From: Actinomadura litoris
GTDB taxonomy: Bacteria > Actinomycetota > Actinomycetes > Streptosporangiales > Streptosporangiaceae
DNA: 64,000 bases
Direction of reading: 5' to 3'
Assembly: GCF_009733595.1 (NCBI RefSeq)
Contig: NZ_WOFH01000007.1
Coordinates: 62,001-126,000 of the forward strand
Shown: positions 1 through 64,000 of the stretch, piece by piece
How positions within the stretch are numbered: position 1 is the stretch's first letter
Layout of the letters: every line of letters starts with the position of its first letter
Position numbers and translations under genes: made by a program
Notes under the pieces: model-generated
Told to the model about the DNA's origin: nothing
The model's database searches: none
Seen by the model: the letters and a program-made list of their open reading frames with translations, nothing else

Positions 1-1
1 G

Positions 2-367
2 GGCGAGTTCACCGACGACTACTTCGCCGGGCCCGAGCCGGATCCCGCGGCCTTCGGGATGCCCGCCGAGGACGACGGCTCCCGCGACGACCCGCTGCTG
101 TCCGACCGGTCCCAGGCGGTCGGCGAGTACCGTCCCGACGCCCGCGCGCTCGCCGCCGCGCCGACCCGGGTCGTGATCGCGGTGGGCGAGGAGTCCAAGG
201 ACACCCTCACCGGGCGCACCGCGGTGGCGACCGCCGAACTCCTCGGGCAGGAGCCGGCGGTGTTCCCGAGCCACCACGGCGGCTTCGTCGGCGGCGACTC
301 CGGGTTCGCCGGGAAGCCGGAGGAGTTCGCGCGCCGGCTCCGCGAGGTCCTCGACGGCGCGGGCTGA
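2..367 (+). CDS. alpha/beta-hydrolase family protein, C-terminal fragment
   Basis: An open frame runs in from the left edge and stops at 367, so the N-terminus lies outside the window. The 121 visible residues include a beta-strand/turn segment (TRVVIAVGEES, about residues 56-66) and a His-His-Gly-Gly turn (PSHHGGF, about 90-96) before a terminal helix (EEFARRLREVL). This is the usual end of an alpha/beta-hydrolase, where the His would be the catalytic base. The nucleophile and acid are not visible, so the substrate cannot be named. A long hairpin follows at once, marking the end of a transcription unit. It is probably outside the ansamycin cluster. Confidence 0.6.
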   Translation, partial: GEFTDDYFAGPEPDPAAFGMPAEDDGSRDDPLLSDRSQAVGEYRPDARALAAAPTRVVIAVGEESKDTLTGRTAVATAELLGQEPAVFPSHHGGFVGGDSGFAGKPEEFARRLREVLDGAG

Positions 368-386
368 CGTCCCCCTGTGCCGCGAT

Positions 387-431
387 CATGGGTGCGGGGC
401 GGGAGCGTGTCGCTCCCGCCCCGCACCCATG
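387..431 (+). terminator. strong intrinsic-type hairpin
   Basis: The arms 388-407 and 411-430 are perfectly complementary over 20 bp around a TGT loop, and one more C-G pair (387/431) extends the stem. It starts 20 bp after the stop of the partial hydrolase gene and lies between two convergent genes (the LPMO ends at 516), so it can serve both. There is no long T-tract, which is common in actinomycetes. Confidence 0.85.
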
Positions 432-515
432 GCTCCGACGAGGGCGGTATGAGATCCCGAATCGCGTCACGCACTCATTCCGCCATCCGCGTCGTGCCGC
501 CGCGAAAGTGACGGA

Positions 516-1019
516 TCAATGCACGTCGAGGTCGATGCACGCGTAGAAGGCGTTGGCGGTGTCGGCGATGTTCCAGACCGCGAGGACTTTCTGCCGCCCG
601 GTGACCCCACCGAGGTTGACCGTGTGGGACGAGCCGCTTCCGCCGAACGTCGCGATGCGCCGGCCGCCGAGGAAGTAGTCGTAGCTCCTCGTGCTGTGGC
701 GGGCCGTGAACGTCCAGGAGAAGGTCACGCTCTGGCCGACCGAGGCGGCCTTCCACGGCTTGCTGTCGTCGTCGAGGTCGGCGAACCTTGAGTTTCCGCC
801 GCTGCAACTCTGGAGCCCCTTCGGGCCCTCCACGCTCTGCGGTTCCCACCTGATCTCGCCGCACTTGACGGTCCCCTGCGCGCACTGGGCCTGCCGGCTC
901 GGTGGCGAGTTGACGTAGCCGTGGGCGAGGGCGGTGGTGGCGGGGAGCACCACGGTGACGAGCGGGGCGATTCCCACGCCCGCCGCGATCGCGGCGAACC
1001 TGCGTCGTGATGACTTCAT
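516..1019 (-). CDS. secreted AA10 lytic polysaccharide monooxygenase
   Basis: A 167-residue protein with an arginine-rich signal peptide (MKSSRRRF, then a hydrophobic stretch ending ALA). Cleavage would expose a mature N-terminus beginning HGYVNSPPSR. The N-terminal His and a second His in the FTARHSTRSY segment form the copper histidine brace typical of AA10 enzymes, which oxidatively cleave chitin or cellulose outside the cell. Four cysteines and the FYACIDLDVH ending fit the family. The mature part is only about 134 residues and has no carbohydrate-binding module, so it is a compact single-domain form. The start at 1019 is chosen because it gives a clean signal peptide and has AGGGA upstream; an in-frame ATG at 1085 would add 22 unlikely residues. 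Probably a flanking gene unrelated to the ansamycin pathway. Confidence 0.88.
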   Translation of the reverse strand: MKSSRRRFAAIAAGVGIAPLVTVVLPATTALAHGYVNSPPSRQAQCAQGTVKCGEIRWEPQSVEGPKGLQSCSGGNSRFADLDDDSKPWKAASVGQSVTFSWTFTARHSTRSYDYFLGGRRIATFGGSGSSHTVNLGGVTGRQKVLAVWNIADTANAFYACIDLDVH

Positions 1020-1364
1020 GCGGAGTTCCCTGTTTTCGGGGTGGTCAGGTTTTCTCACGGGCGCCGGCCGGCGGGCAGCCGGCATTTTCGGGAGCGGGCT
1101 CGGCGGATGGATGATGGAGGGGAGCGGGGCATGCGAACTCCATCAATAGGAATTTTCCTATTCGGTGGTTGGACGTTAACTCTCCGTCCGTTCAGTGGCA
1201 AGACGCCGCCAGTGCCCGCTGATTCACAGGCGCCATACCGGCCCAGGCCAGAACCCGAACCAGTCCGGCCCGCCGGGAATAATCGTCACAGTGTTCCCAG
1301 GATCGGCCGATCGGTCGGCAACAAATGCCTATAAGACGGGGACGAATCCCCCGCCGGCACGCGG
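1020..1364. other. 345-bp non-coding stretch between LPMO and glycosyltransferase
   Basis: No supportable gene. The part next to 1020 should carry the LPMO promoter and leader. An 18-bp palindrome lies at 1145-1162, and a 12-bp perfect palindrome (GATCGGCCGATC, 1301-1312) lies 53-64 bp beyond the glycosyltransferase stop. The latter has no loop or T-run, so I do not call it a terminator. Short open frames here read through GC-rich sequence without a ribosome site. Confidence 0.6.
1145..1162. promoter_or_regulatory. perfect inverted repeat AATAGGAA-TT-TTCCTATT
   Basis: Two 8-bp arms with a TT spacer form an AT-rich palindrome in otherwise GC-rich DNA, 126 bp upstream of the LPMO start. The half-site AATAGGAA (TTCCTATT on the other strand) recurs at 3707-3714 and 6855-6862 in the other intergenic regions of this sugar-gene block. 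It could be an operator. The TATTC part also resembles an actinomycete -10 element, so the two readings are not separable by eye. Confidence 0.4.
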
Positions 1365-2597
1365 TCAGGCGGCGTCCGAGGCGAGGTGTTCGAGCGCGGT
1401 GACGAGCCGCGCCGGGGTGGGCCGGGCCAGCATCTCCTTGCGCAGCCCGGCCGCGCCGTCGCGGTAGGCGGGGTCGCCGACCAGGCTCTCGACGGCCGAG
1501 CGCAGCGCGGCGGGGACCGCCTCGTGGCCGCGCAGGTGCAGGCCCGCCCCGGCGGCGGCGAGGCGGCGGCCGGCGGCCTCCTGCTCGGAGGCGAACGTGG
1601 CGGTCAACTGGGGGACGCCCGCCCAGAGCGCGGTCATCGCGCTGCCGCTGCCGCCGTGGTGGACGACGGCGGCGCAGTCCGGCAGCACGGCCATCAGCGG
1701 GACGTGCTCGGCGACGCGGACGCCCTCGGGCACCGCGCCGAGGGCGGCCACGTCCCCGGCGGTCGCCGTGACGACCACCTCGCAGCCGAGGCCGTCCAGG
1801 GCCTCCAGGATGGCCGGGAGCAGGTAGGAGTTCGGGCCGGTGGTCGCGGTCAGCGCCGTCGACCAGGTCACGCAGACCCTCGGGCGGCCGGGCGCGGGCG
1901 GTTCCAGCGCCCACGGCGGGACGGGCGTGGTCCCGTTGAACGGGACGTAGGCGTAGGGCAGGCGCTCGGCCGGGGCCGGCACGTCCAGCGACGGCGGGCA
2001 GGGGTCCAGGACGCGTTCGATCATGTCCAGGTCGAACGCGTCCTGGCCGTGGCGGGGGAAGGACCCGCTGTGGTCGGTGGGGACGATGCGCATGTGCTCG
2101 GGCTCGTGGGTGCCGACCGGGCCCCACAGGCTCAGCGCGGACGGCACGCCCGTGGCCCGCGCCGCGAGCAGCCCCTCCAGGCTGGCCGGGTCGTGCAGGA
2201 CCAGGTGCGGCCGCCAGGCGCGCGCGAACTCCACGCTCGCGTCGAAGCCCCGGGCGGCCCGCTCGGCGAGCGCCGGGGCGACCTCGTCCCGGAAGGCCGC
2301 GAGGTCGAAGTCCGCGAGGTCGTCCAGCGGTTCGCCGGTGAGCGGGTGCGGGGGCAGCCAGGGGTAGGGCCAGTCACCCTCGGCCGCCTCCCGGTACGCC
2401 TGGAGGCGGAGCCGGGTGATGACCCTCATGCCGTCCAGGACGGGCACCGGGAGCAGGCCCGTCCGGCCGACCGCCGCCGTCTGGTCGGGGGTGCAGAGCA
2501 CCCGCACCTCGTGCCCCGCCGCCTGCAGCGCCCAGCCCTGCGGGACGAGCGCGGAGTAGTGGGTCGCCTGCGAGGACACGGTGAACAGGACCCGCAC
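1365..2597 (-). CDS. GT1-family antibiotic glycosyltransferase (macrolide/anthracycline type)
   Basis: A 410-residue GT-B fold enzyme. The N-terminal domain begins with the acceptor-side pattern MRVLFTVSSQATHYSALVPQ. The C-terminal domain has the nucleotide-sugar signature VVHHGGSGSAMTALWAGVPQ near residues 312-331, as in enzymes that move dTDP-deoxysugars to polyketides (EryCIII, DesVII relatives). Some relatives need a P450-like helper protein, and none is seen in this window. The gene lies beside the dTDP-deoxysugar genes (3.8-8.5 kb), so it is the best candidate for attaching that sugar to the ansamycin. It reads away from the GST-type gene, 40 bp behind it, and may share its promoter. 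Sugar and attachment site are inference. Confidence 0.87.
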   Translation of the reverse strand: MRVLFTVSSQATHYSALVPQGWALQAAGHEVRVLCTPDQTAAVGRTGLLPVPVLDGMRVITRLRLQAYREAAEGDWPYPWLPPHPLTGEPLDDLADFDLAAFRDEVAPALAERAARGFDASVEFARAWRPHLVLHDPASLEGLLAARATGVPSALSLWGPVGTHEPEHMRIVPTDHSGSFPRHGQDAFDLDMIERVLDPCPPSLDVPAPAERLPYAYVPFNGTTPVPPWALEPPAPGRPRVCVTWSTALTATTGPNSYLLPAILEALDGLGCEVVVTATAGDVAALGAVPEGVRVAEHVPLMAVLPDCAAVVHHGGSGSAMTALWAGVPQLTATFASEQEAAGRRLAAAGAGLHLRGHEAVPAALRSAVESLVGDPAYRDGAAGLRKEMLARPTPARLVTALEHLASDAA

Positions 2598-2637
2598 GTG
2601 GACGCTCCCCCCGACGAAGACGGCACACCGACGCCGG

Positions 2638-3627
2638 TCAGGACGCGAGGCGGTCCCGGTCGTGCGGCTCGTCCCAGTCTGCCCGGTGGGGCTCGACCTC
2701 GATGCGGGACACGGCGGGATCGAGGAACGGCGGCCCGAGGTGGGTGAAGGCGTCCAGGTCGGTGGTCTCGCGGAAGGCGCGCCGCGAGTACAGGTCGCGG
2801 GCGTATCCCCACAGGTGCGGGAAGTCGACCAGGCGGCGCTCGCTGATCTTGCAGAACGGGTTGTAGGTGAGGTCGAAGCGGGCCAGCGTCACCCACAGCC
2901 GGACGTCCGACTCGGTGATCGCGTCGCCGTGCAGGAAGCGGCGGGTGGCGAGGCGCTCGTCCAGGCCGTCCAGCGTGGCGATCACGCGGCCGCGCAGCTC
3001 GGCGTACGCCTCGTCGGACGCGGCGCCCGCGACCCGGTAGTTGCCGTCGTTGAAGTTGACGTAGATGTGATCGTTCAGCTCGTCGATCTCGTCCCGCAGC
3101 TCCACCGGGTAGAGGTGGACGGTCGGGTCGCCGAACTCCTCGAACTGGGTGCCGAGGTCGATCGTGAGGTTGAAGAAGTCGTTGCTGACGATCCCCTTGG
3201 TCGTCCGGTCCCAGAGCACGGGGACCGACACGTGGCCGCCGTAGCCGGGCTCGGTCGCCTCGTAGGCCTCGCGCAGGAACCGGAAGCCGTTGACCGGGTC
3301 GGCGCCGCGCCTCTCCCGGAAGGCCCAGCCCCGCCCGTCCCGCTCGTCGTCCACGTAGGAGAGGGAGACGACGTCTTCGAGCCCCTTCAGGATCCGGACG
3401 ATGGCCGAGCGGTGCGCCCACGGGCACCGGTGCGAGACGTAGAGGTGGTAGCGCCCCGGCTCGGCCCTGTAGCCGCTCGACCCGTCGGCGGTGACGCGCG
3501 CCTGGAAGGGGTAGCGGGGCCGGTTCCAGCCGCCGTTGTCCACCTTGAGCGCGGTGGCCCCGTAGACGCCGTGCTTGTCGAGGTCCACGGCGTCGGCGTA
3601 GACGGGGGCGGCGGTCGGCGTGCTCAT
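2638..3627 (-). CDS. xi-class GST-type (glutathionyl/mycothiyl-)hydroquinone reductase
   Basis: A 329-residue protein of the YqjG/ECM4/PcpF family. It carries the signature SHRCPWAHRS near residue 64, whose Cys is the catalytic thiol, followed by an all-alpha GST C-domain (FLHGDAITESDVRLWVTLARFD). Family members remove a thiol adduct from quinones or hydroquinones. Actinomycetes use mycothiol rather than glutathione, so the in vivo adduct may be mycothiyl or another thiol. In an AHBA-derived locus, where hydroquinone/quinone cores are expected, this suggests repair or detoxification of thiol-trapped product (inference). Start 3627 (MSTPT) is preferred over an upstream in-frame ATG at 3684, because GGAG precedes it at normal distance and the family N-terminus matches. 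Confidence 0.85.
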   Translation of the reverse strand: MSTPTAAPVYADAVDLDKHGVYGATALKVDNGGWNRPRYPFQARVTADGSSGYRAEPGRYHLYVSHRCPWAHRSAIVRILKGLEDVVSLSYVDDERDGRGWAFRERRGADPVNGFRFLREAYEATEPGYGGHVSVPVLWDRTTKGIVSNDFFNLTIDLGTQFEEFGDPTVHLYPVELRDEIDELNDHIYVNFNDGNYRVAGAASDEAYAELRGRVIATLDGLDERLATRRFLHGDAITESDVRLWVTLARFDLTYNPFCKISERRLVDFPHLWGYARDLYSRRAFRETTDLDAFTHLGPPFLDPAVSRIEVEPHRADWDEPHDRDRLAS

Positions 3628-3704
3628 CAGTCCGTCTCCAAGGGAGGTCAAGGGGGGCGCGAGGGAGCGGTCCAAGCGAACCACCGCCCCGACGGCCAGT
3701 CAAC

Positions 3705-3729
3705 TATTCCTATTCTTTAAATAGGGAAT
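3705..3729. promoter_or_regulatory. imperfect AT-rich inverted repeat in the GST/rmlA divergent region
   Basis: TATTCCTATT (3705-3714) faces AATAGGGAAT (3720-3729) across a 5-bp gap. It matches the palindrome at 1145-1162 except for one extra G. It lies 78 bp upstream of the GST-type gene and about 80 bp upstream of rmlA, so it can act on either direction. Confidence 0.4.
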
Positions 3730-3741
3730 TCGCGTCGCCGC

Positions 3742-3769
3742 TAGGGGTTCCCGGCGCGACGATAGGGGG
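3742..3769 (+). promoter_or_regulatory. two TAGGGG boxes upstream of rmlA
   Basis: TAGGGG at 3742-3747 and TAGGGGG at 3763-3769 lie in the same orientation as rmlA, 36-63 bp upstream of its start. They resemble the paired AGGGG boxes found upstream of the PKS, AHBA, 3-ketoreductase, PPOX and ABC-transporter genes, but the spacing here is 21 bp instead of 11-12. I treat it as a likely variant site of the same regulator. Confidence 0.35.
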
Positions 3770-3804
3770 ACCGCGCGCCGGTCCGCCGTCCGACGATGGC
3801 AATC

Positions 3805-4869
3805 ATGAAAGCCCTGGTCCTTTCGGGCGGGTCCGGAACACGGCTGCGCCCCATCACCCACACGTCCGCGAAACAGCTCGTGCCCGTCGGGAACAAACCG
3901 GTCCTGTTCTACGGGCTGGAGGCCATCGCCGAGGCGGGCATCACCGAGGTCGGCATCGTGGTCGGGGAGACCGCCGCCGAGATCGAGCGGGCCGTCGGCG
4001 ACGGGTCGCGGTTCGGCCTGCGGGTCACCTACCTCCGGCAGGAGGCGCCGCTCGGCCTGGCGCACGGCGTCCTCATCGCGCGCGAGTTCCTCGGCGAGGA
4101 CGACTTCCTGCTGTTCCTCGGCGACAACTTCATCGTCGGCGGCGTGAGCGGTGTCGTGTCCGGGTTCCGCGCGGACCCGTGCGACGCGCGGCTGCTGCTC
4201 ACGCAGGTGCCGGACCCGAGCCGCTTCGGCGTCGCCGAGCTGGGCCCGGACGGGCGGATCATCGGCATCGAGGAGAAGCCGCGCCGCCCGCGCAGCGACC
4301 TGGCGCTGGTCGGGGTGTACCTGTTCGGCCCGGCGGTCCACCGCGCGGTCCGCGCGATCGCGCCGTCGGCCCGGGGGGAGCTGGAGATCAGCGACGCCAT
4401 CCAGTGGCTGCTGGACGAGGGCCTGGACGTGCGCTCGACGACGATCACGGGCTACTGGAAGGACACCGGCGACGTCGACGACATGCTGGAGGCCAACCGC
4501 ACGGTGCTGGAGGGCCTGGAGCACAAGGTCGAGGGCGACGTCGACGCCGACACCGAGATCATCGGACGGGTCCGCATCGCGGCCGGCGCGATCGTGAAGG
4601 GGTCGCGCATCGTGGGCCCGGCGATCATCGGCGCGGACGCCCGGATCGTCGGCTCCTACGTCGGCCCGTTCACCTCCATCGCCGACGGCGTCCGCCTGGA
4701 GGACAGCGAGATCGAGTACTCGATCGTGCTGGACGGCTCGTCCATCCAGGGCGTGCGGCCGATCGAGGCGTCCCTGGTCGGGCGGGCCGTGGAGGTCACC
4801 CCCGCCGCCCGCACCCGCGCCGCCCACCGGCTCGTCCTCGGCGACTACAGCAGGGTGCGGATCTCATGA
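3805..4869 (+). CDS. rmlA: glucose-1-phosphate thymidylyltransferase (long StrD/RmlA-like form)
   Basis: A 354-residue nucleotidyltransferase that makes dTDP-glucose from dTTP and glucose-1-phosphate. The N-terminus MKALVLSGGSGTRLRPIT is the nucleotide-binding signature, followed by LVPVGNKPVLFYGLE. Residues from about 250 on form hexapeptide-like turns (IIGRVRIAAGAIV, SRIVGPAIIGADARIV), the left-handed beta-helix tail of the longer antibiotic-cluster enzymes. ATG codons at 3796 and 3805 are both in frame; 3805 fits the family start better. Neither has a Shine-Dalgarno site, so translation may be leaderless. The stop overlaps the rmlB start (ATGA, 4866-4869). First step of the deoxysugar branch. 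Confidence 0.9.
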   Translation: MKALVLSGGSGTRLRPITHTSAKQLVPVGNKPVLFYGLEAIAEAGITEVGIVVGETAAEIERAVGDGSRFGLRVTYLRQEAPLGLAHGVLIAREFLGEDDFLLFLGDNFIVGGVSGVVSGFRADPCDARLLLTQVPDPSRFGVAELGPDGRIIGIEEKPRRPRSDLALVGVYLFGPAVHRAVRAIAPSARGELEISDAIQWLLDEGLDVRSTTITGYWKDTGDVDDMLEANRTVLEGLEHKVEGDVDADTEIIGRVRIAAGAIVKGSRIVGPAIIGADARIVGSYVGPFTSIADGVRLEDSEIEYSIVLDGSSIQGVRPIEASLVGRAVEVTPAARTRAAHRLVLGDYSRVRIS

Positions 4870-5834
4870 CGCGGCTCCTGGTCACGGGCGGCGCCGGGTT
4901 CATCGGCTCGCACTACGTGCGGCGGCTGCTCGGCCCCGAGGGGCCCGGCGACGTGTCGGTCACGGTCCTGGACGCGCTCACCTACGCGGGCAACCGGGCG
5001 AACCTGGCCGAGGTCGAGGGGCATCCGGGGTACCGGTTCGTCCACGGCGACATCTGCGACGCCGGCCTCGTCGCCGGGCTGGTCGCCGAGCACGACGAGG
5101 TCGTGCACTTCGCCGCCGAGTCCCACGTGGACCGCTCGATCGAGGCGGCGGCGGCGTTCGTGCGCACCAACGTCGTCGGGACGGGCACGCTGCTGGACGC
5201 GGCGCTCCGCGCGGACCTGCGGACGTTCGTCCACGTGTCCACCGACGAGGTCTACGGGTCGGTGGAGGAGGGGTCCACGGCCGAGACCGCGCCGCTGCGG
5301 CCCAGCTCGCCGTACGCCGCGTCCAAGGCCGCCGGGGACCTGCTCGCCCTCTCCTACCACCGCACGCACGGCCTGGACGTGCGGGTGACGCGCTGCTCCA
5401 ACAACTACGGGCCCTTCCACCACCCGGAGAAGCTCATCCCCCTGTTCGTGACCCGCCTGTTGGAGGGGCGGCGCGTCCCGCTGTACGGCGACGGGCTGAA
5501 CGTCCGGGACTGGCTGCACGTGGACGACCACACCCGCGCCGTCGAGCTGGTGCGCGCCAAGGGCGCCCCGGGCGAGGTCTACAACATCGGCGGCGGGACG
5601 CACCTCACCAACCGGGAGCTGACCGGGCTGCTCCTGGAGGCGACCGGCACCGGCTGGGACCTGGTCGAGCGCGTCGCCGACCGCAAGGGGCACGACCGCC
5701 GGTACGCGGTCGACGACGGCAAGATCCGCGCCGAGCTGGGCTACGAGCCGCGGACCGGGCTCGGCTCCGGGCTCGCCGCGACCGTCACGTGGTACCGGGA
5801 GAACCGGCACTGGTGGGCGCCGGCGCGGTCCTGA
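4866..5834 (+). CDS. rmlB: dTDP-glucose 4,6-dehydratase
   Basis: A 322-residue extended SDR enzyme that converts dTDP-glucose to dTDP-4-keto-6-deoxyglucose with tightly bound NAD. Visible motifs are TGGAGFIGSHYV at the N-terminus (Rossmann turn), the catalytic STDEVYG segment, SPYAASKAAGD (YxxxK) and the RCSNNYGPFHHPEKLIP block that marks this family. It is translationally coupled to rmlA. Its 3' end overlaps the convergent 3-ketoreductase gene by 50 bp, an unusually long convergent overlap. No rmlC or rmlD is present, so the locus does not make dTDP-rhamnose by the standard route. Confidence 0.92.
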   Translation: MTRLLVTGGAGFIGSHYVRRLLGPEGPGDVSVTVLDALTYAGNRANLAEVEGHPGYRFVHGDICDAGLVAGLVAEHDEVVHFAAESHVDRSIEAAAAFVRTNVVGTGTLLDAALRADLRTFVHVSTDEVYGSVEEGSTAETAPLRPSSPYAASKAAGDLLALSYHRTHGLDVRVTRCSNNYGPFHHPEKLIPLFVTRLLEGRRVPLYGDGLNVRDWLHVDDHTRAVELVRAKGAPGEVYNIGGGTHLTNRELTGLLLEATGTGWDLVERVADRKGHDRRYAVDDGKIRAELGYEPRTGLGSGLAATVTWYRENRHWWAPARS

Positions 5835-6813
5835 CCGGTCCCGCGGCGGCGTGCCGCCGCACCTCGTCGACCAGCCGGGCCTGCTCCAGCACCAGCGCGC
5901 CCTCCAGGACGGACGGGACGCCGTCGCGGACGCGCCGCACGAACGCCGTGACCGCGCCGGCGAAGTGGTCCTCGGCGGGCAGCGTCAGCTCCTCGGCGTG
6001 GTCCTGGCGCTCGATCCGCAGCACCGGGCGGTGCGCCGCCGACGGCGTGTACGCCCACAGCAGCTCGATCCGCCCGGTGCTCCCCCACAGCGCGTACCGG
6101 GAGCGGTAGGAGCGGTCCGCTCCCCACGTCAGGTGGGCGGTCTCGCCGCCGGGCGCGGTCAGCAACGCCGCGCCGGACACGTCCACGTCCCGCTCGGCGT
6201 CGAACCGCAGGTGCGCGCCGCGCACCTCCAGGCCGGACCCGAAATAGAGGAGGGCCGTGCGCACCGGATAGACCCCGGCGTCGGTCAGCACCCCTCCCCC
6301 GAGGTCGGTCCGGTAGATGTTGCGGCCGTCGGGCATCGGGGGGAACCCGAACTCGGCGGTCAGCGCGCGCGGCTCCCCGATCGCGCCCTGCGCCACCAGC
6401 TCCTGGACGCGCGCGTGCTGGGAATGGCACAGGAACATGAAACTCTCCAGCAGCGCCAGGCCGCGCGAGGCGGCGAGCGCGACCAGCACCCGGGTGTCCT
6501 CGGCGGTGGCGGTGAGCGGCTTCTCCGCCAGCACATGGCGGCCGGACTCCAGCGCCCGGCTCACCCACGCGAAGTGCAGCTTCGCGGGCAGCGGGACGTA
6601 CACCGCGTCGAGGTCGGCGCGCTCCAGCAGCGCCTCGTAGCCGGTCACCGGCTCCCCGCCGAACCGTTCGGCGAAGCGCCGCGCCTTGGCCGGGTCGCGG
6701 CTGGCGATCGCCGTCAGCCGCACGTCCGGGTGGGCGGCCAGGGCCGGGAGCGTGCGCCGCCAGGCGATGTCCGCGCAGCCGATGACGCCGATTCTCAAGG
6801 GTGCCGAATTCAC
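5785..6813 (-). CDS. Gfo/Idh/MocA oxidoreductase, probable NDP-hexose 3-ketoreductase
   Basis: A 342-residue NAD(P)-dependent enzyme. The Rossmann turn IGVIGCADIAWRR lies near the N-terminus, the EKPLTAT motif near residue 97, and a substrate-binding C-domain follows. Relatives in antibiotic clusters (TylCI, UrdT type) reduce the 3-keto group left by the 2,3-dehydratase, and that dehydratase is the divergent neighbour at 7013. Together they would give a 2,6-dideoxy-4-ketosugar. I chose the GTG at 6813 because GGAGG lies 8 bp before it; an ATG at 6828 is in frame but poorly served. The exact sugar cannot be read from sequence. Confidence 0.82.
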   Translation of the reverse strand: MNSAPLRIGVIGCADIAWRRTLPALAAHPDVRLTAIASRDPAKARRFAERFGGEPVTGYEALLERADLDAVYVPLPAKLHFAWVSRALESGRHVLAEKPLTATAEDTRVLVALAASRGLALLESFMFLCHSQHARVQELVAQGAIGEPRALTAEFGFPPMPDGRNIYRTDLGGGVLTDAGVYPVRTALLYFGSGLEVRGAHLRFDAERDVDVSGAALLTAPGGETAHLTWGADRSYRSRYALWGSTGRIELLWAYTPSAAHRPVLRIERQDHAEELTLPAEDHFAGAVTAFVRRVRDGVPSVLEGALVLEQARLVDEVRRHAAAGPVRTAPAPTSAGSPGTT

Positions 6814-6878
6814 CGACACGACCTCCATCCACGAAAGGGCAGAATCGCGACGAGAATAGGAACGGCGCGGCCCGCGCT

Positions 6879-6930
6879 CCCCCCTGACGTGCCGTCCTCC
6901 ATCCCCGGACACCCCCCTTATCTCCCCCCT
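6879..6930 (-). promoter_or_regulatory. AGGGG direct-repeat motif upstream of the 3-ketoreductase gene
   Basis: On the plus strand CCCCCCT occurs at 6912-6918 and 6924-6930, 12 bp apart, with a third copy at 6879-6885. Read on the minus strand these are AGGGGGG boxes upstream of the ketoreductase, and the pair lies about 100 bp from its start. A TATTCT hexamer (-10-like, minus strand; the complement is within 6853-6858) follows the third copy by about 20 bp. The divergent 2,3-dehydratase starts at 7013, so the site may serve both genes. Confidence 0.5.
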
Positions 6931-7012
6931 GACCACCGGCCGCGAACATCACGGACCACCGCCGCGGCACGCATATTGGAGTCCTTTGTAAGGGTATTTC
7001 TTGGGAGGGCCG

Positions 7013-8479
7013 ATGTCGGGGATTCTCACGGCGTTGACGAGCGACCACCGGAGGGCCGTGCGGATCGCCGAGTCGGCGCAGGCCGCGGCGGGCGTCATCA
7101 CGCTGGCGCGGTTCCACGAGTGGTTCGCCGAGCGCCGCAAGGGCGACGTCTCGCGCGTCGAGCGGGTGCCGCTGGACGCCCTGGACCGCTGGGGCACCGA
7201 TCCCGCGACCGGCGACATCCGCCACGACAGCGGCCGGTTCTTCACCGTGACGGGCCTGGCGGCCGAGGTCGCCGGCGCGGCGGTGCCCGCGTGGACGCAG
7301 CCGATCCTGCTCCAGCCGGAGATCGGCATCCTCGGCATCCTGGCCAAGGAGATCGACGGCGTCCTGCACTTCCTCATGCAGGCCAAGAACGAGCCCGGCA
7401 ACCCCGGCGGCGTGGAGATCTCGCCGACCGTGCAGGCGACGCGGAGCAACTACACGCGCGTGCACCAGGGCGCCCCGGTCCCCTACCTCGACTTCTTCCG
7501 CGACACCCGGCGCCACCACGTCGTCGCCGACGTGCTCCAGTCGGAGCAGGGCGCGTGGTTCTTCCAGAAGCGCAACCGCAACATCATCGTCGAGACGACC
7601 GACGAGGTGGAGCCGCTGGAGGGCTTCGTCTGGCTCACCCTCGGCCAGCTCCACGCGCTGCTGGCGGGCGACACGGTGGTCAACATGGACGCGCGGACGG
7701 TGCTGTCGTGCCTGCCGTTCTCGGGCGTCGGGCTGTCCTCGTCCTACCCGTCGCCGTCCCCGTCCCGGGCGCTCGGCGACGAGGAGTTCCGGCAGTCCGT
7801 GCTGCGCTCGTGCAGCGAGGAGTTCGCGGGCCTGCACGACATCGGCGACATCCTGAGCTGGATCACCGGGACGCGCAGCGGGCACGAGGTGGGGGCGCGC
7901 CGCGTCCCGCTGCGCGAAGCCGAGCTGTGGCACCGCGACGAGGAGGCGATCCGGCACGAATCGGGGCTGTTCTTCCGGGTCATCGGCGTGGAGGTGGAGA
8001 GCGGGCACCGCGAGGTCGCGCGGTGGAGCCAGCCGCTGGTGGAGCCGATCGGCGTCGGCGTCAACGCGTTCGTGGTCAAGCGGGTGGACGGCGTGCTGCA
8101 CGCGCTGGTCCACGCGGGCGTCCAGCCCGGGTACCTCGACGTCCTCGAACTCGGCCCGACCGTGCGGTGCACGCCGGGCAACTACGCCTGGCTGCCCGAG
8201 GCCGCGCGGCCGCCGTTCCTGGACGAGGTGCTGGCCGCGCCGCCGGAGCGGATCCGGTTCTCCAGCGTGCTGTCGGAGGAGGGCGGCCGGTTCTACGGCG
8301 CCCGCAACCGCTACCTGATCGTCGAGGCGGACGCCGACCACGCGCCCGACCCGGGGCCCGACTACCGGTGGCTGACCCTCCACCAGCTCGTCGGGCTGCT
8401 GCGGCACAGCCACTACGTCAACGTCGAGGCGCGCAGCCTGGTCGCGTGCCTGCACAGCCTGGCGGGCCGGCCCGCCTGA
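7013..8479 (+). CDS. NDP-hexose 2,3-dehydratase
   Basis: A 488-residue enzyme of the TylCVI/EvaA/SpnO family, built of two similar halves. Each half carries a WTQPIL/WSQPLV segment, a Q-x-G/P-x-N/D segment (MQAKNEPGN in the first, VHAGVQPGY in the second) and a closing NR-x-I/L-IVE strand (RNRNIIVET and RNRYLIVEA). It removes the 2-hydroxyl of dTDP-4-keto-6-deoxyglucose to give the 3,4-diketo intermediate, which the neighbouring Gfo/Idh/MocA enzyme would reduce. Start 7013 has GGGAGG just upstream. Its presence shows that a 2-deoxy sugar is made here. Confidence 0.93.
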   Translation: MSGILTALTSDHRRAVRIAESAQAAAGVITLARFHEWFAERRKGDVSRVERVPLDALDRWGTDPATGDIRHDSGRFFTVTGLAAEVAGAAVPAWTQPILLQPEIGILGILAKEIDGVLHFLMQAKNEPGNPGGVEISPTVQATRSNYTRVHQGAPVPYLDFFRDTRRHHVVADVLQSEQGAWFFQKRNRNIIVETTDEVEPLEGFVWLTLGQLHALLAGDTVVNMDARTVLSCLPFSGVGLSSSYPSPSPSRALGDEEFRQSVLRSCSEEFAGLHDIGDILSWITGTRSGHEVGARRVPLREAELWHRDEEAIRHESGLFFRVIGVEVESGHREVARWSQPLVEPIGVGVNAFVVKRVDGVLHALVHAGVQPGYLDVLELGPTVRCTPGNYAWLPEAARPPFLDEVLAAPPERIRFSSVLSEEGGRFYGARNRYLIVEADADHAPDPGPDYRWLTLHQLVGLLRHSHYVNVEARSLVACLHSLAGRPA

Positions 8480-8506
8480 CCCCCCGTCGCGCCGGCCCGC
8501 CGGGCG

Positions 8507-10378
8507 TCAGCCGTGGTGCCCGCCGCCCTTGCCGCGCCCCGGCGCGCCGGCCGACATCCTGGCCGCCATCGTGGTCTGGACGGTACGCGGCGCCACGACG
8601 AACGGCCGCATCATCCCGTGGTCCTCGTGCTCCAGGATGTGGCAGTGGTACACGTAGTTGCCGGTGCCGCCGTGGAAGCGTCCCGCGACCGTCACGTGGT
8701 CGTGCTCGTCGATGCGGACCGTGTCCTTCCAGCCCTGCTCGTCCGGGCCGAGCCCCTTGGGGGCGCCGTAGGTGGCGGTGTAGGTGAAGATGTCGTTCGC
8801 CGCGTCGGAGGCGACGGCGACGGTGTAGGTGTCGCGGGCCAGCGCCTGGAACGACATCAGGTGGACGTGGGTCGGGTGGTTGGGGCCCGCGAGGTGGACG
8901 AAGTTCCAGATCTCCCATCCGTCGAGCGCGACGTGGAAGGTGACGGGCTCGTCGAAGCTGCCCGCCGCCCGCCGGAACACGGTCGTCCTCCCGTCCTTCA
9001 CGATTTTGACGATGCGGTCGCCGCCGCGCGGGACGTACCCGTCGGGGACCTTCGCCAGCTCCCACATCTCGGGCTGCCCGGCGGCGGTGCCGTCGTGGGT
9101 GGCGGACGCGACGTAGCGCTCGGCGAAGCCCGCCGGGACCTTGTCGCGGGTCAGCCGGGAGAACGAGGGCGACACCGTGGCGGGGACCTTGAAGGAGTCG
9201 GCCGGGCCCTTCCCGGCGACGCGGAACTGGAGGATCTCGGGGCCCAGCGGCGAGGTGGCGAGGTCGGTGTTGGACAGTTGGAGCCGCGCGCCCCTGAACG
9301 CGGCGAAGTCGATGAGGACGTCGGCGCGCTCGGCCGGGGCGAGCGTGAGCCGGTCCAGTTTGACGGCGGCGCCGAGCAGGCCCTGCTCGGTGCCGATCTG
9401 GACGAACGCGCCGTCCACCGGTGAACTGGTGGTGCCGTCGGAGCTCTCGCGGCGCAGCTCCAGCGTGTAGGTGCGCGCGTTGGAGCCGTTGAGCAGCCGG
9501 AACCGGTACCAGCGCGGCTCGACGTCCAGGTGCGGCCAGATCACCCCGTTCGCCAGGTTGTAGGGGCCCGCGAACGGCAGCGAGACCCGCCGGTCGCCGA
9601 GGTCGTAGTAGCCGACCTTGTGCAGGAGCCGCCCGTTGAAGGCGCCGGTGGCGTCGGTGTCGAGGTTGCGGTCGGCGAGGATCAGCGGGACCTCGTAGGC
9701 GCCCGACGGCAGGCGCAGCGCGTCCTCCTCCCTGTCGCGGACGATGTACATGCCCGCGAGCCCGGCGAACACGTTGTAGGCGGTGATGTCCATCGCGTGG
9801 TCGTGGTACCAGAGCGTCGAGGCGCGCTGCGCGTTCGGGTACTCGGTGGCCTGGCCCTGGCCGAACGAGACGCCGTTCTTGGGCCAGCCGTCGCTGTCGC
9901 CGCAGACCTCGCCGCCGTGCAGGTGGGTGACCACCCAGGGGGCCAGCTTGGCGACCTCGGAGATCGGCTCGGCGTCGCCGCGTCCGGGGCCGAGGATCGA
10001 GTCGATGCCGGTGAAGGGGACCGCGACGGCCGTCGCGGGGAACGCGCTCTCGATCCGGTTCAGCCAGCTCACCTTGATCCGCTGGCCGGCGCGGACGTCG
10101 ATGACCGGGCCGGGGAAGCTGCCCTCGTAGGTCCAGGCGGGGGTCGGGGGAAGCTGCGAGTGCAGCCGCACCGTCGCGGCCCGCTGCCGGATGGTGAGGG
10201 CGCCGTCGGGCCGCAGCACCCTCGGGACGGGAAGCGGGTCGGCGAACTTGGTGAGGCCCGTCGGCGCCTTCCGGAAGACCCGGGAGGCCGTCGCGAACGC
10301 GGCGAGATTCGCCTGAAGGGTGGCGGCCACGCCGATACCGGCGGCCGAACCTGCGAGGAACTGACGACGACTGGGCAT
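8507..10378 (-). CDS. Tat-exported three-domain multicopper oxidase (CotA/phenoxazinone-synthase type)
   Basis: A 623-residue laccase-like enzyme. The N-terminus has a twin-arginine signal (PSRRQFLAGSAAG). Copper motifs occur in order: HLHGGEV near residue 146, WYHDHAMD near 188, HPTHVHL near 498 and HCHILEHEDHGMM near 580. The last gives the type-1 Cys, His and axial Met. Such enzymes oxidise hydroquinones, aminophenols and diphenols with O2. Near AHBA genes it may oxidise the hydroquinone/aminophenol core to a quinone, or drive coupling of an o-aminophenol (inference). Alternatively it is a general copper or phenol oxidase. Start 10378 is supported by GGAGG 9-13 bases upstream and by the signal peptide. 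Confidence 0.9.
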   Translation of the reverse strand: MPSRRQFLAGSAAGIGVAATLQANLAAFATASRVFRKAPTGLTKFADPLPVPRVLRPDGALTIRQRAATVRLHSQLPPTPAWTYEGSFPGPVIDVRAGQRIKVSWLNRIESAFPATAVAVPFTGIDSILGPGRGDAEPISEVAKLAPWVVTHLHGGEVCGDSDGWPKNGVSFGQGQATEYPNAQRASTLWYHDHAMDITAYNVFAGLAGMYIVRDREEDALRLPSGAYEVPLILADRNLDTDATGAFNGRLLHKVGYYDLGDRRVSLPFAGPYNLANGVIWPHLDVEPRWYRFRLLNGSNARTYTLELRRESSDGTTSSPVDGAFVQIGTEQGLLGAAVKLDRLTLAPAERADVLIDFAAFRGARLQLSNTDLATSPLGPEILQFRVAGKGPADSFKVPATVSPSFSRLTRDKVPAGFAERYVASATHDGTAAGQPEMWELAKVPDGYVPRGGDRIVKIVKDGRTTVFRRAAGSFDEPVTFHVALDGWEIWNFVHLAGPNHPTHVHLMSFQALARDTYTVAVASDAANDIFTYTATYGAPKGLGPDEQGWKDTVRIDEHDHVTVAGRFHGGTGNYVYHCHILEHEDHGMMRPFVVAPRTVQTTMAARMSAGAPGRGKGGGHHG

Positions 10379-10618
10379 GGGGGGCTCCTCCACGAGCGTT
10401 GGGTCGGCGGAAACGATCTTTCGCACGCGCCGGAGCCGGGCTCAATCGGGGAGCCGGAAGTCAGGGGGTTCGGGCGGTCACGCGTCAGGTTTACCGGGCT
10501 CCCGACAGGGGATGAGCAGGCCCGTCACGGGTGGCCCGGGGTGCCCGCGCGCCTGGTGCGGCGGTCGATAGGCGCGCGATTGCCGGGCAGTGGGCGGAGA
10601 TCTTCGATCATCGGACCC
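10379..10618. promoter_or_regulatory. divergent promoter region of the multicopper oxidase and LAL regulator
   Basis: 240 bp separate the two divergent starts. Isolated AGGGGG (10463-10468) and AGGGG (10507-10511) boxes occur 44 bp apart on the plus strand. They lack the 11-12 bp spacing of the motif described elsewhere, so I do not count them as a site. I see no clear -35/-10 pair. Confidence 0.35.
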
Positions 10619-13387
10619 GTGGTCGCACTGGTCGAACGAGACGAACAAACACGGCAACTCGACGCCCTGATGGAGGACTGCCTGGCCCGCCGCGGGCGGG
10701 TCGCGCTCCTGGAGGGGCCGATCGGCACCGGCCGGACGGCGCTGCTGCGCGGCGTCGCCGAGCGCGCCGAACAGTCTGGATTCCGGTGTCTTCGTGCTTC
10801 CTGCTCCCCCGCCGAACAGGCGCTCCCCTACGGCGTCGCCGGCCAGCTCCTGCGCGGCCTGCCCCGGCCGGAGGGGCCCGGCGACGGCTCCGGCCGCACG
10901 CTGGACGACCTCCTCGACGACGTCGCCGCCCTGGACGGCCCGGACGCGGCACCGGCGCCGGCGGAGATCGCGCGGACCCACCACGAGCTGGCGCTGGCGC
11001 TGCTGGGGATCGCCGAGCGGCAGCCGCTCCTGGTCACCGTGGACGACCTCCGCCACGCCGACGTCCCGTCCCTGCACTTCCTGCTGCACCTGGTGCGGCG
11101 GCTCGGCTCGGCGCGCGTGCTGGTCGTGCTGGCCGACGAGGCGGCGCCCCGGCCGCGGCACCTGGCGTTCCTCGCCGAGCTGTCGCGCAGCCCGGAGCTG
11201 CACCGGCTGCGGCTGGCGCCGCTGTCGCGCGGCGGGACCGCCCGCGCGGCGGCCGCGCTGATCGGCGCGCCCCCGGATCCGCGCCTGGACCTGCACGCGG
11301 TCAGCGGCGGCAACCCGCTGCTGCTGGACGCCCTCGCCGAGGACGTCCGCGCCACCGGCGGCCCGCGGGCGCAGGGATACGGGCTGGCCCTGCTGAGCTG
11401 CCTGCACCGGGGCGACCCGGCGACGCTCGCGGTGGCGCGGGCGCTGGCGATCATGGGCGAGGAGGCCGCGCCCGCCGAGCTGTGCCGGCTGGGGGCGCTG
11501 ACCTCCGAGGAGGCCGGGCGCGCGCTCGGCGCGCTCAACGCGGCGGAGGTCCTCGACCGGGGCCGGTTCCGGCACCCGGTGGCGCGGACGGCCGTGCTGG
11601 ACGACCTCGCCCCGGCGGAACGGTCCGAACTGCACCGGCGCGCCGCGCGCCTGCTGCACGAGCGGGGCGTGCCCGCCGCGCGGGTGGCGCGGCACCTCGC
11701 CGAGGCCGACCACGCGCAGGAGCCGTGGGCGCCGGCCGTGCTGCGCGAGGCGGCCGAGCACGCGCTGCTCGACGACCGGGCGGAGAGCGCGGCCCGGTTC
11801 CTGCGGCTGGCGCACCGGGGCCTGTCCGACGAGGGGGAGCGCGCGGCCGTCCGGGCGCGGCTCGCGGGGGCGGAGTGGCAGACCGCCCCGTCCTCGGCGG
11901 CCCGGCACCTGGCGCCGCTGGTGACCGCCGCGCTCGGCGGCCGGCTCGGCCTCCCCGACGGCCTGGCGCTGGTGAGCCGGCTGCTGTGGTTCGGGCGCGG
12001 CGGCGAGGCGCTGCGGGTGCTGGACCGGCTGCGCGCGGACGCGCGTCCCGAGAACGGCGACCTGCGCGACGCCGAGGTGTGGCTGGCCTACGCGCACCCG
12101 CCGCTCGCGCGCGACCGGCGCACGCCGGTCCTCGCCGCCGACCGGCGGTTCGCCGTCCCGGCGCCGGGCGGCGACCCGCAGCTGCACGCGGTGGCGATCC
12201 TCGCCGACGGGCTGACCCGGCGCCGCGGCCAGGGCCTGGTGGACCGTGCCGAGCAGGTGCTCCGCGACCTGCCGCTGCATCCGCGCAACCCGTGGACGGT
12301 CGAGGCGGCGCTGCTGGCCGTCCAGGTGCTGCTGCGCGCGGACCGGCTCGACGTGGCGGCGGCCTGGTGCGAGGACGCCACCGGCGAGGACGCCACCGGC
12401 GAGGGCGGCGGCGAGGGCGGGGAGGACACGCGGGCGGCGTTCTTCGCGGCGGCCCGCGCGGAGGTGGCGCTGCGGGCGGGCGACCTGCCGACCGCGCTGC
12501 GCGAGGCGCGGGAGGCGCTGGCCCGGCTCAGCGCGCGGTCGTGGGGGGTGGCGATCGGGTACCCGCTGGGGACGCTCGTCCTCGCCGCCACCCGCGCGGG
12601 CGAGTACGACGAGGCCGCCCGGTGCCTGGCCCTGTCGGTCCCGGAGCCGATGTTCCAGAGCCGCCACGGGCTGCACTACCTGTACGCCCGGGGCCACCAC
12701 CACCTGGCGGCCGGGCACGCGCACGCCGCGCTCGCCGACTTCCTGAGCTGCGGGGAGCTGACCCGCGGCTGGGGCCTGGACACCGCGGGCCCGGTGCCGT
12801 GGCGGACGGACGCGGCGGAGGCGTGGCTGCGGCTCGGCAACCGCGACCAGGCCCGGCGGCTGATCCGCGAGCAGCTCTCCCGCACCGACGGGCGCGGCCC
12901 GGCGCTGCGGCTGCTGGCCGCCGCCAGCCCGGTCGGGCGGCGGCTGCCGCTGCTGACCGAGGCGGTCGACCTGGCGGAGGCGTCCGGCGACCGGTTCGAG
13001 CAGGCGCGGGTGCTCGCCGACCTCAGCCGCGTCCACGCGGCGGGCAACCGGCGGCGCGCCCGGCTGCTGCTGCGCCAGGCGCTGCACGTGGCGAACATGT
13101 GCGGGATGCGGCCGCTCGCCCAGGAGCTGCTGTCGGTGCAGGACGACCTCGGCGGCGCGGAGGCGATGGCCGACGGGCTGGAGGGCATCGCGTCGCTGAC
13201 CGACTCCGAGCGGCGGGTGGCGTCGCTGGCGGTGCTCGGCAACACCAACCGGGAGATCGCCGCGAAGCTCTACATCACCCCGAGCACGGTCGAGCAGCAT
13301 CTCACCCGCATCTACCGCAAGCTGGGGATCCGCCGGCGCAAGGAGCTGCCCGCCGACCTGTGGGCGGGGCTCAGGAAGACCGGCTGA
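10619..13387 (+). CDS. LuxR-family regulator of the large ATP-binding (LAL) type
   Basis: A 922-residue protein. The N-terminal AAA/NACHT-like ATPase begins VALVERDEQTRQLDALM, with a P-loop GPIGTGRTALL (about residues 32-42) and a Walker B-like stretch LLVTVDDLRHAD (about 136-147). A long helical TPR-like middle follows. The C-terminal LuxR helix-turn-helix starts near residue 860 (LTDSERRVASLAVLGNTNREIA, continued by ITPSTVEQHLTRIYRKLGI). LALs are common pathway activators of macrolide and ansamycin clusters (RifZ, GdmRI). The usual P-loop Lys is Arg here, which could weaken ATP hydrolysis. The GTG at 10619 is the best start, giving the usual VxLVERDxE opening, but it lacks a close ribosome site. 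The 3' end overlaps the convergent monooxygenase by 17 bp. Confidence 0.9.
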   Translation: MVALVERDEQTRQLDALMEDCLARRGRVALLEGPIGTGRTALLRGVAERAEQSGFRCLRASCSPAEQALPYGVAGQLLRGLPRPEGPGDGSGRTLDDLLDDVAALDGPDAAPAPAEIARTHHELALALLGIAERQPLLVTVDDLRHADVPSLHFLLHLVRRLGSARVLVVLADEAAPRPRHLAFLAELSRSPELHRLRLAPLSRGGTARAAAALIGAPPDPRLDLHAVSGGNPLLLDALAEDVRATGGPRAQGYGLALLSCLHRGDPATLAVARALAIMGEEAAPAELCRLGALTSEEAGRALGALNAAEVLDRGRFRHPVARTAVLDDLAPAERSELHRRAARLLHERGVPAARVARHLAEADHAQEPWAPAVLREAAEHALLDDRAESAARFLRLAHRGLSDEGERAAVRARLAGAEWQTAPSSAARHLAPLVTAALGGRLGLPDGLALVSRLLWFGRGGEALRVLDRLRADARPENGDLRDAEVWLAYAHPPLARDRRTPVLAADRRFAVPAPGGDPQLHAVAILADGLTRRRGQGLVDRAEQVLRDLPLHPRNPWTVEAALLAVQVLLRADRLDVAAAWCEDATGEDATGEGGGEGGEDTRAAFFAAARAEVALRAGDLPTALREAREALARLSARSWGVAIGYPLGTLVLAATRAGEYDEAARCLALSVPEPMFQSRHGLHYLYARGHHHLAAGHAHAALADFLSCGELTRGWGLDTAGPVPWRTDAAEAWLRLGNRDQARRLIREQLSRTDGRGPALRLLAAASPVGRRLPLLTEAVDLAEASGDRFEQARVLADLSRVHAAGNRRRARLLLRQALHVANMCGMRPLAQELLSVQDDLGGAEAMADGLEGIASLTDSERRVASLAVLGNTNREIAAKLYITPSTVEQHLTRIYRKLGIRRRKELPADLWAGLRKTG

Positions 13388-14933
13388 CGGCCTGGTCCGC
13401 GCCCAACCCGTCGAGGAGCTCGTCGACGAGGGCCGTGGTGCCGTGGCGGTCGGCCGCCGTCCCGAACAGGTAGAAGTCGGGGCGGACGAGCGCCGCCGCG
13501 GCACCGGCGCGGGCCAGGTAGGGCAGGTGGACGGCGTCGAGGTCGGCGGCGGCGTCGAGCCGGACGGTCCGCGCGCCGAGCCACGCCAGCGCCCCCGCGC
13601 GGGCGGGGTCGAGGAGGTCCCTGGGGTCCTCGGTGGTGAGCAGGACGAAGCGGGGGGCTCCGGTGATCTCGTCCAGCAGGCCCTCGCGGCCGCCGACCCG
13701 CACGCGGCCCTGCGGGGTCAGCCCACCGGCCAGGCCGCGCGGGCGGCCCCGCGCGTCCCGCGCGAGCAGGCCCTCGGTGAGCGGGTGGACGGCCGAGGGC
13801 GGGGGCGCGGCCAGGCCGCGCTCCCGCATGCCGATCATGACGGCGTCGCGGTCGGCGGCGGCCTTCGGATCGGTCTGGCAGATGACGCGGCCGAGGTCCA
13901 CGGACATGGTGATCGCGTGCCGGACGTGCTCGCGCCGCTCGGCGGTGTAGGTGTCCAGGAGCGTGTCGGCGGCGCGGCCGGTGAGGACGAGGTCCAGCTT
14001 CCAGGCCAGGTTGGCGGCGTCCCGGAAGCCCGAGCACATGCCCTGCCCGGCGAACGGCGGCATCAGGTGGGCGGCGTCGCCCGCGATCAGTACCCGGCCC
14101 TCGCGCCAGCGGTCGGCGTGCCGCGCCTGGAAGGTGTAGACGGCGTGCCGCTCCAGCGTCGCGTTCTCCTCGTGCACGCCGAACAGCGCGAGCAGGCGCC
14201 ACACGTTCTCGACGGAGCCGAACTCCTCCGGCGGCTCGTCCGGCAGCCGCATGAACTCCCAGCGGCGGTGGTCCGGCCCGGCGGAGACGGCGGTGCGGGG
14301 CCGGGCCGGGTCGCAGACCTGGAGGTTGTTCGGGACGAAGTCGCGCGGCTCGTGCAGCCGCACGTCGCAGGTCAGCCAGTCGTTGAAGAACCGCAGGTCG
14401 GTGGAGGTGGCCGCGACGGCGTCCCGGACGAGGCTCCCGGCGCCGTCGCAGCCCACGACGTACCGCGCGGACAGCACGCCGCCCTCGGGCCCCTCGACGG
14501 CGGCCTCGACCAGGTCGCCGGTGTCGCGCAGGCCGGTCACGCGGTGGCCGCGCAGTACGCGCAGCGTGGCCTGGCGGGCGCCGCGCGCGGTCAGCGCCGC
14601 CTCGATGCCCGGCTGGTACATCGAGACCGAGTCGGGCCAGCCGGACCAGCCCCGCTCGGCGACGTCCACCTCGAACAGCGTCGCGCCGGCGCCGTTCGTC
14701 CAGACGTAGTCGCGGGACGGCTCGGCGACCTCGCGGAGGGCGGCGCCGATCCCGGCGGCGGCGAGCACGCGCGCCGACTCCCCGTCGAAGGACACCGCGC
14801 GCGGCATCGGGTAGGGCTTCGGGCGGCGCTCGACGACGGTGACGCGGTGCCCCTGCCGGGCGAGCAGCGTGGCGGTCACCTGCCCGACCGGCCCGTATCC
14901 GACTATGAGGACGTCGATATCCGCGCCGCTCAT
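13371..14933 (-). CDS. FAD-dependent aromatic monooxygenase (MhpA / Rif-Orf19-like)
   Basis: A 520-residue class A flavoprotein hydroxylase. It has the dinucleotide-binding turn VLIVGYGPVGQVTATLLARQ near the N-terminus, the central strand VVGCDGAGSLVR and the FAD ribityl motif GDAAHLMPPFAGQGMCSG near residue 290. A thioredoxin-like C-terminal domain follows (LARAGAAAALVRPDFYLFG). The ATG overlaps the amide synthase stop (14930-14933), so the two are co-translated. In rifamycin-type clusters a homologue next to the amide synthase oxidises the AHBA-derived ring during or after chain growth. Here it probably hydroxylates the AHBA ring to a hydroquinone/dihydroxy form; position and timing are inference. 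Confidence 0.88.
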   Translation of the reverse strand: MSGADIDVLIVGYGPVGQVTATLLARQGHRVTVVERRPKPYPMPRAVSFDGESARVLAAAGIGAALREVAEPSRDYVWTNGAGATLFEVDVAERGWSGWPDSVSMYQPGIEAALTARGARQATLRVLRGHRVTGLRDTGDLVEAAVEGPEGGVLSARYVVGCDGAGSLVRDAVAATSTDLRFFNDWLTCDVRLHEPRDFVPNNLQVCDPARPRTAVSAGPDHRRWEFMRLPDEPPEEFGSVENVWRLLALFGVHEENATLERHAVYTFQARHADRWREGRVLIAGDAAHLMPPFAGQGMCSGFRDAANLAWKLDLVLTGRAADTLLDTYTAERREHVRHAITMSVDLGRVICQTDPKAAADRDAVMIGMRERGLAAPPPSAVHPLTEGLLARDARGRPRGLAGGLTPQGRVRVGGREGLLDEITGAPRFVLLTTEDPRDLLDPARAGALAWLGARTVRLDAAADLDAVHLPYLARAGAAAALVRPDFYLFGTAADRHGTTALVDELLDGLGADQAVSRSS

Positions 14934-15712
14934 CGGGTGCTCCCCGCGCGGAGGATGTCGGCGACGACGCGTTCGTGCTCGGCGGGGTCGGTGAGGACCC
15001 GGACGGTCTCCTGGCCGCCGTCCACGGTGAGCAGGCGCTTGCCGATGAGGACGCGCTGCCCGGTGGCGAAGGACCGGCCGCGCACCAGGATCGCGGCGCC
15101 CGCCAGCGCGCGGGCGAACTCCTCCAGCTCGGCGGAGGGAGCCTGCCATTCGGCCAGGTCGCGGGGCCGGTCGCGGAACCGGTAGACGGCCTGCCACGCG
15201 CCGGACGGGACGCCGCGCTCGACCACCTGGTAGCCGTCCGCCGCGACGACGCGGAACCGGCTGCCGTGCTGCCGCTGGACCTCCGGGCTCAGCCGCAGCG
15301 GCTCCAGGTAGGACGGGCCGACGAAGCCGACGTCGACGAGGTGCACCTCGCCGTCGAGGCGGACGTGGTTGAAGACGTGCTCAAGGTCCGGGCCGAACGA
15401 GCCGTCCATCTGCCGGATGCCCGCCCCGAACACGCCGACCTCGAACCCGAGCGCCCCCAGCAGGGCGCGGAACAGGCCGCTCAGCTCGTAGCAGACGCCG
15501 CCCCGCCCGCCGAGGACGATCGCGTCGAACGCGGCGTCGAGGTCGATGTCCACGCCGGCCCACAGCGCGGTCCCGCGCCCCGCGTTCAGCGCGCTGTCGT
15601 AGGGGAACGTGGCGAGGTGCCGGTGGTGCAGGGACCGCAGGGTCTCCAGCGTCGGCGCGGTGGGGCCGCGGTGGTCGAGGGCCTTGAGGTAGGTGTCGAC
15701 GTCGAACGGCAT
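14930..15712 (-). CDS. rifF: ansamycin amide synthase (arylamine N-acetyltransferase fold)
   Basis: A 260-residue NAT-family protein. The catalytic triad is visible: Cys in GGRGGVCYELSGLF, His in NHVRLDGEVHLVDVGF and Asp in the same DVGF segment. RifF-type enzymes take the finished chain from the last ACP and close the macrolactam by attack of the AHBA amine, replacing a thioesterase. No thioesterase domain exists on the last PKS. The gene begins 3 bp after the stop of the terminal PKS gene, exactly where RifF lies relative to RifE. Very confident of family; the ring formed is inferred from module count. Confidence 0.95.
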   Translation of the reverse strand: MPFDVDTYLKALDHRGPTAPTLETLRSLHHRHLATFPYDSALNAGRGTALWAGVDIDLDAAFDAIVLGGRGGVCYELSGLFRALLGALGFEVGVFGAGIRQMDGSFGPDLEHVFNHVRLDGEVHLVDVGFVGPSYLEPLRLSPEVQRQHGSRFRVVAADGYQVVERGVPSGAWQAVYRFRDRPRDLAEWQAPSAELEEFARALAGAAILVRGRSFATGQRVLIGKRLLTVDGGQETVRVLTDPAEHERVVADILRAGSTR

Positions 15713-15715
15713 GGT

Positions 15716-18700
15716 TCAGCCCTCCACCGGATCGGTCGGCGCGGTCGGCTCGGACAGCTCGGTCAGCAGGTGGTCGGCCAGCTCGGCCGGGGTGGCCAGG
15801 TCGAAGATCAGCATCGCGGGGAGCTCCAGGCCGGTCGCGGCGGCGAGCCGGTTGCGCAGCTCGACGGCGGTGAGCGAGACGAACCCGGCCTCGAAGAACA
15901 CCTCGGCGGGGGCGAGGGTCTCGGCGGGCGGGCGGCCCAGCACCGCCGACGCCTCGGCGCGCACGAACGCCAGCAGGGTCTCGCGGCGCTCGTCCTCGGG
16001 GAGGTCGGCGAGCCCGGCGAGCGGGTCGGCCTCCTCCTCGGGCTCCTCCGCCTCCGCCGCCGGGCGGGCGGTGGCGGCTGGCGCGGCGGACTCCAGCCAG
16101 TAGTGGCGGTGCTGGAAGGCGTAGGTGGGCAGGTCGACGCGGGGGCGGCCCGCCAGGAGCGCCGACCAGTCGACTCCGGCGCCGCGCACGCGCAGGGCCG
16201 CCGCCGACAGCAGGAACGCGCCGAGCCCGCCCTCGCCCCGGCGCAGCGTGCCGGTCACGGCGGCGGCCGGCCCGGCGGCGCCGGTGATCTCGGCCGCCAG
16301 CACGGGGTGCGCGCTCACCTCGACGAACGTGCGGAAACCTTCGTCCAGGAGGGCGCGGGTCGCGGTGTCGAAGCGGACGGTGCCGCGCAGGTTGCGGTAC
16401 CAGTAGGCGGCGTCGAGGCGCGTGGTGTCGATCCGGCCGCCCTCGACGGTCGAGTAGAACGGGACGGCGGACGGCTTCGGCGCGAGCCCGTCCAGGAGCG
16501 CGTGCAGCTCGTCGCGGATGCCCTCGACGTGCGCGCTGTGCGAGGCGTAGTCGACGGGGACGCGGCGGACCCGCACGCCGTCGTCCTCGCAGGACTCGAT
16601 CAGCTCGGCGAGTGCGTCGGCGTCCCCGGCGACGACGACCGAGGCGGGTCCGTTGACCGCCGCCGTCGCGAGGCGGCCGTCCCAGCGCCGCAGCCGGGCG
16701 GCGACCCTGTCCTCGGGGAGCGCGATCGAGGCCATGCCGCCCTTGCCCGCCAGGCCGCGGCCGATGGCCTGGCTCCGCAGCGCCACCACGCGCGCCGCGT
16801 CCTCCAGGGACAGGGCGCCGGCGATGTGCGCGGCGGCGATCTCGCCCTGCGAGTGCCCGACGACGGCGTCGGGACGGACGCCGAACGACTCCCACAGCCG
16901 CGCCAGTGCCACGTTCACCGCGAACGAGGCGGGCTGGACGACGTCCACGCGCTCCAAGCCGCCCCGCAGCTCCTCGGCCAGCGACCAGTCCACGTACGGC
17001 TTCAGGGCGGCCTCGACCTCGTCCAGCGCGCGGGCGAAGACGGGGGACCCGGCCGCGAGTTCGACGCCCATCCCCGACCACTGCGCGCCCTGCCCGGAGA
17101 ACACCAGGACGGTGCGGCCCTCGACGTCCGCGACGCCGGTCACCGCGACCGGCGAGGGCTCCCCCGCCGCGACCGCGCGCAGCCCGTCCAGCGCCTCGCC
17201 CCGGTCGGCGGCGACCACGACGGCGCGGTGGGCGAGCGCGGCCCGGCCGGACGCCAGCGACGCGGCGACGGCACCGGGCTCCAGCCCGGGGCGGTCCGCC
17301 ACGAACGCGGCGAGCCGCGCGGCCTGGGCGCGCAGCGCGTCCGGGGACGCCCCCGAGACCTCCCAGGGGGTCCGGTCCAGGGGCGGGGGCGGGGCCTCCG
17401 GTTCGGCGTCCGCCGGGGCCTGCTCGATGATCACGTGCGCGTTGGTGCCGCTGACCCCGAACGAGGACACCCCGGCCCGGCGGGGGCGACCGGGGTCGGG
17501 CCACTCCCGCCGCTCGGTGAGCAGCCGGACCGCGCCGTCCTGCCAGTCCACCTGCGAGGACGGAGCGTCCACGTGCAGCGTCGCGGGCAGGACGCCGTGC
17601 CGGAGGGCCTCGACCACCTTGATGATCCCGGCGGCCCCGGCGGCGGCCTGCGCGTGCCCGATGTTGGACTTCAGCGACCCGAGCCACAGCGGGCGGTCGT
17701 CCGGGCGGTCCCGGCCGTAGGTCGCGAGGAGCGCCTGGGCCTCGATCGGGTCGCCCAGCGGCGTGCCGGTCCCGTGGCCCTCGACCGCGTCCACGTCCTG
17801 CGGGGTCAGGCCCGCCGCGTCCAGCGCGGCGCGGATGACGCGCTGCTGGGACGGCCCGTTGGGCGCGGTGAGCCCGTTGGACGCGCCGTCCTGGTTGACG
17901 GCGCTGCCGCGCACCACCGCCAGCACGGGATGGCCGTTGCGGAGGGCGTCCGGCAGCCGCTCCAGCAGGAGCACCGCCGCGCCCTCGGCCCAGCCGGTGC
18001 CGTCGGCGGCGTCGGCGAACGCCTTGCAGCGCCCGTCGGGCGCGAGGCCGCGCTGCCGGGAGAACTCGACGAACGGCGACGGCCGCGCCATCACCGCGAC
18101 ACCCCCGGCGAGCGCGAGCCGGCATTCGCCGTCGCGCAGCGCCCGCGCCGCGAGGTGCACGGCGACCAGCGACGACGAGCACGCCGTGTCGACCGTGAGC
18201 GCCGGGCCTTCGAGGCCGAGGGTGTAGGAGACCCGGCCGGACACGACGCTGCCCGAGGTCCCGGTGCCGAGGAACCCCTCCAGGTCGCCCGGCACGTCCG
18301 CGAGGCCCGCGGCGTAGTCGTGGTACATCACGCCGGTGAACACGCCGACGCGTTCGCCGCGCAGCGCGGTGGGCGCGACGCCCGCGCGTTCGAGCGCCTC
18401 CCAGGAGATCTCCAGCATGAGCCGCTGCTGGGGGTCCATCGCCAGCGCCTCGCGCGGCGAGATCCCGAACAGCGCGGCGTCGAACGCCCCGGCGTCGCGC
18501 AGGAACCCGCCCTCGCGCACGTAGGAGGTGCCGGGGCGGTCGGGGTCGGGGTCGAAGAGCGCGCCGAGGTCCCAGCCCCGGTCGTCGGGGAAGGACGAGA
18601 GCCCGTCCCGGCCCTGCGACACCAGGTCCCACAGGTCCTCGGGCGAGGCGACCCCGCCGGGCAGGCGGCACGCCGCCGCGACGATCGCGACCGGGGCGTC

Positions 18701-18796
18701 GGCGGCCCGCGCCGCGAGCCGGTCGACCTCCTGCCGCAGCCGCTCGTTGTCGGCCAGCGCGACGCGCAGCGCCCGCACGACCCTGTCCTCGCTCAT
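15716..18796 (-). CDS. type I PKS, terminal module 4: KS-AT-ACP
   Basis: A 1026-residue single-module PKS. A short coiled-coil docking helix (about 1-33, [15 protein letters not shown]) is followed by KS (about 36-465) with the active-site Cys in DTACSSSL near residue 208 and His motifs EGHGTGT and NIGHAQ. The AT (about 565-865) has GHSQGE near 650 and YASH near 751, the methylmalonyl pattern. The ACP is at about 930-1010. There is no DH, ER, KR or thioesterase, so the last beta-keto stays unreduced before release by the amide synthase. The ACP reads [12 protein letters not shown]: the phosphopantetheine Ser is present, but the usual Asp before it is Val. The start overlaps the previous PKS stop (18793-18796). 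Confidence 0.95.
16866..16948 (-). repeat. 83-bp AT-domain repeat, copy A
   Basis: Identical over all 83 bp to copy C (27241-27323) and 82/83 identical to copy B (22013-22095). It encodes the stretch from [11 protein letters not shown] to [10 protein letters not shown] in the AT of three different modules. Third positions are conserved as well, which points to recent duplication or gene conversion rather than selection on the protein alone. Confidence 0.9.
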
Positions 18797-21700
18797 CGGT
18801 TCCCTCCGAGTGCCCGTTCCACCAGGTCGTCGACGCTCATCTCCTCGATCGCCGAGGCGACCGGGTCCTCGGGCGGGTCGGGCACCAGCTCGGCCAGCAG
18901 CCGCCGGGCCAGGTCGGCGGGGGTCGGGTGGTCGAAGACGAGCGTGGCGGGCAGCCGCACCCCGGCCGCCCGTGCGAGCCGGTTGCGCAGCTCGACCGCC
19001 GCGAGCGAGTCGAACCCGAGGTCCCGGAACGCCTGCGCCGCGCCGATCTCGTCCGGCGAGGCGTGCCCGAGGACGGACGCGGCACCGCGCCGGACGAGGT
19101 CCAGGGTGAGCCCCGGGCGCTCGGGGGCGGGCAGGGCGGCCAGGCGCGCGGCGAACGACGCGGTCTCCCGCTCGGCGGCGGGCGGCGCGGCGGCGCGGGC
19201 CGGGCGGACCAGGCCGCGCAGGACGGGCGGCAGGTCCCCCTCGGCGGCGAGGGAGCGCAGCGCGGCGAGGTCGAACCGCGCCGCGACGAGGACCGGGTCC
19301 CGCGCGCCGAGCGCGGCGTCGAACAGGGCCAGCCCCTCCGCGGTGGAGAGCCCGGCGAGCCCGGCGCGGGCGAGCCTCGCCAGGCCCGCGTCGCCGAGGT
19401 GCCCGGTCATCCCGCTCGCCCGCGCCCACAGCCCCCACGCGATGGACACGGCGGGGAGCCCCTCGGCCCGCCGCAGCCGGGCGAGCCCGTCCAGGAACCC
19501 GTTGGCCGCCGCGTACCCGGCCTGGCCCGCGTTGCCGAGGACGCCGGCGCCCGAGGAGAACAGGACGAACGCCGCGAGGTCCAGGTCGCGGGTCAGCTCG
19601 TGCAGGTTCCAGGCGGCGTCGGCCTTGGGGCGGAACACCGCGGCGATCCGCCGGGGGTCGAGGTCGTCGAGCAGCGCGTCGTCCAGGACGCCGGCCGCGT
19701 GGACGACGGCGGTCAGCGGATGCTTGGCGGGGACCGTCGCCAGGACGTCCGCCAGCGCCGCCGGGTCGGCGGCGTCGGCGGCCGCGACCCGCACCCGGGC
19801 CCCGGCCTCGCGCAGCGCGGCCGACAGCCCGTCCGCGCCGGGCGCGGCGTCGCCGCGGCGGCTGACCAGGAGGAGCTCCCGCACTCCGTGCGCCTCGACG
19901 AGGTGGCGTGCGACGAGCCCGCCCAGCGTTCCGGTGCCTCCGGTGATCAGCACCGTCCCGCCGGGATCGAGGGGCCTCGGCGCGGCCGTGTCGGCGTGCG
20001 CGATCCGGGGGACGTGGGCGCTCCCGGCCCGCAGCGACACCTGGGGTTCGCCGGAGGCGATGATCCCGGGAAGCGCCGCCCTCGCGTTCTCGGCCGCGTC
20101 CGTCTCCAGCAGGACGACCCGTCCCGGCTGCTCGCGCTGCGCCGACCGCACGAGGCCCCGGACGGCCGAGGCGGCGAGGTCGCCGGGCGCGTCGCCGGTG
20201 AGGACCGCGACCGGGCCGCCGTCGCCGCTGAGCCGGGCGGTGAGGAAGGCGAGCGCCGCCGCCGTCGCCTCCCGGGCCCGCTCCGGGGTCCGGCCGCCGT
20301 GGGCGGTGAGGTCGAGCACGTCCTCGTCCGGGATCCCGGCGGCGGACGCGGGCAGGGTGACCGGCACCGGTTCGAGCCGGTAGGCCAGGTCGTGGGCGGG
20401 CGCCAGCCGGTCGGGGGCCACGGGCCTGAGCACGAGGGAGCCGATCGAGGCGACGGGCGCGCCGCCCCGGTCGGTGACGGTGATCGCGTACGCGGACGCC
20501 GCCGCGTCGCGGGTCGCCCGGACGCGCAGCGCCGACGCCCCGGACGCGTGCAGGCGCACGCCGGTCCAGGCGAAGGGCAGCGGGATCCGGCCGTCCTCGG
20601 GGACGTCCGCGCCGAGGAGGCGGGTGGCCTGGAGCGCGGCGTCCAGCAGGGCCGGGTGCAGGGCGAAGCCGTCCGCCTCGACGCCCTCGGGCAGCTCGAC
20701 GTCCGCGAAGACCGCGTCGCCGCTCCGCCAGGCCGCGCGGAGCCCCTGGAACGCGGGCCCGTAGGCGTAGCCGTCCTCCGCCATCCGCGCGTAGAAGTCG
20801 CCGACCGGGACCGGCTCGGCGTTCGCGGGCGGCCACGGGAACGGCTCCGGCGCGGGCCCCCCGGCGGACAGCCGGCCGGTGGCGTGCCGGGTCCACCGTC
20901 CTTCGTCCCGCCGCGAGTGGATGGCGACGTCCGGGCCGTCGGCGACGACCCTGAGCTGGACCTCGTCCTCGCCGGGGACGGTCAGCGGCGTCTCGATGAC
21001 GAGTTCCTCCAGGCCGCCGTGCCCGGTCTCGGCTCCGGCGTGCAATGCCAGCTCGACCAGCGCCGAGCCCGGCAGGACGGTCGTGCCCGCGACCGCGTGG
21101 TCGGCGAGCCAGCCGTGGTCGCGCGCGGACAGGCGGCCGGTGAGCACGACGCCGCCCGGCAGCGGGACGGCGGCGCCGAGCAGCGGGTGCCCGGCGTCCT
21201 CCAGCCCGGCGGCGGTGAGGTCGCCGCCGCCGCGCCCGGTGTCGAGCCAGTAGCGGCGGCGCTGGAAGGCGTAGGTGGGCAGGTCCGCGCGCCGGAACGG
21301 GCCGGGCCCGAACGCCGCGCTCCAGTCGACGCCGACCCCGGCCGCGTGCGCCTCGCCGGCGGAACGCAGGAACCGGTCCAGCCCGCCGTCGTCGCGGCGC
21401 AGCCCGCCGACGACGACCGCGGGTGCGGGGACGGTCTCCGCGATGCTCGGGACCAGGACCGGATGCGCGCTGATCTCGATGAACGCGCCGAACCCGTCCT
21501 TGGCGAGGGTCTCGGCGGCGTCGGCGAACCGCACGGTCCGGCGCAGGTTGCGGTACCAGTAGCGGCCGTCGAGGGCCGTCGTGTCGAGCCACCGGCCTTC
21601 GACGGTGGAGAAGAAGGGCACCGGCGAGGTCCGGGGGCTGAGGCCGTCGAGCAGGTCCGCCAGTTCGCCCTCGATGGACTCGACGTGGGAGCTGTGGGAG

Positions 21701-23922
21701 GCGTAGTCGACCGGGATCCGGCGCACGCGCACACCCTCGGCCTCGTAGGCCGCGACCAGGTCGTCCAGCGCGTGCGGGTCGCCCGAGACGACCGCCGAGG
21801 CGGGGCCGTTGACGGCCGCGATCTCCAGCCCGGGGACGAGCCGCGCGGCGACCCGCTCGACCGGCAGCGCGACCGACACCATGCCGCCGCGCCCGGCCAG
21901 GCGGCGGGCGATGGCCTGGCTCCGCAGCGCCACCACGCGCGCCGCGTCCTCCAGGGAGAGCGCCCCGGCGATGTGCGCGGCGGCGATCTCCCCTTGGGAG
22001 TGGCCGACCACCGCGTCGGGACGGACGCCGAACGACTCCCACAGCCGCGCCAGCGCCACGTTCACCGCGAACGAGGCGGGCTGGACGACGTCCACCCGCT
22101 CCAGCCCGCCGCCCAACTCCTCGGTCAAGGACCAGTCCGCATACGGCTTCAACGCCGCCTCGACCTCCGCCAGCGCACCGGCGAACACCGGGGACGCCTC
22201 GGCCAGCGCCAGTCCCATCCCCGACCACTGCGCTCCCTGGCCCGGGAACACGAAGACCGTCCTGCCCTCGGCCTCGGCGGGGCCGGTCGACTCGACCTCC
22301 GCGAGCGCGGTGAGCGCGGCGGCGCGGTCACCGGCCACGACGACCGCCCGGTGCTCCAGCGTCGCCCGCGTGGTGGCGAGGGCGTGCCCGATCTCGGCCG
22401 GGGTGAGGTCGTCGTTGTCGGCCACGAACGAGGCGAGCCGTTGCGCCTGCGCCCGCAGGCCGTCCGCCGTGCGGGAGGAGAGGAGCCACGGCACCGCCCC
22501 GGGCTCGGGCCCCCGCCCGTCCTCGGCGGGCGGCTCGGCGACCGCCTGTTCGAGGATCACGTGGGCATTGGTGCCGGACACGCCGAACGACGACACGCCC
22601 GCCCGGCGGGGACGGTCGGCGTCGGGCCAGGCGCGCGGCTCTTCCAGCACCCGGACGGCACCCGCCGACCAGTCCACCTTCGACGTCGGGGCGTCCACGT
22701 GCAGGGTCGGCGGCAGGACTCCGTTGCGCAGCGCCTGCACCATCTTGATCACACCGGCCACGCCCGCCGCCGCCTGCGCGTGCCCGATGTTCGACTTCAG
22801 CGACCCGAGCCACAGGGGCCGGTCGTCCGGGCGGTCCTGGCCGTAGGTCGCCAGCAGCGCGCGCGCTTCGATGGGGTCGCCCAACTTCGTGCCCGTGCCA
22901 TGGCCCTCGACGGCGTCGACGTCGCCGCTCGACAGCCCGGCGTTCAGCAGCGCCTCGCGGATCACCCGCTCCTGGGAGGGGCCGTTAGGCGCGGTCAACC
23001 CGTTGGACGCGCCGTCCTGGTTCACCGCCGAGCCGCGCACCACCGCCAAGACCTCGTGGCCGTTGCGGCGCGCGTCCGACAGGCGCTCCAGCACCAGCAC
23101 CCCGACGCCTTCGGAGAGGCCGGTGCCGTCGGCGGCCTCGGCGAACGCCTTGCAGCGTCCGTCGGCGGCGAGCCCGCGCTGGCGGGAGAAGTCGACGAAG
23201 ACCTCCGGCGTCGCCATCACGGCCACTCCCCCGGCCAGCGCAAGCGACGACTCGCCCGAGCGCAGCGACTGCGCGGCCAGGTGCAGCGCGACCAGCGACG
23301 ACGAGCACGCCGTGTCCACCGTCACCGCCGGGCCCTCCAGGCCGAACGTGTAGGACACGCGGCCGGTGGCGACGCTGCCGGAGTTGCCGATGCCGAAGTA
23401 GCCTTCGAGGCCGTCCGGGAGGCCGCCGAGGTTGTCCCGGTAGTCGTGGAACATCAGCCCGGTGAACACCCCGGCGCGGGCGCCGCGCAGCGAGGTCGGG
23501 TCGATGCCCGCGCGTTCGAGCGCCTCCCACGAGACCTCCAGCAGCAGCCGCTGCTGGGGGTCGATGGCGAGCGCCTCGCGCGGCGAGATCCCGAACAGCG
23601 CCGCGTCGAAGCCGCCCGGCTCGTCCAGGAAGCCGCCTTCCTTGGCGTAGGTCCTGCCGCGCCGTTCGGGGTCGGGGTCGTGGAGCCGGTCCGGGTCCCA
23701 GCCCCGGTCGCGGGGGAACGCGGAGACGGCGTCGCGGCCCTCGGCGACGAGCGTCCACAGGTCCTCCGGGGAGGCGACCCCGCCGGGGAGGCGGCAGGCC
23801 ATGCCGACGATCGCGATCGGCTCGGTCCGCCGGGCCTCGGCCTCGTGCAGCCGGGCACGGGCGCGCCGCAGGTCGGCGAGGGTCCGCCGCAGGTAGTCGC
23901 GCAGCTTCTCGTCGTTGGCCAT
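18793..23922 (-). CDS. type I PKS, module 3: KS-AT-DH-KR-ACP
   Basis: A 1709-residue single-module PKS. An N-terminal docking helix (about 1-32) precedes the KS (about 33-460, DTACSSSL near 203). The AT has GHSQGE near 640 and YASH near 740 (methylmalonyl type). The DH has an intact [12 protein letters not shown] near 942 and [10 protein letters not shown] near 1092. The KR has the NADPH turn GGTGTLGG near 1325, the LDD motif in [11 protein letters not shown] (B-type) and Tyr in AGYAAANGF near 1471. The ACP is [10 protein letters not shown] near 1640. All catalytic residues checked are present, so the module should yield a methyl-branched alkene. The start at 23922 has AGGAGG upstream, 11 bp after the previous PKS stop. 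Confidence 0.95.
22013..22095 (-). repeat. 83-bp AT-domain repeat, copy B
   Basis: Differs from copies A (16866-16948) and C (27241-27323) at one synonymous position only. It lies in the AT of module 3. Confidence 0.9.
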
Positions 23923-23933
23923 GTGCTCCTCCT

Positions 23934-26900
23934 TCAGACCTGTCCGAGTTCGTGGTCGACGAGCGCGAAGAGCTGGTCGTCGCTCGCCGCCTCCAGGTCG
24001 GGGCCAGGCTCGCCGGACCCGGCGAGGCGGGCGGTCAGGGCGTCGAGGCGCGCGAGGATCCGGTCGCGGAGCGCGCCGTCCACCGGGGGGTCGCCGAGCG
24101 CGCGTTCCAGCCGTTCCAGTTCGCGCAGGGCGGGCGGGGCCTCCTCGCGCGGCGCGACGCCGAGTTCGGCGCGCAGGTGCTCGGCGAGCGCGACCGGGGT
24201 GGGATGGTCGAAGACGGCGGTGGCGGCGAGCCGCACGCCCGTCGTCTCGGCGAGCCGGTTGCGCATCCGGACGGCGGCCAGCGAGTCGAACCCGGTGTCC
24301 TTGAACGCCTGGTCCGCCCGCACGGGCTCCCCGGCGGGGCGGCCGAGGACGTCCGAGGCGGTGGCGCGCACCAGTTCGACCAGCTCGCGGAGCCGCTCGG
24401 CCTCCGGAAGCCGGGCGAGGCGGTCGGCCAGGCCCTCCTCGGCCGGCGCGGCCACGGCCGCGGCCGCGCGCGGCGCCGTCCGCACCAGGCCGCGCAGCAG
24501 CGCGGGCAGCGTGCCCTCGCTCGCCCGGTCGCGGAGCGCCGCGTGGTCGAGCCGGGTGGGGACGAGCACGGCCTCGGCGCCGGCGCGCAGCGCGAGGTCC
24601 AGCAGCGCGAGGGCCTGCGATGACGAGAGCGCCACCTGGAGCCCCTCGGCGAGCCGGTCGCGGCCCGCTTCGCCGAGGCGGCCGGTGAGGCCGGACGCCT
24701 CGTCCCACAGGCCCCAGGCCAGCGAGACGGCGGGCAGCCCTTCGGCGCGCCGCGCCTCCGCCAGCCCGTCGAGGAACCCGTTGGCCGCCGCGTAGTTGCC
24801 CTGGCCCGGGTTGCCGAAGACCCCGGCGCCGGAGGAGAACAGGACGAACGCCGCCAGGTCCAGGTCGCGGGTCAGCTCGTGCAGGTGCCAGGCCGCGTCC
24901 GCCTTGGGGCGGAACACCGTGTCGACGCGCTCCGGGGTCAGCGACGCCAGCACGCCGTCGTCCAGCACGGCCGCCGTGTGCACGACGGCCGTCAGCGGGT
25001 GCTCGGCCGGTACCTCTGCCAGCAGGCGCGCGAGGGCGGCCCGGTCGGAGACGTCCGCCGCGACCACGCGCACCCGGGCGCCGGCCGCGCGCAGCTCGTC
25101 CGCCAGCTCGCCCGCGCCGGGGGCGGCCGGGCCCCGGCGGCTGACCAGCACCAGCTCGCGGACGCCGTGCACGGCGGCCAGGTGCCGCGCGACCAGCCCG
25201 CCGAGCGTCCCGGTGCCGCCGGTGACCAGCACCGTGCCGTCCGGGTCGAGTCCGGGCCCCGCGCCGCCGGCCCCCGCCCGCGCCAACCGGGGCGCGTGCA
25301 GCCCACCGGCGCGGACGGCGAGTTCCGGCTCGTCCGCCGCGTGCGCGGCGGGCAGCAGGGGGCGCGCGGCGTCCGGGTCGTCGGCCTCCACGAGCGTGAT
25401 CGGCTCCGGGTCCTCCAGCCGTGCCGTGCGGAGCAGCCCCCGCACGGCCGACCCGGCGGGCCCGGGGCGGGTGAGGACGACCTTCGGGGGCCCGTCGGCG
25501 ATCCCGCGCAGGGCCCGCTCGACCAGTGCGCGGGCCGCCTCGGGCGGCGCGCCGCCGGGCACGCCGGTGAGGTCGAGCACGTCCCCGGGCGCGAGCGGCG
25601 CGGCGTCCGGGGACGTCCGCACCGGCGTCCAGGCGATCCGGTGCAGGGCGTCGGCGGCGGGCTCGGCGGCCGGGCGCAGCACCAGCGAGCCGATCCCGGC
25701 GACCGGGCGCCCGGTCCGGTCGGTGATCGCGAAGGACACGGCGTCCTCGCCCGCCCGCGCGGCGTGCACGCGCAGCGCCGTGGCGCCGGACGCGTGGTGG
25801 GCGACGTCGTTCCAGGCGAACGGGAGGAGGGGCCTGCCGTCGGCGGAGCGCGGCGCCGCGCCCAGGTTCGCGGACTGGAGCGCCGCGTCCAGCAGGGCGG
25901 GGTGCAGGCCGAAGCCGTCCGCCGTGACGCCTTCTGGCAGCTCCACTTCCGCGAACACCTCGTCGCCTCGGGTCCACGCGGCGCGCAGCCCCCGGAACGC
26001 CGGGCCGTATTCGTATCCGCGCCCGGCGAGGCCGTCGTAGAAGGAGGCGAGGTCGACCGGCTCGGCTCCGGTGGGCGGCCACGCCACCGGCGCGGGGACG
26101 GGGCTGTCGGCCGTCACCCGGCCGGTGGCGTGCCGCGTCCAGGGGGCGTCCGGCTCGGGACGGGCGTGGACGCTCAGCGGGCGCCTCCCGGCATCGTCCT
26201 CGGCGCCGACGGAGACCGAGACCTCCACCGCGCCGTGGTCCGGGATCGCCAGCGGCGCCTCGATGACCAGGTCGTCCAGTGCGGTGGCGCCGGTCTCCCG
26301 CGCGGCCCGCAGGGCCAGCTCGACGAAGGCCGCGCCCGGCAGCAGGACGCGTCCCGCCACGGCGTGGTCGGCCAACCAGGGCCGGCCGGTGAGGGAGAGG
26401 CGGCCCGAGGCGAGCACGCCGCCGGTCTCCGGGTCGGGCGTGACCGTCTCCAGCAGGGACCCGGACGGCTCGATCCAGTACCGGCGCCGCTGGAACGCAT
26501 ACGTCGGCAGCCGCACCGGCCGGGGCGCCGGGGTGTGGAGCGCCGACCAGTCGACGGGCACGCCGCGCACCTGGAGCTCGCCGAGCGACAGCAGGAAGCG
26601 CCGCAGGTCGCCGTCGTCGCGGCGGAGCGAGCCGACGACGGCGGCCGGACGGTCCTCCAGGATCTCCTGGACGCTCGCCGAGAGCACGGGATGCGCGCTG
26701 ACCTCGACGAACGAACGGAAGCCCTCCTCGGCGAGGGTCTCGACGGCGTCGGCGAAACGGACCGTCCGGCGCAGGTTGCGGTACCAGTAGCCGCCGTCGA
26801 GCGTCGTGGTGTCGAGCCACCGGCCCTCGACCGTGGAGAAGAACGGCACCCGCGACGGCTGCGGCGTGATGCCGTCGAGGAGCGCGGCCAACTCCTCCTC

Positions 26901-29900
26901 GATCGACTCGACGTGCGAGCTGTGCGAGGCGTAGTCGACCGCGATCCGCCGCACCCGGACGCCGTCGGACTCGCAGGCCCCGACCAGCTCGTCCAGGGCG
27001 CTCGGGTCCCCCGCGACGACCACCGACGACGGGCCGTTGACCACGGCGATCTCCAGGTCGCCGGTCAGCCGCGCGGTCACCTGGTCCAGCGGGAGCGCGA
27101 CCGACACCATGCCGCCCCGGCCCGCCAGCCCGCGCGCGATGGCCTGGCTCCGCAGCGCCACCACGCGCGCCGCGTCCTCCAGGGAGAGCGCTCCGGCGAT
27201 GTGCGCGGCGGCGATCTCGCCCTGCGAGTGCCCGACGACGGCGTCGGGACGGACGCCGAACGACTCCCACAGCCGCGCCAGTGCCACGTTCACCGCGAAC
27301 GAGGCGGGCTGGACGACGTCCACCCGGTCCAGGGGGTCGGTCAAAGACCAGGCGACGTAGGGCTCCAGGGCCCGCGCCGCCTCGGCCAGCGCGTCGGCGA
27401 AGACCGGGGACGCCTCGGCGAGGGCGCGGCCCATCCCCGCCCACTGGGCGCCCTGGCCGGGGAACACGAAGACCGTCCGGCCCGTGACGTCCGCCGTGCC
27501 GGTGACCAGGGCCGGGGACGGGTAGCCCTGCGCCAGGGCGTCGAGCGCCTCGGCCGCCTCGTCCCGGTCGGCGGCCACGATGACGGCGCGGTCGGTGAGG
27601 GCCGCTCGGGCGGTGGCCAGCGCGTGCCCGATCTCCGCCCCGGCCGGGGCGCCGTCCTGCCTGGCGAACGACGCGAGCCGGGCCGCCTGCGCCCGCAGCG
27701 CCTCCGGCCCGCGCGCCGACACCGGCCACACCGTCACGGCCGGTTCCGCGGCCTCGGCCGCGGCGACCGGCTCGGCGACCGGCTCCGCCTCCTCGATGAT
27801 CACGTGGGCGTTGGTGCCGGACACCCCGAACGACGACACGCCCGCCCGGCGCGGACGGCCGACCTCGGGCCACTCGCGCGGCTCGTCCAAGAGCCGGACG
27901 TCGCCCGCCGACCAGTCGATCCGCGACGACGGGGTCTCCGCGTGCAGGGTCCGGGGCAGCACGCCGTTGCGGAGCGCCTGCACCATCTTGATCACACCGG
28001 CCACGCCCGCGGCCGCCTGTGTGTGGCCGAGGTTCGACTTGACCGAACCCAGCCACAGCGGCCGGTCGTCCGGGCGGTCCTGCCCGTAGGTCGCCAGAAG
28101 TGCCTGCGCCTCAATGGGGTCGCCCAGCCTCGTGCCCGTCCCGTGGGCCTCGACGGCGTCGACGTCGGCGCCGGTCAGGCCGGCGTTCGCGAGCGCCTGG
28201 CGGATCACCCGCTCCTGGGAGGGGCCGTTCGGCGCGGTCAACCCGTTGGACGCCCCGTCCTGGTTCACCGCCGAACCCCGCACGACCGCCAAGACCTCGT
28301 GGCCGTTGCGGCGCGCGTCCGACAGGCGCTCCAGCACCAGCACCCCGACGCCCTCCGACATGCCGAAGCCGTCGGCGTCCTCGCCGAACGCCTTGCAGCG
28401 GCCGTCGGCGGCCAGCCCGCGCTGCCGGGAGAAGCCGACCACGCCCTCCAGCGTGGACATGATCGAGACGCCGCCCGCGAGCGCCAGCGAGGACTCGCCC
28501 GAGCGCAGCGACTGCGCGGCCAGGTGCAGCGCCACCAGCGACGACGAGCACGCCGTGTCCACCGTCACCGCCGGGCCCTCCAGTCCGAGCGAGTAGGAGA
28601 CCCGGCCGGTCAGCACGCTCGCCGCGGTGCCGATGACGAGGTAGCCCTCGTCGACCCGGTCGCGGGCGGCGTTCGTCCCGTAGTCCTGGCCGTGCGTCCC
28701 GACGAAGACACCGGTGGGGGTCCCGCGCAGCGAGGTGGGGTCGACGCCCGCCCGCTCCAGCGCCTCCCACGACACCTCCAGCAGCAGCCGCTGCTGCGGG
28801 TCCATGGCCAGCGCCTCGCGCGGGTTGACGCCGAAGAAGTCCGCGTCGAAGTCGGCCACGCCGCGCAGGAACCCGCCGCCCCGGACGTAGGTCCGGCCCG
28901 GCGCGTCGGGGTCGGGGTCGCGGACGCCGTCGAGGTCCCAGCCGCGGTCCGCCGGGAAGGCGGTGACCGCGTCGCCGCCGGTGGTCACGAACCGCCACAG
29001 GTCCTCGGCCGAGTCCACGTCCCCGGGGAAGCGGCACGCCATCGCCACGATCGCGACGGCGTCCGAGCCCGCGACCGCCGAGGACACCGACCGGGGCGCA
29101 GCCGCCGTCCCGGAGAGCGCGGAGCGCAGGTGCGCGGCCAGCCGCTCGGCCGTGGGATGGTCGAAGACCAGCGTCGCGGGCAGGCGGAGCCCGGTGGCCT
29201 CGGCCAGCCGGTTGCGCAGTTCCACCGCCGTGAGGGAGTCGAGGCCGAGCTCCCGGAACGCGCGTCCCGGTTCGACGGCGTCGGGCCCGGCGTGCCCGAG
29301 GACGGCGGCCGCCGCGCCCCGCACGACGTCGAGCAGGTCGCTCGCGTGCGGGATCTCGGGGCCGGTCTCCGCCCGCCGGGCCTTGGCGGGCGCCAGGGAA
29401 CGCAGCAGCGGCGGCACCTCGCCGCCCGCGCGGACGGCCGCGAGGTCCAGCCGGATCGGCACGAGCGCCGGGCGGTCGCTCTCCAGCGCGGCGTCGAACA
29501 GCGCGAGGCCCTGCTCGGCGGTCAGCGGACGGGTCCCGGCGCGCGCCATCCGCGCGAGGTCGGTGTCGGAGAGCCGTCCGCCCATCCCTTCGGCCCCGCC
29601 CCACAGCCCCCACGCGAGGGAGACCGCGGGCAGTCCCCGCTCACGCCGGTGGCGGGCGAGCGCGTCGAGGAAGGCGTTCCCGGCCGCGTAGTTGCCCTGC
29701 CCCGGGCTGCCGAACGTGGCGGACGCCGAGGAGTACAGCACGAACGCGGCGAGGTCGAGGTCGCGGGTCAGCTCGTGGAGGTTCCAGGCGCCGTCCACCT
29801 TGGGCGCGAGGGCGGCGTTCCAGGCGTCCGGTCCGAGCGAGGCCAGCACGCCGTCGGCGACGATCCCGGCCGCGTGGACCACGCCGGTGAGCCGGTCGGC

Positions 29901-32900
29901 GACCTGCCCGACGACCGCGGCGAGGGCGTCCCGGTCCGCCACGTCGGCCGCGACGGCCCGCACCCGCGCCCCGTGCCCGGACAGCTCCTCGACCCATTCC
30001 TCCGGCGCGCCGGACCGCGAGAGCAGGACCAGCTCCGCGACGCCGTGCGCCCGGACGAGGTGCCCGGCGACGAGCCGGCCGAGCCCGCCCGTCGCGCCGG
30101 TGACCAGCACGGTCCCGCCCGCCAGCCGCGAGCGCTCCGGCGGCTCCGGGAGCGGCGCGCGGGTGAGGCGCGCCACCAGCACGCGCCCCTCGCGCACCGC
30201 GAGCCGCGGTTCCTCGGAGACCAGCGGGAGCGCGGCGGCGACCGCCGCGTCGGTCGGGTCGCCGGTGACCAGGGACGCGAACCGGCCGGGGTGCTCCGAC
30301 TGCGCGCTGCGCACCAGGCCGCGGACCGCCTCGTGCGCGAGGTCGTCCGGCCGGGTGACGACCAGGAGTCGGGCCGAGGCCGCGCGCGGGTCGTCCGGCC
30401 ACTCGCGCAGGACGCGCAGGACGTCGAGCCCCACCGCGCGGACGCGCTCGGCGAGCGGCAGCGCGGGGTCGCCGCCTTCCACGCGGTGCACGACGACCTC
30501 CGGCACCGGACGCACCGCCTCGTCCGCCGGAACCCACGTCACCTCGAACATCCGGCCGCGCGCGCCGCCCGAGGCGAGGCGGCCGGGTTCGAGCGGGCGC
30601 AGCGTGAGCGACGCGACGTCCACCACCGGCGTCCCGGACGGGTCCGCCGCGCTGATGGACACGGCGTCGGGCCCGATCGCGGTCAGGTGGACGCGCAGCG
30701 TCCGCGCGCCGGTCGCGTGCAGGCGCACACCCGACCACGAGAACGCCAGGCGCGGCCGGTCGGGGTCGGGCAGCAGCCGCGCGGCGGCGATCGGGTGCAG
30801 GGCGGCGTCGAGCAGCGCGGGGTGGAGACCGTAGCCGTCCAGGTCGACGTCCTCCGGGAGCCGGAGCTCGACCCACGCCTCCCCGTCGCCCGCCCAGGCC
30901 GCCCGGACCGCGTGGAAGGCCGGGCCGTAGTCGACGGTGAGGTCGTCGTAGAAGCCGTCGAGGTCGAGCGGGCGCGCGGCGGCGGGCGGCGGCCAGGGGA
31001 CGGCCGTGCCGGGACGGGTGTCGTCGGTCAGCGTCGCGGTGGCGTTCTCGGTCCACTCCGCGTCGGCGCCGTCGCGCGTGTGGACGCGGACGGTCCGTCC
31101 CTCCACGTGGAACTGGACGTCGAGCGCCCCGCCCTCGGGCACCACGATCGGCGCGGACCCGGTCAGCTCGGCGACGGCGGGCGCGCCGCGCGCGTCGCCG
31201 ATGTGGTGGAGGACGTCGAGCAGCGCGGTGCCGGGCAGCAGCACGGCGCCGTCCACGCGGTGGTCGGCGAGCCATCGCGGGTCGCGCGCGGTCAGCCGCC
31301 CGGTGAGCACGGCGCCGTCCGCTCCGGCGAGCGGGACGAGCGCGTCGAGCAGCGGGTGCCCGGCCGCCTCCGCCCCGGCTCCGGCGCCCCGGGCGGGTTC
31401 GAGCCAGTAGCGCTCGCGCTGGAAGGCGTAGGTCGGCAGCGCGACCGGACGCGGCTCGGCGCCCGCGAACACCGCCGTCCAGTCGACCGGGACGCCCCGC
31501 ACGTGCAGTTCGCCGAGCGAGAGCAGCAGGCGCCGCGTGCCGCCGTCGTCGCGGCGCAGCGTCCCGACGACCACCGACGGCTCCGGCGCGAGCTCCGCGA
31601 TCGCGGGCGCCAGCACGGGATGCGCGCTGACCTCGACGAACGCGCGGAAGCCCTCGTCGGCGAGGGTCTCGACGGCGTCGGCGAAACGGACCGTCCGGCG
31701 CAGGTTGCGGTACCAGTAGCCGCCGTCGAGCGTCGTGGTGTCGAGCCAGCGGCCCTCGACCGTGGAGAAGAACGGCACCCGCGACGGCCGTGGAGCGAGG
31801 CCGTCGAGCAGGGCGGCCAGCTCGTCCTCGATCGACTCGACGTGGGAGGTGTGCGAGGCGTAGTCGACCGGGATCCGCCGCGCGCGCACACCCTCGGCCT
31901 CGCAGGCCGCGACCAGCTCGTCCAGGGCGTGCGGGTCGCCCGCGACGACCACCGAGGCCGGGCCGTTGACGGCCGCGATCTCCAGCCCGGGGACGAGCCG
32001 GGCGGCGGCCTCCTCGACCGGCAGCGCGACCGACACCATCCCGCCCCGGCCGGACGGGCCGCGCGCGATGGCCTGGCTCCGCAGCGCCACCACGCGCGCC
32101 GCGTCCTCCAGTGACAGCGCCCCGGCGACGTGCGCCGCGGCGATCTCGCCCTGGGAGTGGCCCACGACCGCGTCCGGTGCCACGCCGTAGGAGCGCCACA
32201 CCTCCGCCAGCGCGACCATGACCGCGAAGGAGGCGGGCTGCACGACGTCCACCCGGTCGAGGGGGCCGCGCAGCTCCTCGGTGAGCGACCAGTCCACGTG
32301 GGCGGAGAGCGCGGCGGCGACCTCGGCCAGCCGGGCGGCGAAGACCGGCGACGTCTCCAGCAGCTCCGCGCCCATCCCGGCCCACTGCGTGCCCTGGCCG
32401 GGGAACACGAACACCGTCCTGCCGTCCACGTCGGCGACGCCCGACACGACGTCCTGCGCGGGGACCCCCTCCGCGAGCGCGCCCAGCCCGGCGGCGGCCT
32501 CGTCCCGGCCGCCCGCCACGACCACCGCGCGGTGGTGCAGCGCGGCGCGGGTCGTGGCCAAGGAGGAGGCGATGTCGGCCGGCCGGGTCTCGGGACGGGC
32601 GAGGACGTCGTCGCGCAGCAGCCCGGCCTGCGCGCGCAGCGCGGCCGCCGCGCGGGCGGAGACCGGCAGGGCGACCACGTCCAGGTCGGGCGCCGAGGGG
32701 ACGCCGGGGGACGCGGCGTCCGGAGCCTGCTCGATGATCACGTGGGCGTTGGTGCCGGACACCCCGAACGACGACACCCCCGCCCGGCGCGGACGGTCCA
32801 CCTCGGGCCAGCCGCGCGCCTCGTCCAGCAGCCGGACGCCGCCGGACGACCAGTCCACCTTCGACGACGGCGCGTCCACGTGCAGGGTCCTGGGCAGCAC

Positions 32901-35900
32901 GCCGCTGCGGAGCGCCTGCACCATCTTGATCACACCGGCCACGCCCGCCGCCGCCTGCGCGTGCCCGATGTTCGACTTCAGCGACCCGAGCCACAGCGGC
33001 TGATCGTCCGGGCGGTCCTGGCCGTAGGTCGCCAGCAGTGCCTGCGCCTCGATGGGGTCGCCCAGCCTCGTGCCCGTGCCATGGCCCTCGACGGCGTCGA
33101 CGTCGGCGCCGGTCAGACCGGCGTTCGCGAGCGCCTGGCGGATCACCCGCTCCTGGGAGGGGCCGTTCGGCGCGGTCAACCCGTTGGACGCCCCGTCCTG
33201 GTTCACCGCCGAGCCGCGCACCACCGCCAAGACCTCATGGCCGTTGCGGCGCGCGTCCGACAGGCGCTCCAGCACCAGCACCCCGACGCCCTCGGACCAG
33301 GCGGTGCCGTCGGCGGCCTCGGCGAACGCCTTGCAGCGGCCGTCGGCGGCCAGCGCGCCCTGCCTGGTGAACTCGACGAACGACGTGGGACGGGCCATCA
33401 CGGCCACTCCCCCGGCCAGCGCCAGCGACGACTCGCCCGAGCGCAGCGACTGCGCCGCCAGGTGCAGCGCCACCAGCGACGACGAGCACGCCGTGTCCAC
33501 CGTCACCGCCGGGCCCTCCAGCCCCAGCGTGTAGGACACGCGGCCGGAGGCGACGCTGCCGGAGTTGCCGGTGCCCAGATAGCCCTCCAGGTCGGCGGGC
33601 ACGTCGCCGAGGTCGGTCGCGTAGTCGTGGTACATCAGGCCGGAGAAGACGCCGACGTCGCGGCCGCGCAGCGAGGTGGGATCGACGCCCGCCCGCTCCA
33701 GCGCCTCCCACGACACCTCCAGCAGCAGCCGCTGCTGCGGGTCCATGGCCAGCGCCTCGCGCGGGGAGACGCCGAAGAACGCCGCGTCGAAGTCCCCGGC
33801 GTCGTGGAGGAACCCGCCGTGCCGCGTGGCCGAGCGCAGGGACTCCAGGTCCCAGCCCCGGTCGGCGGGGAACCCGGTGATCGCCTCCGCGCCCTCGGCG
33901 ACGAGGCGCCACAGGCCGTCGGGGGAGGAGATCCCGCCGGGGAGGCGGCACGCCATGCCCACGATCGCGACGGGCTCGCCGGACGAGACGTGCGGGACGG
34001 CGGCGGCCCCGGCGGTGTCCTCGCCGAGCAGCGCCGCCCGCAGGTACCGCGCCACGGCGAGCGGGGACGGGTGGTCGAAGGCCAAGGTGGCGGGGAGCGC
34101 CAGGCCCGACCGGACGACGAGCCGGTCGCGCAGCGCGACCGCGGTCACCGAGGTGAGGCCCAGGTCGCGGAAGGCCGCGTCGGCGGGGACGTCGCCGCCG
34201 TCCCCGAGCAGACCGGCGACCTCCGCGCGGACCAGGTCGCTCAGCAGCCGGTCGCGGTCGCTCTCGCCGGGCAGGTCCAGGAGGCGGCGGCGCAGTCCGG
34301 CCGTCACGGCGCCGTCGGCCGCCACCGGGGCCGACGAGGACGACGGCGCCTCGACCAGGCCGCGCAGCGGGGCGGGCACCTCGTCGGCCCGCAGCGCCGC
34401 GAGGTCCAGGCGGAACGCGGCGAGGCAGGTGTCGCCGGACGCGAGCGCCGCGTCCAGCATCGCCGTGCGCTCCTGGGCCGTGAGCCGCCCGGCGCCGGGC
34501 GGCGGCGCGCCGCCCTCGACGGGCCCGACCGCCAGCGAGAGTGCGGGCAGCCCCCCGGCCGCGCGGCGGCGGGCCAGCGCGTCGAAGGAGGCGGCCGGCG
34601 CGGCCTCGTCCTCCCGCCCCGCGGCCCCCAGAAGCCCGGTGACCGGGGAGAGCAGCACGAACGCGTCCAGGTCCCAACCGGCGGCGAGTTCGGACAGGCG
34701 CACCGCGTCGTCCCCGTCGCCGGATGCGTGCACGACGGCCCCGACCGGGCCGTGCGCGGCGAGCGCGGCGGTGTCGAGGTCGGCGGCGGCGACCTCGACG
34801 CCCCGCTCGTCCAGGTCGGCGCGCAGGTCCGCCGCGCCGCGCTCGCCCGCCAGCACCAGCCTCCGGACGCCGTAGGCGCCGGTCAGGTGGCGGGCGACGG
34901 CGGCGCCGAGTTCGCCGTCCGCGCCGGTGAGGAGGACGGCCCGGTCCGCGCCGAACGGGGGCCGGGCACCGGCGTCCGCCGCCGTGGCGACCCGCGCCGC
35001 GCGCGGCACCAGCGGCACGCCCGACCGGACGGCCGCCTGCGGCTCGCCCGCCGCCACCACCTCGGCGGCGAGCCGCTCGGCGTCGGCGCCCGCGACGGCG
35101 TCCAGGTCGAGCAGCGTGAACCGGCCCGGGAACTCGGCCTGGACGCAGCGCACCACGCCCCATACCGCGGCCTGCCCGGCATCCGGACCGGCGTCCGTGC
35201 CCTCGACGCCGACCGCCCCGCGCGTCACGACGACGCGGTGCGCGCCCGCGTTCCGCTCGTCGCCCGCCCACTCCCTCAGCCGGGCGGCGAGGCCGTGCGC
35301 GTCCGCCGCCAGGACGACCTCGGGTGCGGCGTCGCCCGAACCTGACCGGCCCGGGACGGAGGGCAGCGGGATCCAGTCCAGCCGGAACAGCGTGTCGTGG
35401 CGGCCCGCGCCGGACGCGCGCAGCCGCGCCGGGCGCTCCAGCAGGACGCGGCGGGTGACCTTCCCCGAGGCCGTGCGCGGGACCTCGTCGATCTCGTACA
35501 GCTCCTCCGGCACCTTGAAGTAGGCGAGGCGCTCCCGGCAGGCGGCGAGCAGCGCCTCCGGGTCCAGGCCGTCCGGGCCCGGCACCACGAAGGCCACCGG
35601 CACCTCGCCGAGCACCTCGTGCGGGCGCCCGGCGACCGCGACGTCGGCGACCCCGGGCCGGCCGCGCAGGACCTCCTCCACCTCTCCCGGGTGGATGTTC
35701 TCGCCGCCCCGGATGATCAGTTCCTTGATCCGCCCGGTGATGGTGAAGTAGCCGGCCGCGTCCCGCCGGGCCAGGTCGCCGGTGCGGTACCAGCCGTCGC
35801 GGAACGCGGCGGCGGTGGCCTCGGGCTGGTTGTGGTAGCCGGCCATCACGCTCGGGCCGCGGACCCAGACCTCGCCCTCCTCGCCCGGCCCGGCGTCCAC

Positions 35901-36962
35901 GCCGGTCTCGGGGTCCACCAGCCGCACGCCGAGGCCCGGCACGGGCAGGCCGCACGACCCCTCGACGCGGGCGCCGGTCGGCCAGTTGATCGTGATGGAC
36001 CCGCAGGTCTCGGTGCTGCCGTAGGCGTCCAGCAGCGGCGCGCCGAACGCCTCCTCGAACTCCCGGCGCAGCGCCGCCGTGGTGACCGCGCCGCCGACCA
36101 GGCACATCCGCAGGTGCGGCGCCCGGAACCCGTCCTCGCGCGCGGCGCGGACGAGGTGGTGGTACATCGTCGGGACGCCCGCGAGGAACGTGGCCCCGTC
36201 CTCGCGCAGCGCGGCGAGCACCTCGGCCGCGCTGAAGCCGTCCAGGACGCGCGCGGTCGCGCCGACCGCCGTGACGCCGAGCACGCACGCGATGTGGGAG
36301 AGGCTGTGGAACAGCGGCAGCGGCCACAGGACGCGGTCCTCGGCCGTCAGCCCCGGCACCGGGACGTAGCAGGCCGCGACCGACCACAGGCAGTTGCGCT
36401 GGGTGGACACGACCCCCTTCGGCCTGCCGGTGGTGCCGGAGGTGTAGAGCATCCACGCCGGGTCGTCCAGGCCGAGGTCGTCGCGGGCGGGCGTGACGGG
36501 CTCGGTCCCCGCGAGCGCCTCGAAGGAGAGCGCCCCCGGCGGGGCGTCGCCCACGACGACGACCGTGATGTCCGGCCGGTCCCGGAGCACGCGGCCCAGC
36601 GGCGCGCCGGGCGCGGCGTGCGCGGCCTCGGTGAGCACCAGCCGGGCGCCGCTGTCGTCGAGGAGGTGCGCCAGCTCCGCCTCGGTGAGGCGCGGGTTCA
36701 CCGGGACGCCGACCGCGCCCGCCCGGACCAGCGCCAGATAGCCCTCGACCATCTCGACGCGGTTGCCGAGCAGGAGGGCCGCGCGGTCGCCCGGCTGGAG
36801 CCGGCGCTCGGCGAGATGGCCCGCGAGGCGGCGCGTCCGCGTTTCCAGTTCCGCATAGGCGACGGCCCGCCGCGCGTCCCGGAAGGCGATCTTCCGGGGA
36901 GCGCGGCGGGCGTGTTCGGTCAACAATTCGGGCAGCGGCCGAATCAGCTCCGTTCGCAGCAT
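23934..36962 (-). CDS. type I PKS, AHBA loading module plus modules 1 and 2
   Basis: A 4342-residue RifA-like protein. The loading part has an acyl-CoA-ligase/adenylation domain (1-515; [11 protein letters not shown] near 173-183, C-terminal TASGKVTRR), a degenerate KR-like region (about 600-850, glycine turn GADGELG and no KR tyrosine) and an ACP (GLTSVTAV near 935). Module 1: KS (Cys near 1158), AT (GHSQGE near 1602, YASH near 1702), DH ([12 protein letters not shown] near 1900, [10 protein letters not shown] near 2051), KR (GATGGLG near 2282, GNYAAGN near 2425), ACP near 2571. Module 2: KS (Cys near 2803), AT (YASH near 3343), DH near 3531, KR (LDD motif; GNYAAAN near 4058), ACP near 4226, then a docking tail. 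The start [14 protein letters not shown] matches RifA-type proteins and excludes an in-frame ATG 84 bp upstream. Confidence 0.95.
26728..26859 (-). repeat. 132-bp AT-linker repeat, module 2 copy
   Basis: Matches 31657-31788 (module 1 of the same gene) at 131 of 132 positions. It encodes the segment around [20 protein letters not shown] near the end of the AT. The two modules otherwise differ clearly in their AT cores, so identity is local. Confidence 0.9.
27241..27323 (-). repeat. 83-bp AT-domain repeat, copy C
   Basis: Identical to copy A (16866-16948) in a separate gene 10.4 kb away. It lies in the AT of module 2, whereas module 1 of the same protein has a divergent sequence at this place ([17 protein letters not shown]). 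Confidence 0.9.
31657..31788 (-). repeat. 132-bp AT-linker repeat, module 1 copy
   Basis: Partner of 26728-26859 with one mismatch (position 31749). KS segments of modules 1 and 2 near 33060-33290 and 28120-28350 are also almost identical. Confidence 0.9.
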
Positions 36963-37063
36963 CCCGGCGCATCCCCCAAAGAGAGTGGGTCCTGAACGAA
37001 AAGCGCTCGCGAATGGTCGCGGGCCCGTGCGGTCCAGTCTCTTCAAAGAACGGTCCGGGCAAT

Positions 37064-37080
37064 CCCCTAACCGTCCCCCT
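37064..37080 (-). promoter_or_regulatory. AGGGG direct-repeat motif upstream of PKS1
   Basis: CCCCT (37064-37068) and CCCCCT (37075-37080) have their T residues 12 bp apart. On the minus strand this reads as two AGGGG boxes directed at PKS1, 102-118 bp from its start. The site touches the rifM stop codon (37079-37081), so a separate PKS promoter would fit in the 116-bp gap between rifM and PKS1. Confidence 0.55.
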
Positions 37081-37777
37081 AAGGGTCCTTACGCGCGGCA
37101 GGGGCCGCGGCGGGAACGGAATCGAGGGGCGGGCCCAGCAGGCCCAGCAGGTCGGCGGGGCGGCGCAGCACCGCGTCCGGCCGCTCGGCCAGCAGCGGCG
37201 CGGGATCGCCCTCGCCCCACAGCGCGGCGACCGCCACGACCCCGGCGCCCCGGGCGCTGCGCAGGTCGGTGACGGCGTCGCCGACCATCACCGCCTCCGC
37301 CGCGCGGACGCCGAGCAGGTCCAGGGCGTGCTCGACGATGTCGGGCGCGGGCTTCGGGCGCGGCACCTCGTCCGAGCCGATGATGTGCTCGAAGTGCCCG
37401 GCGATGCCGAGCACGCGCAGCAGCGACCGCGCCCTCGGCCCGCTCTTGCCGGTCGCGACGGCGAGCCGCAGCCCGCGCCGGTTCAGCTCCGCCAGCAGCG
37501 GCCCGACGCCGTCGAAGACGGTGACCTCCCCCGCGAGCCGGTAGCTCTCCCGGACGAACGGCTCCTCGATCTCCGCCGGCAGGCCCATGATGCGCATGAT
37601 GTCGGGGAAGTAGCGGCCGAGATGCTTGCTGTACTCCTCGAACGGCGCGGGGCCGTCGCCCATCACCTCGGCGTAGGCGGTGCGGAACGCGCGGCGCATC
37701 ACCTCGAAGCTGTCGACGATGACGCCGTCGAGGTCGAAGACCACCGCGCGCGTCACGCCGGGGAGCTCACCGGCCAT
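37079..37777 (-). CDS. rifM: HAD-family phosphatase of AHBA biosynthesis
   Basis: A 232-residue HAD hydrolase. Motif I is [13 protein letters not shown] near residue 13 (nucleophile first Asp), motif II VATGKSG near 108, motif III with Lys in RPKPAPDI, and motif [14 protein letters not shown]. In the AHBA pathway RifM-type phosphatases act with RifK and RifL in supplying kanosamine. The ATG overlaps the rifL stop by 11 bp, and the order rifK-rifL-rifM matches the rifamycin cluster. Confidence 0.92.
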
Positions 37778-38870
37778 GCCCGGCCCCCGCTCCCGCCAGC
37801 TCCGGCGCCCGCCCGGCCGACCGCGCCGAGTCGTACAGCCGCTCGATCGCCGCGATCATCTCGCGGGCCCGCCCGATCGCCGCGCCGCCGCGCGCCGGGT
37901 CGGCCAGCAGGCCGGGCAACTCGTCGAGCTGGCGGGAGTACTCGGCGCCGACCGGCTCCCCCGGCACCGGCACGGCCCGGGTGACGCCGCGCCCGGTGCG
38001 CACGAGCGTCGAGGACTCCTGCCGGTTCGTGCTGAACCCGAACGTGCAGCGCAGCGCGGCCGTCCCGGCGCCGCCCTCGACGGTGATCGCGGTGACGTCG
38101 CGGGCCTCGTGCGAGGCCCAGCTCGTCCGCAGCGCGACCGAGACGCCCCGGTCGGTGACCAGGAAGCCGCGCGCGGTGTCCTCGACGTCGCCGGCGGCGA
38201 GCGGGCCCGGGGCGCCGTCCCCGACGTCCTTCCAGCGCGCGCGGCGCGAGTGGTCGTTGACGAAGTCGGCGGAGACCGTCCCGACGACCTGGTCGAAGAC
38301 CACCGGGCCGAGCAGCGGCTCGACGGTGTCGAGCAGGTGCCAGCCGAGGTCGAGGAGCGCGCCGCCGCCCGCCTGCTCGCGCCGGACGAACCAGCCGCCC
38401 GCCGCGGGCACGCCGTGCGCGCGCACCCAGGACAGGTCCACGTGCCGGATCGGGCCCAGCTCGGCCGCCAGGCCCAGCAGCGCCTGGACGTCGGCGCGGT
38501 ACCGGGCGGCGCTCCCGGCCAGCAGGACCGCGCCGCCCTCCCGCTCGGCCGCCGCGAGCCGGTCGGCCTCGGCCACGCTGAGGCACACCGGCTTCTCCAC
38601 GAAGACCGGCACGCCCCGGGCCAGCAGCCGGGCCGCGACGGGGCTGTGCAGGTGGTTCGGGACGGCCACCACCGCGAGGTCGACCAGCGCCGGATCGAGG
38701 TCCTCGACGGAGGCCACCGCGACCGGCGCCCCCGCCGCCGCGCGCGCGTCCGCGTCGGGATCGACGACGGCGGTGACCGTGTAGCGCTCGTGCTCGTGCA
38801 GCCGGGGCAGCCAGATCCGCCGCCCCGCCCAGCCGAGGCCGACCAGCGCGACCCTCAGCCGGGCGCTCAT
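37767..38870 (-). CDS. rifL: AHBA-pathway NAD(P)-dependent oxidoreductase
   Basis: A 367-residue Gfo/Idh/MocA-type enzyme. The Rossmann turn VALVGLGWAGRRIWLP is followed by the VEKPVCLS motif near residue 92. RifL-type proteins are proposed to oxidise UDP-glucose at C3 before transamination by the RifK partner on the way to kanosamine. The start overlaps the rifK stop (ATGA, 38867-38870). It belongs to the same fold family as the 3-ketoreductase at 5785-6813, but context assigns it to AHBA supply. Confidence 0.92.
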   Translation of the reverse strand: MSARLRVALVGLGWAGRRIWLPRLHEHERYTVTAVVDPDADARAAAGAPVAVASVEDLDPALVDLAVVAVPNHLHSPVAARLLARGVPVFVEKPVCLSVAEADRLAAAEREGGAVLLAGSAARYRADVQALLGLAAELGPIRHVDLSWVRAHGVPAAGGWFVRREQAGGGALLDLGWHLLDTVEPLLGPVVFDQVVGTVSADFVNDHSRRARWKDVGDGAPGPLAAGDVEDTARGFLVTDRGVSVALRTSWASHEARDVTAITVEGGAGTAALRCTFGFSTNRQESSTLVRTGRGVTRAVPVPGEPVGAEYSRQLDELPGLLADPARGGAAIGRAREMIAAIERLYDSARSAGRAPELAGAGAGHGR

Positions 38871-40042
38871 TTCGCGGTGCCCTGGCGCGCCGTGGCGTCC
38901 GCGACGGCGGCGGCGACGATCTCGGCCACCCGGTGGATCTGCTCCTCGGCCGCGAGCAGCGTGCGGTGGTGCAGCCAGACGCCGTCCGCGGAGAGCGCGT
39001 CGGCGTTCGGGCAGCGCGCGGCCAGCTCGTCCACGGTCGCGTCCGGCGCGCCGGTCTCCCAGAACGCGTCGGTGCGGTAGATCGCGCGGAACACCACGAA
39101 CGCGGGCACGCCGCGGGAGACGAGGTCGTCGACGAGCGCGTCGCGCCGCTCCCCCGCCAGCCCCGGGACGCGGAACATCGCCATGTAGTGCGGCACCCGG
39201 TCGGCGCGGGGGTCGCGCCCCTGCGGGACGACGCCCGGGATCTCCGCCAGCAGCCGGGCGAGCAGCGGCGCCCGCCGCTCCCGCGTGTCGGCCTGCTCGT
39301 CCACCCGGCTGAGCTGGGCGCGCAGGACGGCGGCGGAGAACTCGTTCAGGCGGAAGTTCGACCCCGAGGTCCGGTGCCGGTAGCCGCGGTCCTCACGCGG
39401 CCGCCCGCAGCTGTGCCGCAGGAACGCCTCCTCGTAGGACTCGCGGTCGGGGAAGGTGACCGCGCCGCCCTCCCCGGCCGTCATCAGCTTGCCGTTCTGG
39501 AAGCTGTAGGCGGCGACGGAGCCGAACTCCCCCACCCGCCGGCCGTTCCAGCGGGCGCCCTGGGCGTGCGCCGCGTCCTGGACGAGCGGGACGCCGCTGT
39601 CGGCCGACAGCTTGGCCAGCCCGTCCATGTCGGCGATCTGCCCGGCCATGTGCACCGGCATGATCGCCCGGGTGCGCGGCCCGACCGCCCGCTCGGCGGC
39701 CGCCACGTCGATGCAGTAGGTCTCGGGGTCGACGTCCACCGGCACCGCCACCGCCCCGAGCCGCTGCGCCGCCTGCGAGGAGGAGATGAAGGTGAACGCC
39801 GGCACCACGACCTCGTCGCCCTCGCCGACCCCGAGCACCTGGAGCGCCAGCTCCAGGGCGTGCGTCCCGTTCGTCACGGCGAGCGCGTGCCGGGCGCCCT
39901 CGTGCTCGGCGAACTCCCGCTCGAAGGCGTCGACCTCGCCGCCGCCCATGCGCCACCACTGGCCCTGCTCCAGCGCGCGGATCAGCCCCGCCCGCTCCCG
40001 CTCGTCATACTGCGGCCACTCCGGCAACCCGATATCGCTCAT
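38867..40042 (-). CDS. rifK: AHBA synthase (PLP-dependent aminotransferase-fold)
   Basis: A 391-residue DegT/DnrJ/EryC1-fold enzyme that aromatises aminodehydroshikimate to AHBA. Diagnostic AHBA-synthase stretches are ALEQGQWWRMGGGEV, FTFISSSQAAQRLGAV, VHMAGQIADMDGLAK and SFQNGKLMTAGEGG, where Lys near residue 186 binds PLP. It also serves as the transaminase in kanosamine formation with RifL. The start at 40042 matches the usual length; in-frame ATG 40156 would add 38 residues across the promoter. It is the first gene of a leftward operon with rifL and rifM. Confidence 0.97.
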   Translation of the reverse strand: MSDIGLPEWPQYDERERAGLIRALEQGQWWRMGGGEVDAFEREFAEHEGARHALAVTNGTHALELALQVLGVGEGDEVVVPAFTFISSSQAAQRLGAVAVPVDVDPETYCIDVAAAERAVGPRTRAIMPVHMAGQIADMDGLAKLSADSGVPLVQDAAHAQGARWNGRRVGEFGSVAAYSFQNGKLMTAGEGGAVTFPDRESYEEAFLRHSCGRPREDRGYRHRTSGSNFRLNEFSAAVLRAQLSRVDEQADTRERRAPLLARLLAEIPGVVPQGRDPRADRVPHYMAMFRVPGLAGERRDALVDDLVSRGVPAFVVFRAIYRTDAFWETGAPDATVDELAARCPNADALSADGVWLHHRTLLAAEEQIHRVAEIVAAAVADATARQGTAK

Positions 40043-40145
40043 CTGCGCCACGTCCTCCGCGAAATGCGTGCCCGACTGTGCGGCAAACCGTCCCTCAGCG
40101 GGGATTTCATCGGCACCGTACCCAAGCGGCGGACGTTTTTCATAT

Positions 40146-40162
40146 CCCCTATCCACCCCCCT
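40146..40162 (-). promoter_or_regulatory. AGGGG direct-repeat motif in the rifK/rifJ divergent region
   Basis: CCCCT (40146-40150) and CCCCCCT (40156-40162) have T residues 12 bp apart. On the minus strand the boxes point at rifK, 104-120 bp from its start, the same distance as in the PKS1 and 3-ketoreductase promoters. A TACGGT hexamer lies about 25 bp further towards rifK and could be its -10. Confidence 0.55.
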
Positions 40163-40167
40163 ATATT

Positions 40168-40183
40168 TCCCTTGCCCAAGGGA
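40168..40183. promoter_or_regulatory. inverted repeat TCCCTTG-CC-CAAGGGA
   Basis: A perfect 7-bp inverted repeat with a 2-bp spacer lies 5 bp from the AGGGG motif, in the middle of the rifK/rifJ divergent region. It is a candidate dimer-binding operator for a second regulator. It is too short to be a terminator and no gene ends here. Confidence 0.4.
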
Positions 40184-40221
40184 TGCGACGCCCTTTCACC
40201 CATCAATTGCGCGGCGCATGT

Positions 40222-40227
40222 TATAAC
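40222..40227 (+). promoter_or_regulatory. -10-like TATAAC placing rifJ as a leaderless transcript
   Basis: TATAAC ends 7 bp before the GTG start of rifJ at 40235, and no Shine-Dalgarno sequence precedes that GTG. This is the arrangement of actinomycete leaderless genes, where transcription begins at the start codon. I see no good -35 box at 17-18 bp. Confidence 0.45.
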
Positions 40228-40234
40228 AGCGGTC

Positions 40235-40666
40235 GTGCAGTTGCTTTTGTTGAACGGACCGAACCTCGGGATTCTCGGACGCCGGGAACCGGAGATCTAC
40301 GGGACCGACACGCTGGCCGACATCGAGTCCCTCGTGCGCGCGGAGGTGGCGGCGCGCGGCTGGGAGGTCGTGTCGGTGCAGCGCGAGTCGGAGGGCGAGC
40401 TGATCGAGGCGGTGCACGCCCGGTGGGACACGGTCGGCGCGATCGTGAACCCGGGCGCGCTGATGATCGCGGGCTGGGGTCTGCGCGACGCGCTCGCCGC
40501 CTACCCCCGCCCGTGGATCGAGGTGCACCTGTCGAACGTGTGGGCGCGCGAGAGCTTCCGCCACGAGTCGGTGCTGGCGCCGGTGGCCGACGGGGTGGTC
40601 GTCGGGCTGGGCTCGCTCGGCTACCTGCTCGCGGCGCGGGCGCTGACGGCGCTGGTGCCGCGGTGA
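40235..40666 (+). CDS. rifJ: amino-dehydroquinate dehydratase (type II DHQ dehydratase family)
   Basis: A 143-residue type II dehydroquinase homologue. The opening is QLLLLNGPNLGILGRREPEIYG (catalytic Arg and Tyr), and RESEGELIEAVH follows. The His-loop differs from ordinary shikimate enzymes: NPGALMIAGWGLRDAL, as in RifJ-type proteins. It dehydrates amino-DHQ to amino-dehydroshikimate. The GTG at 40235 is required, because no other start precedes the conserved N-terminus. Its stop overlaps the rifN GTG (40663-40666). First gene of the rightward AHBA operon. Confidence 0.93.
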   Translation: MQLLLLNGPNLGILGRREPEIYGTDTLADIESLVRAEVAARGWEVVSVQRESEGELIEAVHARWDTVGAIVNPGALMIAGWGLRDALAAYPRPWIEVHLSNVWARESFRHESVLAPVADGVVVGLGSLGYLLAARALTALVPR

Positions 40667-41589
40667 CGGGGGCCGCGGCGAGGGAGGCCCCGGCGCGGCT
40701 CGGCATCGACGTGGGCGGAACGAAGGTCGCGCTGCGGCTGGCCTCCGGCGGCCGGGCGCCCCGCGACACCGCGTTCCGCTGGCCCTCGGGCCGCCCGCCG
40801 GACCCGGAGGCGGACTGGGCCGCGCTGGCCCGCGAGGTCGCGCGGCTGCGCGCCGGGGCGCCGGTCGGGGCCGTGGGCGTGGCGCTGCCCGCCACCGTCG
40901 GGCCGTCGGGGCGCGTCACGGCGTGGCCGGGCCGCCCCGGCTGGGCCGGGCTCGACGTGGGCGCGCGGCTGCGCGCGCTGTTCCCCGGCGCCGCCGTGCG
41001 CTGGGCCGACGACGGGGACCTGGCGGCGCTCGCCGAGGCGGAGCGGGCGGGCGCGGCGGGCGTGGTCTACCTCGGGGTCGGCACGGGCGTCGGCGGCGGC
41101 GTCGTGCTGGACGGCGCGCCCGTCACCGGCTGCGAGGTCGGCCACCTGGTCGTCGACCGGTCCGCGCGGGAGGAGCGGTGCGACTGCGGCCGGTTCGGCT
41201 GCGTCCAGGCGGCCGCGTCGGGCCCCGCGATCCTGCGGCGGGCCGCCCGCCTCCGGGGCCGCGCGGTCGCGTTCGCGGAGCTGCGCGACGCGCTGCCCGC
41301 CGGGGAGGGTTGGGCGGCCGGCGCGCTGGAGCCCGCCTTCGACGCGCTCGCCGCCGCGGCGACGAGCCTCGGCGAGCTGTTCCACCCGGAGGTCGCCGTG
41401 CTCGGCGGCGGGGTGGCCGCCGCGCTGCCCGGGTTCACCGAGGCGGTCGCCGGACGCGTCGCCGCGTACGCGCGTCCGGGGTACGCGCCGCCGCCGGTGC
41501 GGCGGGCGGAACTGGGCGGTCTGTCGTCCCTGCACGGCGCCGTGCTGCTGGCGGAACGAGAGGAGGCCCACCGTGGCCGGACGAGGTGA
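40663..41589 (+). CDS. rifN: ROK-family kinase, probable kanosamine kinase
   Basis: A 308-residue sugar kinase. It has the phosphate motif LGIDVGGTKVALRLA, a second glycine loop YLGVGTGVGGGVVLDG and the ROK zinc-type cluster EERCDCGRFGCVQ (Cys-x-Cys-x4-Cys) near residue 171. RifN phosphorylates kanosamine at O6, committing it to the aminoshikimate pathway. GTG start overlaps the rifJ stop by 3 bases. The 3' end overlaps rifG by 17 bp. Confidence 0.92.
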   Translation: MTGAAAREAPARLGIDVGGTKVALRLASGGRAPRDTAFRWPSGRPPDPEADWAALAREVARLRAGAPVGAVGVALPATVGPSGRVTAWPGRPGWAGLDVGARLRALFPGAAVRWADDGDLAALAEAERAGAAGVVYLGVGTGVGGGVVLDGAPVTGCEVGHLVVDRSAREERCDCGRFGCVQAAASGPAILRRAARLRGRAVAFAELRDALPAGEGWAAGALEPAFDALAAAATSLGELFHPEVAVLGGGVAAALPGFTEAVAGRVAAYARPGYAPPPVRRAELGGLSSLHGAVLLAEREEAHRGRTR

Positions 41590-42610
41590 GCAGGCCGTCA
41601 AGGTGGAACTGGGCGAGCGCGCCTACGAGGTGCTGATCGGGCCCGGGGTGCGCGCCGCGCTGCCCGGGGTCGTCGCCGGGATCGGGGCGCGGCGCGCGGT
41701 CGTCGTCTCGGCCAGGCCGCCGGAGTGGACGCCCGACCCCGGGGTGCCGTCCACGGTGGTCCAGGCGCGGGACGGGGAGGTCCACAAGACGCTGGCGTGG
41801 GTGGAGGAGCTGTGCCGGCGCTTCGCCGACGCCGGGCTGACCCGCTCGGACGCGGTCGTCTCCTGCGGCGGCGGCACCACGACCGACGCCGTGGGGCTGG
41901 CGGCGTCCCTCTACCACCGGGGCGTGGCCGTCGTGCACCTGCCGACCTCGCTGCTGGCGCAGGTGGACGCCAGCGTCGGCGGGAAGACCGCGGTGAACCT
42001 GCCGCAGGGCAAGAACCTCGTCGGGGCGTACTGGCAGCCCCGCGCGGTCCTCTGCGACACCGACTACCTGGAGACGCTGCCCGAGCGCGAGCGGGTCAAC
42101 GGGTACGGGGAGATCGCGCGCTGCCACTTCATCGGCGCGGGCGACCTGCGCGGGCGACCCGTCGAGGAGCAGATCGCCGCGAGCGTCGCGCTCAAGGCCG
42201 CGATCGTGGCCGCCGACGAGCGGGACGCGGGGCCCCGGCACCTGCTCAACTACGGGCACACGCTCGGCCACGCGCTCGAACGCGCGACCGGCTACCGGAT
42301 GCGGCACGGCGAGGCGGTGGCGGTCGGGACGGTGTTCGCGGGCCGGCTCGCCGGGCTCCTCGGCCGGATCGGCCCGGACCGCGTCGCCGAGCACCGCGCG
42401 GTCGTCGCGGCCTACGGGCTGCCGACCGCGCTGCCCGCCGGCGCCGGACGCGACGCGGGCGCGCTCGTCGACCTCATGCGGCGGGACAAGAAGGCCACGG
42501 ACGGGCTGGCGTTCGTGCTGGACGGCCCGCGCGGCGCCGAGCTGGTGCGCGACGTCCCCGAGTCGCGGGTCGCCGCCGCGCTCGCGGCGATGCCGGTCGG
42601 GGAGGGCTGA
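41573..42610 (+). CDS. rifG: amino-dehydroquinate synthase (DHQ synthase family)
   Basis: A 345-residue AroB-family enzyme that cyclises aminoDAHP to amino-DHQ using NAD and a metal. Signatures are VVSCGGGTTTDAVGLAASLY, HLPTSLLAQVDASVGGKTAV and the metal-binding histidines in NYGHTLGHALERATGY and MRHGEAVAVG. The GTG at 41573 has a strong AGGAGG 7-12 bases upstream. Its substrate comes from aminoDAHP synthase (RifH), and no such gene is in this window. Confidence 0.94.
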   Translation: MAGRGEQAVKVELGERAYEVLIGPGVRAALPGVVAGIGARRAVVVSARPPEWTPDPGVPSTVVQARDGEVHKTLAWVEELCRRFADAGLTRSDAVVSCGGGTTTDAVGLAASLYHRGVAVVHLPTSLLAQVDASVGGKTAVNLPQGKNLVGAYWQPRAVLCDTDYLETLPERERVNGYGEIARCHFIGAGDLRGRPVEEQIAASVALKAAIVAADERDAGPRHLLNYGHTLGHALERATGYRMRHGEAVAVGTVFAGRLAGLLGRIGPDRVAEHRAVVAAYGLPTALPAGAGRDAGALVDLMRRDKKATDGLAFVLDGPRGAELVRDVPESRVAAALAAMPVGEG

Positions 42611-42611
42611 G

Positions 42612-43409
42612 ATGGGGCGGATCACCGGGACCACCCGGCTGCTGGCCGTGCTGGGCGACCCGATCGAGCAGGTCCAGGCCCCGGCGCTGGTCAACGCGCT
42701 GCTGGAGCGGGTCGGCCGGGACGCCGTCCTCGTCCCCGTGCACGTGCGCCCGGCCGACCTGGCGGAGGTCGTCGCTGGGCTGCGGCGCGTCGGCAACCTG
42801 GACGGCCTGCTCGTCACCGTCCCGCACAAGATCGAGATCTGCCGGTACGCGGACGAGCTGGCCCCGGCGGCGGCGTTCACCGGCAGCGCGAACGCCCTCC
42901 GCCGCGAGGCCGGCGGGCGTTGGCGCGCGGACAACTTCGACGGCGCCGGCTTCGTCGGCGGGCTGCGCGGCGCCGGGCACGACCCGGACGGCCGCCGGTT
43001 CGCGCTGGTCGGCGCCGGCGGGGCCGGAGCCGCCGTGGCGGCGGCGCTCCTGGAGGCCGGCGCCGCGCACCTGTCGGTCTGCGACACCGACCCCGGCCGC
43101 CTCGACGCCCTGCTCCGCCGCCTCGCCGGGCGCTGGCCGGGCCGGGTGACCGGCTCGGCCGCGCCGCGCGTGCGGGACGCCGACGTCGCGGTCAACGCGA
43201 CCCCGCTCGGGCTGCGCCCGGACGACCCGCTGCCGTTCGACCCCGCCGCGCTGCGTCCCGGCGCCGTGGTCGCCGACATCATCATGCGGCCCCGGGAGAC
43301 CCGGCTGCTGCGGGCGGCCGCCGCGCTCGGGCTCGCCGTCCATCACGGAATCCACATGCTCGATCACCAGCTGGAGTGTTATGCAGACTTCTTCCGTATC
43401 GACCGCTGA
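42612..43409 (+). CDS. rifI: aminoshikimate/aminoquinate dehydrogenase (AroE family)
   Basis: A 265-residue shikimate-dehydrogenase homologue. The substrate loop LDGLLVTVPHKIEICRYAD has the catalytic Lys. The NADP turn FALVGAGGAGAAVAAALLEAG lies near residue 133, and the C-terminal helix HHGIHMLDHQLECY closes the fold. RifI-type enzymes interconvert amino-DHQ or aminodehydroshikimate with their reduced forms and are not strictly required for AHBA. GGAGGG precedes the ATG, 1 bp after the rifG stop. Last gene of the rightward AHBA operon. Confidence 0.92.
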   Translation: MGRITGTTRLLAVLGDPIEQVQAPALVNALLERVGRDAVLVPVHVRPADLAEVVAGLRRVGNLDGLLVTVPHKIEICRYADELAPAAAFTGSANALRREAGGRWRADNFDGAGFVGGLRGAGHDPDGRRFALVGAGGAGAAVAAALLEAGAAHLSVCDTDPGRLDALLRRLAGRWPGRVTGSAAPRVRDADVAVNATPLGLRPDDPLPFDPAALRPGAVVADIIMRPRETRLLRAAAALGLAVHHGIHMLDHQLECYADFFRIDR

Positions 43410-43441
43410 CGCCTTCCCAATACAGATAAACTCGATAGAAT

Positions 43442-43447
43442 TAGTAT
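43442..43447 (+). promoter_or_regulatory. candidate -10 (TAGTAT) of the SARP-type regulator gene
   Basis: The 77 bp between rifI and the regulator are unusually AT-rich and contain TAGTAT, a good TANNNT element. Transcription would start near 43454 and leave a leader of about 33 bases with a GAGGGGG ribosome site before the TTG start at 43487. No convincing -35 is seen. Confidence 0.4.
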
Positions 43448-43486
43448 GAAATATGAAGAGTCGAGACGAGCGAGAGGGGGATCCCC

Positions 43487-46231
43487 TTGCGATTCAGCCT
43501 GCTCGGCCCGCTGGAGGCGCGGCGAGACGACCGGCCCGTCCCGCTCGGCGGGGTCAACCAGCGCGCGGCCCTGGGCTTCCTGCTGCTGCACGCCAACACC
43601 GTGGTGTCCACCAGCGACCTCATCCGCGCGCTCTGGGACGATCCCGTGCCGCCCACCGCGCGCAAGATGGTGCAGAACGCGATCGCCGCCGTGCGCCGCG
43701 CGCTCCCCGCGGACGGGCAGGTGGCGCTCCGGACCGCCCCGCCCGGCTACCTGCTCCGCGTGGATCCCGGCGACATCGACGTGACCCGCTTCCACGCGCT
43801 GGTGGACCGGGGCCGCGCCGACTTCCGGGCGCAGCAGTGGGAGCCCGCCGCCCGGCGGCTGCGTGAGGCGCTCGCGCTCTGGCGGGGGCCCGCGATGGCC
43901 GACGTGACCGAGACCGGCACCGTCTGGCCCGAGCTGACCATGCTGGAGGAGACCCGGCTGGCCGCGCTGGAGGACTGCCTGGAGGCCGAACTCGCCCTCG
44001 GCCGCCACCACGCGCTGATCGGCGAGATGACGTCACTGGCCGAGGAGGAGCCCGCGCGCGAGCGGCTGTGCGGCCTGCTCATGCTGGCGCTCTACCGCTG
44101 CGGGCGGCAGCCCGAGGCGCTGGCCGCCTACCAGCGCCTGCGCGACATCCTGCGGGACGGCTTCGGCCTCGACCCCGCGCCCGAGCTGCGGGACCTGGAA
44201 CGGGACATCCTCAACCAGCACCCCGGCCTGGCCCCGCCCCTGCGCACGGCGCGCGACGCGGCGGTGACCATCGAGGGCGCGGTGGCCGCCGAAGGCGCGG
44301 AGGCCGCCGCGCCGGCACCGGAGCGGGCTCCCGCTCCCGCGGGCACGCGGCGCTCCGTCTCCGAGCGCAAGCGCGCGAGCGTCCTGCAGGTGCGCACCCG
44401 CGTGGACGTGGGCTACGGCGACTCCGAGTGCGTGGACGAGGCGCTCAACGAACTGGCCCGCGTCATCAACGAGGAGGCCCGGCGCTACGGCGGGCTGGTC
44501 CGCGAGACGCTGGGCTCGGTGCGTCCGGTCGTGTTCGGCTTCCCCCGCTCCCACGAGGACGACCCGGAACGTGCCATCCACGCGGCGCTCGCCATCCGCG
44601 AGCGGATCACGCGGCGGGTCTCGGCGTTCCTCGGCGTCCAGATCGCGATCGCCACCGGCGAGGTCCTCGCGACCTACCGCGACGAGGGCGACACCGTCCC
44701 GGCGCAGCTGTCGGGGACGGTGCCGCACGCGGCCGAGCAACTGCTGGCGCACACCCCGCCCGGCACCATCCGGGTGTGCCGCGCGACCGCCCGCGCCGCC
44801 GGCCTGCCCCCGCTCCCCGAGGGCGACGACGTCGCCGCGGCCGGGCGCGAGCTGACGCTGCCGCCGCCCGCCCCGGCGCCCCCCTCGGCCGGCACCGGCG
44901 CACCGCTCCTCGGCCGGGACCGCGACCTCGCGATCCTCCGCGGCCTGCTGGGCGACGTGGAGCGCAGGCAGCGCCCGCACATGGCCACCATCCTCGGCGA
45001 GCCCGGCATCGGCAAGAGCCGCCTCATCGCCGAGTTCGTCGCGGGCCTGCCCGGGCCCGTGCTCGTCGGCCGCACCCCGCCGTACGCGGGCGAGCCCCTC
45101 GCGCCGCTCGCCGACACGCTGCGCTCGCTGCCGGACGGCGCGGACCCGGCCCTGCGGATCGAGCGGGCGCCGGCCGAGGCCGGCGGGGCGGAGTGGCGCC
45201 GCCACATCACCGGCCTCGCGCTCGACACCCCTGTGACGATCGTGCTGGAGGACCTGCACCGGGCCGACGGCGCGCTGCTGGACCAGGTCGAGGACCTGAC
45301 CGAGCGGCTCCCCCCGGTCCCGCTCCTGATCGTGGTGACGGCCCGGCCCGAGCTGCGGCAGTCGCGGCCGCGCTGGGGGTGCGGCAAACGCGACGTCACC
45401 ACGCTCACCCTGGACACGCTCTCCCCCGAGGACGCGGGCGCGCTCCTGCCCCGCGCCTCCGACCCCCAGGTGCTCGGCCTGGTCGGCGGCAACCCCCGGC
45501 ACGCGGAGGAGTACGCGCGCGCCGTCCGCGCGTGCACCGGCGGCGCGAACGACGGCGCCCCGCCCGTCCCCGCTCGGCTGCGCGCCCTGCTCACCGCCCG
45601 CATCGACACGCTCTCGCTCCCCGAGCGCGCGGTCCTGCGGGACGCCACGTTCTTCCAGGGCCGGGTGCGGGTCGAGGGCGTCGCCGCCCTCTCCGGCCGC
45701 ACCACCGAGGAGACCGCCGAGATCCTCTACGCCCTGGAGCGCAAGGACTTCCTGGTCCGATGGCGCCCCATCACCACGCCCCTGGTCCCCTCCGGCTGCT
45801 TCTGGGGGGAGGACCCGCCGCGCGCCCCGGAACGGGCCAGCGACCGCGAGTACTCCTTCCGCCAGCCGCTCCTGCGCGAGATCGCGCACGCCCAGCTCCC
45901 ACGCAGCCAGCGGATCGCCGGGCACCGGCGCGCGATCGCCTGGATCGCCACGCTGCCCCCCGGCGAGGTCGACCTCCTCGTCCACCACTACCGCCAGCTG
46001 GTGGTCCTCAACTCCCCGCAGCTCGCGAACGACGTCGCGCGGCAGGCGCGGCACGCGCTGCTGGACGCCGAGCGCCGCGCGACCGCCGCGGGCGCCCACG
46101 ACACCGCCGCCCGCTGCCGGCGGGCCGCACGCGACCTGCGTCCGGCGCCGCCGCCCCGGCCGGCGCCCGCCCGCGCCGCGTCCCGCCGCGTGCGGCGCGT
46201 GGGCGACCCGCCCGTCGCCAGCTACAACTGA
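43487..46231 (+). CDS. large SARP-type regulator: OmpR-HTH + BTAD + degenerate cyclase-like + AAA ATPase
   Basis: A 914-residue regulator starting at a rare TTG (MRFSLLGPLEARRD), supported by a GAGGGGG ribosome site. Residues 1-92 form the winged-helix DNA-binding domain and 95-240 the BTAD domain (TRFHALVDRGRADF, PARERLCGLLMLALYRCGRQ). A stretch near 300-430 (VVFGFPRSHEDDPERAIHAALAIRERI, VQIAIATGEVLATY) resembles a nucleotidyl-cyclase domain without its metal-binding aspartates. An ATPase follows with Walker A GEPGIGKSRLI near residue 503 and VTIVLEDLHRAD. SARPs activate secondary-metabolite operons at direct repeats. It may co-regulate with the LAL at 10.6 kb. The end overlaps the convergent MFS gene by 10 bp. 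Confidence 0.88.
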   Translation: MRFSLLGPLEARRDDRPVPLGGVNQRAALGFLLLHANTVVSTSDLIRALWDDPVPPTARKMVQNAIAAVRRALPADGQVALRTAPPGYLLRVDPGDIDVTRFHALVDRGRADFRAQQWEPAARRLREALALWRGPAMADVTETGTVWPELTMLEETRLAALEDCLEAELALGRHHALIGEMTSLAEEEPARERLCGLLMLALYRCGRQPEALAAYQRLRDILRDGFGLDPAPELRDLERDILNQHPGLAPPLRTARDAAVTIEGAVAAEGAEAAAPAPERAPAPAGTRRSVSERKRASVLQVRTRVDVGYGDSECVDEALNELARVINEEARRYGGLVRETLGSVRPVVFGFPRSHEDDPERAIHAALAIRERITRRVSAFLGVQIAIATGEVLATYRDEGDTVPAQLSGTVPHAAEQLLAHTPPGTIRVCRATARAAGLPPLPEGDDVAAAGRELTLPPPAPAPPSAGTGAPLLGRDRDLAILRGLLGDVERRQRPHMATILGEPGIGKSRLIAEFVAGLPGPVLVGRTPPYAGEPLAPLADTLRSLPDGADPALRIERAPAEAGGAEWRRHITGLALDTPVTIVLEDLHRADGALLDQVEDLTERLPPVPLLIVVTARPELRQSRPRWGCGKRDVTTLTLDTLSPEDAGALLPRASDPQVLGLVGGNPRHAEEYARAVRACTGGANDGAPPVPARLRALLTARIDTLSLPERAVLRDATFFQGRVRVEGVAALSGRTTEETAEILYALERKDFLVRWRPITTPLVPSGCFWGEDPPRAPERASDREYSFRQPLLREIAHAQLPRSQRIAGHRRAIAWIATLPPGEVDLLVHHYRQLVVLNSPQLANDVARQARHALLDAERRATAAGAHDTAARCRRAARDLRPAPPPRPAPARAASRRVRRVGDPPVASYN

Positions 46232-47655
46232 CCGTCCGGACGGCGGTCGCGCGGCAGCGTCAGCGCGACCGCCGCCGCGAGCGCGACCAGCACCGCGCCC
46301 GCGACGAAGCCGAGCCGGTAGCCCTCGGTCAGCGCGGCGCGCCGGGCGGCGCCGGCGGCGCCCTCGTCACCGGTCGCGGCGGCGGCCAGCGCCGCCATGG
46401 CCGCGAGCCCGAGCGCGCCGCCGACCTGCTGCGCCGTGCCGGTCACGCCGGAGCGGACCCCGGAGTCGGCGTCGGACGCGCCGGTCATCGCGAGCGCGGT
46501 CGCCGCCGGGAGGACCAGGCCCGCCGAGACGCCGAGCACCAGCATCGCGGGCAGCGCGTCGACCGCGAACGCGCCCGCGTCCGGCACGCGGGCCAGCCAG
46601 CCGAACGCGAGGATCCCGGCGCCCAGCCCCGCGAGCAGCACCCGCCGCACGCCGAGCCGGACGATCAGCGGCCCGGCGAGCCCCAGCGAGGTCGCCCCGA
46701 TCACGGCCGAGGCCGCCAGGTAGGCGAGCCCGGTCTCCAGCGAGTCCAGGCCGAGCACCTCCTGGAGGTAGAGCGTGACGAGGTACTGGAACCCGAACAT
46801 CGCGCCGACGAACAGGGCCTGGAGCAGGTTCCCTCCCGACAGCGCCCGGGACCGGAACATCGACAGCTCCAGCAGCGGGGCCGCGGCCCGCCGCTGCCGC
46901 AGCACGAAGCCCGCCAGCAGCGCCAGGCCCGCCGCCGCGAGCGCGGCGGAGACCCCCGCGCCGAAGCCGTCGGGCCCGAGACCGCCGATCGCGAGCACCA
47001 GCAGCATCAGGCCGCCGGTGACCAGCGCGGCGCCGAGCAGGTCGGCCCCGCCGTCCCGGCCGCCGCCGTGGTCGGGGGCCAGCGTCCGGCGGCCGAAGGC
47101 CAGCAGCAGCGCGCCGATCGGGAGGTTCACCAGGAACATCCACCGCCACCCGGCCAGCTCGGTGAGCACGCCGCCGCCGAGCGCGCCGACCGACCCGCCG
47201 CCCGCGGCCACGAACGCGATCACGGTGATGGCCCGGACCCGCTCCCGGCCCTCGGGGAACAGCACCACGACCATCCCGGTGATCACCGAGCCCGCCATCG
47301 CGCAGCCCACGCCCTGGACGAACCGCGCGGCCACCAGCGGCGCCGCGCTCCCGGCCGCGCCGCACAGCGCGGACGCGGCGGTGAACACCGCGATGCCGCC
47401 GAGGAAGACCCGGCGCCGTCCGAACAGGTCGCCGAGCCGCCCGCACAGCAGCAGGAGCCCGCCGAAGGCGACGAGGTAGCCGTTGACGACCCAGGACAGC
47501 TCGGCGCCGGCCAGGCCGAGGTCCTCGCGGATGCGCGGCAGCGCCACCGCGACGCCGGTGCCGTCGACGATCAGCATGAGCTGGCCGGTGGCCAGCACCG
47601 CGAGGGCCGGGCGGCCCGAGCGCGCCGTTCTCACCGCGGTCTCCGCGACGTCCAT
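46222..47655 (-). CDS. MFS drug exporter (EmrB/QacA, DHA2 type)
   Basis: A 477-residue membrane protein with about 12-14 hydrophobic segments. It has the family motif GRLGDLFGRRRVFLGGI after TM2 and WRWMFLVNLPIGALLL, typical of the 14-helix DHA2 group. The TM1 motif LDxTIVNVALP is changed to VDGTGVAVALP. It likely exports the ansamycin or a precursor by proton antiport and so gives self-protection; the substrate is inferred from location beside the AHBA operon and SARP gene. GAAGGGGG lies upstream of the ATG at 47655. Confidence 0.9.
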   Translation of the reverse strand: MDVAETAVRTARSGRPALAVLATGQLMLIVDGTGVAVALPRIREDLGLAGAELSWVVNGYLVAFGGLLLLCGRLGDLFGRRRVFLGGIAVFTAASALCGAAGSAAPLVAARFVQGVGCAMAGSVITGMVVVLFPEGRERVRAITVIAFVAAGGGSVGALGGGVLTELAGWRWMFLVNLPIGALLLAFGRRTLAPDHGGGRDGGADLLGAALVTGGLMLLVLAIGGLGPDGFGAGVSAALAAAGLALLAGFVLRQRRAAAPLLELSMFRSRALSGGNLLQALFVGAMFGFQYLVTLYLQEVLGLDSLETGLAYLAASAVIGATSLGLAGPLIVRLGVRRVLLAGLGAGILAFGWLARVPDAGAFAVDALPAMLVLGVSAGLVLPAATALAMTGASDADSGVRSGVTGTAQQVGGALGLAAMAALAAAATGDEGAAGAARRAALTEGYRLGFVAGAVLVALAAAVALTLPRDRRPDGQL

Positions 47656-47806
47656 CGAGCCCCCTTCTTTGCCGCCGATTGTTCCGCCCGCGATCCAATT
47701 CGGGTAGAGGGAACATCGGTGTTACCACGGGAAGGAAAAGTGCCTTCTTTCGCCGCCCGCGGAGATCGTGAACAATTGGGTTCAGCCGAAAGACAGGGAA
47801 CGGGAA

Positions 47807-48367
47807 ATGACAAAGATCGCCATTATCGTCGGTAGCACGCGGCCGGGCCGGATCGGCCGTGCGGTGGCGGACTGGGTGCACCTGGTCGCCTCCAAGCGCA
47901 CCGAGGCCGAGTACGAGGTCGTCGACATCGCCGACCACGGCCTGCCGCTCTACGACGAGCAGATCCCCGCGGCGGTCGGGCAGTACGCCGGCGACCACAC
48001 CAAGGGCTGGGCCGAGGTCGTCGCCGGGTACGACGGCTTCGTCGTGGTGACCCCCGAGTACAACCACGCGCCGCCCGCCGCCCTGAAGAACGCGTTCGAC
48101 TTCGTCTACGCCGAGTGGGCCAACAAGGCGGTCGGCTTCGTCGGGTACGGCGCGGTCGGCGCCGCGCGGGCCGTCGAGCACCTCAAGCTGGTCGCGACCG
48201 AGCTGAGCCTGGCGTCGGTGGCCGCGCAGGTCACCCTGCTGATCCCCGGGGACTTCCCGAGCTACCCCGAGTTCACGCCGCAGGAGTTCCGCGAGGCGGA
48301 GCTGGAGCGCGTGCTGACCCAGGTCGAGTCCTGGTCGAAGGCGCTGGCCACCGTCCGGGCCGCCTGA
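47807..48367 (+). CDS. NADPH-dependent FMN reductase
   Basis: A 186-residue flavodoxin-like reductase. The FMN phosphate loop is IVGSTRPGRIGRAVADW and the isoalloxazine loop is VVTPEYNHAPPAALKNAFD. It could supply reduced flavin to a two-component oxygenase or act directly on quinones. The partial luciferase-like monooxygenase at 63.7 kb is one possible client, although distant. Start 47807 has GGGAA upstream; an earlier in-frame ATG at 47768 precedes that site. A strong terminator follows. Confidence 0.88.
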   Translation: MTKIAIIVGSTRPGRIGRAVADWVHLVASKRTEAEYEVVDIADHGLPLYDEQIPAAVGQYAGDHTKGWAEVVAGYDGFVVVTPEYNHAPPAALKNAFDFVYAEWANKAVGFVGYGAVGAARAVEHLKLVATELSLASVAAQVTLLIPGDFPSYPEFTPQEFREAELERVLTQVESWSKALATVRAA

Positions 48368-48386
48368 CGCCCTCCCCAGATCCCCC

Positions 48387-48435
48387 CGCGCGTGGGCGCG
48401 GGCACCCTCCCGCCGGGTGCCCGCGCCCACGTGTG
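48387..48435 (+). terminator. long GC-rich hairpin after the FMN reductase
   Basis: CGTGGGCGCGGGCACCC (48391-48407) and its exact complement (48415-48431) form a 17-bp stem with a 7-base loop. Additional C-G and wobble pairs extend it to about 48387/48435. It sits between convergent genes and can terminate both. Confidence 0.85.
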
Positions 48436-48500
48436 TCCGAGGTCTTCCGTGGTCTTCCGTGCGTCTTCCGTGCGTCTTCCGTGCGTCCGAGGTCTTCCGT
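48436..48500. repeat. degenerate short tandem repeat of GTCTTCCGT
   Basis: Five copies of GTCTTCCGT occur in 65 bp at intervals of 10, 11, 11 and 18 bp. The first and last are preceded by the same TCCGAG. The block lies directly between the terminator and the end of the PPOX gene. It is non-coding and looks like slippage, not a CRISPR (no spacers). Confidence 0.75.
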
Positions 48501-48503
48501 TCC

Positions 48504-48971
48504 TCAGGGGACGTCCAGCCGCGTCCCGTACAGGCGCGCGACCCGCAGCCTGATCACCAGCCTGCGGTCGGCGACCATCTGCTCCAGGAACGCCTTCTCG
48601 TCGGCGGCCTCCGCGAACGGCGGCTGGAGTGCGAGCAGCTCGCGGCCGGCGGGGTCGCCGGGCGCCTCGCTGACGGCCGACAGCTCGGCCCGCCCCTGCG
48701 CGACGGCGAAGGCCAGATAGTCGGCGCTGGTCACATACAGCGCCGCGCGGGGGTCGTGGCGCAGCCGCCGCACCTTGGCCCGGTCGGCGGTGGTGCTGAT
48801 CCGCGCCGTCCGCTCCACCGGGTCCCAGTGGTAGGCGACGGTGGACAGGTGCGGGTGGCCGTCGCGCTTGTTCGCGGCCAGCGCGCCCATCGCGTGCCCG
48901 GCCACCAGCGCCGTCAGCTCCTCGTCGGACAGGGGCAGCGGCCCCGGCCCCTGCCCCGGCCCGTACGTCAC
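48504..48971 (-). CDS. PPOX/F420-type flavin- or deazaflavin-binding protein
   Basis: A 155-residue split-barrel protein of the pyridoxamine-phosphate-oxidase superfamily. It shows LSDEELTALVAGHAMGALAANKRDGHPHLSTVAYHWD, RISTTADRAKVRRLRHDPRAALYV and the family's terminal strand. Actinomycete members bind F420, FMN or haem, and the substrate is not predictable. GTG start overlaps the stop of the upstream PPOX gene (48968-48971), giving a paired PPOX unit at the end of the long minus-strand operon. Confidence 0.8.
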   Translation of the reverse strand: MTYGPGQGPGPLPLSDEELTALVAGHAMGALAANKRDGHPHLSTVAYHWDPVERTARISTTADRAKVRRLRHDPRAALYVTSADYLAFAVAQGRAELSAVSEAPGDPAGRELLALQPPFAEAADEKAFLEQMVADRRLVIRLRVARLYGTRLDVP

Positions 48972-49372
48972 TTCTGCGTCTCCGGCGGGAACGGGATCAC
49001 CTTGTGCGGGACGATCTGGACGACCACCCGCGACACGTCGTCCACGTCGTGGACCTCGTCGAGGTACTTCAGCGTCAGCTCGTCGGCCAGTTCCTTGCCG
49101 CCGCCCTCCAGCACCTTCGCGGTGCCGCGGATCTCGATCGAGACGATCGGGTTCTCGATGTCGAACACCGACACGTTGACCCTCGGGTCGCGGGAGATGT
49201 TGCGCTCGGTGCGGCGGCCCGCGTGGGTCACGAACAGCAGGGAGTCGTCCTCGCCGCGTTTGATCAGGACGATCGAGGAATGCGGGCTCCCGTCCTCGTT
49301 CACCGTGGCGACGACGGGGAAATTCTTGTTGTCGATGAATGCCCGTGTCCGCTCATCGAGTTTCTCAGCCAT
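48968..49372 (-). CDS. PPOX-class F420-dependent oxidoreductase family protein
   Basis: A 134-residue split-barrel protein. FPVVATVNEDGSPHSSIVLIKR forms the first strands, FVTHAGRRTERNISRDPRVNVSVFD binds the cofactor phosphate, and IEIRGTAKVLEGG follows. It probably reduces or oxidises an unknown substrate with F420 or flavin. The ATG at 49372 lies 8 bp from a TATACA -10, so the transcript may be leaderless. The AGGGG motif lies just upstream, so it may have its own regulated promoter even though the SDR gene ends only 50 bp before it. Confidence 0.82.
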   Translation of the reverse strand: MAEKLDERTRAFIDNKNFPVVATVNEDGSPHSSIVLIKRGEDDSLLFVTHAGRRTERNISRDPRVNVSVFDIENPIVSIEIRGTAKVLEGGGKELADELTLKYLDEVHDVDDVSRVVVQIVPHKVIPFPPETQK

Positions 49373-49380
49373 GCGATGAA

Positions 49381-49424
49381 TGTATAAGCCGTGGTGGGCG
49401 CGGGACTCCCCTGATCACCCCCCT
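49381..49424 (-). promoter_or_regulatory. promoter with AGGGG direct repeat before the PPOX pair
   Basis: On the plus strand CCCCT (49408-49412) and CCCCCCT (49418-49424) have T residues 12 bp apart. On the minus strand the AGGGG boxes are followed by TATACA (complement of 49381-49386) as -10, 8 bp before the ATG at 49372. The boxes sit at or just upstream of the -35 position, as expected for an activator site. The distal box overlaps the SDR stop codon. Confidence 0.55.
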
Positions 49425-50307
49425 ACTGCACCGCTTGCGGAGGGAGGGGATCCAGCCATGCTCCGGTCAGCTCGGCGACCGCCGCGCCGTCGGCGTCCGC
49501 CAGTTTCCGGGCGACGAGCGCGCGGGTGTCGGCGGCGGTCTGGACGCGCGCCGGCGGGTCCTCGGCGGCGAGCACGTCCACGATGGCGGCGGCGACGTCG
49601 GCGGCCGTCTGCGTGGCGGGGAGGCCGGGCAGCGTCCCGCCTCGCGCGGCGGCGTTGTCGAAGTAGCGTCGCAGCAGCTTCTCGTAGGGGCCCGCCTCGG
49701 CGAACAGGCGCGCCCAGTCGGTGCGGCGGACCGCGTCCGTGCTCAGCGGCCCCGGCTCCACGATCGACACCGCGACGCCGAGGCGCCGCGCCACCGGCGC
49801 GAAGCCCTCCAGGACGCCCTCCAGCGCGAACTTCGACCCGCAGTAGGCCTCCTGGAACGGCAGCCCGAGCGCGCCCGCGACGCTGCCGACCGCGACGAAC
49901 CTGCCGCCCCCGGCGCGCAGGTGCGGCAGGGCGGCCTTGAGCAGCGCGACCGGGCCGAACACGTTCACGTCGAACGTCCTGCGGTAGCTCGCGAGGTCCT
50001 CGCGCTCGAAGGTGTCGACGCCGGTGACGCCCGCGCTGCTGACGATCGCGTGCAGGCCGCCGTGGCGGGCCGCGACGCCGTCCACGAACCCGGGCAGCGA
50101 CTCCTCGTCGGTGACGTCCAGCTCCGCGACGTCGACCTCGGCGCCGGTCCGGGCGACCAGCTCGTCGAGGCCCGCGACGCGGTCGAGGGAGTGGACGGAG
50201 GCCACGACGCGGTATCCGCGCCCGGCGAGCGCGACCGCCGTGCTCGCCCCTACCCCCGATCCGCTGCCGGTGACGATCACCGCTCCGGTGGGCGGGCTCG
50301 CGGTCAT
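49423..50307 (-). CDS. short-chain dehydrogenase/reductase
   Basis: A 294-residue classical SDR. The cofactor turn AVIVTGSGSGVGASTAVAL lies at the N-terminus, VSSAGVTG near residue 90, the catalytic Ser in GSVAGALG, and AYCGSKFALEG (YxxxK) near 160. It could reduce a keto group of the ansamycin or finish the sugar, since the locus lacks a 4-ketoreductase. That is a guess from context. Its ATG overlaps the stop of the glycosyltransferase (50304-50307), so the two are translationally coupled. Confidence 0.88.
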   Translation of the reverse strand: MTASPPTGAVIVTGSGSGVGASTAVALAGRGYRVVASVHSLDRVAGLDELVARTGAEVDVAELDVTDEESLPGFVDGVAARHGGLHAIVSSAGVTGVDTFEREDLASYRRTFDVNVFGPVALLKAALPHLRAGGGRFVAVGSVAGALGLPFQEAYCGSKFALEGVLEGFAPVARRLGVAVSIVEPGPLSTDAVRRTDWARLFAEAGPYEKLLRRYFDNAAARGGTLPGLPATQTAADVAAAIVDVLAAEDPPARVQTAADTRALVARKLADADGAAVAELTGAWLDPLPPQAVQ

Positions 50308-51512
50308 GACGCCTCCTGTCGCGCCGGGCGGGCGAGGCGGGTCTCCAGGACCTCGGCCGCCCGGCGCGCGCCCCCGGCGGCCCGCGCGTGCGCCTGCAAC
50401 TCCCGCACGCGCGCCCGGACCGCCTCGTCCGAGGCGACCGCCTCAACCTCCGCCACGAGCCGGTCGGCGTCCAACGCGGACGGCGGGATCACGCGCCCGG
50501 CGCCGAGTTCGAGGGTCCGCTCGGCGTAGGGCAGGAAGTCCGGGGCCGGGGGGACGATGACGACGGGCGTCGCGGTGTGCCACGCCTCGACCAGCGAGCC
50601 GCTGCCGCCGTGCGTCACGAACACCTCCGCGTGCTCCAGCACGCCGACGCCCGAGACCCAGCGGTGGACCTCCACGTTCGGGGCGAGCGCGGCGATCCGC
50701 TCGACGTCGGCGTCGGCGAGCCCGTCCCCGACCGTCACGACCACGTGCCAGTCACGGCCGGAGAACGCGCGGGCGACGGTCTCGAAGAATCCGGCGTCGC
50801 CGTTGCGTACGCTGCCCAGCGACACCAGCGCCACCCGGGACGCGCCCGCCGGGGGATCCCAGGTGCCGAGGAAGTCGCGTCCGCCGACGCTCGGCCCGAC
50901 GAAGTGGACCAGCTCGGGGTCGAACGTCTCGTACGCGGGCTGGAGCCGGGACGGGACGAACGCGATCGTCAGCTCCTCCACCCGCCGCGTGCTCCACAGG
51001 AAGTCGCCGACCTGGTCGCCGAGCCCGAACCCCTCCAGCGCCCCGGCGATCTCCTCCACCGGGTCGGCGAGGCGGGCGTCCGGCGCGAGGCGGTCCCGGT
51101 GCTCGATGTAGGAGTAGTGCTCGTTGGACACCACGCTCGGGGTCAGCAGGACGGGCGGCAGTCCCCATGTCCTGGACAGGATCCGGCCCGCCTGGAACGC
51201 GGCCTCGTCGTAGGCGACGGCGTCGGGGCGCTCGTCGCCGAAGTGCTCGCGCGCGGCGCGCAGGATCGCGAGGTTCTCGCGGAAGAACGCGCGGGTCGCG
51301 GCGGCGGGGTCGTCCTCGGACAGGCTGGTGAGCGGGTCCAGGGAGGCGTAGGCGACCACCTCGGCGCCGAAGCGCCGGACCCGCTCGGCCAGCCCGTCGG
51401 CGACCACGTAGGTGACCCGGTGCCCGCGCCGGACCAGCTCGCTCACGAGGTCGAGCTTCGGCAGCACGTGCCCGTTCGAGGGGATGTCGAGGAACAGCAG
51501 ATGCAGGCTCAT
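50304..51512 (-). CDS. MGT-type glycosyltransferase (OleD/OleI-like)
   Basis: A 402-residue GT-B enzyme of the macrolide glycosyltransferase family. It has MSLHLLFLDIPSNGHVLPKL with the catalytic His of the GHVLP motif near residue 14, and the UDP-sugar signature EVFVTHGGSGSLVEAWHTATPVV near 300-322. Family members often add glucose to the host's own antibiotic as self-resistance, or decorate polyketides. It is distinct from the deoxysugar-type enzyme at 1365-2597. Its start overlaps the HyuB stop by 4 bp and its stop overlaps the SDR start, so it is co-expressed with an amidohydrolase pair, an unusual setting. Confidence 0.87.
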   Translation of the reverse strand: MSLHLLFLDIPSNGHVLPKLDLVSELVRRGHRVTYVVADGLAERVRRFGAEVVAYASLDPLTSLSEDDPAAATRAFFRENLAILRAAREHFGDERPDAVAYDEAAFQAGRILSRTWGLPPVLLTPSVVSNEHYSYIEHRDRLAPDARLADPVEEIAGALEGFGLGDQVGDFLWSTRRVEELTIAFVPSRLQPAYETFDPELVHFVGPSVGGRDFLGTWDPPAGASRVALVSLGSVRNGDAGFFETVARAFSGRDWHVVVTVGDGLADADVERIAALAPNVEVHRWVSGVGVLEHAEVFVTHGGSGSLVEAWHTATPVVIVPPAPDFLPYAERTLELGAGRVIPPSALDADRLVAEVEAVASDEAVRARVRELQAHARAAGGARRAAEVLETRLARPARQEAS

Positions 51513-53260
51513 GGGATGCTCCGATCTGTCGTATCGGCTGTGAGCGCCGTGTCCGGGCCGGTCTCTTGTGAGGGGGCGGTCCCCCACACCCGCCGCGTCA
51601 GGCCGTACACGTCGCGGGCCGCGGCCTCCGACACCAGCCCGTCGCGCACGTCGGCGCGGACGGCCGCGCGCGACCGCTCCCGGGGGTCGCCGTAACCGCC
51701 GCCGCCCGAGGTGTGGATCTCGATGACGTCGCCGCGTCCGAGCACGAGCGTGCTGTTGGTGCGCGGCACCGTGACCCGCCCATCCCGGTGGCGGACGACG
51801 CTCCGGTTCGCGGGGGCGGCGAGGCCGCCCGCCAGGCCGTAGGGGACGGTCTGCTCCAGCGCGCCCGACCCGATGCACACGACGCGGACGCCGTCCTGGT
51901 CGATGCGCCACCGCGAGAAGCCGCCGAGGCCGCCGCGCCACCGCCCCGCGCCCGCCGAGTCCGTCGCGAACCCCTGCTCCAGGACGGTCGCGGGCGCGCC
52001 GAGCTCGTGCAGTTCGACGTCCACCTCGCGGCCGCCGCCCATCGCGACGGGCGGGCCGATCGCGTCCCACCCGTCGAACCCGAGCACGGCCCCGGAGCCG
52101 CCCTTGAGCGCGCCGGTGGCGCCGAACGCGCGGCCGGTCCGCTCGTCGACCCCGACGGCGGCGAACGCGTAGCCCCGGCACCAGCCCGCATGGGTGATCG
52201 CCGGGTCGGCCCGCGACAGCGCCAGCCACACGGTCTCGACGATCGCCTCGCACGCGGTGATCGTGCACAGCGTGGTCGCGGCCGGTTCGACCGCGTGCGT
52301 GATCGTGCCGGGCCGGGTGCGGATCTCGACCGCCGCCAGGGCGCCGCCGTCGCGGCGCTGCGCGGGGTCGGTCACGCCGAACAGCGCGAGGAGCACCGAG
52401 GCGACGGTGTTGGCGCGGGTCGAGTTGGCGTAGCCGACGACCTGCGGGTCCGAGGCGGTGAAGTCGAACACGGCGCGGTCCCCCGCCACGGTGAGCGCGA
52501 GCCGGACCGCGATGGGCTCGCGGTGGTGCTCGCCGCCGTCGTCGAGGTGCCGGACGGCCTCGTAGGTCCCGTCCGGCCAGCGCGCGATCTCCGCGCGCAT
52601 GTGCCGGGCCGAGGCGGCGAGCTGGATCCGCACGGCCTCCAGCACCGGCTCGACGCCGAACGCGTCGAGCATCGCGAGCAGCTCGCGCTCCCCGATCGAG
52701 GCCGCGCCGATCTGGCAGTGCAGGTCGCCCTCGACCGCGTCGCGCAGCCGCAGGTTCAAAAGGATCAGGTCCCAGACGTCGTCCTGCCGCTCGCCGCCCC
52801 GGTACAGCCGGACGGGCGGGATCCGCAGCGCGTCCTCGTAGCAGTCCCGGGCGCCGGGGTTGTAGCCGATCTCCCCGCCGCCGCCGACGTCGGCGTGGTG
52901 CCCCTTGGTCGCGGTCCAGAAGCGCAGGACGCCCCGGTGGAAGACGGGTTTGAGGACGGTGACGTCGGGCGGGTGGTTGTTGCCGTGGTAGGGGTCGTTG
53001 AGGACGAAGACGTCGCCCTCGCCGACGTCCCCGGCGAACTTGGCGAGCACGCCCTCGTAGGCGCTCGGGAGCGAACCGGCGAGCACGGGGATGAAGTCCT
53101 TGGTGGCGATCCAGGCGCCGTCCGCGTCGAAGATCCCGGTCACGAAGTCGCGGCTCTGGAACGCCGCCGACCGGCAGGACCGGAGCATCGCGTCGGCCAT
53201 CCGCTCGGCGATCGCGTGCAGCCGGTTGCCGACCACCGAGGCCAGGATCGTCCCCGTCAT
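51509..53260 (-). CDS. hyuB: hydantoinase B / oxoprolinase-family subunit
   Basis: A 583-residue HyuB-family protein. Typical stretches are FVLNDPYHGNNHPPDVTVLKPVF, ATKGHHADVGG, DLILLNLRLRDAVEGDL and the glycine-rich end IHTSGGGGYGDPRER. With HyuA it forms ATP-dependent enzymes that open cyclic amides (hydantoins, 5-oxoproline, caprolactam) or, in other branches, carboxylate ketones. The conserved His and Asp cluster is present. The start (53260) overlaps the HyuA stop and the stop (51509) overlaps the glycosyltransferase start. The substrate cannot be told from sequence. Confidence 0.9.
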   Translation of the reverse strand: MTGTILASVVGNRLHAIAERMADAMLRSCRSAAFQSRDFVTGIFDADGAWIATKDFIPVLAGSLPSAYEGVLAKFAGDVGEGDVFVLNDPYHGNNHPPDVTVLKPVFHRGVLRFWTATKGHHADVGGGGEIGYNPGARDCYEDALRIPPVRLYRGGERQDDVWDLILLNLRLRDAVEGDLHCQIGAASIGERELLAMLDAFGVEPVLEAVRIQLAASARHMRAEIARWPDGTYEAVRHLDDGGEHHREPIAVRLALTVAGDRAVFDFTASDPQVVGYANSTRANTVASVLLALFGVTDPAQRRDGGALAAVEIRTRPGTITHAVEPAATTLCTITACEAIVETVWLALSRADPAITHAGWCRGYAFAAVGVDERTGRAFGATGALKGGSGAVLGFDGWDAIGPPVAMGGGREVDVELHELGAPATVLEQGFATDSAGAGRWRGGLGGFSRWRIDQDGVRVVCIGSGALEQTVPYGLAGGLAAPANRSVVRHRDGRVTVPRTNSTLVLGRGDVIEIHTSGGGGYGDPRERSRAAVRADVRDGLVSEAAARDVYGLTRRVWGTAPSQETGPDTALTADTTDRSIP

Positions 53261-55356
53261 CGGACCGCCTCCAGACGGGTCTCCCGCAGCGCGGCCAGCA
53301 CCTCGGCCCGTTCGCGGTCGGCGGCGAACACGAGCGTGGTGCCGTTCGCGGTGACCTCGAACGCGAACCCGGGCGGGACCACGATGGTCGTGCCCGCTCC
53401 CGCCAGCAGCGCGGGACCCTCCTGGCGCTCGTCCACGGGCACCGACCGCACGCTCCGGACGGGCACCTCCCGGAACGCGCCGTCGAACCACGCGCGCCGC
53501 ACGCCGTCCGGCTCCACCGGCCCGGACGGGGCGGGCGCGCTCCGGGGCGCGGCGGTGGGCGTGCGGGCTTCGAGCCGCAGGTTCACGACCTCCACCGGCA
53601 CCTCCGGTTGCGCGAAGCCGTAGAGCCGGTCGTGCAGCCGGTGGAACCGCTCGACGAGCCCGGCGACCGCCGCCGCGCCGCCGCTCGGCACGGCCGGGAA
53701 CGGCACCGTGATCTCGTGGACCTGGCCGATGTAGCGGACATCGGCGAGCCGGGTGAACTCCACGCTCGGGCCCGCGTCGGCGGCGCCCTCCAGCACGGCG
53801 AAGGCGGCGTCGACCTCGGCGGCGTCGACGCCCGTGGCGCGCGGGTCGCGGCCCCGGCCCAGCAGCGTGCGGACGTGGTAGCTGACGAGGTCGGCGCGGA
53901 GCATGCCCCGCGCGCACAGCACCGACGCGCCCGCCGGGACCACGACCAGCGCGATCCCGAGGTCGCGGGCCAGCTCCACCGCGTGCACCGGCCCCGCGCC
54001 GCCGGCCGCGACCAGGGCGAGCCGCCCCGGGTCGAGGCCGTGTCTGGCGGTCGCGAGCCGCAGGCTGTCGGCCATCTCGGCGTTGACCGCCCGGTGCACG
54101 CCCGCCGCCGTCTCGACCGTCCCGAGCCCGAGGTCGCGCCCGAGGGCCTCGACCGCGCTGGCCGCCAGGTCCGCCGACGGCACGAGGCCCTCGCCGAATC
54201 CGCCCGCCAGGTAGCCGAGGAGGAGGTCGGCGTCGGTGACCGTGGCGAGCCGTCCGCCGCGTCCGTAGCTCGCCGGGCCGGGGTCGGCCCCCGCGCTCTC
54301 GGGGCCGACGCGCAGCAGCCCCCCGGCGGTCGCCCGGGCGATCGACCCGCCGCCCGCGCCGATCGTGCCGATGTCGAGCATCGGCACCGAGACCGGATGA
54401 CCCGCCGGTTCGGCGCGCGTCGTGATGCCGGTGACGCCGCCGGACGACAGGCTCACCTCGAAGCTCGTCCCGCCCATGTCGACCGCCATCGCCTCGGGCA
54501 CGCCGAGTTCGGCGACGACGTCCGCGACGGCGGCGGGCGCGCCCGCCGGTCCCGACAGGAGCGTGTTCACCGCGCGCTCGGCGGCCCGCTCCAGGGGGAC
54601 GACCCCGCCGTTGGACTGGACGATCAGCACCGGGCCCGGGTAGCCGAGGGCGGCCAGCCGGCCGGCGAGGCGGTCGAGGTGGTCGCGCAGCACCGGCCCG
54701 ACATAGGCGTTGAGCACGGTCGTCGAGGTGCGTTCGAACAGCCGGACCTCGGGCGCCACCCGCGACGACACCGACAGGAACACGCCGGGCAGCTCCGCGG
54801 CGAGGATCTCCGCCGCGCGCCGCTCGTGCGCGTCGTTGAGGTAGGAGAACGCGAAGCAGACGGCGACCGAGGCGACCCCGGCCTCCCTGAAGCGGCGCGC
54901 GGCGCGGAGCACGCCGTCCTCGTCCAGCGGCGTCGTCACCTCGCCGGTGCGGTCGAGCCGCTCCCGCGCGGTCTCGATCAGACGGCGGGGCACGAGGGGC
55001 GGCGGTGGGGCGGAGCGCGAGTCGAACTGGTCGGCGCGGGCGCCCTGCCGCGCGAGCAGGACGTCGCGCAGCCCGTGCGTGGTCAGCAGGCCGGTCCGCG
55101 CGCCGGTGCCGGTGACCAGCGCGTTGGTCGTGATCGTGGTGCCGTGCACGATGACGCCGGTGCGGCCGAGCAGTGCGCGCAGCGGCAGCCCCGCCTTCGC
55201 CGCGAGCCCGCCGAGCCCGGTGACCAGGCCGTCCGCGGGCTCGGACGGGGTGGAGCCGGTCTTGTGGTCCAGCTCCATCCCGTCCGGGCCGAGCAGCGCC
55301 AGGTCGGTGAACGTGCCTCCGACGTCGACGGCGACGCGGTAGGGGCGGTCGGTCAC
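53257..55356 (-). CDS. hyuA: hydantoinase A / oxoprolinase-family ATPase subunit
   Basis: A 699-residue actin-like ATPase. The phosphate-1 motif is VAVDVGGTFTDLALL at the N-terminus, HGTTITTNALVTGTGA lies near residue 60, and the second domain has AMAVDMGGTSFEVSL, IGTIGAGGGSIAR and VAAGGAGPVHAVELA. It activates the amide or ketone substrate with ATP for HyuB. GTG start 55356 overlaps the stop of the solute-binding lipoprotein gene (55353-55356). This ties the enzyme directly to the transporter and suggests it processes an imported compound. Confidence 0.92.
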   Translation of the reverse strand: MTDRPYRVAVDVGGTFTDLALLGPDGMELDHKTGSTPSEPADGLVTGLGGLAAKAGLPLRALLGRTGVIVHGTTITTNALVTGTGARTGLLTTHGLRDVLLARQGARADQFDSRSAPPPPLVPRRLIETARERLDRTGEVTTPLDEDGVLRAARRFREAGVASVAVCFAFSYLNDAHERRAAEILAAELPGVFLSVSSRVAPEVRLFERTSTTVLNAYVGPVLRDHLDRLAGRLAALGYPGPVLIVQSNGGVVPLERAAERAVNTLLSGPAGAPAAVADVVAELGVPEAMAVDMGGTSFEVSLSSGGVTGITTRAEPAGHPVSVPMLDIGTIGAGGGSIARATAGGLLRVGPESAGADPGPASYGRGGRLATVTDADLLLGYLAGGFGEGLVPSADLAASAVEALGRDLGLGTVETAAGVHRAVNAEMADSLRLATARHGLDPGRLALVAAGGAGPVHAVELARDLGIALVVVPAGASVLCARGMLRADLVSYHVRTLLGRGRDPRATGVDAAEVDAAFAVLEGAADAGPSVEFTRLADVRYIGQVHEITVPFPAVPSGGAAAVAGLVERFHRLHDRLYGFAQPEVPVEVVNLRLEARTPTAAPRSAPAPSGPVEPDGVRRAWFDGAFREVPVRSVRSVPVDERQEGPALLAGAGTTIVVPPGFAFEVTANGTTLVFAADRERAEVLAALRETRLEAVR

Positions 55357-56993
55357 GACAGCCAGACGTCCAGCAGCGCGGGCAGCCGCGCGTCGGCGTC
55401 CAGCGCGAAGCCGTGCACCTTCTTGCCCACCGCGACCACGGCGGTGTCCTCCACCAGCGGGGTGAACAGGCCCTCGGCGAGGACGCGGCGCTGGGCGTCG
55501 GCGACCAGCCTGCCCCGGGCCGCCTGGTCGGTGGTGGTCGCCTGCTTCTCCAGCAGCGGCTGCAGCGCCGCGTCCTGGACGTTGAAGAAGTTCGGGGGCG
55601 CGCTGGTGAACGTGCTGGCCAGGCCGACCCCGGCGTCCGGTCCCCCGGCGACGCCCGACAGGAACAGGTCCCACTTGTTCCGCGCCTTGAGCGCCTCCAC
55701 CGACTGCGCGGCGGTCACCAGCTCGGGCTTCAGCTCGACGCCGATCTTCTTGTACCGGGCGGTGACGAGCTCGACGAGCGGCTGGTCCCAGGGGTTGCCG
55801 CGGTTGAGCCAGCCGAGCTTGAGCGTGAGGCGCCTGCCGTCCTTGGCCCGGATGCCGTCGCCGCCGGGCGCCCAGCCCGCCTTGTCGAGCAGCGCCGCCG
55901 CTGCCGCCTCGTCGGGCTTCAGCAGCGCGCTCTGGTCGGAGTGCCCGATCACCGCGCCGGTGACGACGCTGGTCGGCACGCCCCACTCGGAGGTGAGCAG
56001 CGTGTCGCGGATCTGCTTGGCGTCCACCGCCTTCACCAGCGCCTGCCGGACGGCCGGGTCCTTCAGCGGCGCCCGGTCGGCGCCGGTCACCACCAGGCCC
56101 TCGGCGAGCCGGGGCAGCCGCTGCGCGACGATCCCGAACCCGGCGGCGCGCACCGGCGCGATGTCGGAGGGGTTGAGCGCGCCCGCGAGCTGGACCTGGC
56201 CGGTCTTCAGCGCGCCGGTCCGCACGCTCGGCTCGGCGATGATCCGGTAGACGACCTTGTCGAGGTAGGCGTCGCCGTCGTGCCTCCGGGTCTTCGGCCC
56301 CCACTTGTAGCCGGCCCGCCTGGTGAGCACCACCTGGCTGTTGCGGACGTAGGAGCGGAGCACGAACGGGCCCGTCCCGATCACCTTGTCGAAGCGGTCC
56401 GCGATCGGCAGCGCCAGCGTCTTCGGCGCGAGGATGCCGAACCCGGGGTTGGTCACCCACAGCGGCCACGTCGGGTACGGCTTGGCGAACCGCTGCACGA
56501 CCGTCCGCTCGTCGGGGGTGCTCGTCCCCTTGTAGCCGCCCTGGTCGAGCAGCGACAGCGGCGTCGACCCCACGGACGCGGCCCGGTTGGTGATGACGTC
56601 GTCGAAGTTGTCCTTGACGACCTTCGCGGTCAGCGGCGTGCCGTCGGAGAACGTCACCCCCTGCCGCAGCGTGAAGGTGAACTCGGTCGCGTCGGCGTTG
56701 GCCCGGAACGACTCGGCCAGCCAGGGCACCGGCTGCTTGGTCGCCGGGTCGAGCGCGAGCAGCGAGTCGACGATCGGCCGCGCGACCTCGCGGACCAGCG
56801 GCGTGACCGCGCGCGGGTAGATGCTGACGGGGTCGCCGCCGAGCGCGACGGTGAGGGTGCCGCCCGACTTGGGCGGGCCCGCCGCCCCCGAGCCCCCGGC
56901 CGACGTCCCGCCGCCGCAGGCGGCCAGCAGCAGCGCGGCGGCCGCCGCCGTGACGGATATCTTTACTTTTCCGACCGATATTGTTCGGAACAC
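55353..56993 (-). CDS. ABC-transporter solute-binding lipoprotein (family 5, peptide/nickel type)
   Basis: A 546-residue extracytoplasmic binding protein. The signal peptide ends in the lipobox LLAACGGG (lipidated Cys near residue 26). Family-5 stretches are VPWLAESFRANADATEFTFTLRQGVTFSDGTPL, VIGTGPFVLRSY and KAVDAKQIRDTLL. Members bind oligopeptides, glycans, opines or nickel chelates; the ligand here is unknown. GTG start has AAGGAG about 14 bp upstream, slightly far. It lies 58 bp after the ATPase gene. Confidence 0.9.
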   Translation of the reverse strand: MFRTISVGKVKISVTAAAAALLLAACGGGTSAGGSGAAGPPKSGGTLTVALGGDPVSIYPRAVTPLVREVARPIVDSLLALDPATKQPVPWLAESFRANADATEFTFTLRQGVTFSDGTPLTAKVVKDNFDDVITNRAASVGSTPLSLLDQGGYKGTSTPDERTVVQRFAKPYPTWPLWVTNPGFGILAPKTLALPIADRFDKVIGTGPFVLRSYVRNSQVVLTRRAGYKWGPKTRRHDGDAYLDKVVYRIIAEPSVRTGALKTGQVQLAGALNPSDIAPVRAAGFGIVAQRLPRLAEGLVVTGADRAPLKDPAVRQALVKAVDAKQIRDTLLTSEWGVPTSVVTGAVIGHSDQSALLKPDEAAAAALLDKAGWAPGGDGIRAKDGRRLTLKLGWLNRGNPWDQPLVELVTARYKKIGVELKPELVTAAQSVEALKARNKWDLFLSGVAGGPDAGVGLASTFTSAPPNFFNVQDAALQPLLEKQATTTDQAARGRLVADAQRRVLAEGLFTPLVEDTAVVAVGKKVHGFALDADARLPALLDVWLS

Positions 56994-57051
56994 GGTTCGG
57001 GCTCGCTCTCCTTGTGGTGGTGGCTGTGTCTCGTGGTGGCCGGCGCCGGTT

Positions 57052-58731
57052 TCAGCGGCGGCCGGGGATCGCGTCGAGCAGCTCCCGCGTGTAGGCGTGC
57101 CGGGCCCCCGCGAAGATCTGCTCGGTGGGGCCGGACTCGACCAGCCGGCCCCGGCTCAGCACGCCCACCTCGTCCGCGATGTGCCGGACCACCGCCAGGT
57201 CGTGCGAGATGAACAGGTAGCTCACGCCCAGTTCGGCCTGGAGCGCGGCGAGCAGGTCGAGGATCTGCGCCTGCACGGAGACGTCGAGGGCGGACACGGG
57301 CTCGTCGCACACGAGCAGCTCGGGGTTGAGCACGAGCGCCCGCGCGATCGCGACCCGCTGCCGCTGCCCGCCCGACAGCTCGGCCGGCCGGCGGCGCAGC
57401 ACCGAGGAGGGCAGCGCGACCAGGTCGACCAGCTCCGCCGCGCGGCGGCGGCGCTGCGCCCGCGAGCCCAGCCCGAAGGACGCGAGCGGGTCGGTGACGA
57501 TCCGCTCGATCGGCCGCCGGGGGTCCAGCGAGGCGAACGGGTTCTGGTGGACGATCTGCATCCGGCGCCGCAGCAGGCGCTGCGCGCCGCCGCGCGAGCC
57601 GGTGATGTCCTCCCCGCCGAGGAACACGCGCCCGGCGGTGGGGTCGGCCAGCCGGAGGATCAGCCGCGCGGTGGTCGACTTCCCCGACCCCGACTCCCCG
57701 ACCAGCCCGTACGTCCTGCCCCGGGGGATCGCGAAGCTCACGTCGTCCACGGCCCGTACGGTGCCGGACGAGCGGGGCGCCCGGAACTCCTTGACGAGCC
57801 CCTCCACGCGCAGGACCGGCCCGTCCGCCACGACGTCGGGGACGGCGTCCGGGAGGGCGTCGGGCTTCACCGCGAACGGGTCGCCGGGCGCGCCGCCCGG
57901 GACGGCGGTGAGCCGCACGCGGCGCGGACGCGGCGTCCGCGCGAGCCCGGGCGCCGCCTCGATCAGCGACCGCGTGTAGGGGTCGCGGGGGTCCGACAGC
58001 ACCTCCCCGGGCGTGCCGCGCTCCACGATCGCGCCCGACCGCATCACCAGGACGCGGTCGGCGCGCTCGGCCGCGACGCCCAGGTCGTGGGTGATCAGCA
58101 GCAGGCCGGTGCCCGACTCGCGGACCAGCCCGCCGATGTGGTCCAGGACGCGGCGCTGCACGGTGACGTCGAGCGCGCTCGTCGGCTCGTCGGCCACGAT
58201 GAGCCGGGGCCGCGCCGCGATCGCGATCGCGATGAGGACCCGCTGGCGCATCCCGCCCGACAGCTCCGAGGGGTAGCGGCGCGCCTGGGCCTCCGGGTCG
58301 GGGAGGCCCGCGTCGGCGAGCAGGCCGAGGGCGCGCGTCCGGGCGGCGCCGCGGTCGGCGTCCCCCGCCAGCCGCACCGCCTCGGCGACCTGCGCGCCGA
58401 CCCGCTGGACGGGGTTGAGCGACGTGCCGGGGTCCTGCGGGATGAGTGCGATCTCCCGTCCGCGCAGCTCGCGCCACCCGCGCTCGGGCAGCGCGGTCAG
58501 GTCCCGCCCGTCGAAGGCGATGCGCCCGCCGGTGACCCCGGCCGCGCGCGGGAGCAGGCCGAGCAGGGCGTAGGCGGTGGTGGACTTGCCCGAGCCGGAC
58601 TCGCCGACGATCGCGACCGTCTCGCCCTCCCCCACCGTGAAGCTCGCCGACTCCACCGCGCGGACGACCGAGCGCCGCGTGCGGTAGCGGACCACCAGGT
58701 CCTCGACCTCCAGGAGACGCGGGTTCGTCAC
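57052..58731 (-). CDS. ABC-transporter ATPase, fused DppD-DppF type
   Basis: A 559-residue protein with two complete nucleotide-binding domains. Walker A GESGSGKST occurs twice (near residues 39 and 342), signatures LSGGMRQRV and LSGGQRQRV, Walker B LIVADEP and LLVCDEP, and H-loops LLITHDLG and LFISHDLA. The usual separate D and F subunits of peptide importers are fused into one chain. GTG start overlaps the permease stop (58728-58731). It energises import of the ligand bound by the lipoprotein downstream. Confidence 0.92.
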   Translation of the reverse strand: MTNPRLLEVEDLVVRYRTRRSVVRAVESASFTVGEGETVAIVGESGSGKSTTAYALLGLLPRAAGVTGGRIAFDGRDLTALPERGWRELRGREIALIPQDPGTSLNPVQRVGAQVAEAVRLAGDADRGAARTRALGLLADAGLPDPEAQARRYPSELSGGMRQRVLIAIAIAARPRLIVADEPTSALDVTVQRRVLDHIGGLVRESGTGLLLITHDLGVAAERADRVLVMRSGAIVERGTPGEVLSDPRDPYTRSLIEAAPGLARTPRPRRVRLTAVPGGAPGDPFAVKPDALPDAVPDVVADGPVLRVEGLVKEFRAPRSSGTVRAVDDVSFAIPRGRTYGLVGESGSGKSTTARLILRLADPTAGRVFLGGEDITGSRGGAQRLLRRRMQIVHQNPFASLDPRRPIERIVTDPLASFGLGSRAQRRRRAAELVDLVALPSSVLRRRPAELSGGQRQRVAIARALVLNPELLVCDEPVSALDVSVQAQILDLLAALQAELGVSYLFISHDLAVVRHIADEVGVLSRGRLVESGPTEQIFAGARHAYTRELLDAIPGRR

Positions 58732-59627
58732 CGGCCCGTCCCTTCGTCCTCGAACGCGCGCGACACCCGGTTGGCGGCCAGCACGGTCAGCGCGACGACC
58801 GTGCCCGGCAGGATCGACAGCCACCACGCGCCGCCGAGGAAGTCGCGCCCGGAGGAGACCAGCGACCCCCATTCGGGTGTGGGCGGCTGGGCGCCGAAGC
58901 CGAGGAAGCTCAGCGTGGTCACGCCGAGGACCGCCTCGCCGAACAGCAGCAGGGTCAGCGCCCACACCGGGCCCATCGAGTTCGGCAGCACGTGGCGCAG
59001 CAGGACGCGGGTCCGCCGCGCGCCGCCGGTCCGCGCCGCCTCCACGAACCCGCTCGCCGACACGCGCAGCACCTCGGCGCGCGTCACCCGCGCCGTGCTG
59101 GCGATCGCGGCCACGCCGATGGCGAGGCCGACGTCGGCGGTGTCGCCCTTGCCGAGCACCGCGACCAGCATCAGCGCGAGCAGCAGCCCGGGGATCGACA
59201 GCAGCACGTCCACCAGCCGCATGATGACCAGGTCGGCGATGCCGCGCAGGAACCCGGCGAGCAGCCCGAGCAGCGCGCCCGCGCCCAGCCCGACCGCCGT
59301 CGCCAGCGCCGCCGCCGGCAGCGTCCGGCCCGTCCCGTGGACGGTCTCGTCGAACAGGTCGCGGCCGAGGCGGTCGGTGCCGAACGGGTGGCCGAGCGAG
59401 GGGGCCTGGAGGCGCGCGCCGGTGTCGACCTCCAGCGGGTCGCCCGGCGCGAACAGCGACGGCTCGACCGCCGCGACGACGACCAGGCCCACCCAGATGA
59501 CGGACAGGACCAGCCAGGGATTGCGCAGGAGCCCGCGCAGCAGGTGCCGCGCGTGTCCCGGGCGGTCCGCCGGCTCCGGTTCCGGGACGTGCTCGCCGGT
59601 CGTGAGGGCGAGGTCGGTGGCGGGCAT
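58728..59627 (-). CDS. ABC-transporter permease, DppC type
   Basis: A 299-residue inner-membrane subunit with about six hydrophobic segments. It has an N-terminal cytosolic part, the HPFGTDRLGRDLFDE motif typical of DppC/OppC and the EAA loop FVEAARTGGARRTRVLLRHVLPNSM that docks the ATPase. Start 59627 lies 5 bp after the stop of the first permease gene. Confidence 0.9.
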   Translation of the reverse strand: MPATDLALTTGEHVPEPEPADRPGHARHLLRGLLRNPWLVLSVIWVGLVVVAAVEPSLFAPGDPLEVDTGARLQAPSLGHPFGTDRLGRDLFDETVHGTGRTLPAAALATAVGLGAGALLGLLAGFLRGIADLVIMRLVDVLLSIPGLLLALMLVAVLGKGDTADVGLAIGVAAIASTARVTRAEVLRVSASGFVEAARTGGARRTRVLLRHVLPNSMGPVWALTLLLFGEAVLGVTTLSFLGFGAQPPTPEWGSLVSSGRDFLGGAWWLSILPGTVVALTVLAANRVSRAFEDEGTGR

Positions 59628-59632
59628 CCGGC

Positions 59633-60622
59633 TCACCCCCGTCCCGCGAACGTGAACAGCGCGAGGCGCCCGGACGGGCCGCGCCCCGGCGCGCGGCGCG
59701 CCGCCGCCAGCCGCGGATCGAGCACCTGGTAGAGCAGGTCGACGGCGAGGTTGACGGTGACGAACACCAGCGCGCCCAGCAGCACCACGCCCTGCACGAC
59801 GGGCAGGTCCTCCGCCGACACCGCGCCCTGCGTGATCTGCCCGAGCCCGTTCCGCGAGAAAACCACCTCGACCACGATCGCGCCGGTGAGCAGCCCGCCC
59901 ACCAGCAGCCCGGCGATGGTCAGCGTGGGCAGCGCGGCGTTGCGCAGCACGTGCCGGACGTTCACCCGCAGCGGCCCGGCGCCCTTGGCGCGGGCGACGT
60001 CCACGTAGTCCTTGCCCAGCTCGTCGGCCATGCTCCGGGCGAGGACCTGCCCGATCAGCGCGGCGGGCTGGACGGCGATGGTGGCGGCGGGGAGCACGAG
60101 GCCGCGCCAGCCGCCCTCCCCGATGGCGGGGAACACGTTCCAGGTGAAGGAGAGCCACTGCAACAGCAGCAGGCCCACGACGAACGGCGGGATCGCGACG
60201 CCCAGCGGCGGCAGCCCGAGCAGCGTCCGCCGCAGCCGCCGCGAGCCGGTCGCGTTGGCGAGGACCGCGAGGCCGGTCCCGAGGAGGGCCCCGAGCGCGA
60301 GCCCCGCGCCGGCCACCGCGAGCGTCGGCGGCAGCGCGTCCCCGATCAGCGAGCGCACCGGCTCGCCGGACTGGACCGACCGTCCGAGGTCGCCGTGCAG
60401 CGCGCCACCGAGCCCGGTCAGGTACCGCTCCGTCAGCGGGCGGTCGAGACCCATCTCATGCCGGAGCTGGTCGACCTGCTCCTCCGTGACCCCGCTGGTG
60501 GTGCCCGCGGCGATCGCGGCCGGGTCGCTCGGCAGCGCGTACAGGACGGTGAACGAGAGCGTGTACGCGGCCCAGAGCACGAAGACGCCCTGGAGCACCC
60601 GTCCGGCCAGAAAACGCGCCAT
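59633..60622 (-). CDS. ABC-transporter permease, DppB type
   Basis: A 329-residue membrane subunit. It shows the DppB N-terminus RFLAGRVLQGVFVLWAAYTLSF, the GLDRPLTERYLTGLGGALHGDLG loop and the EAA loop DYVDVARAKGAGPLRVNVRHVLRNAALP. Start 60622 is set by GGGAGG upstream. It is the first gene of a long minus-strand operon reaching to the SDR gene at 49423. The AGGGG motif lies 109-126 bp ahead, which links the transporter to the cluster's putative regulon. Confidence 0.9.
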   Translation of the reverse strand: MARFLAGRVLQGVFVLWAAYTLSFTVLYALPSDPAAIAAGTTSGVTEEQVDQLRHEMGLDRPLTERYLTGLGGALHGDLGRSVQSGEPVRSLIGDALPPTLAVAGAGLALGALLGTGLAVLANATGSRRLRRTLLGLPPLGVAIPPFVVGLLLLQWLSFTWNVFPAIGEGGWRGLVLPAATIAVQPAALIGQVLARSMADELGKDYVDVARAKGAGPLRVNVRHVLRNAALPTLTIAGLLVGGLLTGAIVVEVVFSRNGLGQITQGAVSAEDLPVVQGVVLLGALVFVTVNLAVDLLYQVLDPRLAAARRAPGRGPSGRLALFTFAGRG

Positions 60623-60730
60623 CGATATGAAAAACCTCCCCCCGCCGGACAATCCGGCGAATTCCCCCGAACCCGCGATTCGATCCATGCAAAGGCTGCC
60701 GTGAACGGCACGGCGGAAACCCCTTTCGCG

Positions 60731-60748
60731 CCCCCCTATGCCACCCCT
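60731..60748 (-). promoter_or_regulatory. AGGGG direct-repeat motif upstream of the ABC/Hyu operon
   Basis: CCCCCCT (60731-60737) and CCCCT (60744-60748) have T residues 11 bp apart. The motif overlaps the 3' end of the rhamnosidase gene and faces the DppB gene on the minus strand. A 7-bp inverted repeat (CGCCGGA-CAA-TCCGGCG, 60643-60659) lies between it and the start codon. Confidence 0.45.
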
Positions 60749-63537
60749 GAATCGGCGGGCTCGGCCCGGGCGGCGAACGCGTGGACGCCGGGACCGACCT
60801 CGGCGCGCGTCCCGTCCGGGAGGACGACCTCGGCCGTCGTGCCGGGCGGAACCGTCACCTCCAGCGAGAACCGGCCGCCCTCGATCCGCCACGCGGACCC
60901 GATCCGCCCATAGGGGCTGTCCTGCTTCACCTCGGCCCAGGTCAGGCCGCCGCCCGGACGCGGCGCGACCGTGAACCGCCGGTAGGCGGGCACGTCCTCG
61001 TCGAGCCGGACGCCGCCGACGTCGCCGTGCAGGAACTCGACCACGCTCGCGCGCGTGGGCATGTTCAGCGCCAGGTTCGTGCGGCCGTCGGGCGTGATGC
61101 CGTCCCAGACCTCCCAGAACGTGGTGCCGCCGTTGTCGATCACCGACATCCAGGACCGCGAGCCCCGCCGCAGCAGCAGCTCGTAGGCGAGGTCGAGGTG
61201 GCCGTTCGCGGCGAGGACCGGCAGCAGCAGGTGCGTGGTGGGCAGCCCGGTGCCGGGCCGGGTCCCGGCGGCGTGGATCAGCTCCACCAGCCGCGCGGTC
61301 GTCCGCGCCCGCAGGTCCGCCGGGACGAGCCCGTACGCCAGCGCGCGCAGGTGCGTGGCCTGGGTGTCGCAGGTCAGCGCCCCGTCCGGGGTGATGAACT
61401 CGGCCTGCCAGGCGGCGCGGACGCTCTCCGCGAGCAGCCCGTAGCGCTCGGCGTCGTCCGGGCGGCCGAGGATTCCGGCGATCCGCGACAGCAGCCGGGC
61501 CGACCGATGGAAGTAGGCCGTCGCGAACGCCGCGTGGTCGCGGGCCCGCATCTCCTCCACCACGGCGGCGGTGAACGACTCCAGGTCGGTGATCCGGGCG
61601 ATCCGCTGCCGGGTCAGCGTCACCGGCGGTTTCGGCGGCCCCGGTTCGAGGTGCTCGCCGAAGTGGTAGCCGGTGTCCCAGAGGAACTCCTCGTGCGGCG
61701 CGGGTTCGGGGCGCGCGGCGCGCCGCACGGGGTGCCGCTCGTCCCGCGCGACCCGGGCCACGCGGTCGACCCACGCGGTCATCGAGGCGTACTGCCGCGC
61801 GAGCAGCCCGTCGTCGCCGTAGGCCCGCCAGGTCTCCCAGGGCACCGACACGGCCGCGTCGCCGAAGCCCGCCTGCCCGTGCGGGATCGCGAACCGCGCC
61901 GTCAGGCTGCCGGGGCCGAGGGGGTCGGGGGCGTAGTTGCGCACGGTGCCGTCCGGCCACTGGTCGGCGGCGAGGTCGGCCAGCCACTTCGCGCTCAGCC
62001 CGGACACGTCGTGCACGAGGCGGGCGCCCCGGATGTTCCACCCGAAGTCGGTCCACCCCGCCAGTTCCCTGGTGATCTCGGCCATCGGGATGTCGCACGC
62101 CTGGTTGCGGTAGGTCCAGCAGGCGATGTCGTGGAGCCGCTCGACCCGCGCGTCGCTGCACCGGAACCAGCCGGTGCGGGGCAGGTCGGAGCTGACCGCG
62201 ACCGCGGCGACGCCGCCCGGCGCGATCCGTCCCGGGTGGCCGTCGACGCGCAGGTAGCGGAAGCCGTGCCGGGTGTGCCGGGGCTCGAACGCCGGGCCCC
62301 CGGGCCCGGCGGAGACCACCAGGTCGCTCTGGACGCCGCGCGGCGGCTCGTACCAGCGCAGGGTGGCCTGGCCGCTCGACGTGTCGACGTCCCCGCCGTC
62401 CGGGGTGAGGGCCTCGGCGTGGGTCAGCCCGAGCAGCGTGCCGCGCGGGCCGAGGTCGGACAGCCGCACCCAGCCGCCCACGTTCTGGCCGAAGTCGACG
62501 ATGTGCACGCCCCGCGCCGGACGGGTGACCGACACCGGGGCCAGCTCCTGGAGCCGCCGCACGGGCGGCGCGGGCGAGGAGATGAGCCGGGCCGCCGGGC
62601 GCTCGCGGAGCACGACCGGCGACCAGGGATCCCCCACGAGGCCGTTCTGGGGGGCGTGGGGGATCGTCCCGCCATGGGAGACCGGGCCGGGGGTGTGCCA
62701 TCCGGCGGGTTCGTCGCGCAGGTCGGCGGCGACGCCGTCGAAGAAGTCGGCCGCCTTGACGGCCCCGACCGCCGACCGCCACCCCGGATTCGTCCCGGTC
62801 ACCGTCGTCGTCCCGTCCTCGTGGTCGAGGTGGAGCTGGACGACGAGCGCGGTCCGGTCGCCGAACCCGTCGGGCAGGCGGTGGTAGGACGTCCGGCCCC
62901 GGAACCAGCCGTCGCTGAGGACCGCGCCGAGCACGTTGCCGCCCGTCCGGACCAGCCCGGTGACGTCGTAGGTCTGGACGTGGAGGTGGCTGCGGTAGGC
63001 GGTGAACCCCGGTGCCAGCTCGGCGTCCCCGACCCGCTCGCCGTTGAGGAACAGCTCGTACAGGCCGTGCGCCGTGGCGTACGCCCGCGCCCGGACGACC
63101 CCGCCGGGGGCGGTGAACCCGCCGCGCAGGTGGTAGGCGGGACGGAAGCCCGGCGGCGGCACCTCGCCCTCCGCGGGCCCGATCCAGTGCGCCGTCCAGT
63201 CGTCCGGGTCGAGCAGGCCCATCTCCCAGTGGACGGGCTCCGACCAGGCGCTGACACCGGCGCCGGTGCGGACCCGCACGGCGCAGCGCACGGCCGCCCG
63301 CGACACGAGCGGCGGGCCGCCGTAGGGGACGAACAGGCTCCTGTCGGACGCGACCCATCCGGTGTCCCACGGCTGGTCGCCCATATGGCCGGCGATCCGG
63401 TAGGCCCGCTGCCGCGCGGCTCCTTCCGGCAGCCGCCAGCTCAGCCGGGGGGACGGCTCGGTCAGCCCCAACAGCGCGGGCCGATGTTCGACCCGCAGAT
63501 CGGTCGGCGCGGACACACCCCACCCCAGTTCGCCCAT
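60736..63537 (-). CDS. GH78-family alpha-L-rhamnosidase
   Basis: A protein of about 933 residues. N-terminal beta-sandwich domains (VEHRPALLGL, PRLSWRLPEGAARQRAYRI, LFLNGERVGDAELAPGF) are followed by the (alpha/alpha)6 catalytic domain (IPMAEITRELAGWTDFGWN, SVIDNGGTTFWEVWDG). It has no signal peptide, so it should act in the cytoplasm and hydrolyse terminal rhamnose or a related deoxyhexose from an imported glycoside or from the host's own product. Start is uncertain: ATG 63549, ATG 63537 and GTG 63516 are in frame, and none has an ideal ribosome site. It precedes the ABC importer by 113 bp on the same strand. Confidence 0.85.
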   Translation of the reverse strand: MGELGWGVSAPTDLRVEHRPALLGLTEPSPRLSWRLPEGAARQRAYRIAGHMGDQPWDTGWVASDRSLFVPYGGPPLVSRAAVRCAVRVRTGAGVSAWSEPVHWEMGLLDPDDWTAHWIGPAEGEVPPPGFRPAYHLRGGFTAPGGVVRARAYATAHGLYELFLNGERVGDAELAPGFTAYRSHLHVQTYDVTGLVRTGGNVLGAVLSDGWFRGRTSYHRLPDGFGDRTALVVQLHLDHEDGTTTVTGTNPGWRSAVGAVKAADFFDGVAADLRDEPAGWHTPGPVSHGGTIPHAPQNGLVGDPWSPVVLRERPAARLISSPAPPVRRLQELAPVSVTRPARGVHIVDFGQNVGGWVRLSDLGPRGTLLGLTHAEALTPDGGDVDTSSGQATLRWYEPPRGVQSDLVVSAGPGGPAFEPRHTRHGFRYLRVDGHPGRIAPGGVAAVAVSSDLPRTGWFRCSDARVERLHDIACWTYRNQACDIPMAEITRELAGWTDFGWNIRGARLVHDVSGLSAKWLADLAADQWPDGTVRNYAPDPLGPGSLTARFAIPHGQAGFGDAAVSVPWETWRAYGDDGLLARQYASMTAWVDRVARVARDERHPVRRAARPEPAPHEEFLWDTGYHFGEHLEPGPPKPPVTLTRQRIARITDLESFTAAVVEEMRARDHAAFATAYFHRSARLLSRIAGILGRPDDAERYGLLAESVRAAWQAEFITPDGALTCDTQATHLRALAYGLVPADLRARTTARLVELIHAAGTRPGTGLPTTHLLLPVLAANGHLDLAYELLLRRGSRSWMSVIDNGGTTFWEVWDGITPDGRTNLALNMPTRASVVEFLHGDVGGVRLDEDVPAYRRFTVAPRPGGGLTWAEVKQDSPYGRIGSAWRIEGGRFSLEVTVPPGTTAEVVLPDGTRAEVGPGVHAFAARAEPADSGVA

Positions 63538-63675
63538 TCCGGATCCCATGTGCCCACAGCAAAACACGCGACAGGGTGGTAACAGCAATGTTCCTACTTC
63601 CCGCCCCACGCCGTTCCGCATACGTTTGGCGACGTTGGAAAGGCACGCACGAATGGAAATGCGGCGGTAGCAATC

Positions 63676-64000
63676 GTGAAGTTCTTCGGAGTGGCCCCGA
63701 TCCGCTATCTGGATTCGGCGGGGGCCGACGAGCCGTCGGCGACGCGGGCGAGCTTCGAGCTCACGGTGGCGACCGCGCTGCGGATGGAGGAGCTCGGCTT
63801 CGACGGCTTCGGGGTCGGCGAGCGCCACCACTGGCCGTTCCTGTCCAGCGCGCCGCCGGTCGTGCTCGCGCACGTCGCGGCGCTCACCAGCAGGATCCGG
63901 CTGTTCACCGGCGTCACCGTGCTGTCGATGCTCGACCCCGTCCGCGTCGCCGAGGACTACGCGACGCTCGACCAGCTCTCCGGCGGCAGGGTGGAGCTGA
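63676..64000 (+). CDS. luciferase-like flavin monooxygenase, N-terminal part
   Basis: An open frame from GTG 63676 runs off the right edge; 108 residues are visible. It begins VKFFGVAPIRYLDSAG and contains GFDGFGVGERHHWPFLSSAPPVVLAHVAALTSRIRLFTGVTVLSMLDPVRVAEDYATLDQLSGGRVEL. This is the TIM-barrel start of bacterial-luciferase-like (LLM class) enzymes that use FMNH2 or F420. Function is open. The FMN reductase at 47.8 kb could be a partner, but there is no direct evidence. It is divergent from the rhamnosidase, with 138 bp between the starts. Confidence 0.8.
   Translation, partial: MKFFGVAPIRYLDSAGADEPSATRASFELTVATALRMEELGFDGFGVGERHHWPFLSSAPPVVLAHVAALTSRIRLFTGVTVLSMLDPVRVAEDYATLDQLSGGRVEL

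What the first reader, a model, noticed from the sequence alone, without database searches (positions are those of the whole stretch)
15716..36962. AHBA-primed assembly line with only four extension modules, all methylmalonyl-type
The window shows a complete PKS set: RifA-like loading (A-KR0-ACP), modules 1-2 on the same protein, one-module proteins for 3 and 4, then RifF. Rifamycin and geldanamycin lines are much longer. AHBA plus four C3 units gives a C19 pentaketide. Counting ring atoms (N, nine chain carbons, three aryl carbons) gives a lactam of about 13 members. All four ATs have GHSQG and YASH, so four methyl branches are predicted. Small pentaketide ansamycins are known (microansamycin and cebulactam classes), but this locus adds dideoxysugar genes, an MCO and a HyuAB operon.
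Basis: partly seen in the sequence, partly recalled or inferred. Interest (0 to 1): 0.8.

Follow-up and report, generated by a model that had tools for sequence, protein, structure and literature searches.

The report
Four-module ansamycin antibiotic gene cluster
This is a nearly complete bacterial gene cluster, in a relative of the actinomycete Actinomadura, that should build a small ansamycin-type ring molecule with the same backbone as the known cebulactams, with extra genes that would add an unusual sugar and oxidise it.

Summary
Three collinear genes (15716-36962, minus strand) encode A-KR0-ACP, two KS-AT-DH-KR-ACP modules, a third such module and a final KS-AT-ACP, followed by RifF. All four ATs carry GHSQG, YASH and RVDVVQ. 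No further module is indicated: the last protein has no docking-type tail, and four relatives with complete loci keep the same three genes. The predicted lactam is 13-membered; after ring hydroxylation its formula is C19H23NO5 with four methyls, the formula, ring size and methyl count reported for cebulactam A3. The all-propionate scaffold is therefore known (cebulactam/Q-1047/goondansamycin/shengliangmycin group). Less expected is the tailoring set: genes for a 2,3,6-trideoxysugar (rhodinose-type) rather than a dideoxysugar, a phenoxazinone-synthase-like copper oxidase, a hydroquinone-reductase-like protein, a luciferase-like monooxygenase, and a caprolactamase-like HyuAB pair that recurs inside the corresponding clusters of two Parafrankia. 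RifH is missing from the cluster, and the genome has one class II DAHP synthase only, so AHBA supply is an open point. Verdict: a well-read finding, but a new member of a known kind, with an untested and partly novel tailoring set.

The parts
23934..36962 (-). PKS 1 (RifA-like): loading A-KR0-ACP, module 1 (about 29127-33977) and module 2 (about 24138-29063), both KS-AT-DH-KR-ACP
18793..23922 (-). PKS 2: module 3, docking-KS-AT-DH-KR-ACP
15716..18796 (-). PKS 3: module 4, docking-KS-AT-ACP, no reductive domains, no C-terminal docking-type tail
14930..15712 (-). RifF-type amide synthase (macrolactam release)
   Evidence: PF00797 131.7 bits; next to module 4
13371..14933 (-). FAD aromatic hydroxylase (Rif-Orf19/Nam7/TpmE role inferred)
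   Evidence: NF004829 641 bits over cut-off 390; PF01494; beside RifF in relatives
10670..13387 (+). LuxR-type (LAL) regulator
   Evidence: PF13191, PF00196
8507..10378 (-). multicopper oxidase closest to phenoxazinone synthase PhsA; possible Tat signal
   Evidence: 3gyr 468 bits; NF045554 644 bits, below cut-off 950; PF10518 20.4 bits, below cut-off 22.7
7013..8479 (+). NDP-hexose 2,3-dehydratase
   Evidence: PF03559 521 bits
5785..6822 (-). NDP-hexose 3-ketoreductase-like GFO/IDH/MocA oxidoreductase (start uncertain)
   Evidence: PF01408, PF22725; 62-66% to genes in clusters of CB02058, S. hokutonensis and P. colletiae, 75-91% in five Actinomadura
4866..5834 (+). dTDP-glucose 4,6-dehydratase (RmlB-like)
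   Evidence: PF16363/PF01370; RmlB name recalled
3805..4869 (+). glucose-1-phosphate thymidylyltransferase (RmlA-like)
   Evidence: PF00483; RmlA name recalled
2638..3627 (-). glutathionyl-hydroquinone-reductase-like GST family protein (possible quinone detoxification)
   Evidence: PF13409/PF13410; 4pts 222, 3r3e YqjG 194, 4uss 168 bits
1365..2597 (-). EryCIII-like glycosyltransferase GT1 (not found in the CB02058, S. hokutonensis and P. colletiae stretches)
   Evidence: PF06722, PF21036; TIGR04516 287 bits, below cut-off 440
37079..37777 (-). RifM-like phosphatase
   Evidence: TIGR01454 341.8 bits over cut-off 246.65
37767..38870 (-). RifL-like oxidoreductase
   Evidence: PF01408, gene order; RifL name recalled
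38867..40051 (-). AHBA synthase (RifK)
   Evidence: 162 relatives in genome contigs, best 80 kept, 69-96% identity; RifK name recalled
40235..40666 (+). RifJ, type II 3-dehydroquinase
   Evidence: NF003807 182 bits over cut-off 130
40663..41589 (+). RifN-like ROK kinase (kanosamine kinase role inferred)
   Evidence: PF00480
41573..42610 (+). RifG-like aminodehydroquinate synthase
   Evidence: aroB 264.5 bits, below equivalog cut-off 305
42612..43409 (+). RifI-like quinate/shikimate dehydrogenase
   Evidence: matches below cut-offs
43487..46231 (+). SARP-type regulator (BTAD and AAA domains)
   Evidence: PF03704 161.5 bits, PF13191
46222..47655 (-). DHA2-type MFS exporter
   Evidence: TIGR00711 183 bits, below cut-off 230.2
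47768..48367 (+). NADPH-dependent FMN reductase
   Evidence: PF03358
48504..49372 (-). two PNPOx-like proteins (48504-48971, 48968-49372)
   Evidence: PF01243; co-clustered in both Parafrankia
49423..50307 (-). SDR oxidoreductase (candidate sugar 4-ketoreductase; unproven)
   Evidence: PF00106
50304..51512 (-). glycosyltransferase GT2, MGT family; the GT also found in CB02058, S. hokutonensis and P. colletiae, so the better rhodinosyltransferase candidate
   Evidence: TIGR01426 311 bits over cut-off 260
51509..53260 (-). HyuB / caprolactamase beta-like; metal tetrad D-H-D-H kept
   Evidence: 6yra_B 305 bits and alignment; NF050157 358 bits, below cut-off 1000
53257..55356 (-). HyuA / caprolactamase alpha-like ATPase subunit
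   Evidence: 6yra_A 398 bits; NF050156 511 bits, below cut-off 1000
55353..60598 (-). Dpp/Opp-type ABC importer: binding protein, ATPase and two permeases
   Evidence: homologues in corresponding clusters
60736..63384 (-). GH78 alpha-L-rhamnosidase-like protein
   Evidence: PF17389, PF08531; 61% homologue in the P. colletiae cluster
63676..63999 (+). luciferase-like monooxygenase (runs on to 64710 beyond the window; an NDP-hexose 3-dehydratase-like gene follows at 65789-67093)
   Evidence: PF00296 and PF01041

Best explanation
A pentaketide ansamycin cluster with a complete assembly line. AHBA is loaded by A-KR0-ACP and extended by four methylmalonyl units. Module 1 leaves a hydroxyl (KR1 looks active, DH1 looks damaged), modules 2 and 3 each give a double bond, module 4 leaves a beta-ketone, and RifF closes a 13-membered lactam of formula C19H23NO4. 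The FAD enzyme hydroxylates the ring to a hydroquinone, giving C19H23NO5, the cebulactam formula; the PhsA-like copper oxidase probably takes it to the quinone or quinol level. A D-series 2,3,6-trideoxyhexose of rhodinose type is made and attached by GT2 (or GT1). Expected ions: m/z 346.165 for the aglycone, and 460.233 or 458.217 for the glycoside at hydroquinone or quinone level. Shown by sequence: domain order, AT motifs, gene content, conservation. Inferred: redox outcome of module 1, order of tailoring, sugar identity, transfer of the sugar to the ansamycin. HyuAB, the ABC importer and the luciferase-like enzyme appear to belong to the locus, but their substrates are unknown.
For: Domain order; four of four ATs GHSQG/YASH/RVDVVQ; AT1 closest in the PDB to DEBS and pikromycin synthases, 386 to 369 bits for the first five rows, against about 104 for FabD. 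GHSQG and YASH are in all four ATs of the A. terrae, A. fibrosa, Streptomyces CB02058 and Saccharopolyspora hirsuta lines. DH1 shares a three-residue loss at GYxYGPxF and DxxxH in place of DxxxQ with DH1 of A. terrae, A. fibrosa, CB02058, S. hirsuta and K. purpeofusca; DH2 and DH3 do not. KR2 and KR3 carry LDD and KR1 does not. Predicted formula equals cebulactam A3. The cluster genes have homologues in the same order in A. terrae. Sugar genes lie in the same clusters in Actinomadura, CB02058, S. hokutonensis and P. colletiae.
Against: No metabolite was measured. DH1 keeps its catalytic His and Asp, so an active DH1 is possible. RifH (aminoDAHP synthase) is absent from the cluster, and only one class II DAHP synthase exists in the held genome, so AHBA supply may be weak or the cluster silent; class I enzymes were not searched. 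No sugar 4-ketoreductase is pinned down. MCO, HyuA and HyuB score below the NCBIfam cut-offs of their nearest named families. The sugar 2,3-dehydratase has no match at 1e-60 in P. soli, S. hirsuta or K. purpeofusca, so the sugar is not a fixed part of this group.
Confidence: 0.75

Rival explanations
1. The cluster makes plain, unglycosylated cebulactam/goondansamycin-type lactams; the sugar genes serve another product or are silent.
For: Backbone identical by prediction to cebulactam; S. hirsuta and K. purpeofusca, with the same PKS type, have no 2,3-dehydratase match at 1e-60 in the genome; goondansamycins, placed in the cebulactam scaffold group, come from an Actinomadura by the title in that paper's reference list.
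Against: 2,3-dehydratase, 3-ketoreductase and the 3-dehydratase-like gene lie at the PKS/RifF locus in CB02058, S. hokutonensis and P. colletiae as well as in Actinomadura, and GT2 is there too.
Confidence: 0.2
2. It is a tetrapetalone producer proper: one AT takes ethylmalonyl despite its YASH motif, and the product is the C26 rhodinoside.
For: Same sugar logic; 3 methylmalonyl + 1 ethylmalonyl + rhodinosyl at quinone level computes to C26H33NO7, the tetrapetalone A formula as I recall it.
Against: All four ATs are methylmalonyl-type by motif; I noticed no crotonyl-CoA carboxylase/reductase gene in the cluster (not searched genome-wide), whereas the S. hokutonensis AHBA locus has Ccr-like genes (label by likeness to the G052 gene read, not family-scanned).
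Confidence: 0.08
3. DH1 works, so module 1 gives a double bond and a more unsaturated aglycone (C19H21NO4 after hydroxylation).
For: DH1 keeps HxxxGxxxxP and DxxxH.
Against: GYxYGPxF is shortened in all six lines aligned; tropansamycin DH1 is reported inactive, consistent with its C7 hydroxyl (PMC13000494).
Confidence: 0.1
4. The line is incomplete: further modules elsewhere in the genome act after module 4.
For: The genome has many other modular PKS KS domains.
Against: Module 4 has no C-terminal docking-type tail whereas PKS 1 and PKS 2 do (judged by eye); RifF follows directly; LM12-M3-M4-RifF is contiguous in A. terrae, A. fibrosa, CB02058 and S. hirsuta.
Confidence: 0.02

Closest known systems
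Cebulactam / Q-1047 / goondansamycin / shengliangmycin pentaketide ansamycins
   Same: Predicted AHBA + four C3 units, four methyls, 13-membered lactam, benzylic hydroxyl, beta-ketoamide and ring hydroquinone/quinone; same formula C19H23NO5 as cebulactam A3.
   Different: The cebulactams in the passages read are unglycosylated. Whether goondansamycins carry sugar was not checked (paper not held); no sequence of these clusters was available to compare.
Tetrapetalones (Streptomyces)
   Same: Recalled: rhodinosylated pentaketide ansamycins oxidised beyond the hydroquinone, matching the sugar logic here.
   Different: Listed as a different extender scaffold (PMC13000494); recalled ethylmalonyl unit, whereas all four ATs here are methylmalonyl-type. 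The tetrapetalone cluster paper is not held.
Tropansamycin (tpm) cluster, Streptomyces LR53
   Same: Three PKS genes, amide synthase, Nam7-like hydroxylase, LAL and SARP regulators, inactive KR0, inactive DH1.
   Different: Extender order C3-C2-C3-C3; P450 tailoring; no sugar genes among those named in the main text (its gene table was not seen).
Caprolactamase / 5-oxoprolinase / hydantoinase (HyuAB) family
   Same: Two subunits, 398 and 305 bits to CapA and CapB; CapB metal tetrad conserved.
   Different: Below the NCBIfam equivalog cut-offs; sits in an ansamycin cluster rather than a catabolic operon; substrate unknown.
Phenoxazinone synthase PhsA
   Same: Closest solved structure (3gyr, 468 bits).
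   Different: Below the equivalog cut-off; expected substrate is an ansamycin ring.

Membership tests
AHBA-primed (ansamycin) clusters | AHBA synthase and pathway genes beside the PKS | tested here: met
   RifG, I, J, K, L, M, N-like genes present (order and names recalled); RifH absent
AHBA-primed (ansamycin) clusters | A-(KR0)-ACP loading module on the first PKS | tested here: met
   KR0 without catalytic Tyr motif
AHBA-primed (ansamycin) clusters | RifF-type amide synthase after the last PKS | tested here: met
Pentaketide ansamycins | Exactly four extension modules | tested here: met
   four KS in the locus; no docking-type tail on the last
Cebulactam-type scaffold | Extender order C3-C3-C3-C3 | tested here: met
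   AT motifs; biochemical specificity not measured
Cebulactam-type scaffold | Reduction pattern OH / ene / ene / keto | tested here: inconclusive
   modules 2-4 fit; DH1 judged impaired from motif loss, not proven
Cebulactam-type scaffold | The isolated compound | not testable with these tools
   no metabolite data
Tetrapetalone | Trideoxysugar (rhodinose) genes (requirement recalled) | tested here: inconclusive
   dehydratase, ketoreductase and 3-dehydratase-like genes found; 4-ketoreductase not pinned down
Tetrapetalone | One ethylmalonyl-type AT (requirement recalled) | tested here: not met
   four of four YASH
Caprolactamase (CapAB) | NCBIfam equivalog cut-off | tested here: not met
   511 and 358 bits, cut-off 1000 each
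Caprolactamase (CapAB) | Metal ligands D41, H99, D102, H124 of CapB | tested here: met
   alignment read against PMC8453981
Phenoxazinone synthase PhsA | NCBIfam equivalog cut-off | tested here: not met
   644 bits, cut-off 950

The most novel reading that the evidence does not exclude
HyuAB is a dedicated ATP-dependent lactam hydrolase for the ansamycin. Together with the Dpp-type importer and the glycosyltransferase in the same run of overlapping genes it re-imports and opens, or otherwise remodels, the 13-membered macrolactam, as a self-protection or recycling route that none of my literature searches turned up for any ansamycin; the PhsA-like oxidase, possibly exported, works on the ring outside the cell.
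Probability: 0.12. Interest if true: 0.65.

Novelty: new member of a known kind. Interest (0 to 1): 0.36.

Why it matters
It ties a genome-only cluster to a concrete, testable product: exact masses, and a published unglycosylated relative for comparison. It also marks a group of loci with the same PKS type in seven Actinomadura genomes (this one included), two Parafrankia, two Streptomyces, a Kitasatospora and a Saccharopolyspora; the PKS set is complete in four of these relatives (A. terrae, A. fibrosa, CB02058, S. hirsuta) and cut by contig ends or broken in the others. No paper in the library holds hydantoinase, biosynthetic gene cluster and ansamycin together, or phenoxazinone synthase and ansamycin together. 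If HyuAB proves to act on the lactam, it would be a new form of ansamycin self-resistance or recycling. If not, the locus is a solid but ordinary addition to the pentaketide ansamycins.

Tried and rejected
Rejected: a longer line with modules elsewhere (docking-type tails, relatives); malonyl or ethylmalonyl ATs (motifs, PDB neighbours); HyuAB as a chance neighbour (recurs in two Parafrankia clusters); the LPMO gene as part of the cluster (next to it in A. terrae, but not at the corresponding edge in A. montaniterrae).

Led nowhere: papers on tetrapetalone production and goondansamycins are not held. Searches for hydantoinase with ansamycin clusters and for phenoxazinone synthase with ansamycin found 0 papers each; a wider search showed 12 of 19 rows, none with both of the latter terms. 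One search used a stretch out of frame and found nothing; repeated in frame. My first gene call missed the 3-ketoreductase and called a probably spurious 107-aa frame (6317-6640); it also missed the 3-ketoreductase and FMN reductase in A. terrae, where both are present at 91-92%. I first took an unmatched gene at the locus of four relatives for a P450; its sequence and PF01474 show it is a DAHP synthase (RifH).

Results against my reading: HyuA has no close match in A. physcomitrii (best 39%; its RifK contig ends inside GT2), and no match at 1e-100 in CB02058, S. hokutonensis or K. purpeofusca; S. hirsuta reaches 42% only. The copper oxidase has no match at 1e-60 in either Parafrankia, S. hokutonensis, S. 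hirsuta or K. purpeofusca (P. colletiae has one at 31%). P. soli has HyuAB but no 2,3-dehydratase match.


Full report
What was checked. The window is C34:62001-126000 of a 9.16 Mb draft genome. Its AHBA synthase is 96% identical to that of Actinomadura terrae and 86-90% to those of five other Actinomadura, and the window genes have homologues in the same order in A. terrae at 87-98%, so the organism is an Actinomadura-like actinomycete.

The assembly line. Pfam gives loading AMP-binding, KR and ACP, then KS-AT-DH-KR-ACP twice; KS-AT-DH-KR-ACP; and KS-AT-ACP, with N-terminal docking domains on the second and third. All four KS keep the active-site Cys and His motifs. KR0 lacks the catalytic Tyr motif; KR1-KR3 have Gly-rich, Ser and Tyr motifs; LDD (the B-type mark, recalled) is in KR2 and KR3 only. 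The first two proteins end in docking-type tails and the third does not (judged by eye), and RifF begins three bases after it.

Extender choice. Four of four ATs carry GHSQG, YASH and RVDVVQ. Around eight other KS domains of the same genome (the eight loci returned, out of 54 matches) ten ATs could be read: 3 of 10 show HAFH with GHS[VI]G and 7 show YASH or YGSH with GHSQG. AT1's best PDB matches are DEBS and pikromycin synthases (386 to 369 bits in the first five rows); FabD gives about 104. The complete lines of A. terrae, A. fibrosa, Streptomyces sp. CB02058 and Saccharopolyspora hirsuta also have four of four YASH; K. purpeofusca shows three of three readable. The meaning of the motifs is recalled knowledge.

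Reduction pattern. Aligning DH domains of the window and relatives shows that DH1 of the window, A. terrae, A. fibrosa, CB02058, S. hirsuta and K. purpeofusca (six of six) share a three-residue loss at GYxYGPxF and DxxxH in place of DxxxQ, while DH2 and DH3 of the same lines have the full length of that motif, with small changes in some. Two rows of that alignment were set aside: Amon_M1 is a module 2, because its gene is cut by a contig end, and G052_M3 has no DH; the DH1 of G052, a different kind of line, is intact at this motif. DH1 is therefore probably impaired and module 1 leaves a hydroxyl, as in tropansamycin, whose DH1 is reported inactive (PMC13000494). Bookkeeping gives acid C19H25NO5, lactam C19H23NO4 and, with one ring hydroxyl, C19H23NO5. 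Cebulactam A3 is reported as C19H23NO5 with four methyl groups, a 13-membered macrolactam, a C-9 hydroxyl, a C-3 ketone and a tetrasubstituted benzene ring (PMC13302746 section 2.2); it also has an ether bridge, an isomerisation that leaves the formula unchanged. The same bookkeeping with the tropansamycin order gives C18H21NO5, the reported formula of tropansamycin E, so the method is checked on a second case.

Known class. The tropansamycin paper (whole main text read) lists six earlier pentaketide ansamycin scaffolds defined by extender units, one of them Q1047s/cebulactams/goondansamycins/shengliangmycins, and a title in its reference list places goondansamycins in an Actinomadura. So a four-module, all-propionate AHBA line is not new. 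That the S. hirsuta locus might be a cebulactam cluster is an inference from genus and architecture only. Other papers were seen only as passages (PMC10722151; PMC13302746; PMC12114206; PMC9686540; PMC12860625; PMC8453981) or as search listings.

Sugar genes. RmlA- and RmlB-like genes and a 2,3-dehydratase (PF03559, 521 bits), a GFO/IDH/MocA 3-ketoreductase-like gene (5785 to about 6822, minus) and, 1.8 kb beyond the window end, a DegT-family protein (65789-67093 in window numbering) that matches, at 71-74%, genes next to the 3-ketoreductase in CB02058, S. hokutonensis and P. colletiae. Its assignment as an NDP-hexose 3-dehydratase is recalled family knowledge. Together they predict a 2,3,6-trideoxyhexose; I noticed no 3,5-epimerase (not searched for by family), which suggests the D series. 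The 4-ketoreductase is not pinned down (SDR 49423-50307 is a candidate). A glycoside of rhodinose mass at quinone level would be C25H31NO7, one CH2 less than tetrapetalone A as I recall its formula.

Which neighbours belong. I searched the genomes of 40 of the 80 AHBA loci for RifF: 33 of 40 had a match at 1e-30, and 12 of 40 a RifF at 59% or more. In those 12 plus the window's own genome (13), a 2,3-dehydratase at 65% or more over nearly full length is in 10, the copper oxidase at 60% or more in 8, and HyuA at 63% or more in 8 (in P. soli 69% over residues 6-300; 57% over the whole). In ten other AHBA genomes used as controls none has a close copy: best HyuA 43%, best oxidase 48%, best near-full-length dehydratase 54%, half-length dehydratase matches up to 59%. 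In P. colletiae one contig holds RifF, FAD hydroxylase, GT2, SDR, GH78, ABC genes, the 3-dehydratase-like gene, 3-ketoreductase, 2,3-dehydratase, both PNPOx proteins, the luciferase-like enzyme and HyuAB; P. soli holds HyuAB, the luciferase-like enzyme, both PNPOx proteins and a permease within 16 kb of RifF. In a sample of 298 family genomes, RifF passes 1e-60 in 5; at 83% or more it is in 3, and HyuA at 78% or more is in the same 3, with one further match at 46% (only the best 8 and 3 candidates per genome were scored). These three are of one genus and so not independent; the Parafrankia cases are from another order (recalled). The window's left edge is near GT1: in A. montaniterrae the genes beyond it are unrelated to those here.

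HyuAB. The closest solved structures are caprolactamase CapA and CapB (398 and 305 bits). In the printed alignment the CapB ligands D41, H99, D102 and H124, whose alanine mutants lost activity (PMC8453981 passages), align to identical residues in the window protein. It is thus probably a working member of the ATP-dependent lactam hydrolase/carboxylase family; its substrate is unknown.

Weak point. RifH is missing: the genome has a single class II DAHP synthase. Of 14 genomes tested, 8 have just one; G007, G010, G015 and G027 have a copy on the AHBA/RifF contig; G001 and G003 have a second copy elsewhere. No line with HyuAB showed RifH in the stretches read, and no line with RifH showed HyuAB. 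The AHBA route here must therefore borrow the housekeeping enzyme or is starved. The tropansamycin wild type gave product only after AHBA was fed.

Verdict. What is worth following up is the tailoring set, above all HyuAB and the trideoxysugar.

Noticed in passing
L125-L126 (G052:C2:15-36 kb): Another genus of the same family has AHBA genes and RifF with only a loading-plus-module-1 protein (2705 aa) and one KS-AT-ACP protein (1020 aa, AT motif QAGH), with Ccr-, KASIII- and HBDH-like genes (labels from reading) between: an apparent two-module AHBA line. The contig end repeats this region with differences, so collapsed modules cannot be excluded.
   Followed up: partly
L021:1-3315 and L110, L116, L117 (S. 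hokutonensis): Trideoxysugar genes together with Ccr-, KASIII- and HBDH-like genes at AHBA/RifF loci (two contigs): a candidate tetrapetalone-type cluster.
   Followed up: partly
whole genome; L124 (G000:C21:3424-4722): No RifH-type second class II DAHP synthase; the only one is 46-56% identical to the four RifH copies of relatives.
   Followed up: yes
window 2638-3627: Glutathionyl-hydroquinone-reductase-like protein in a hydroquinone ansamycin cluster of an actinomycete (which would use mycothiol, recalled); a possible quinone-adduct detoxifier.
   Followed up: partly
window 516-977: Lytic polysaccharide monooxygenase gene beside the cluster (PF03067), probably unrelated.
   Followed up: no
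L010, window numbering 69177-71060: A protein that looks like a B12-binding radical SAM enzyme (label from reading, not scanned), in a run of genes also present in A. terrae; perhaps a separate small cluster.
   Followed up: no
L023 and L035 (Parafrankia soli): One strain holds two AHBA synthase loci, one followed by a loading PKS similar to the one here (78% over 546 aa).
   Followed up: no
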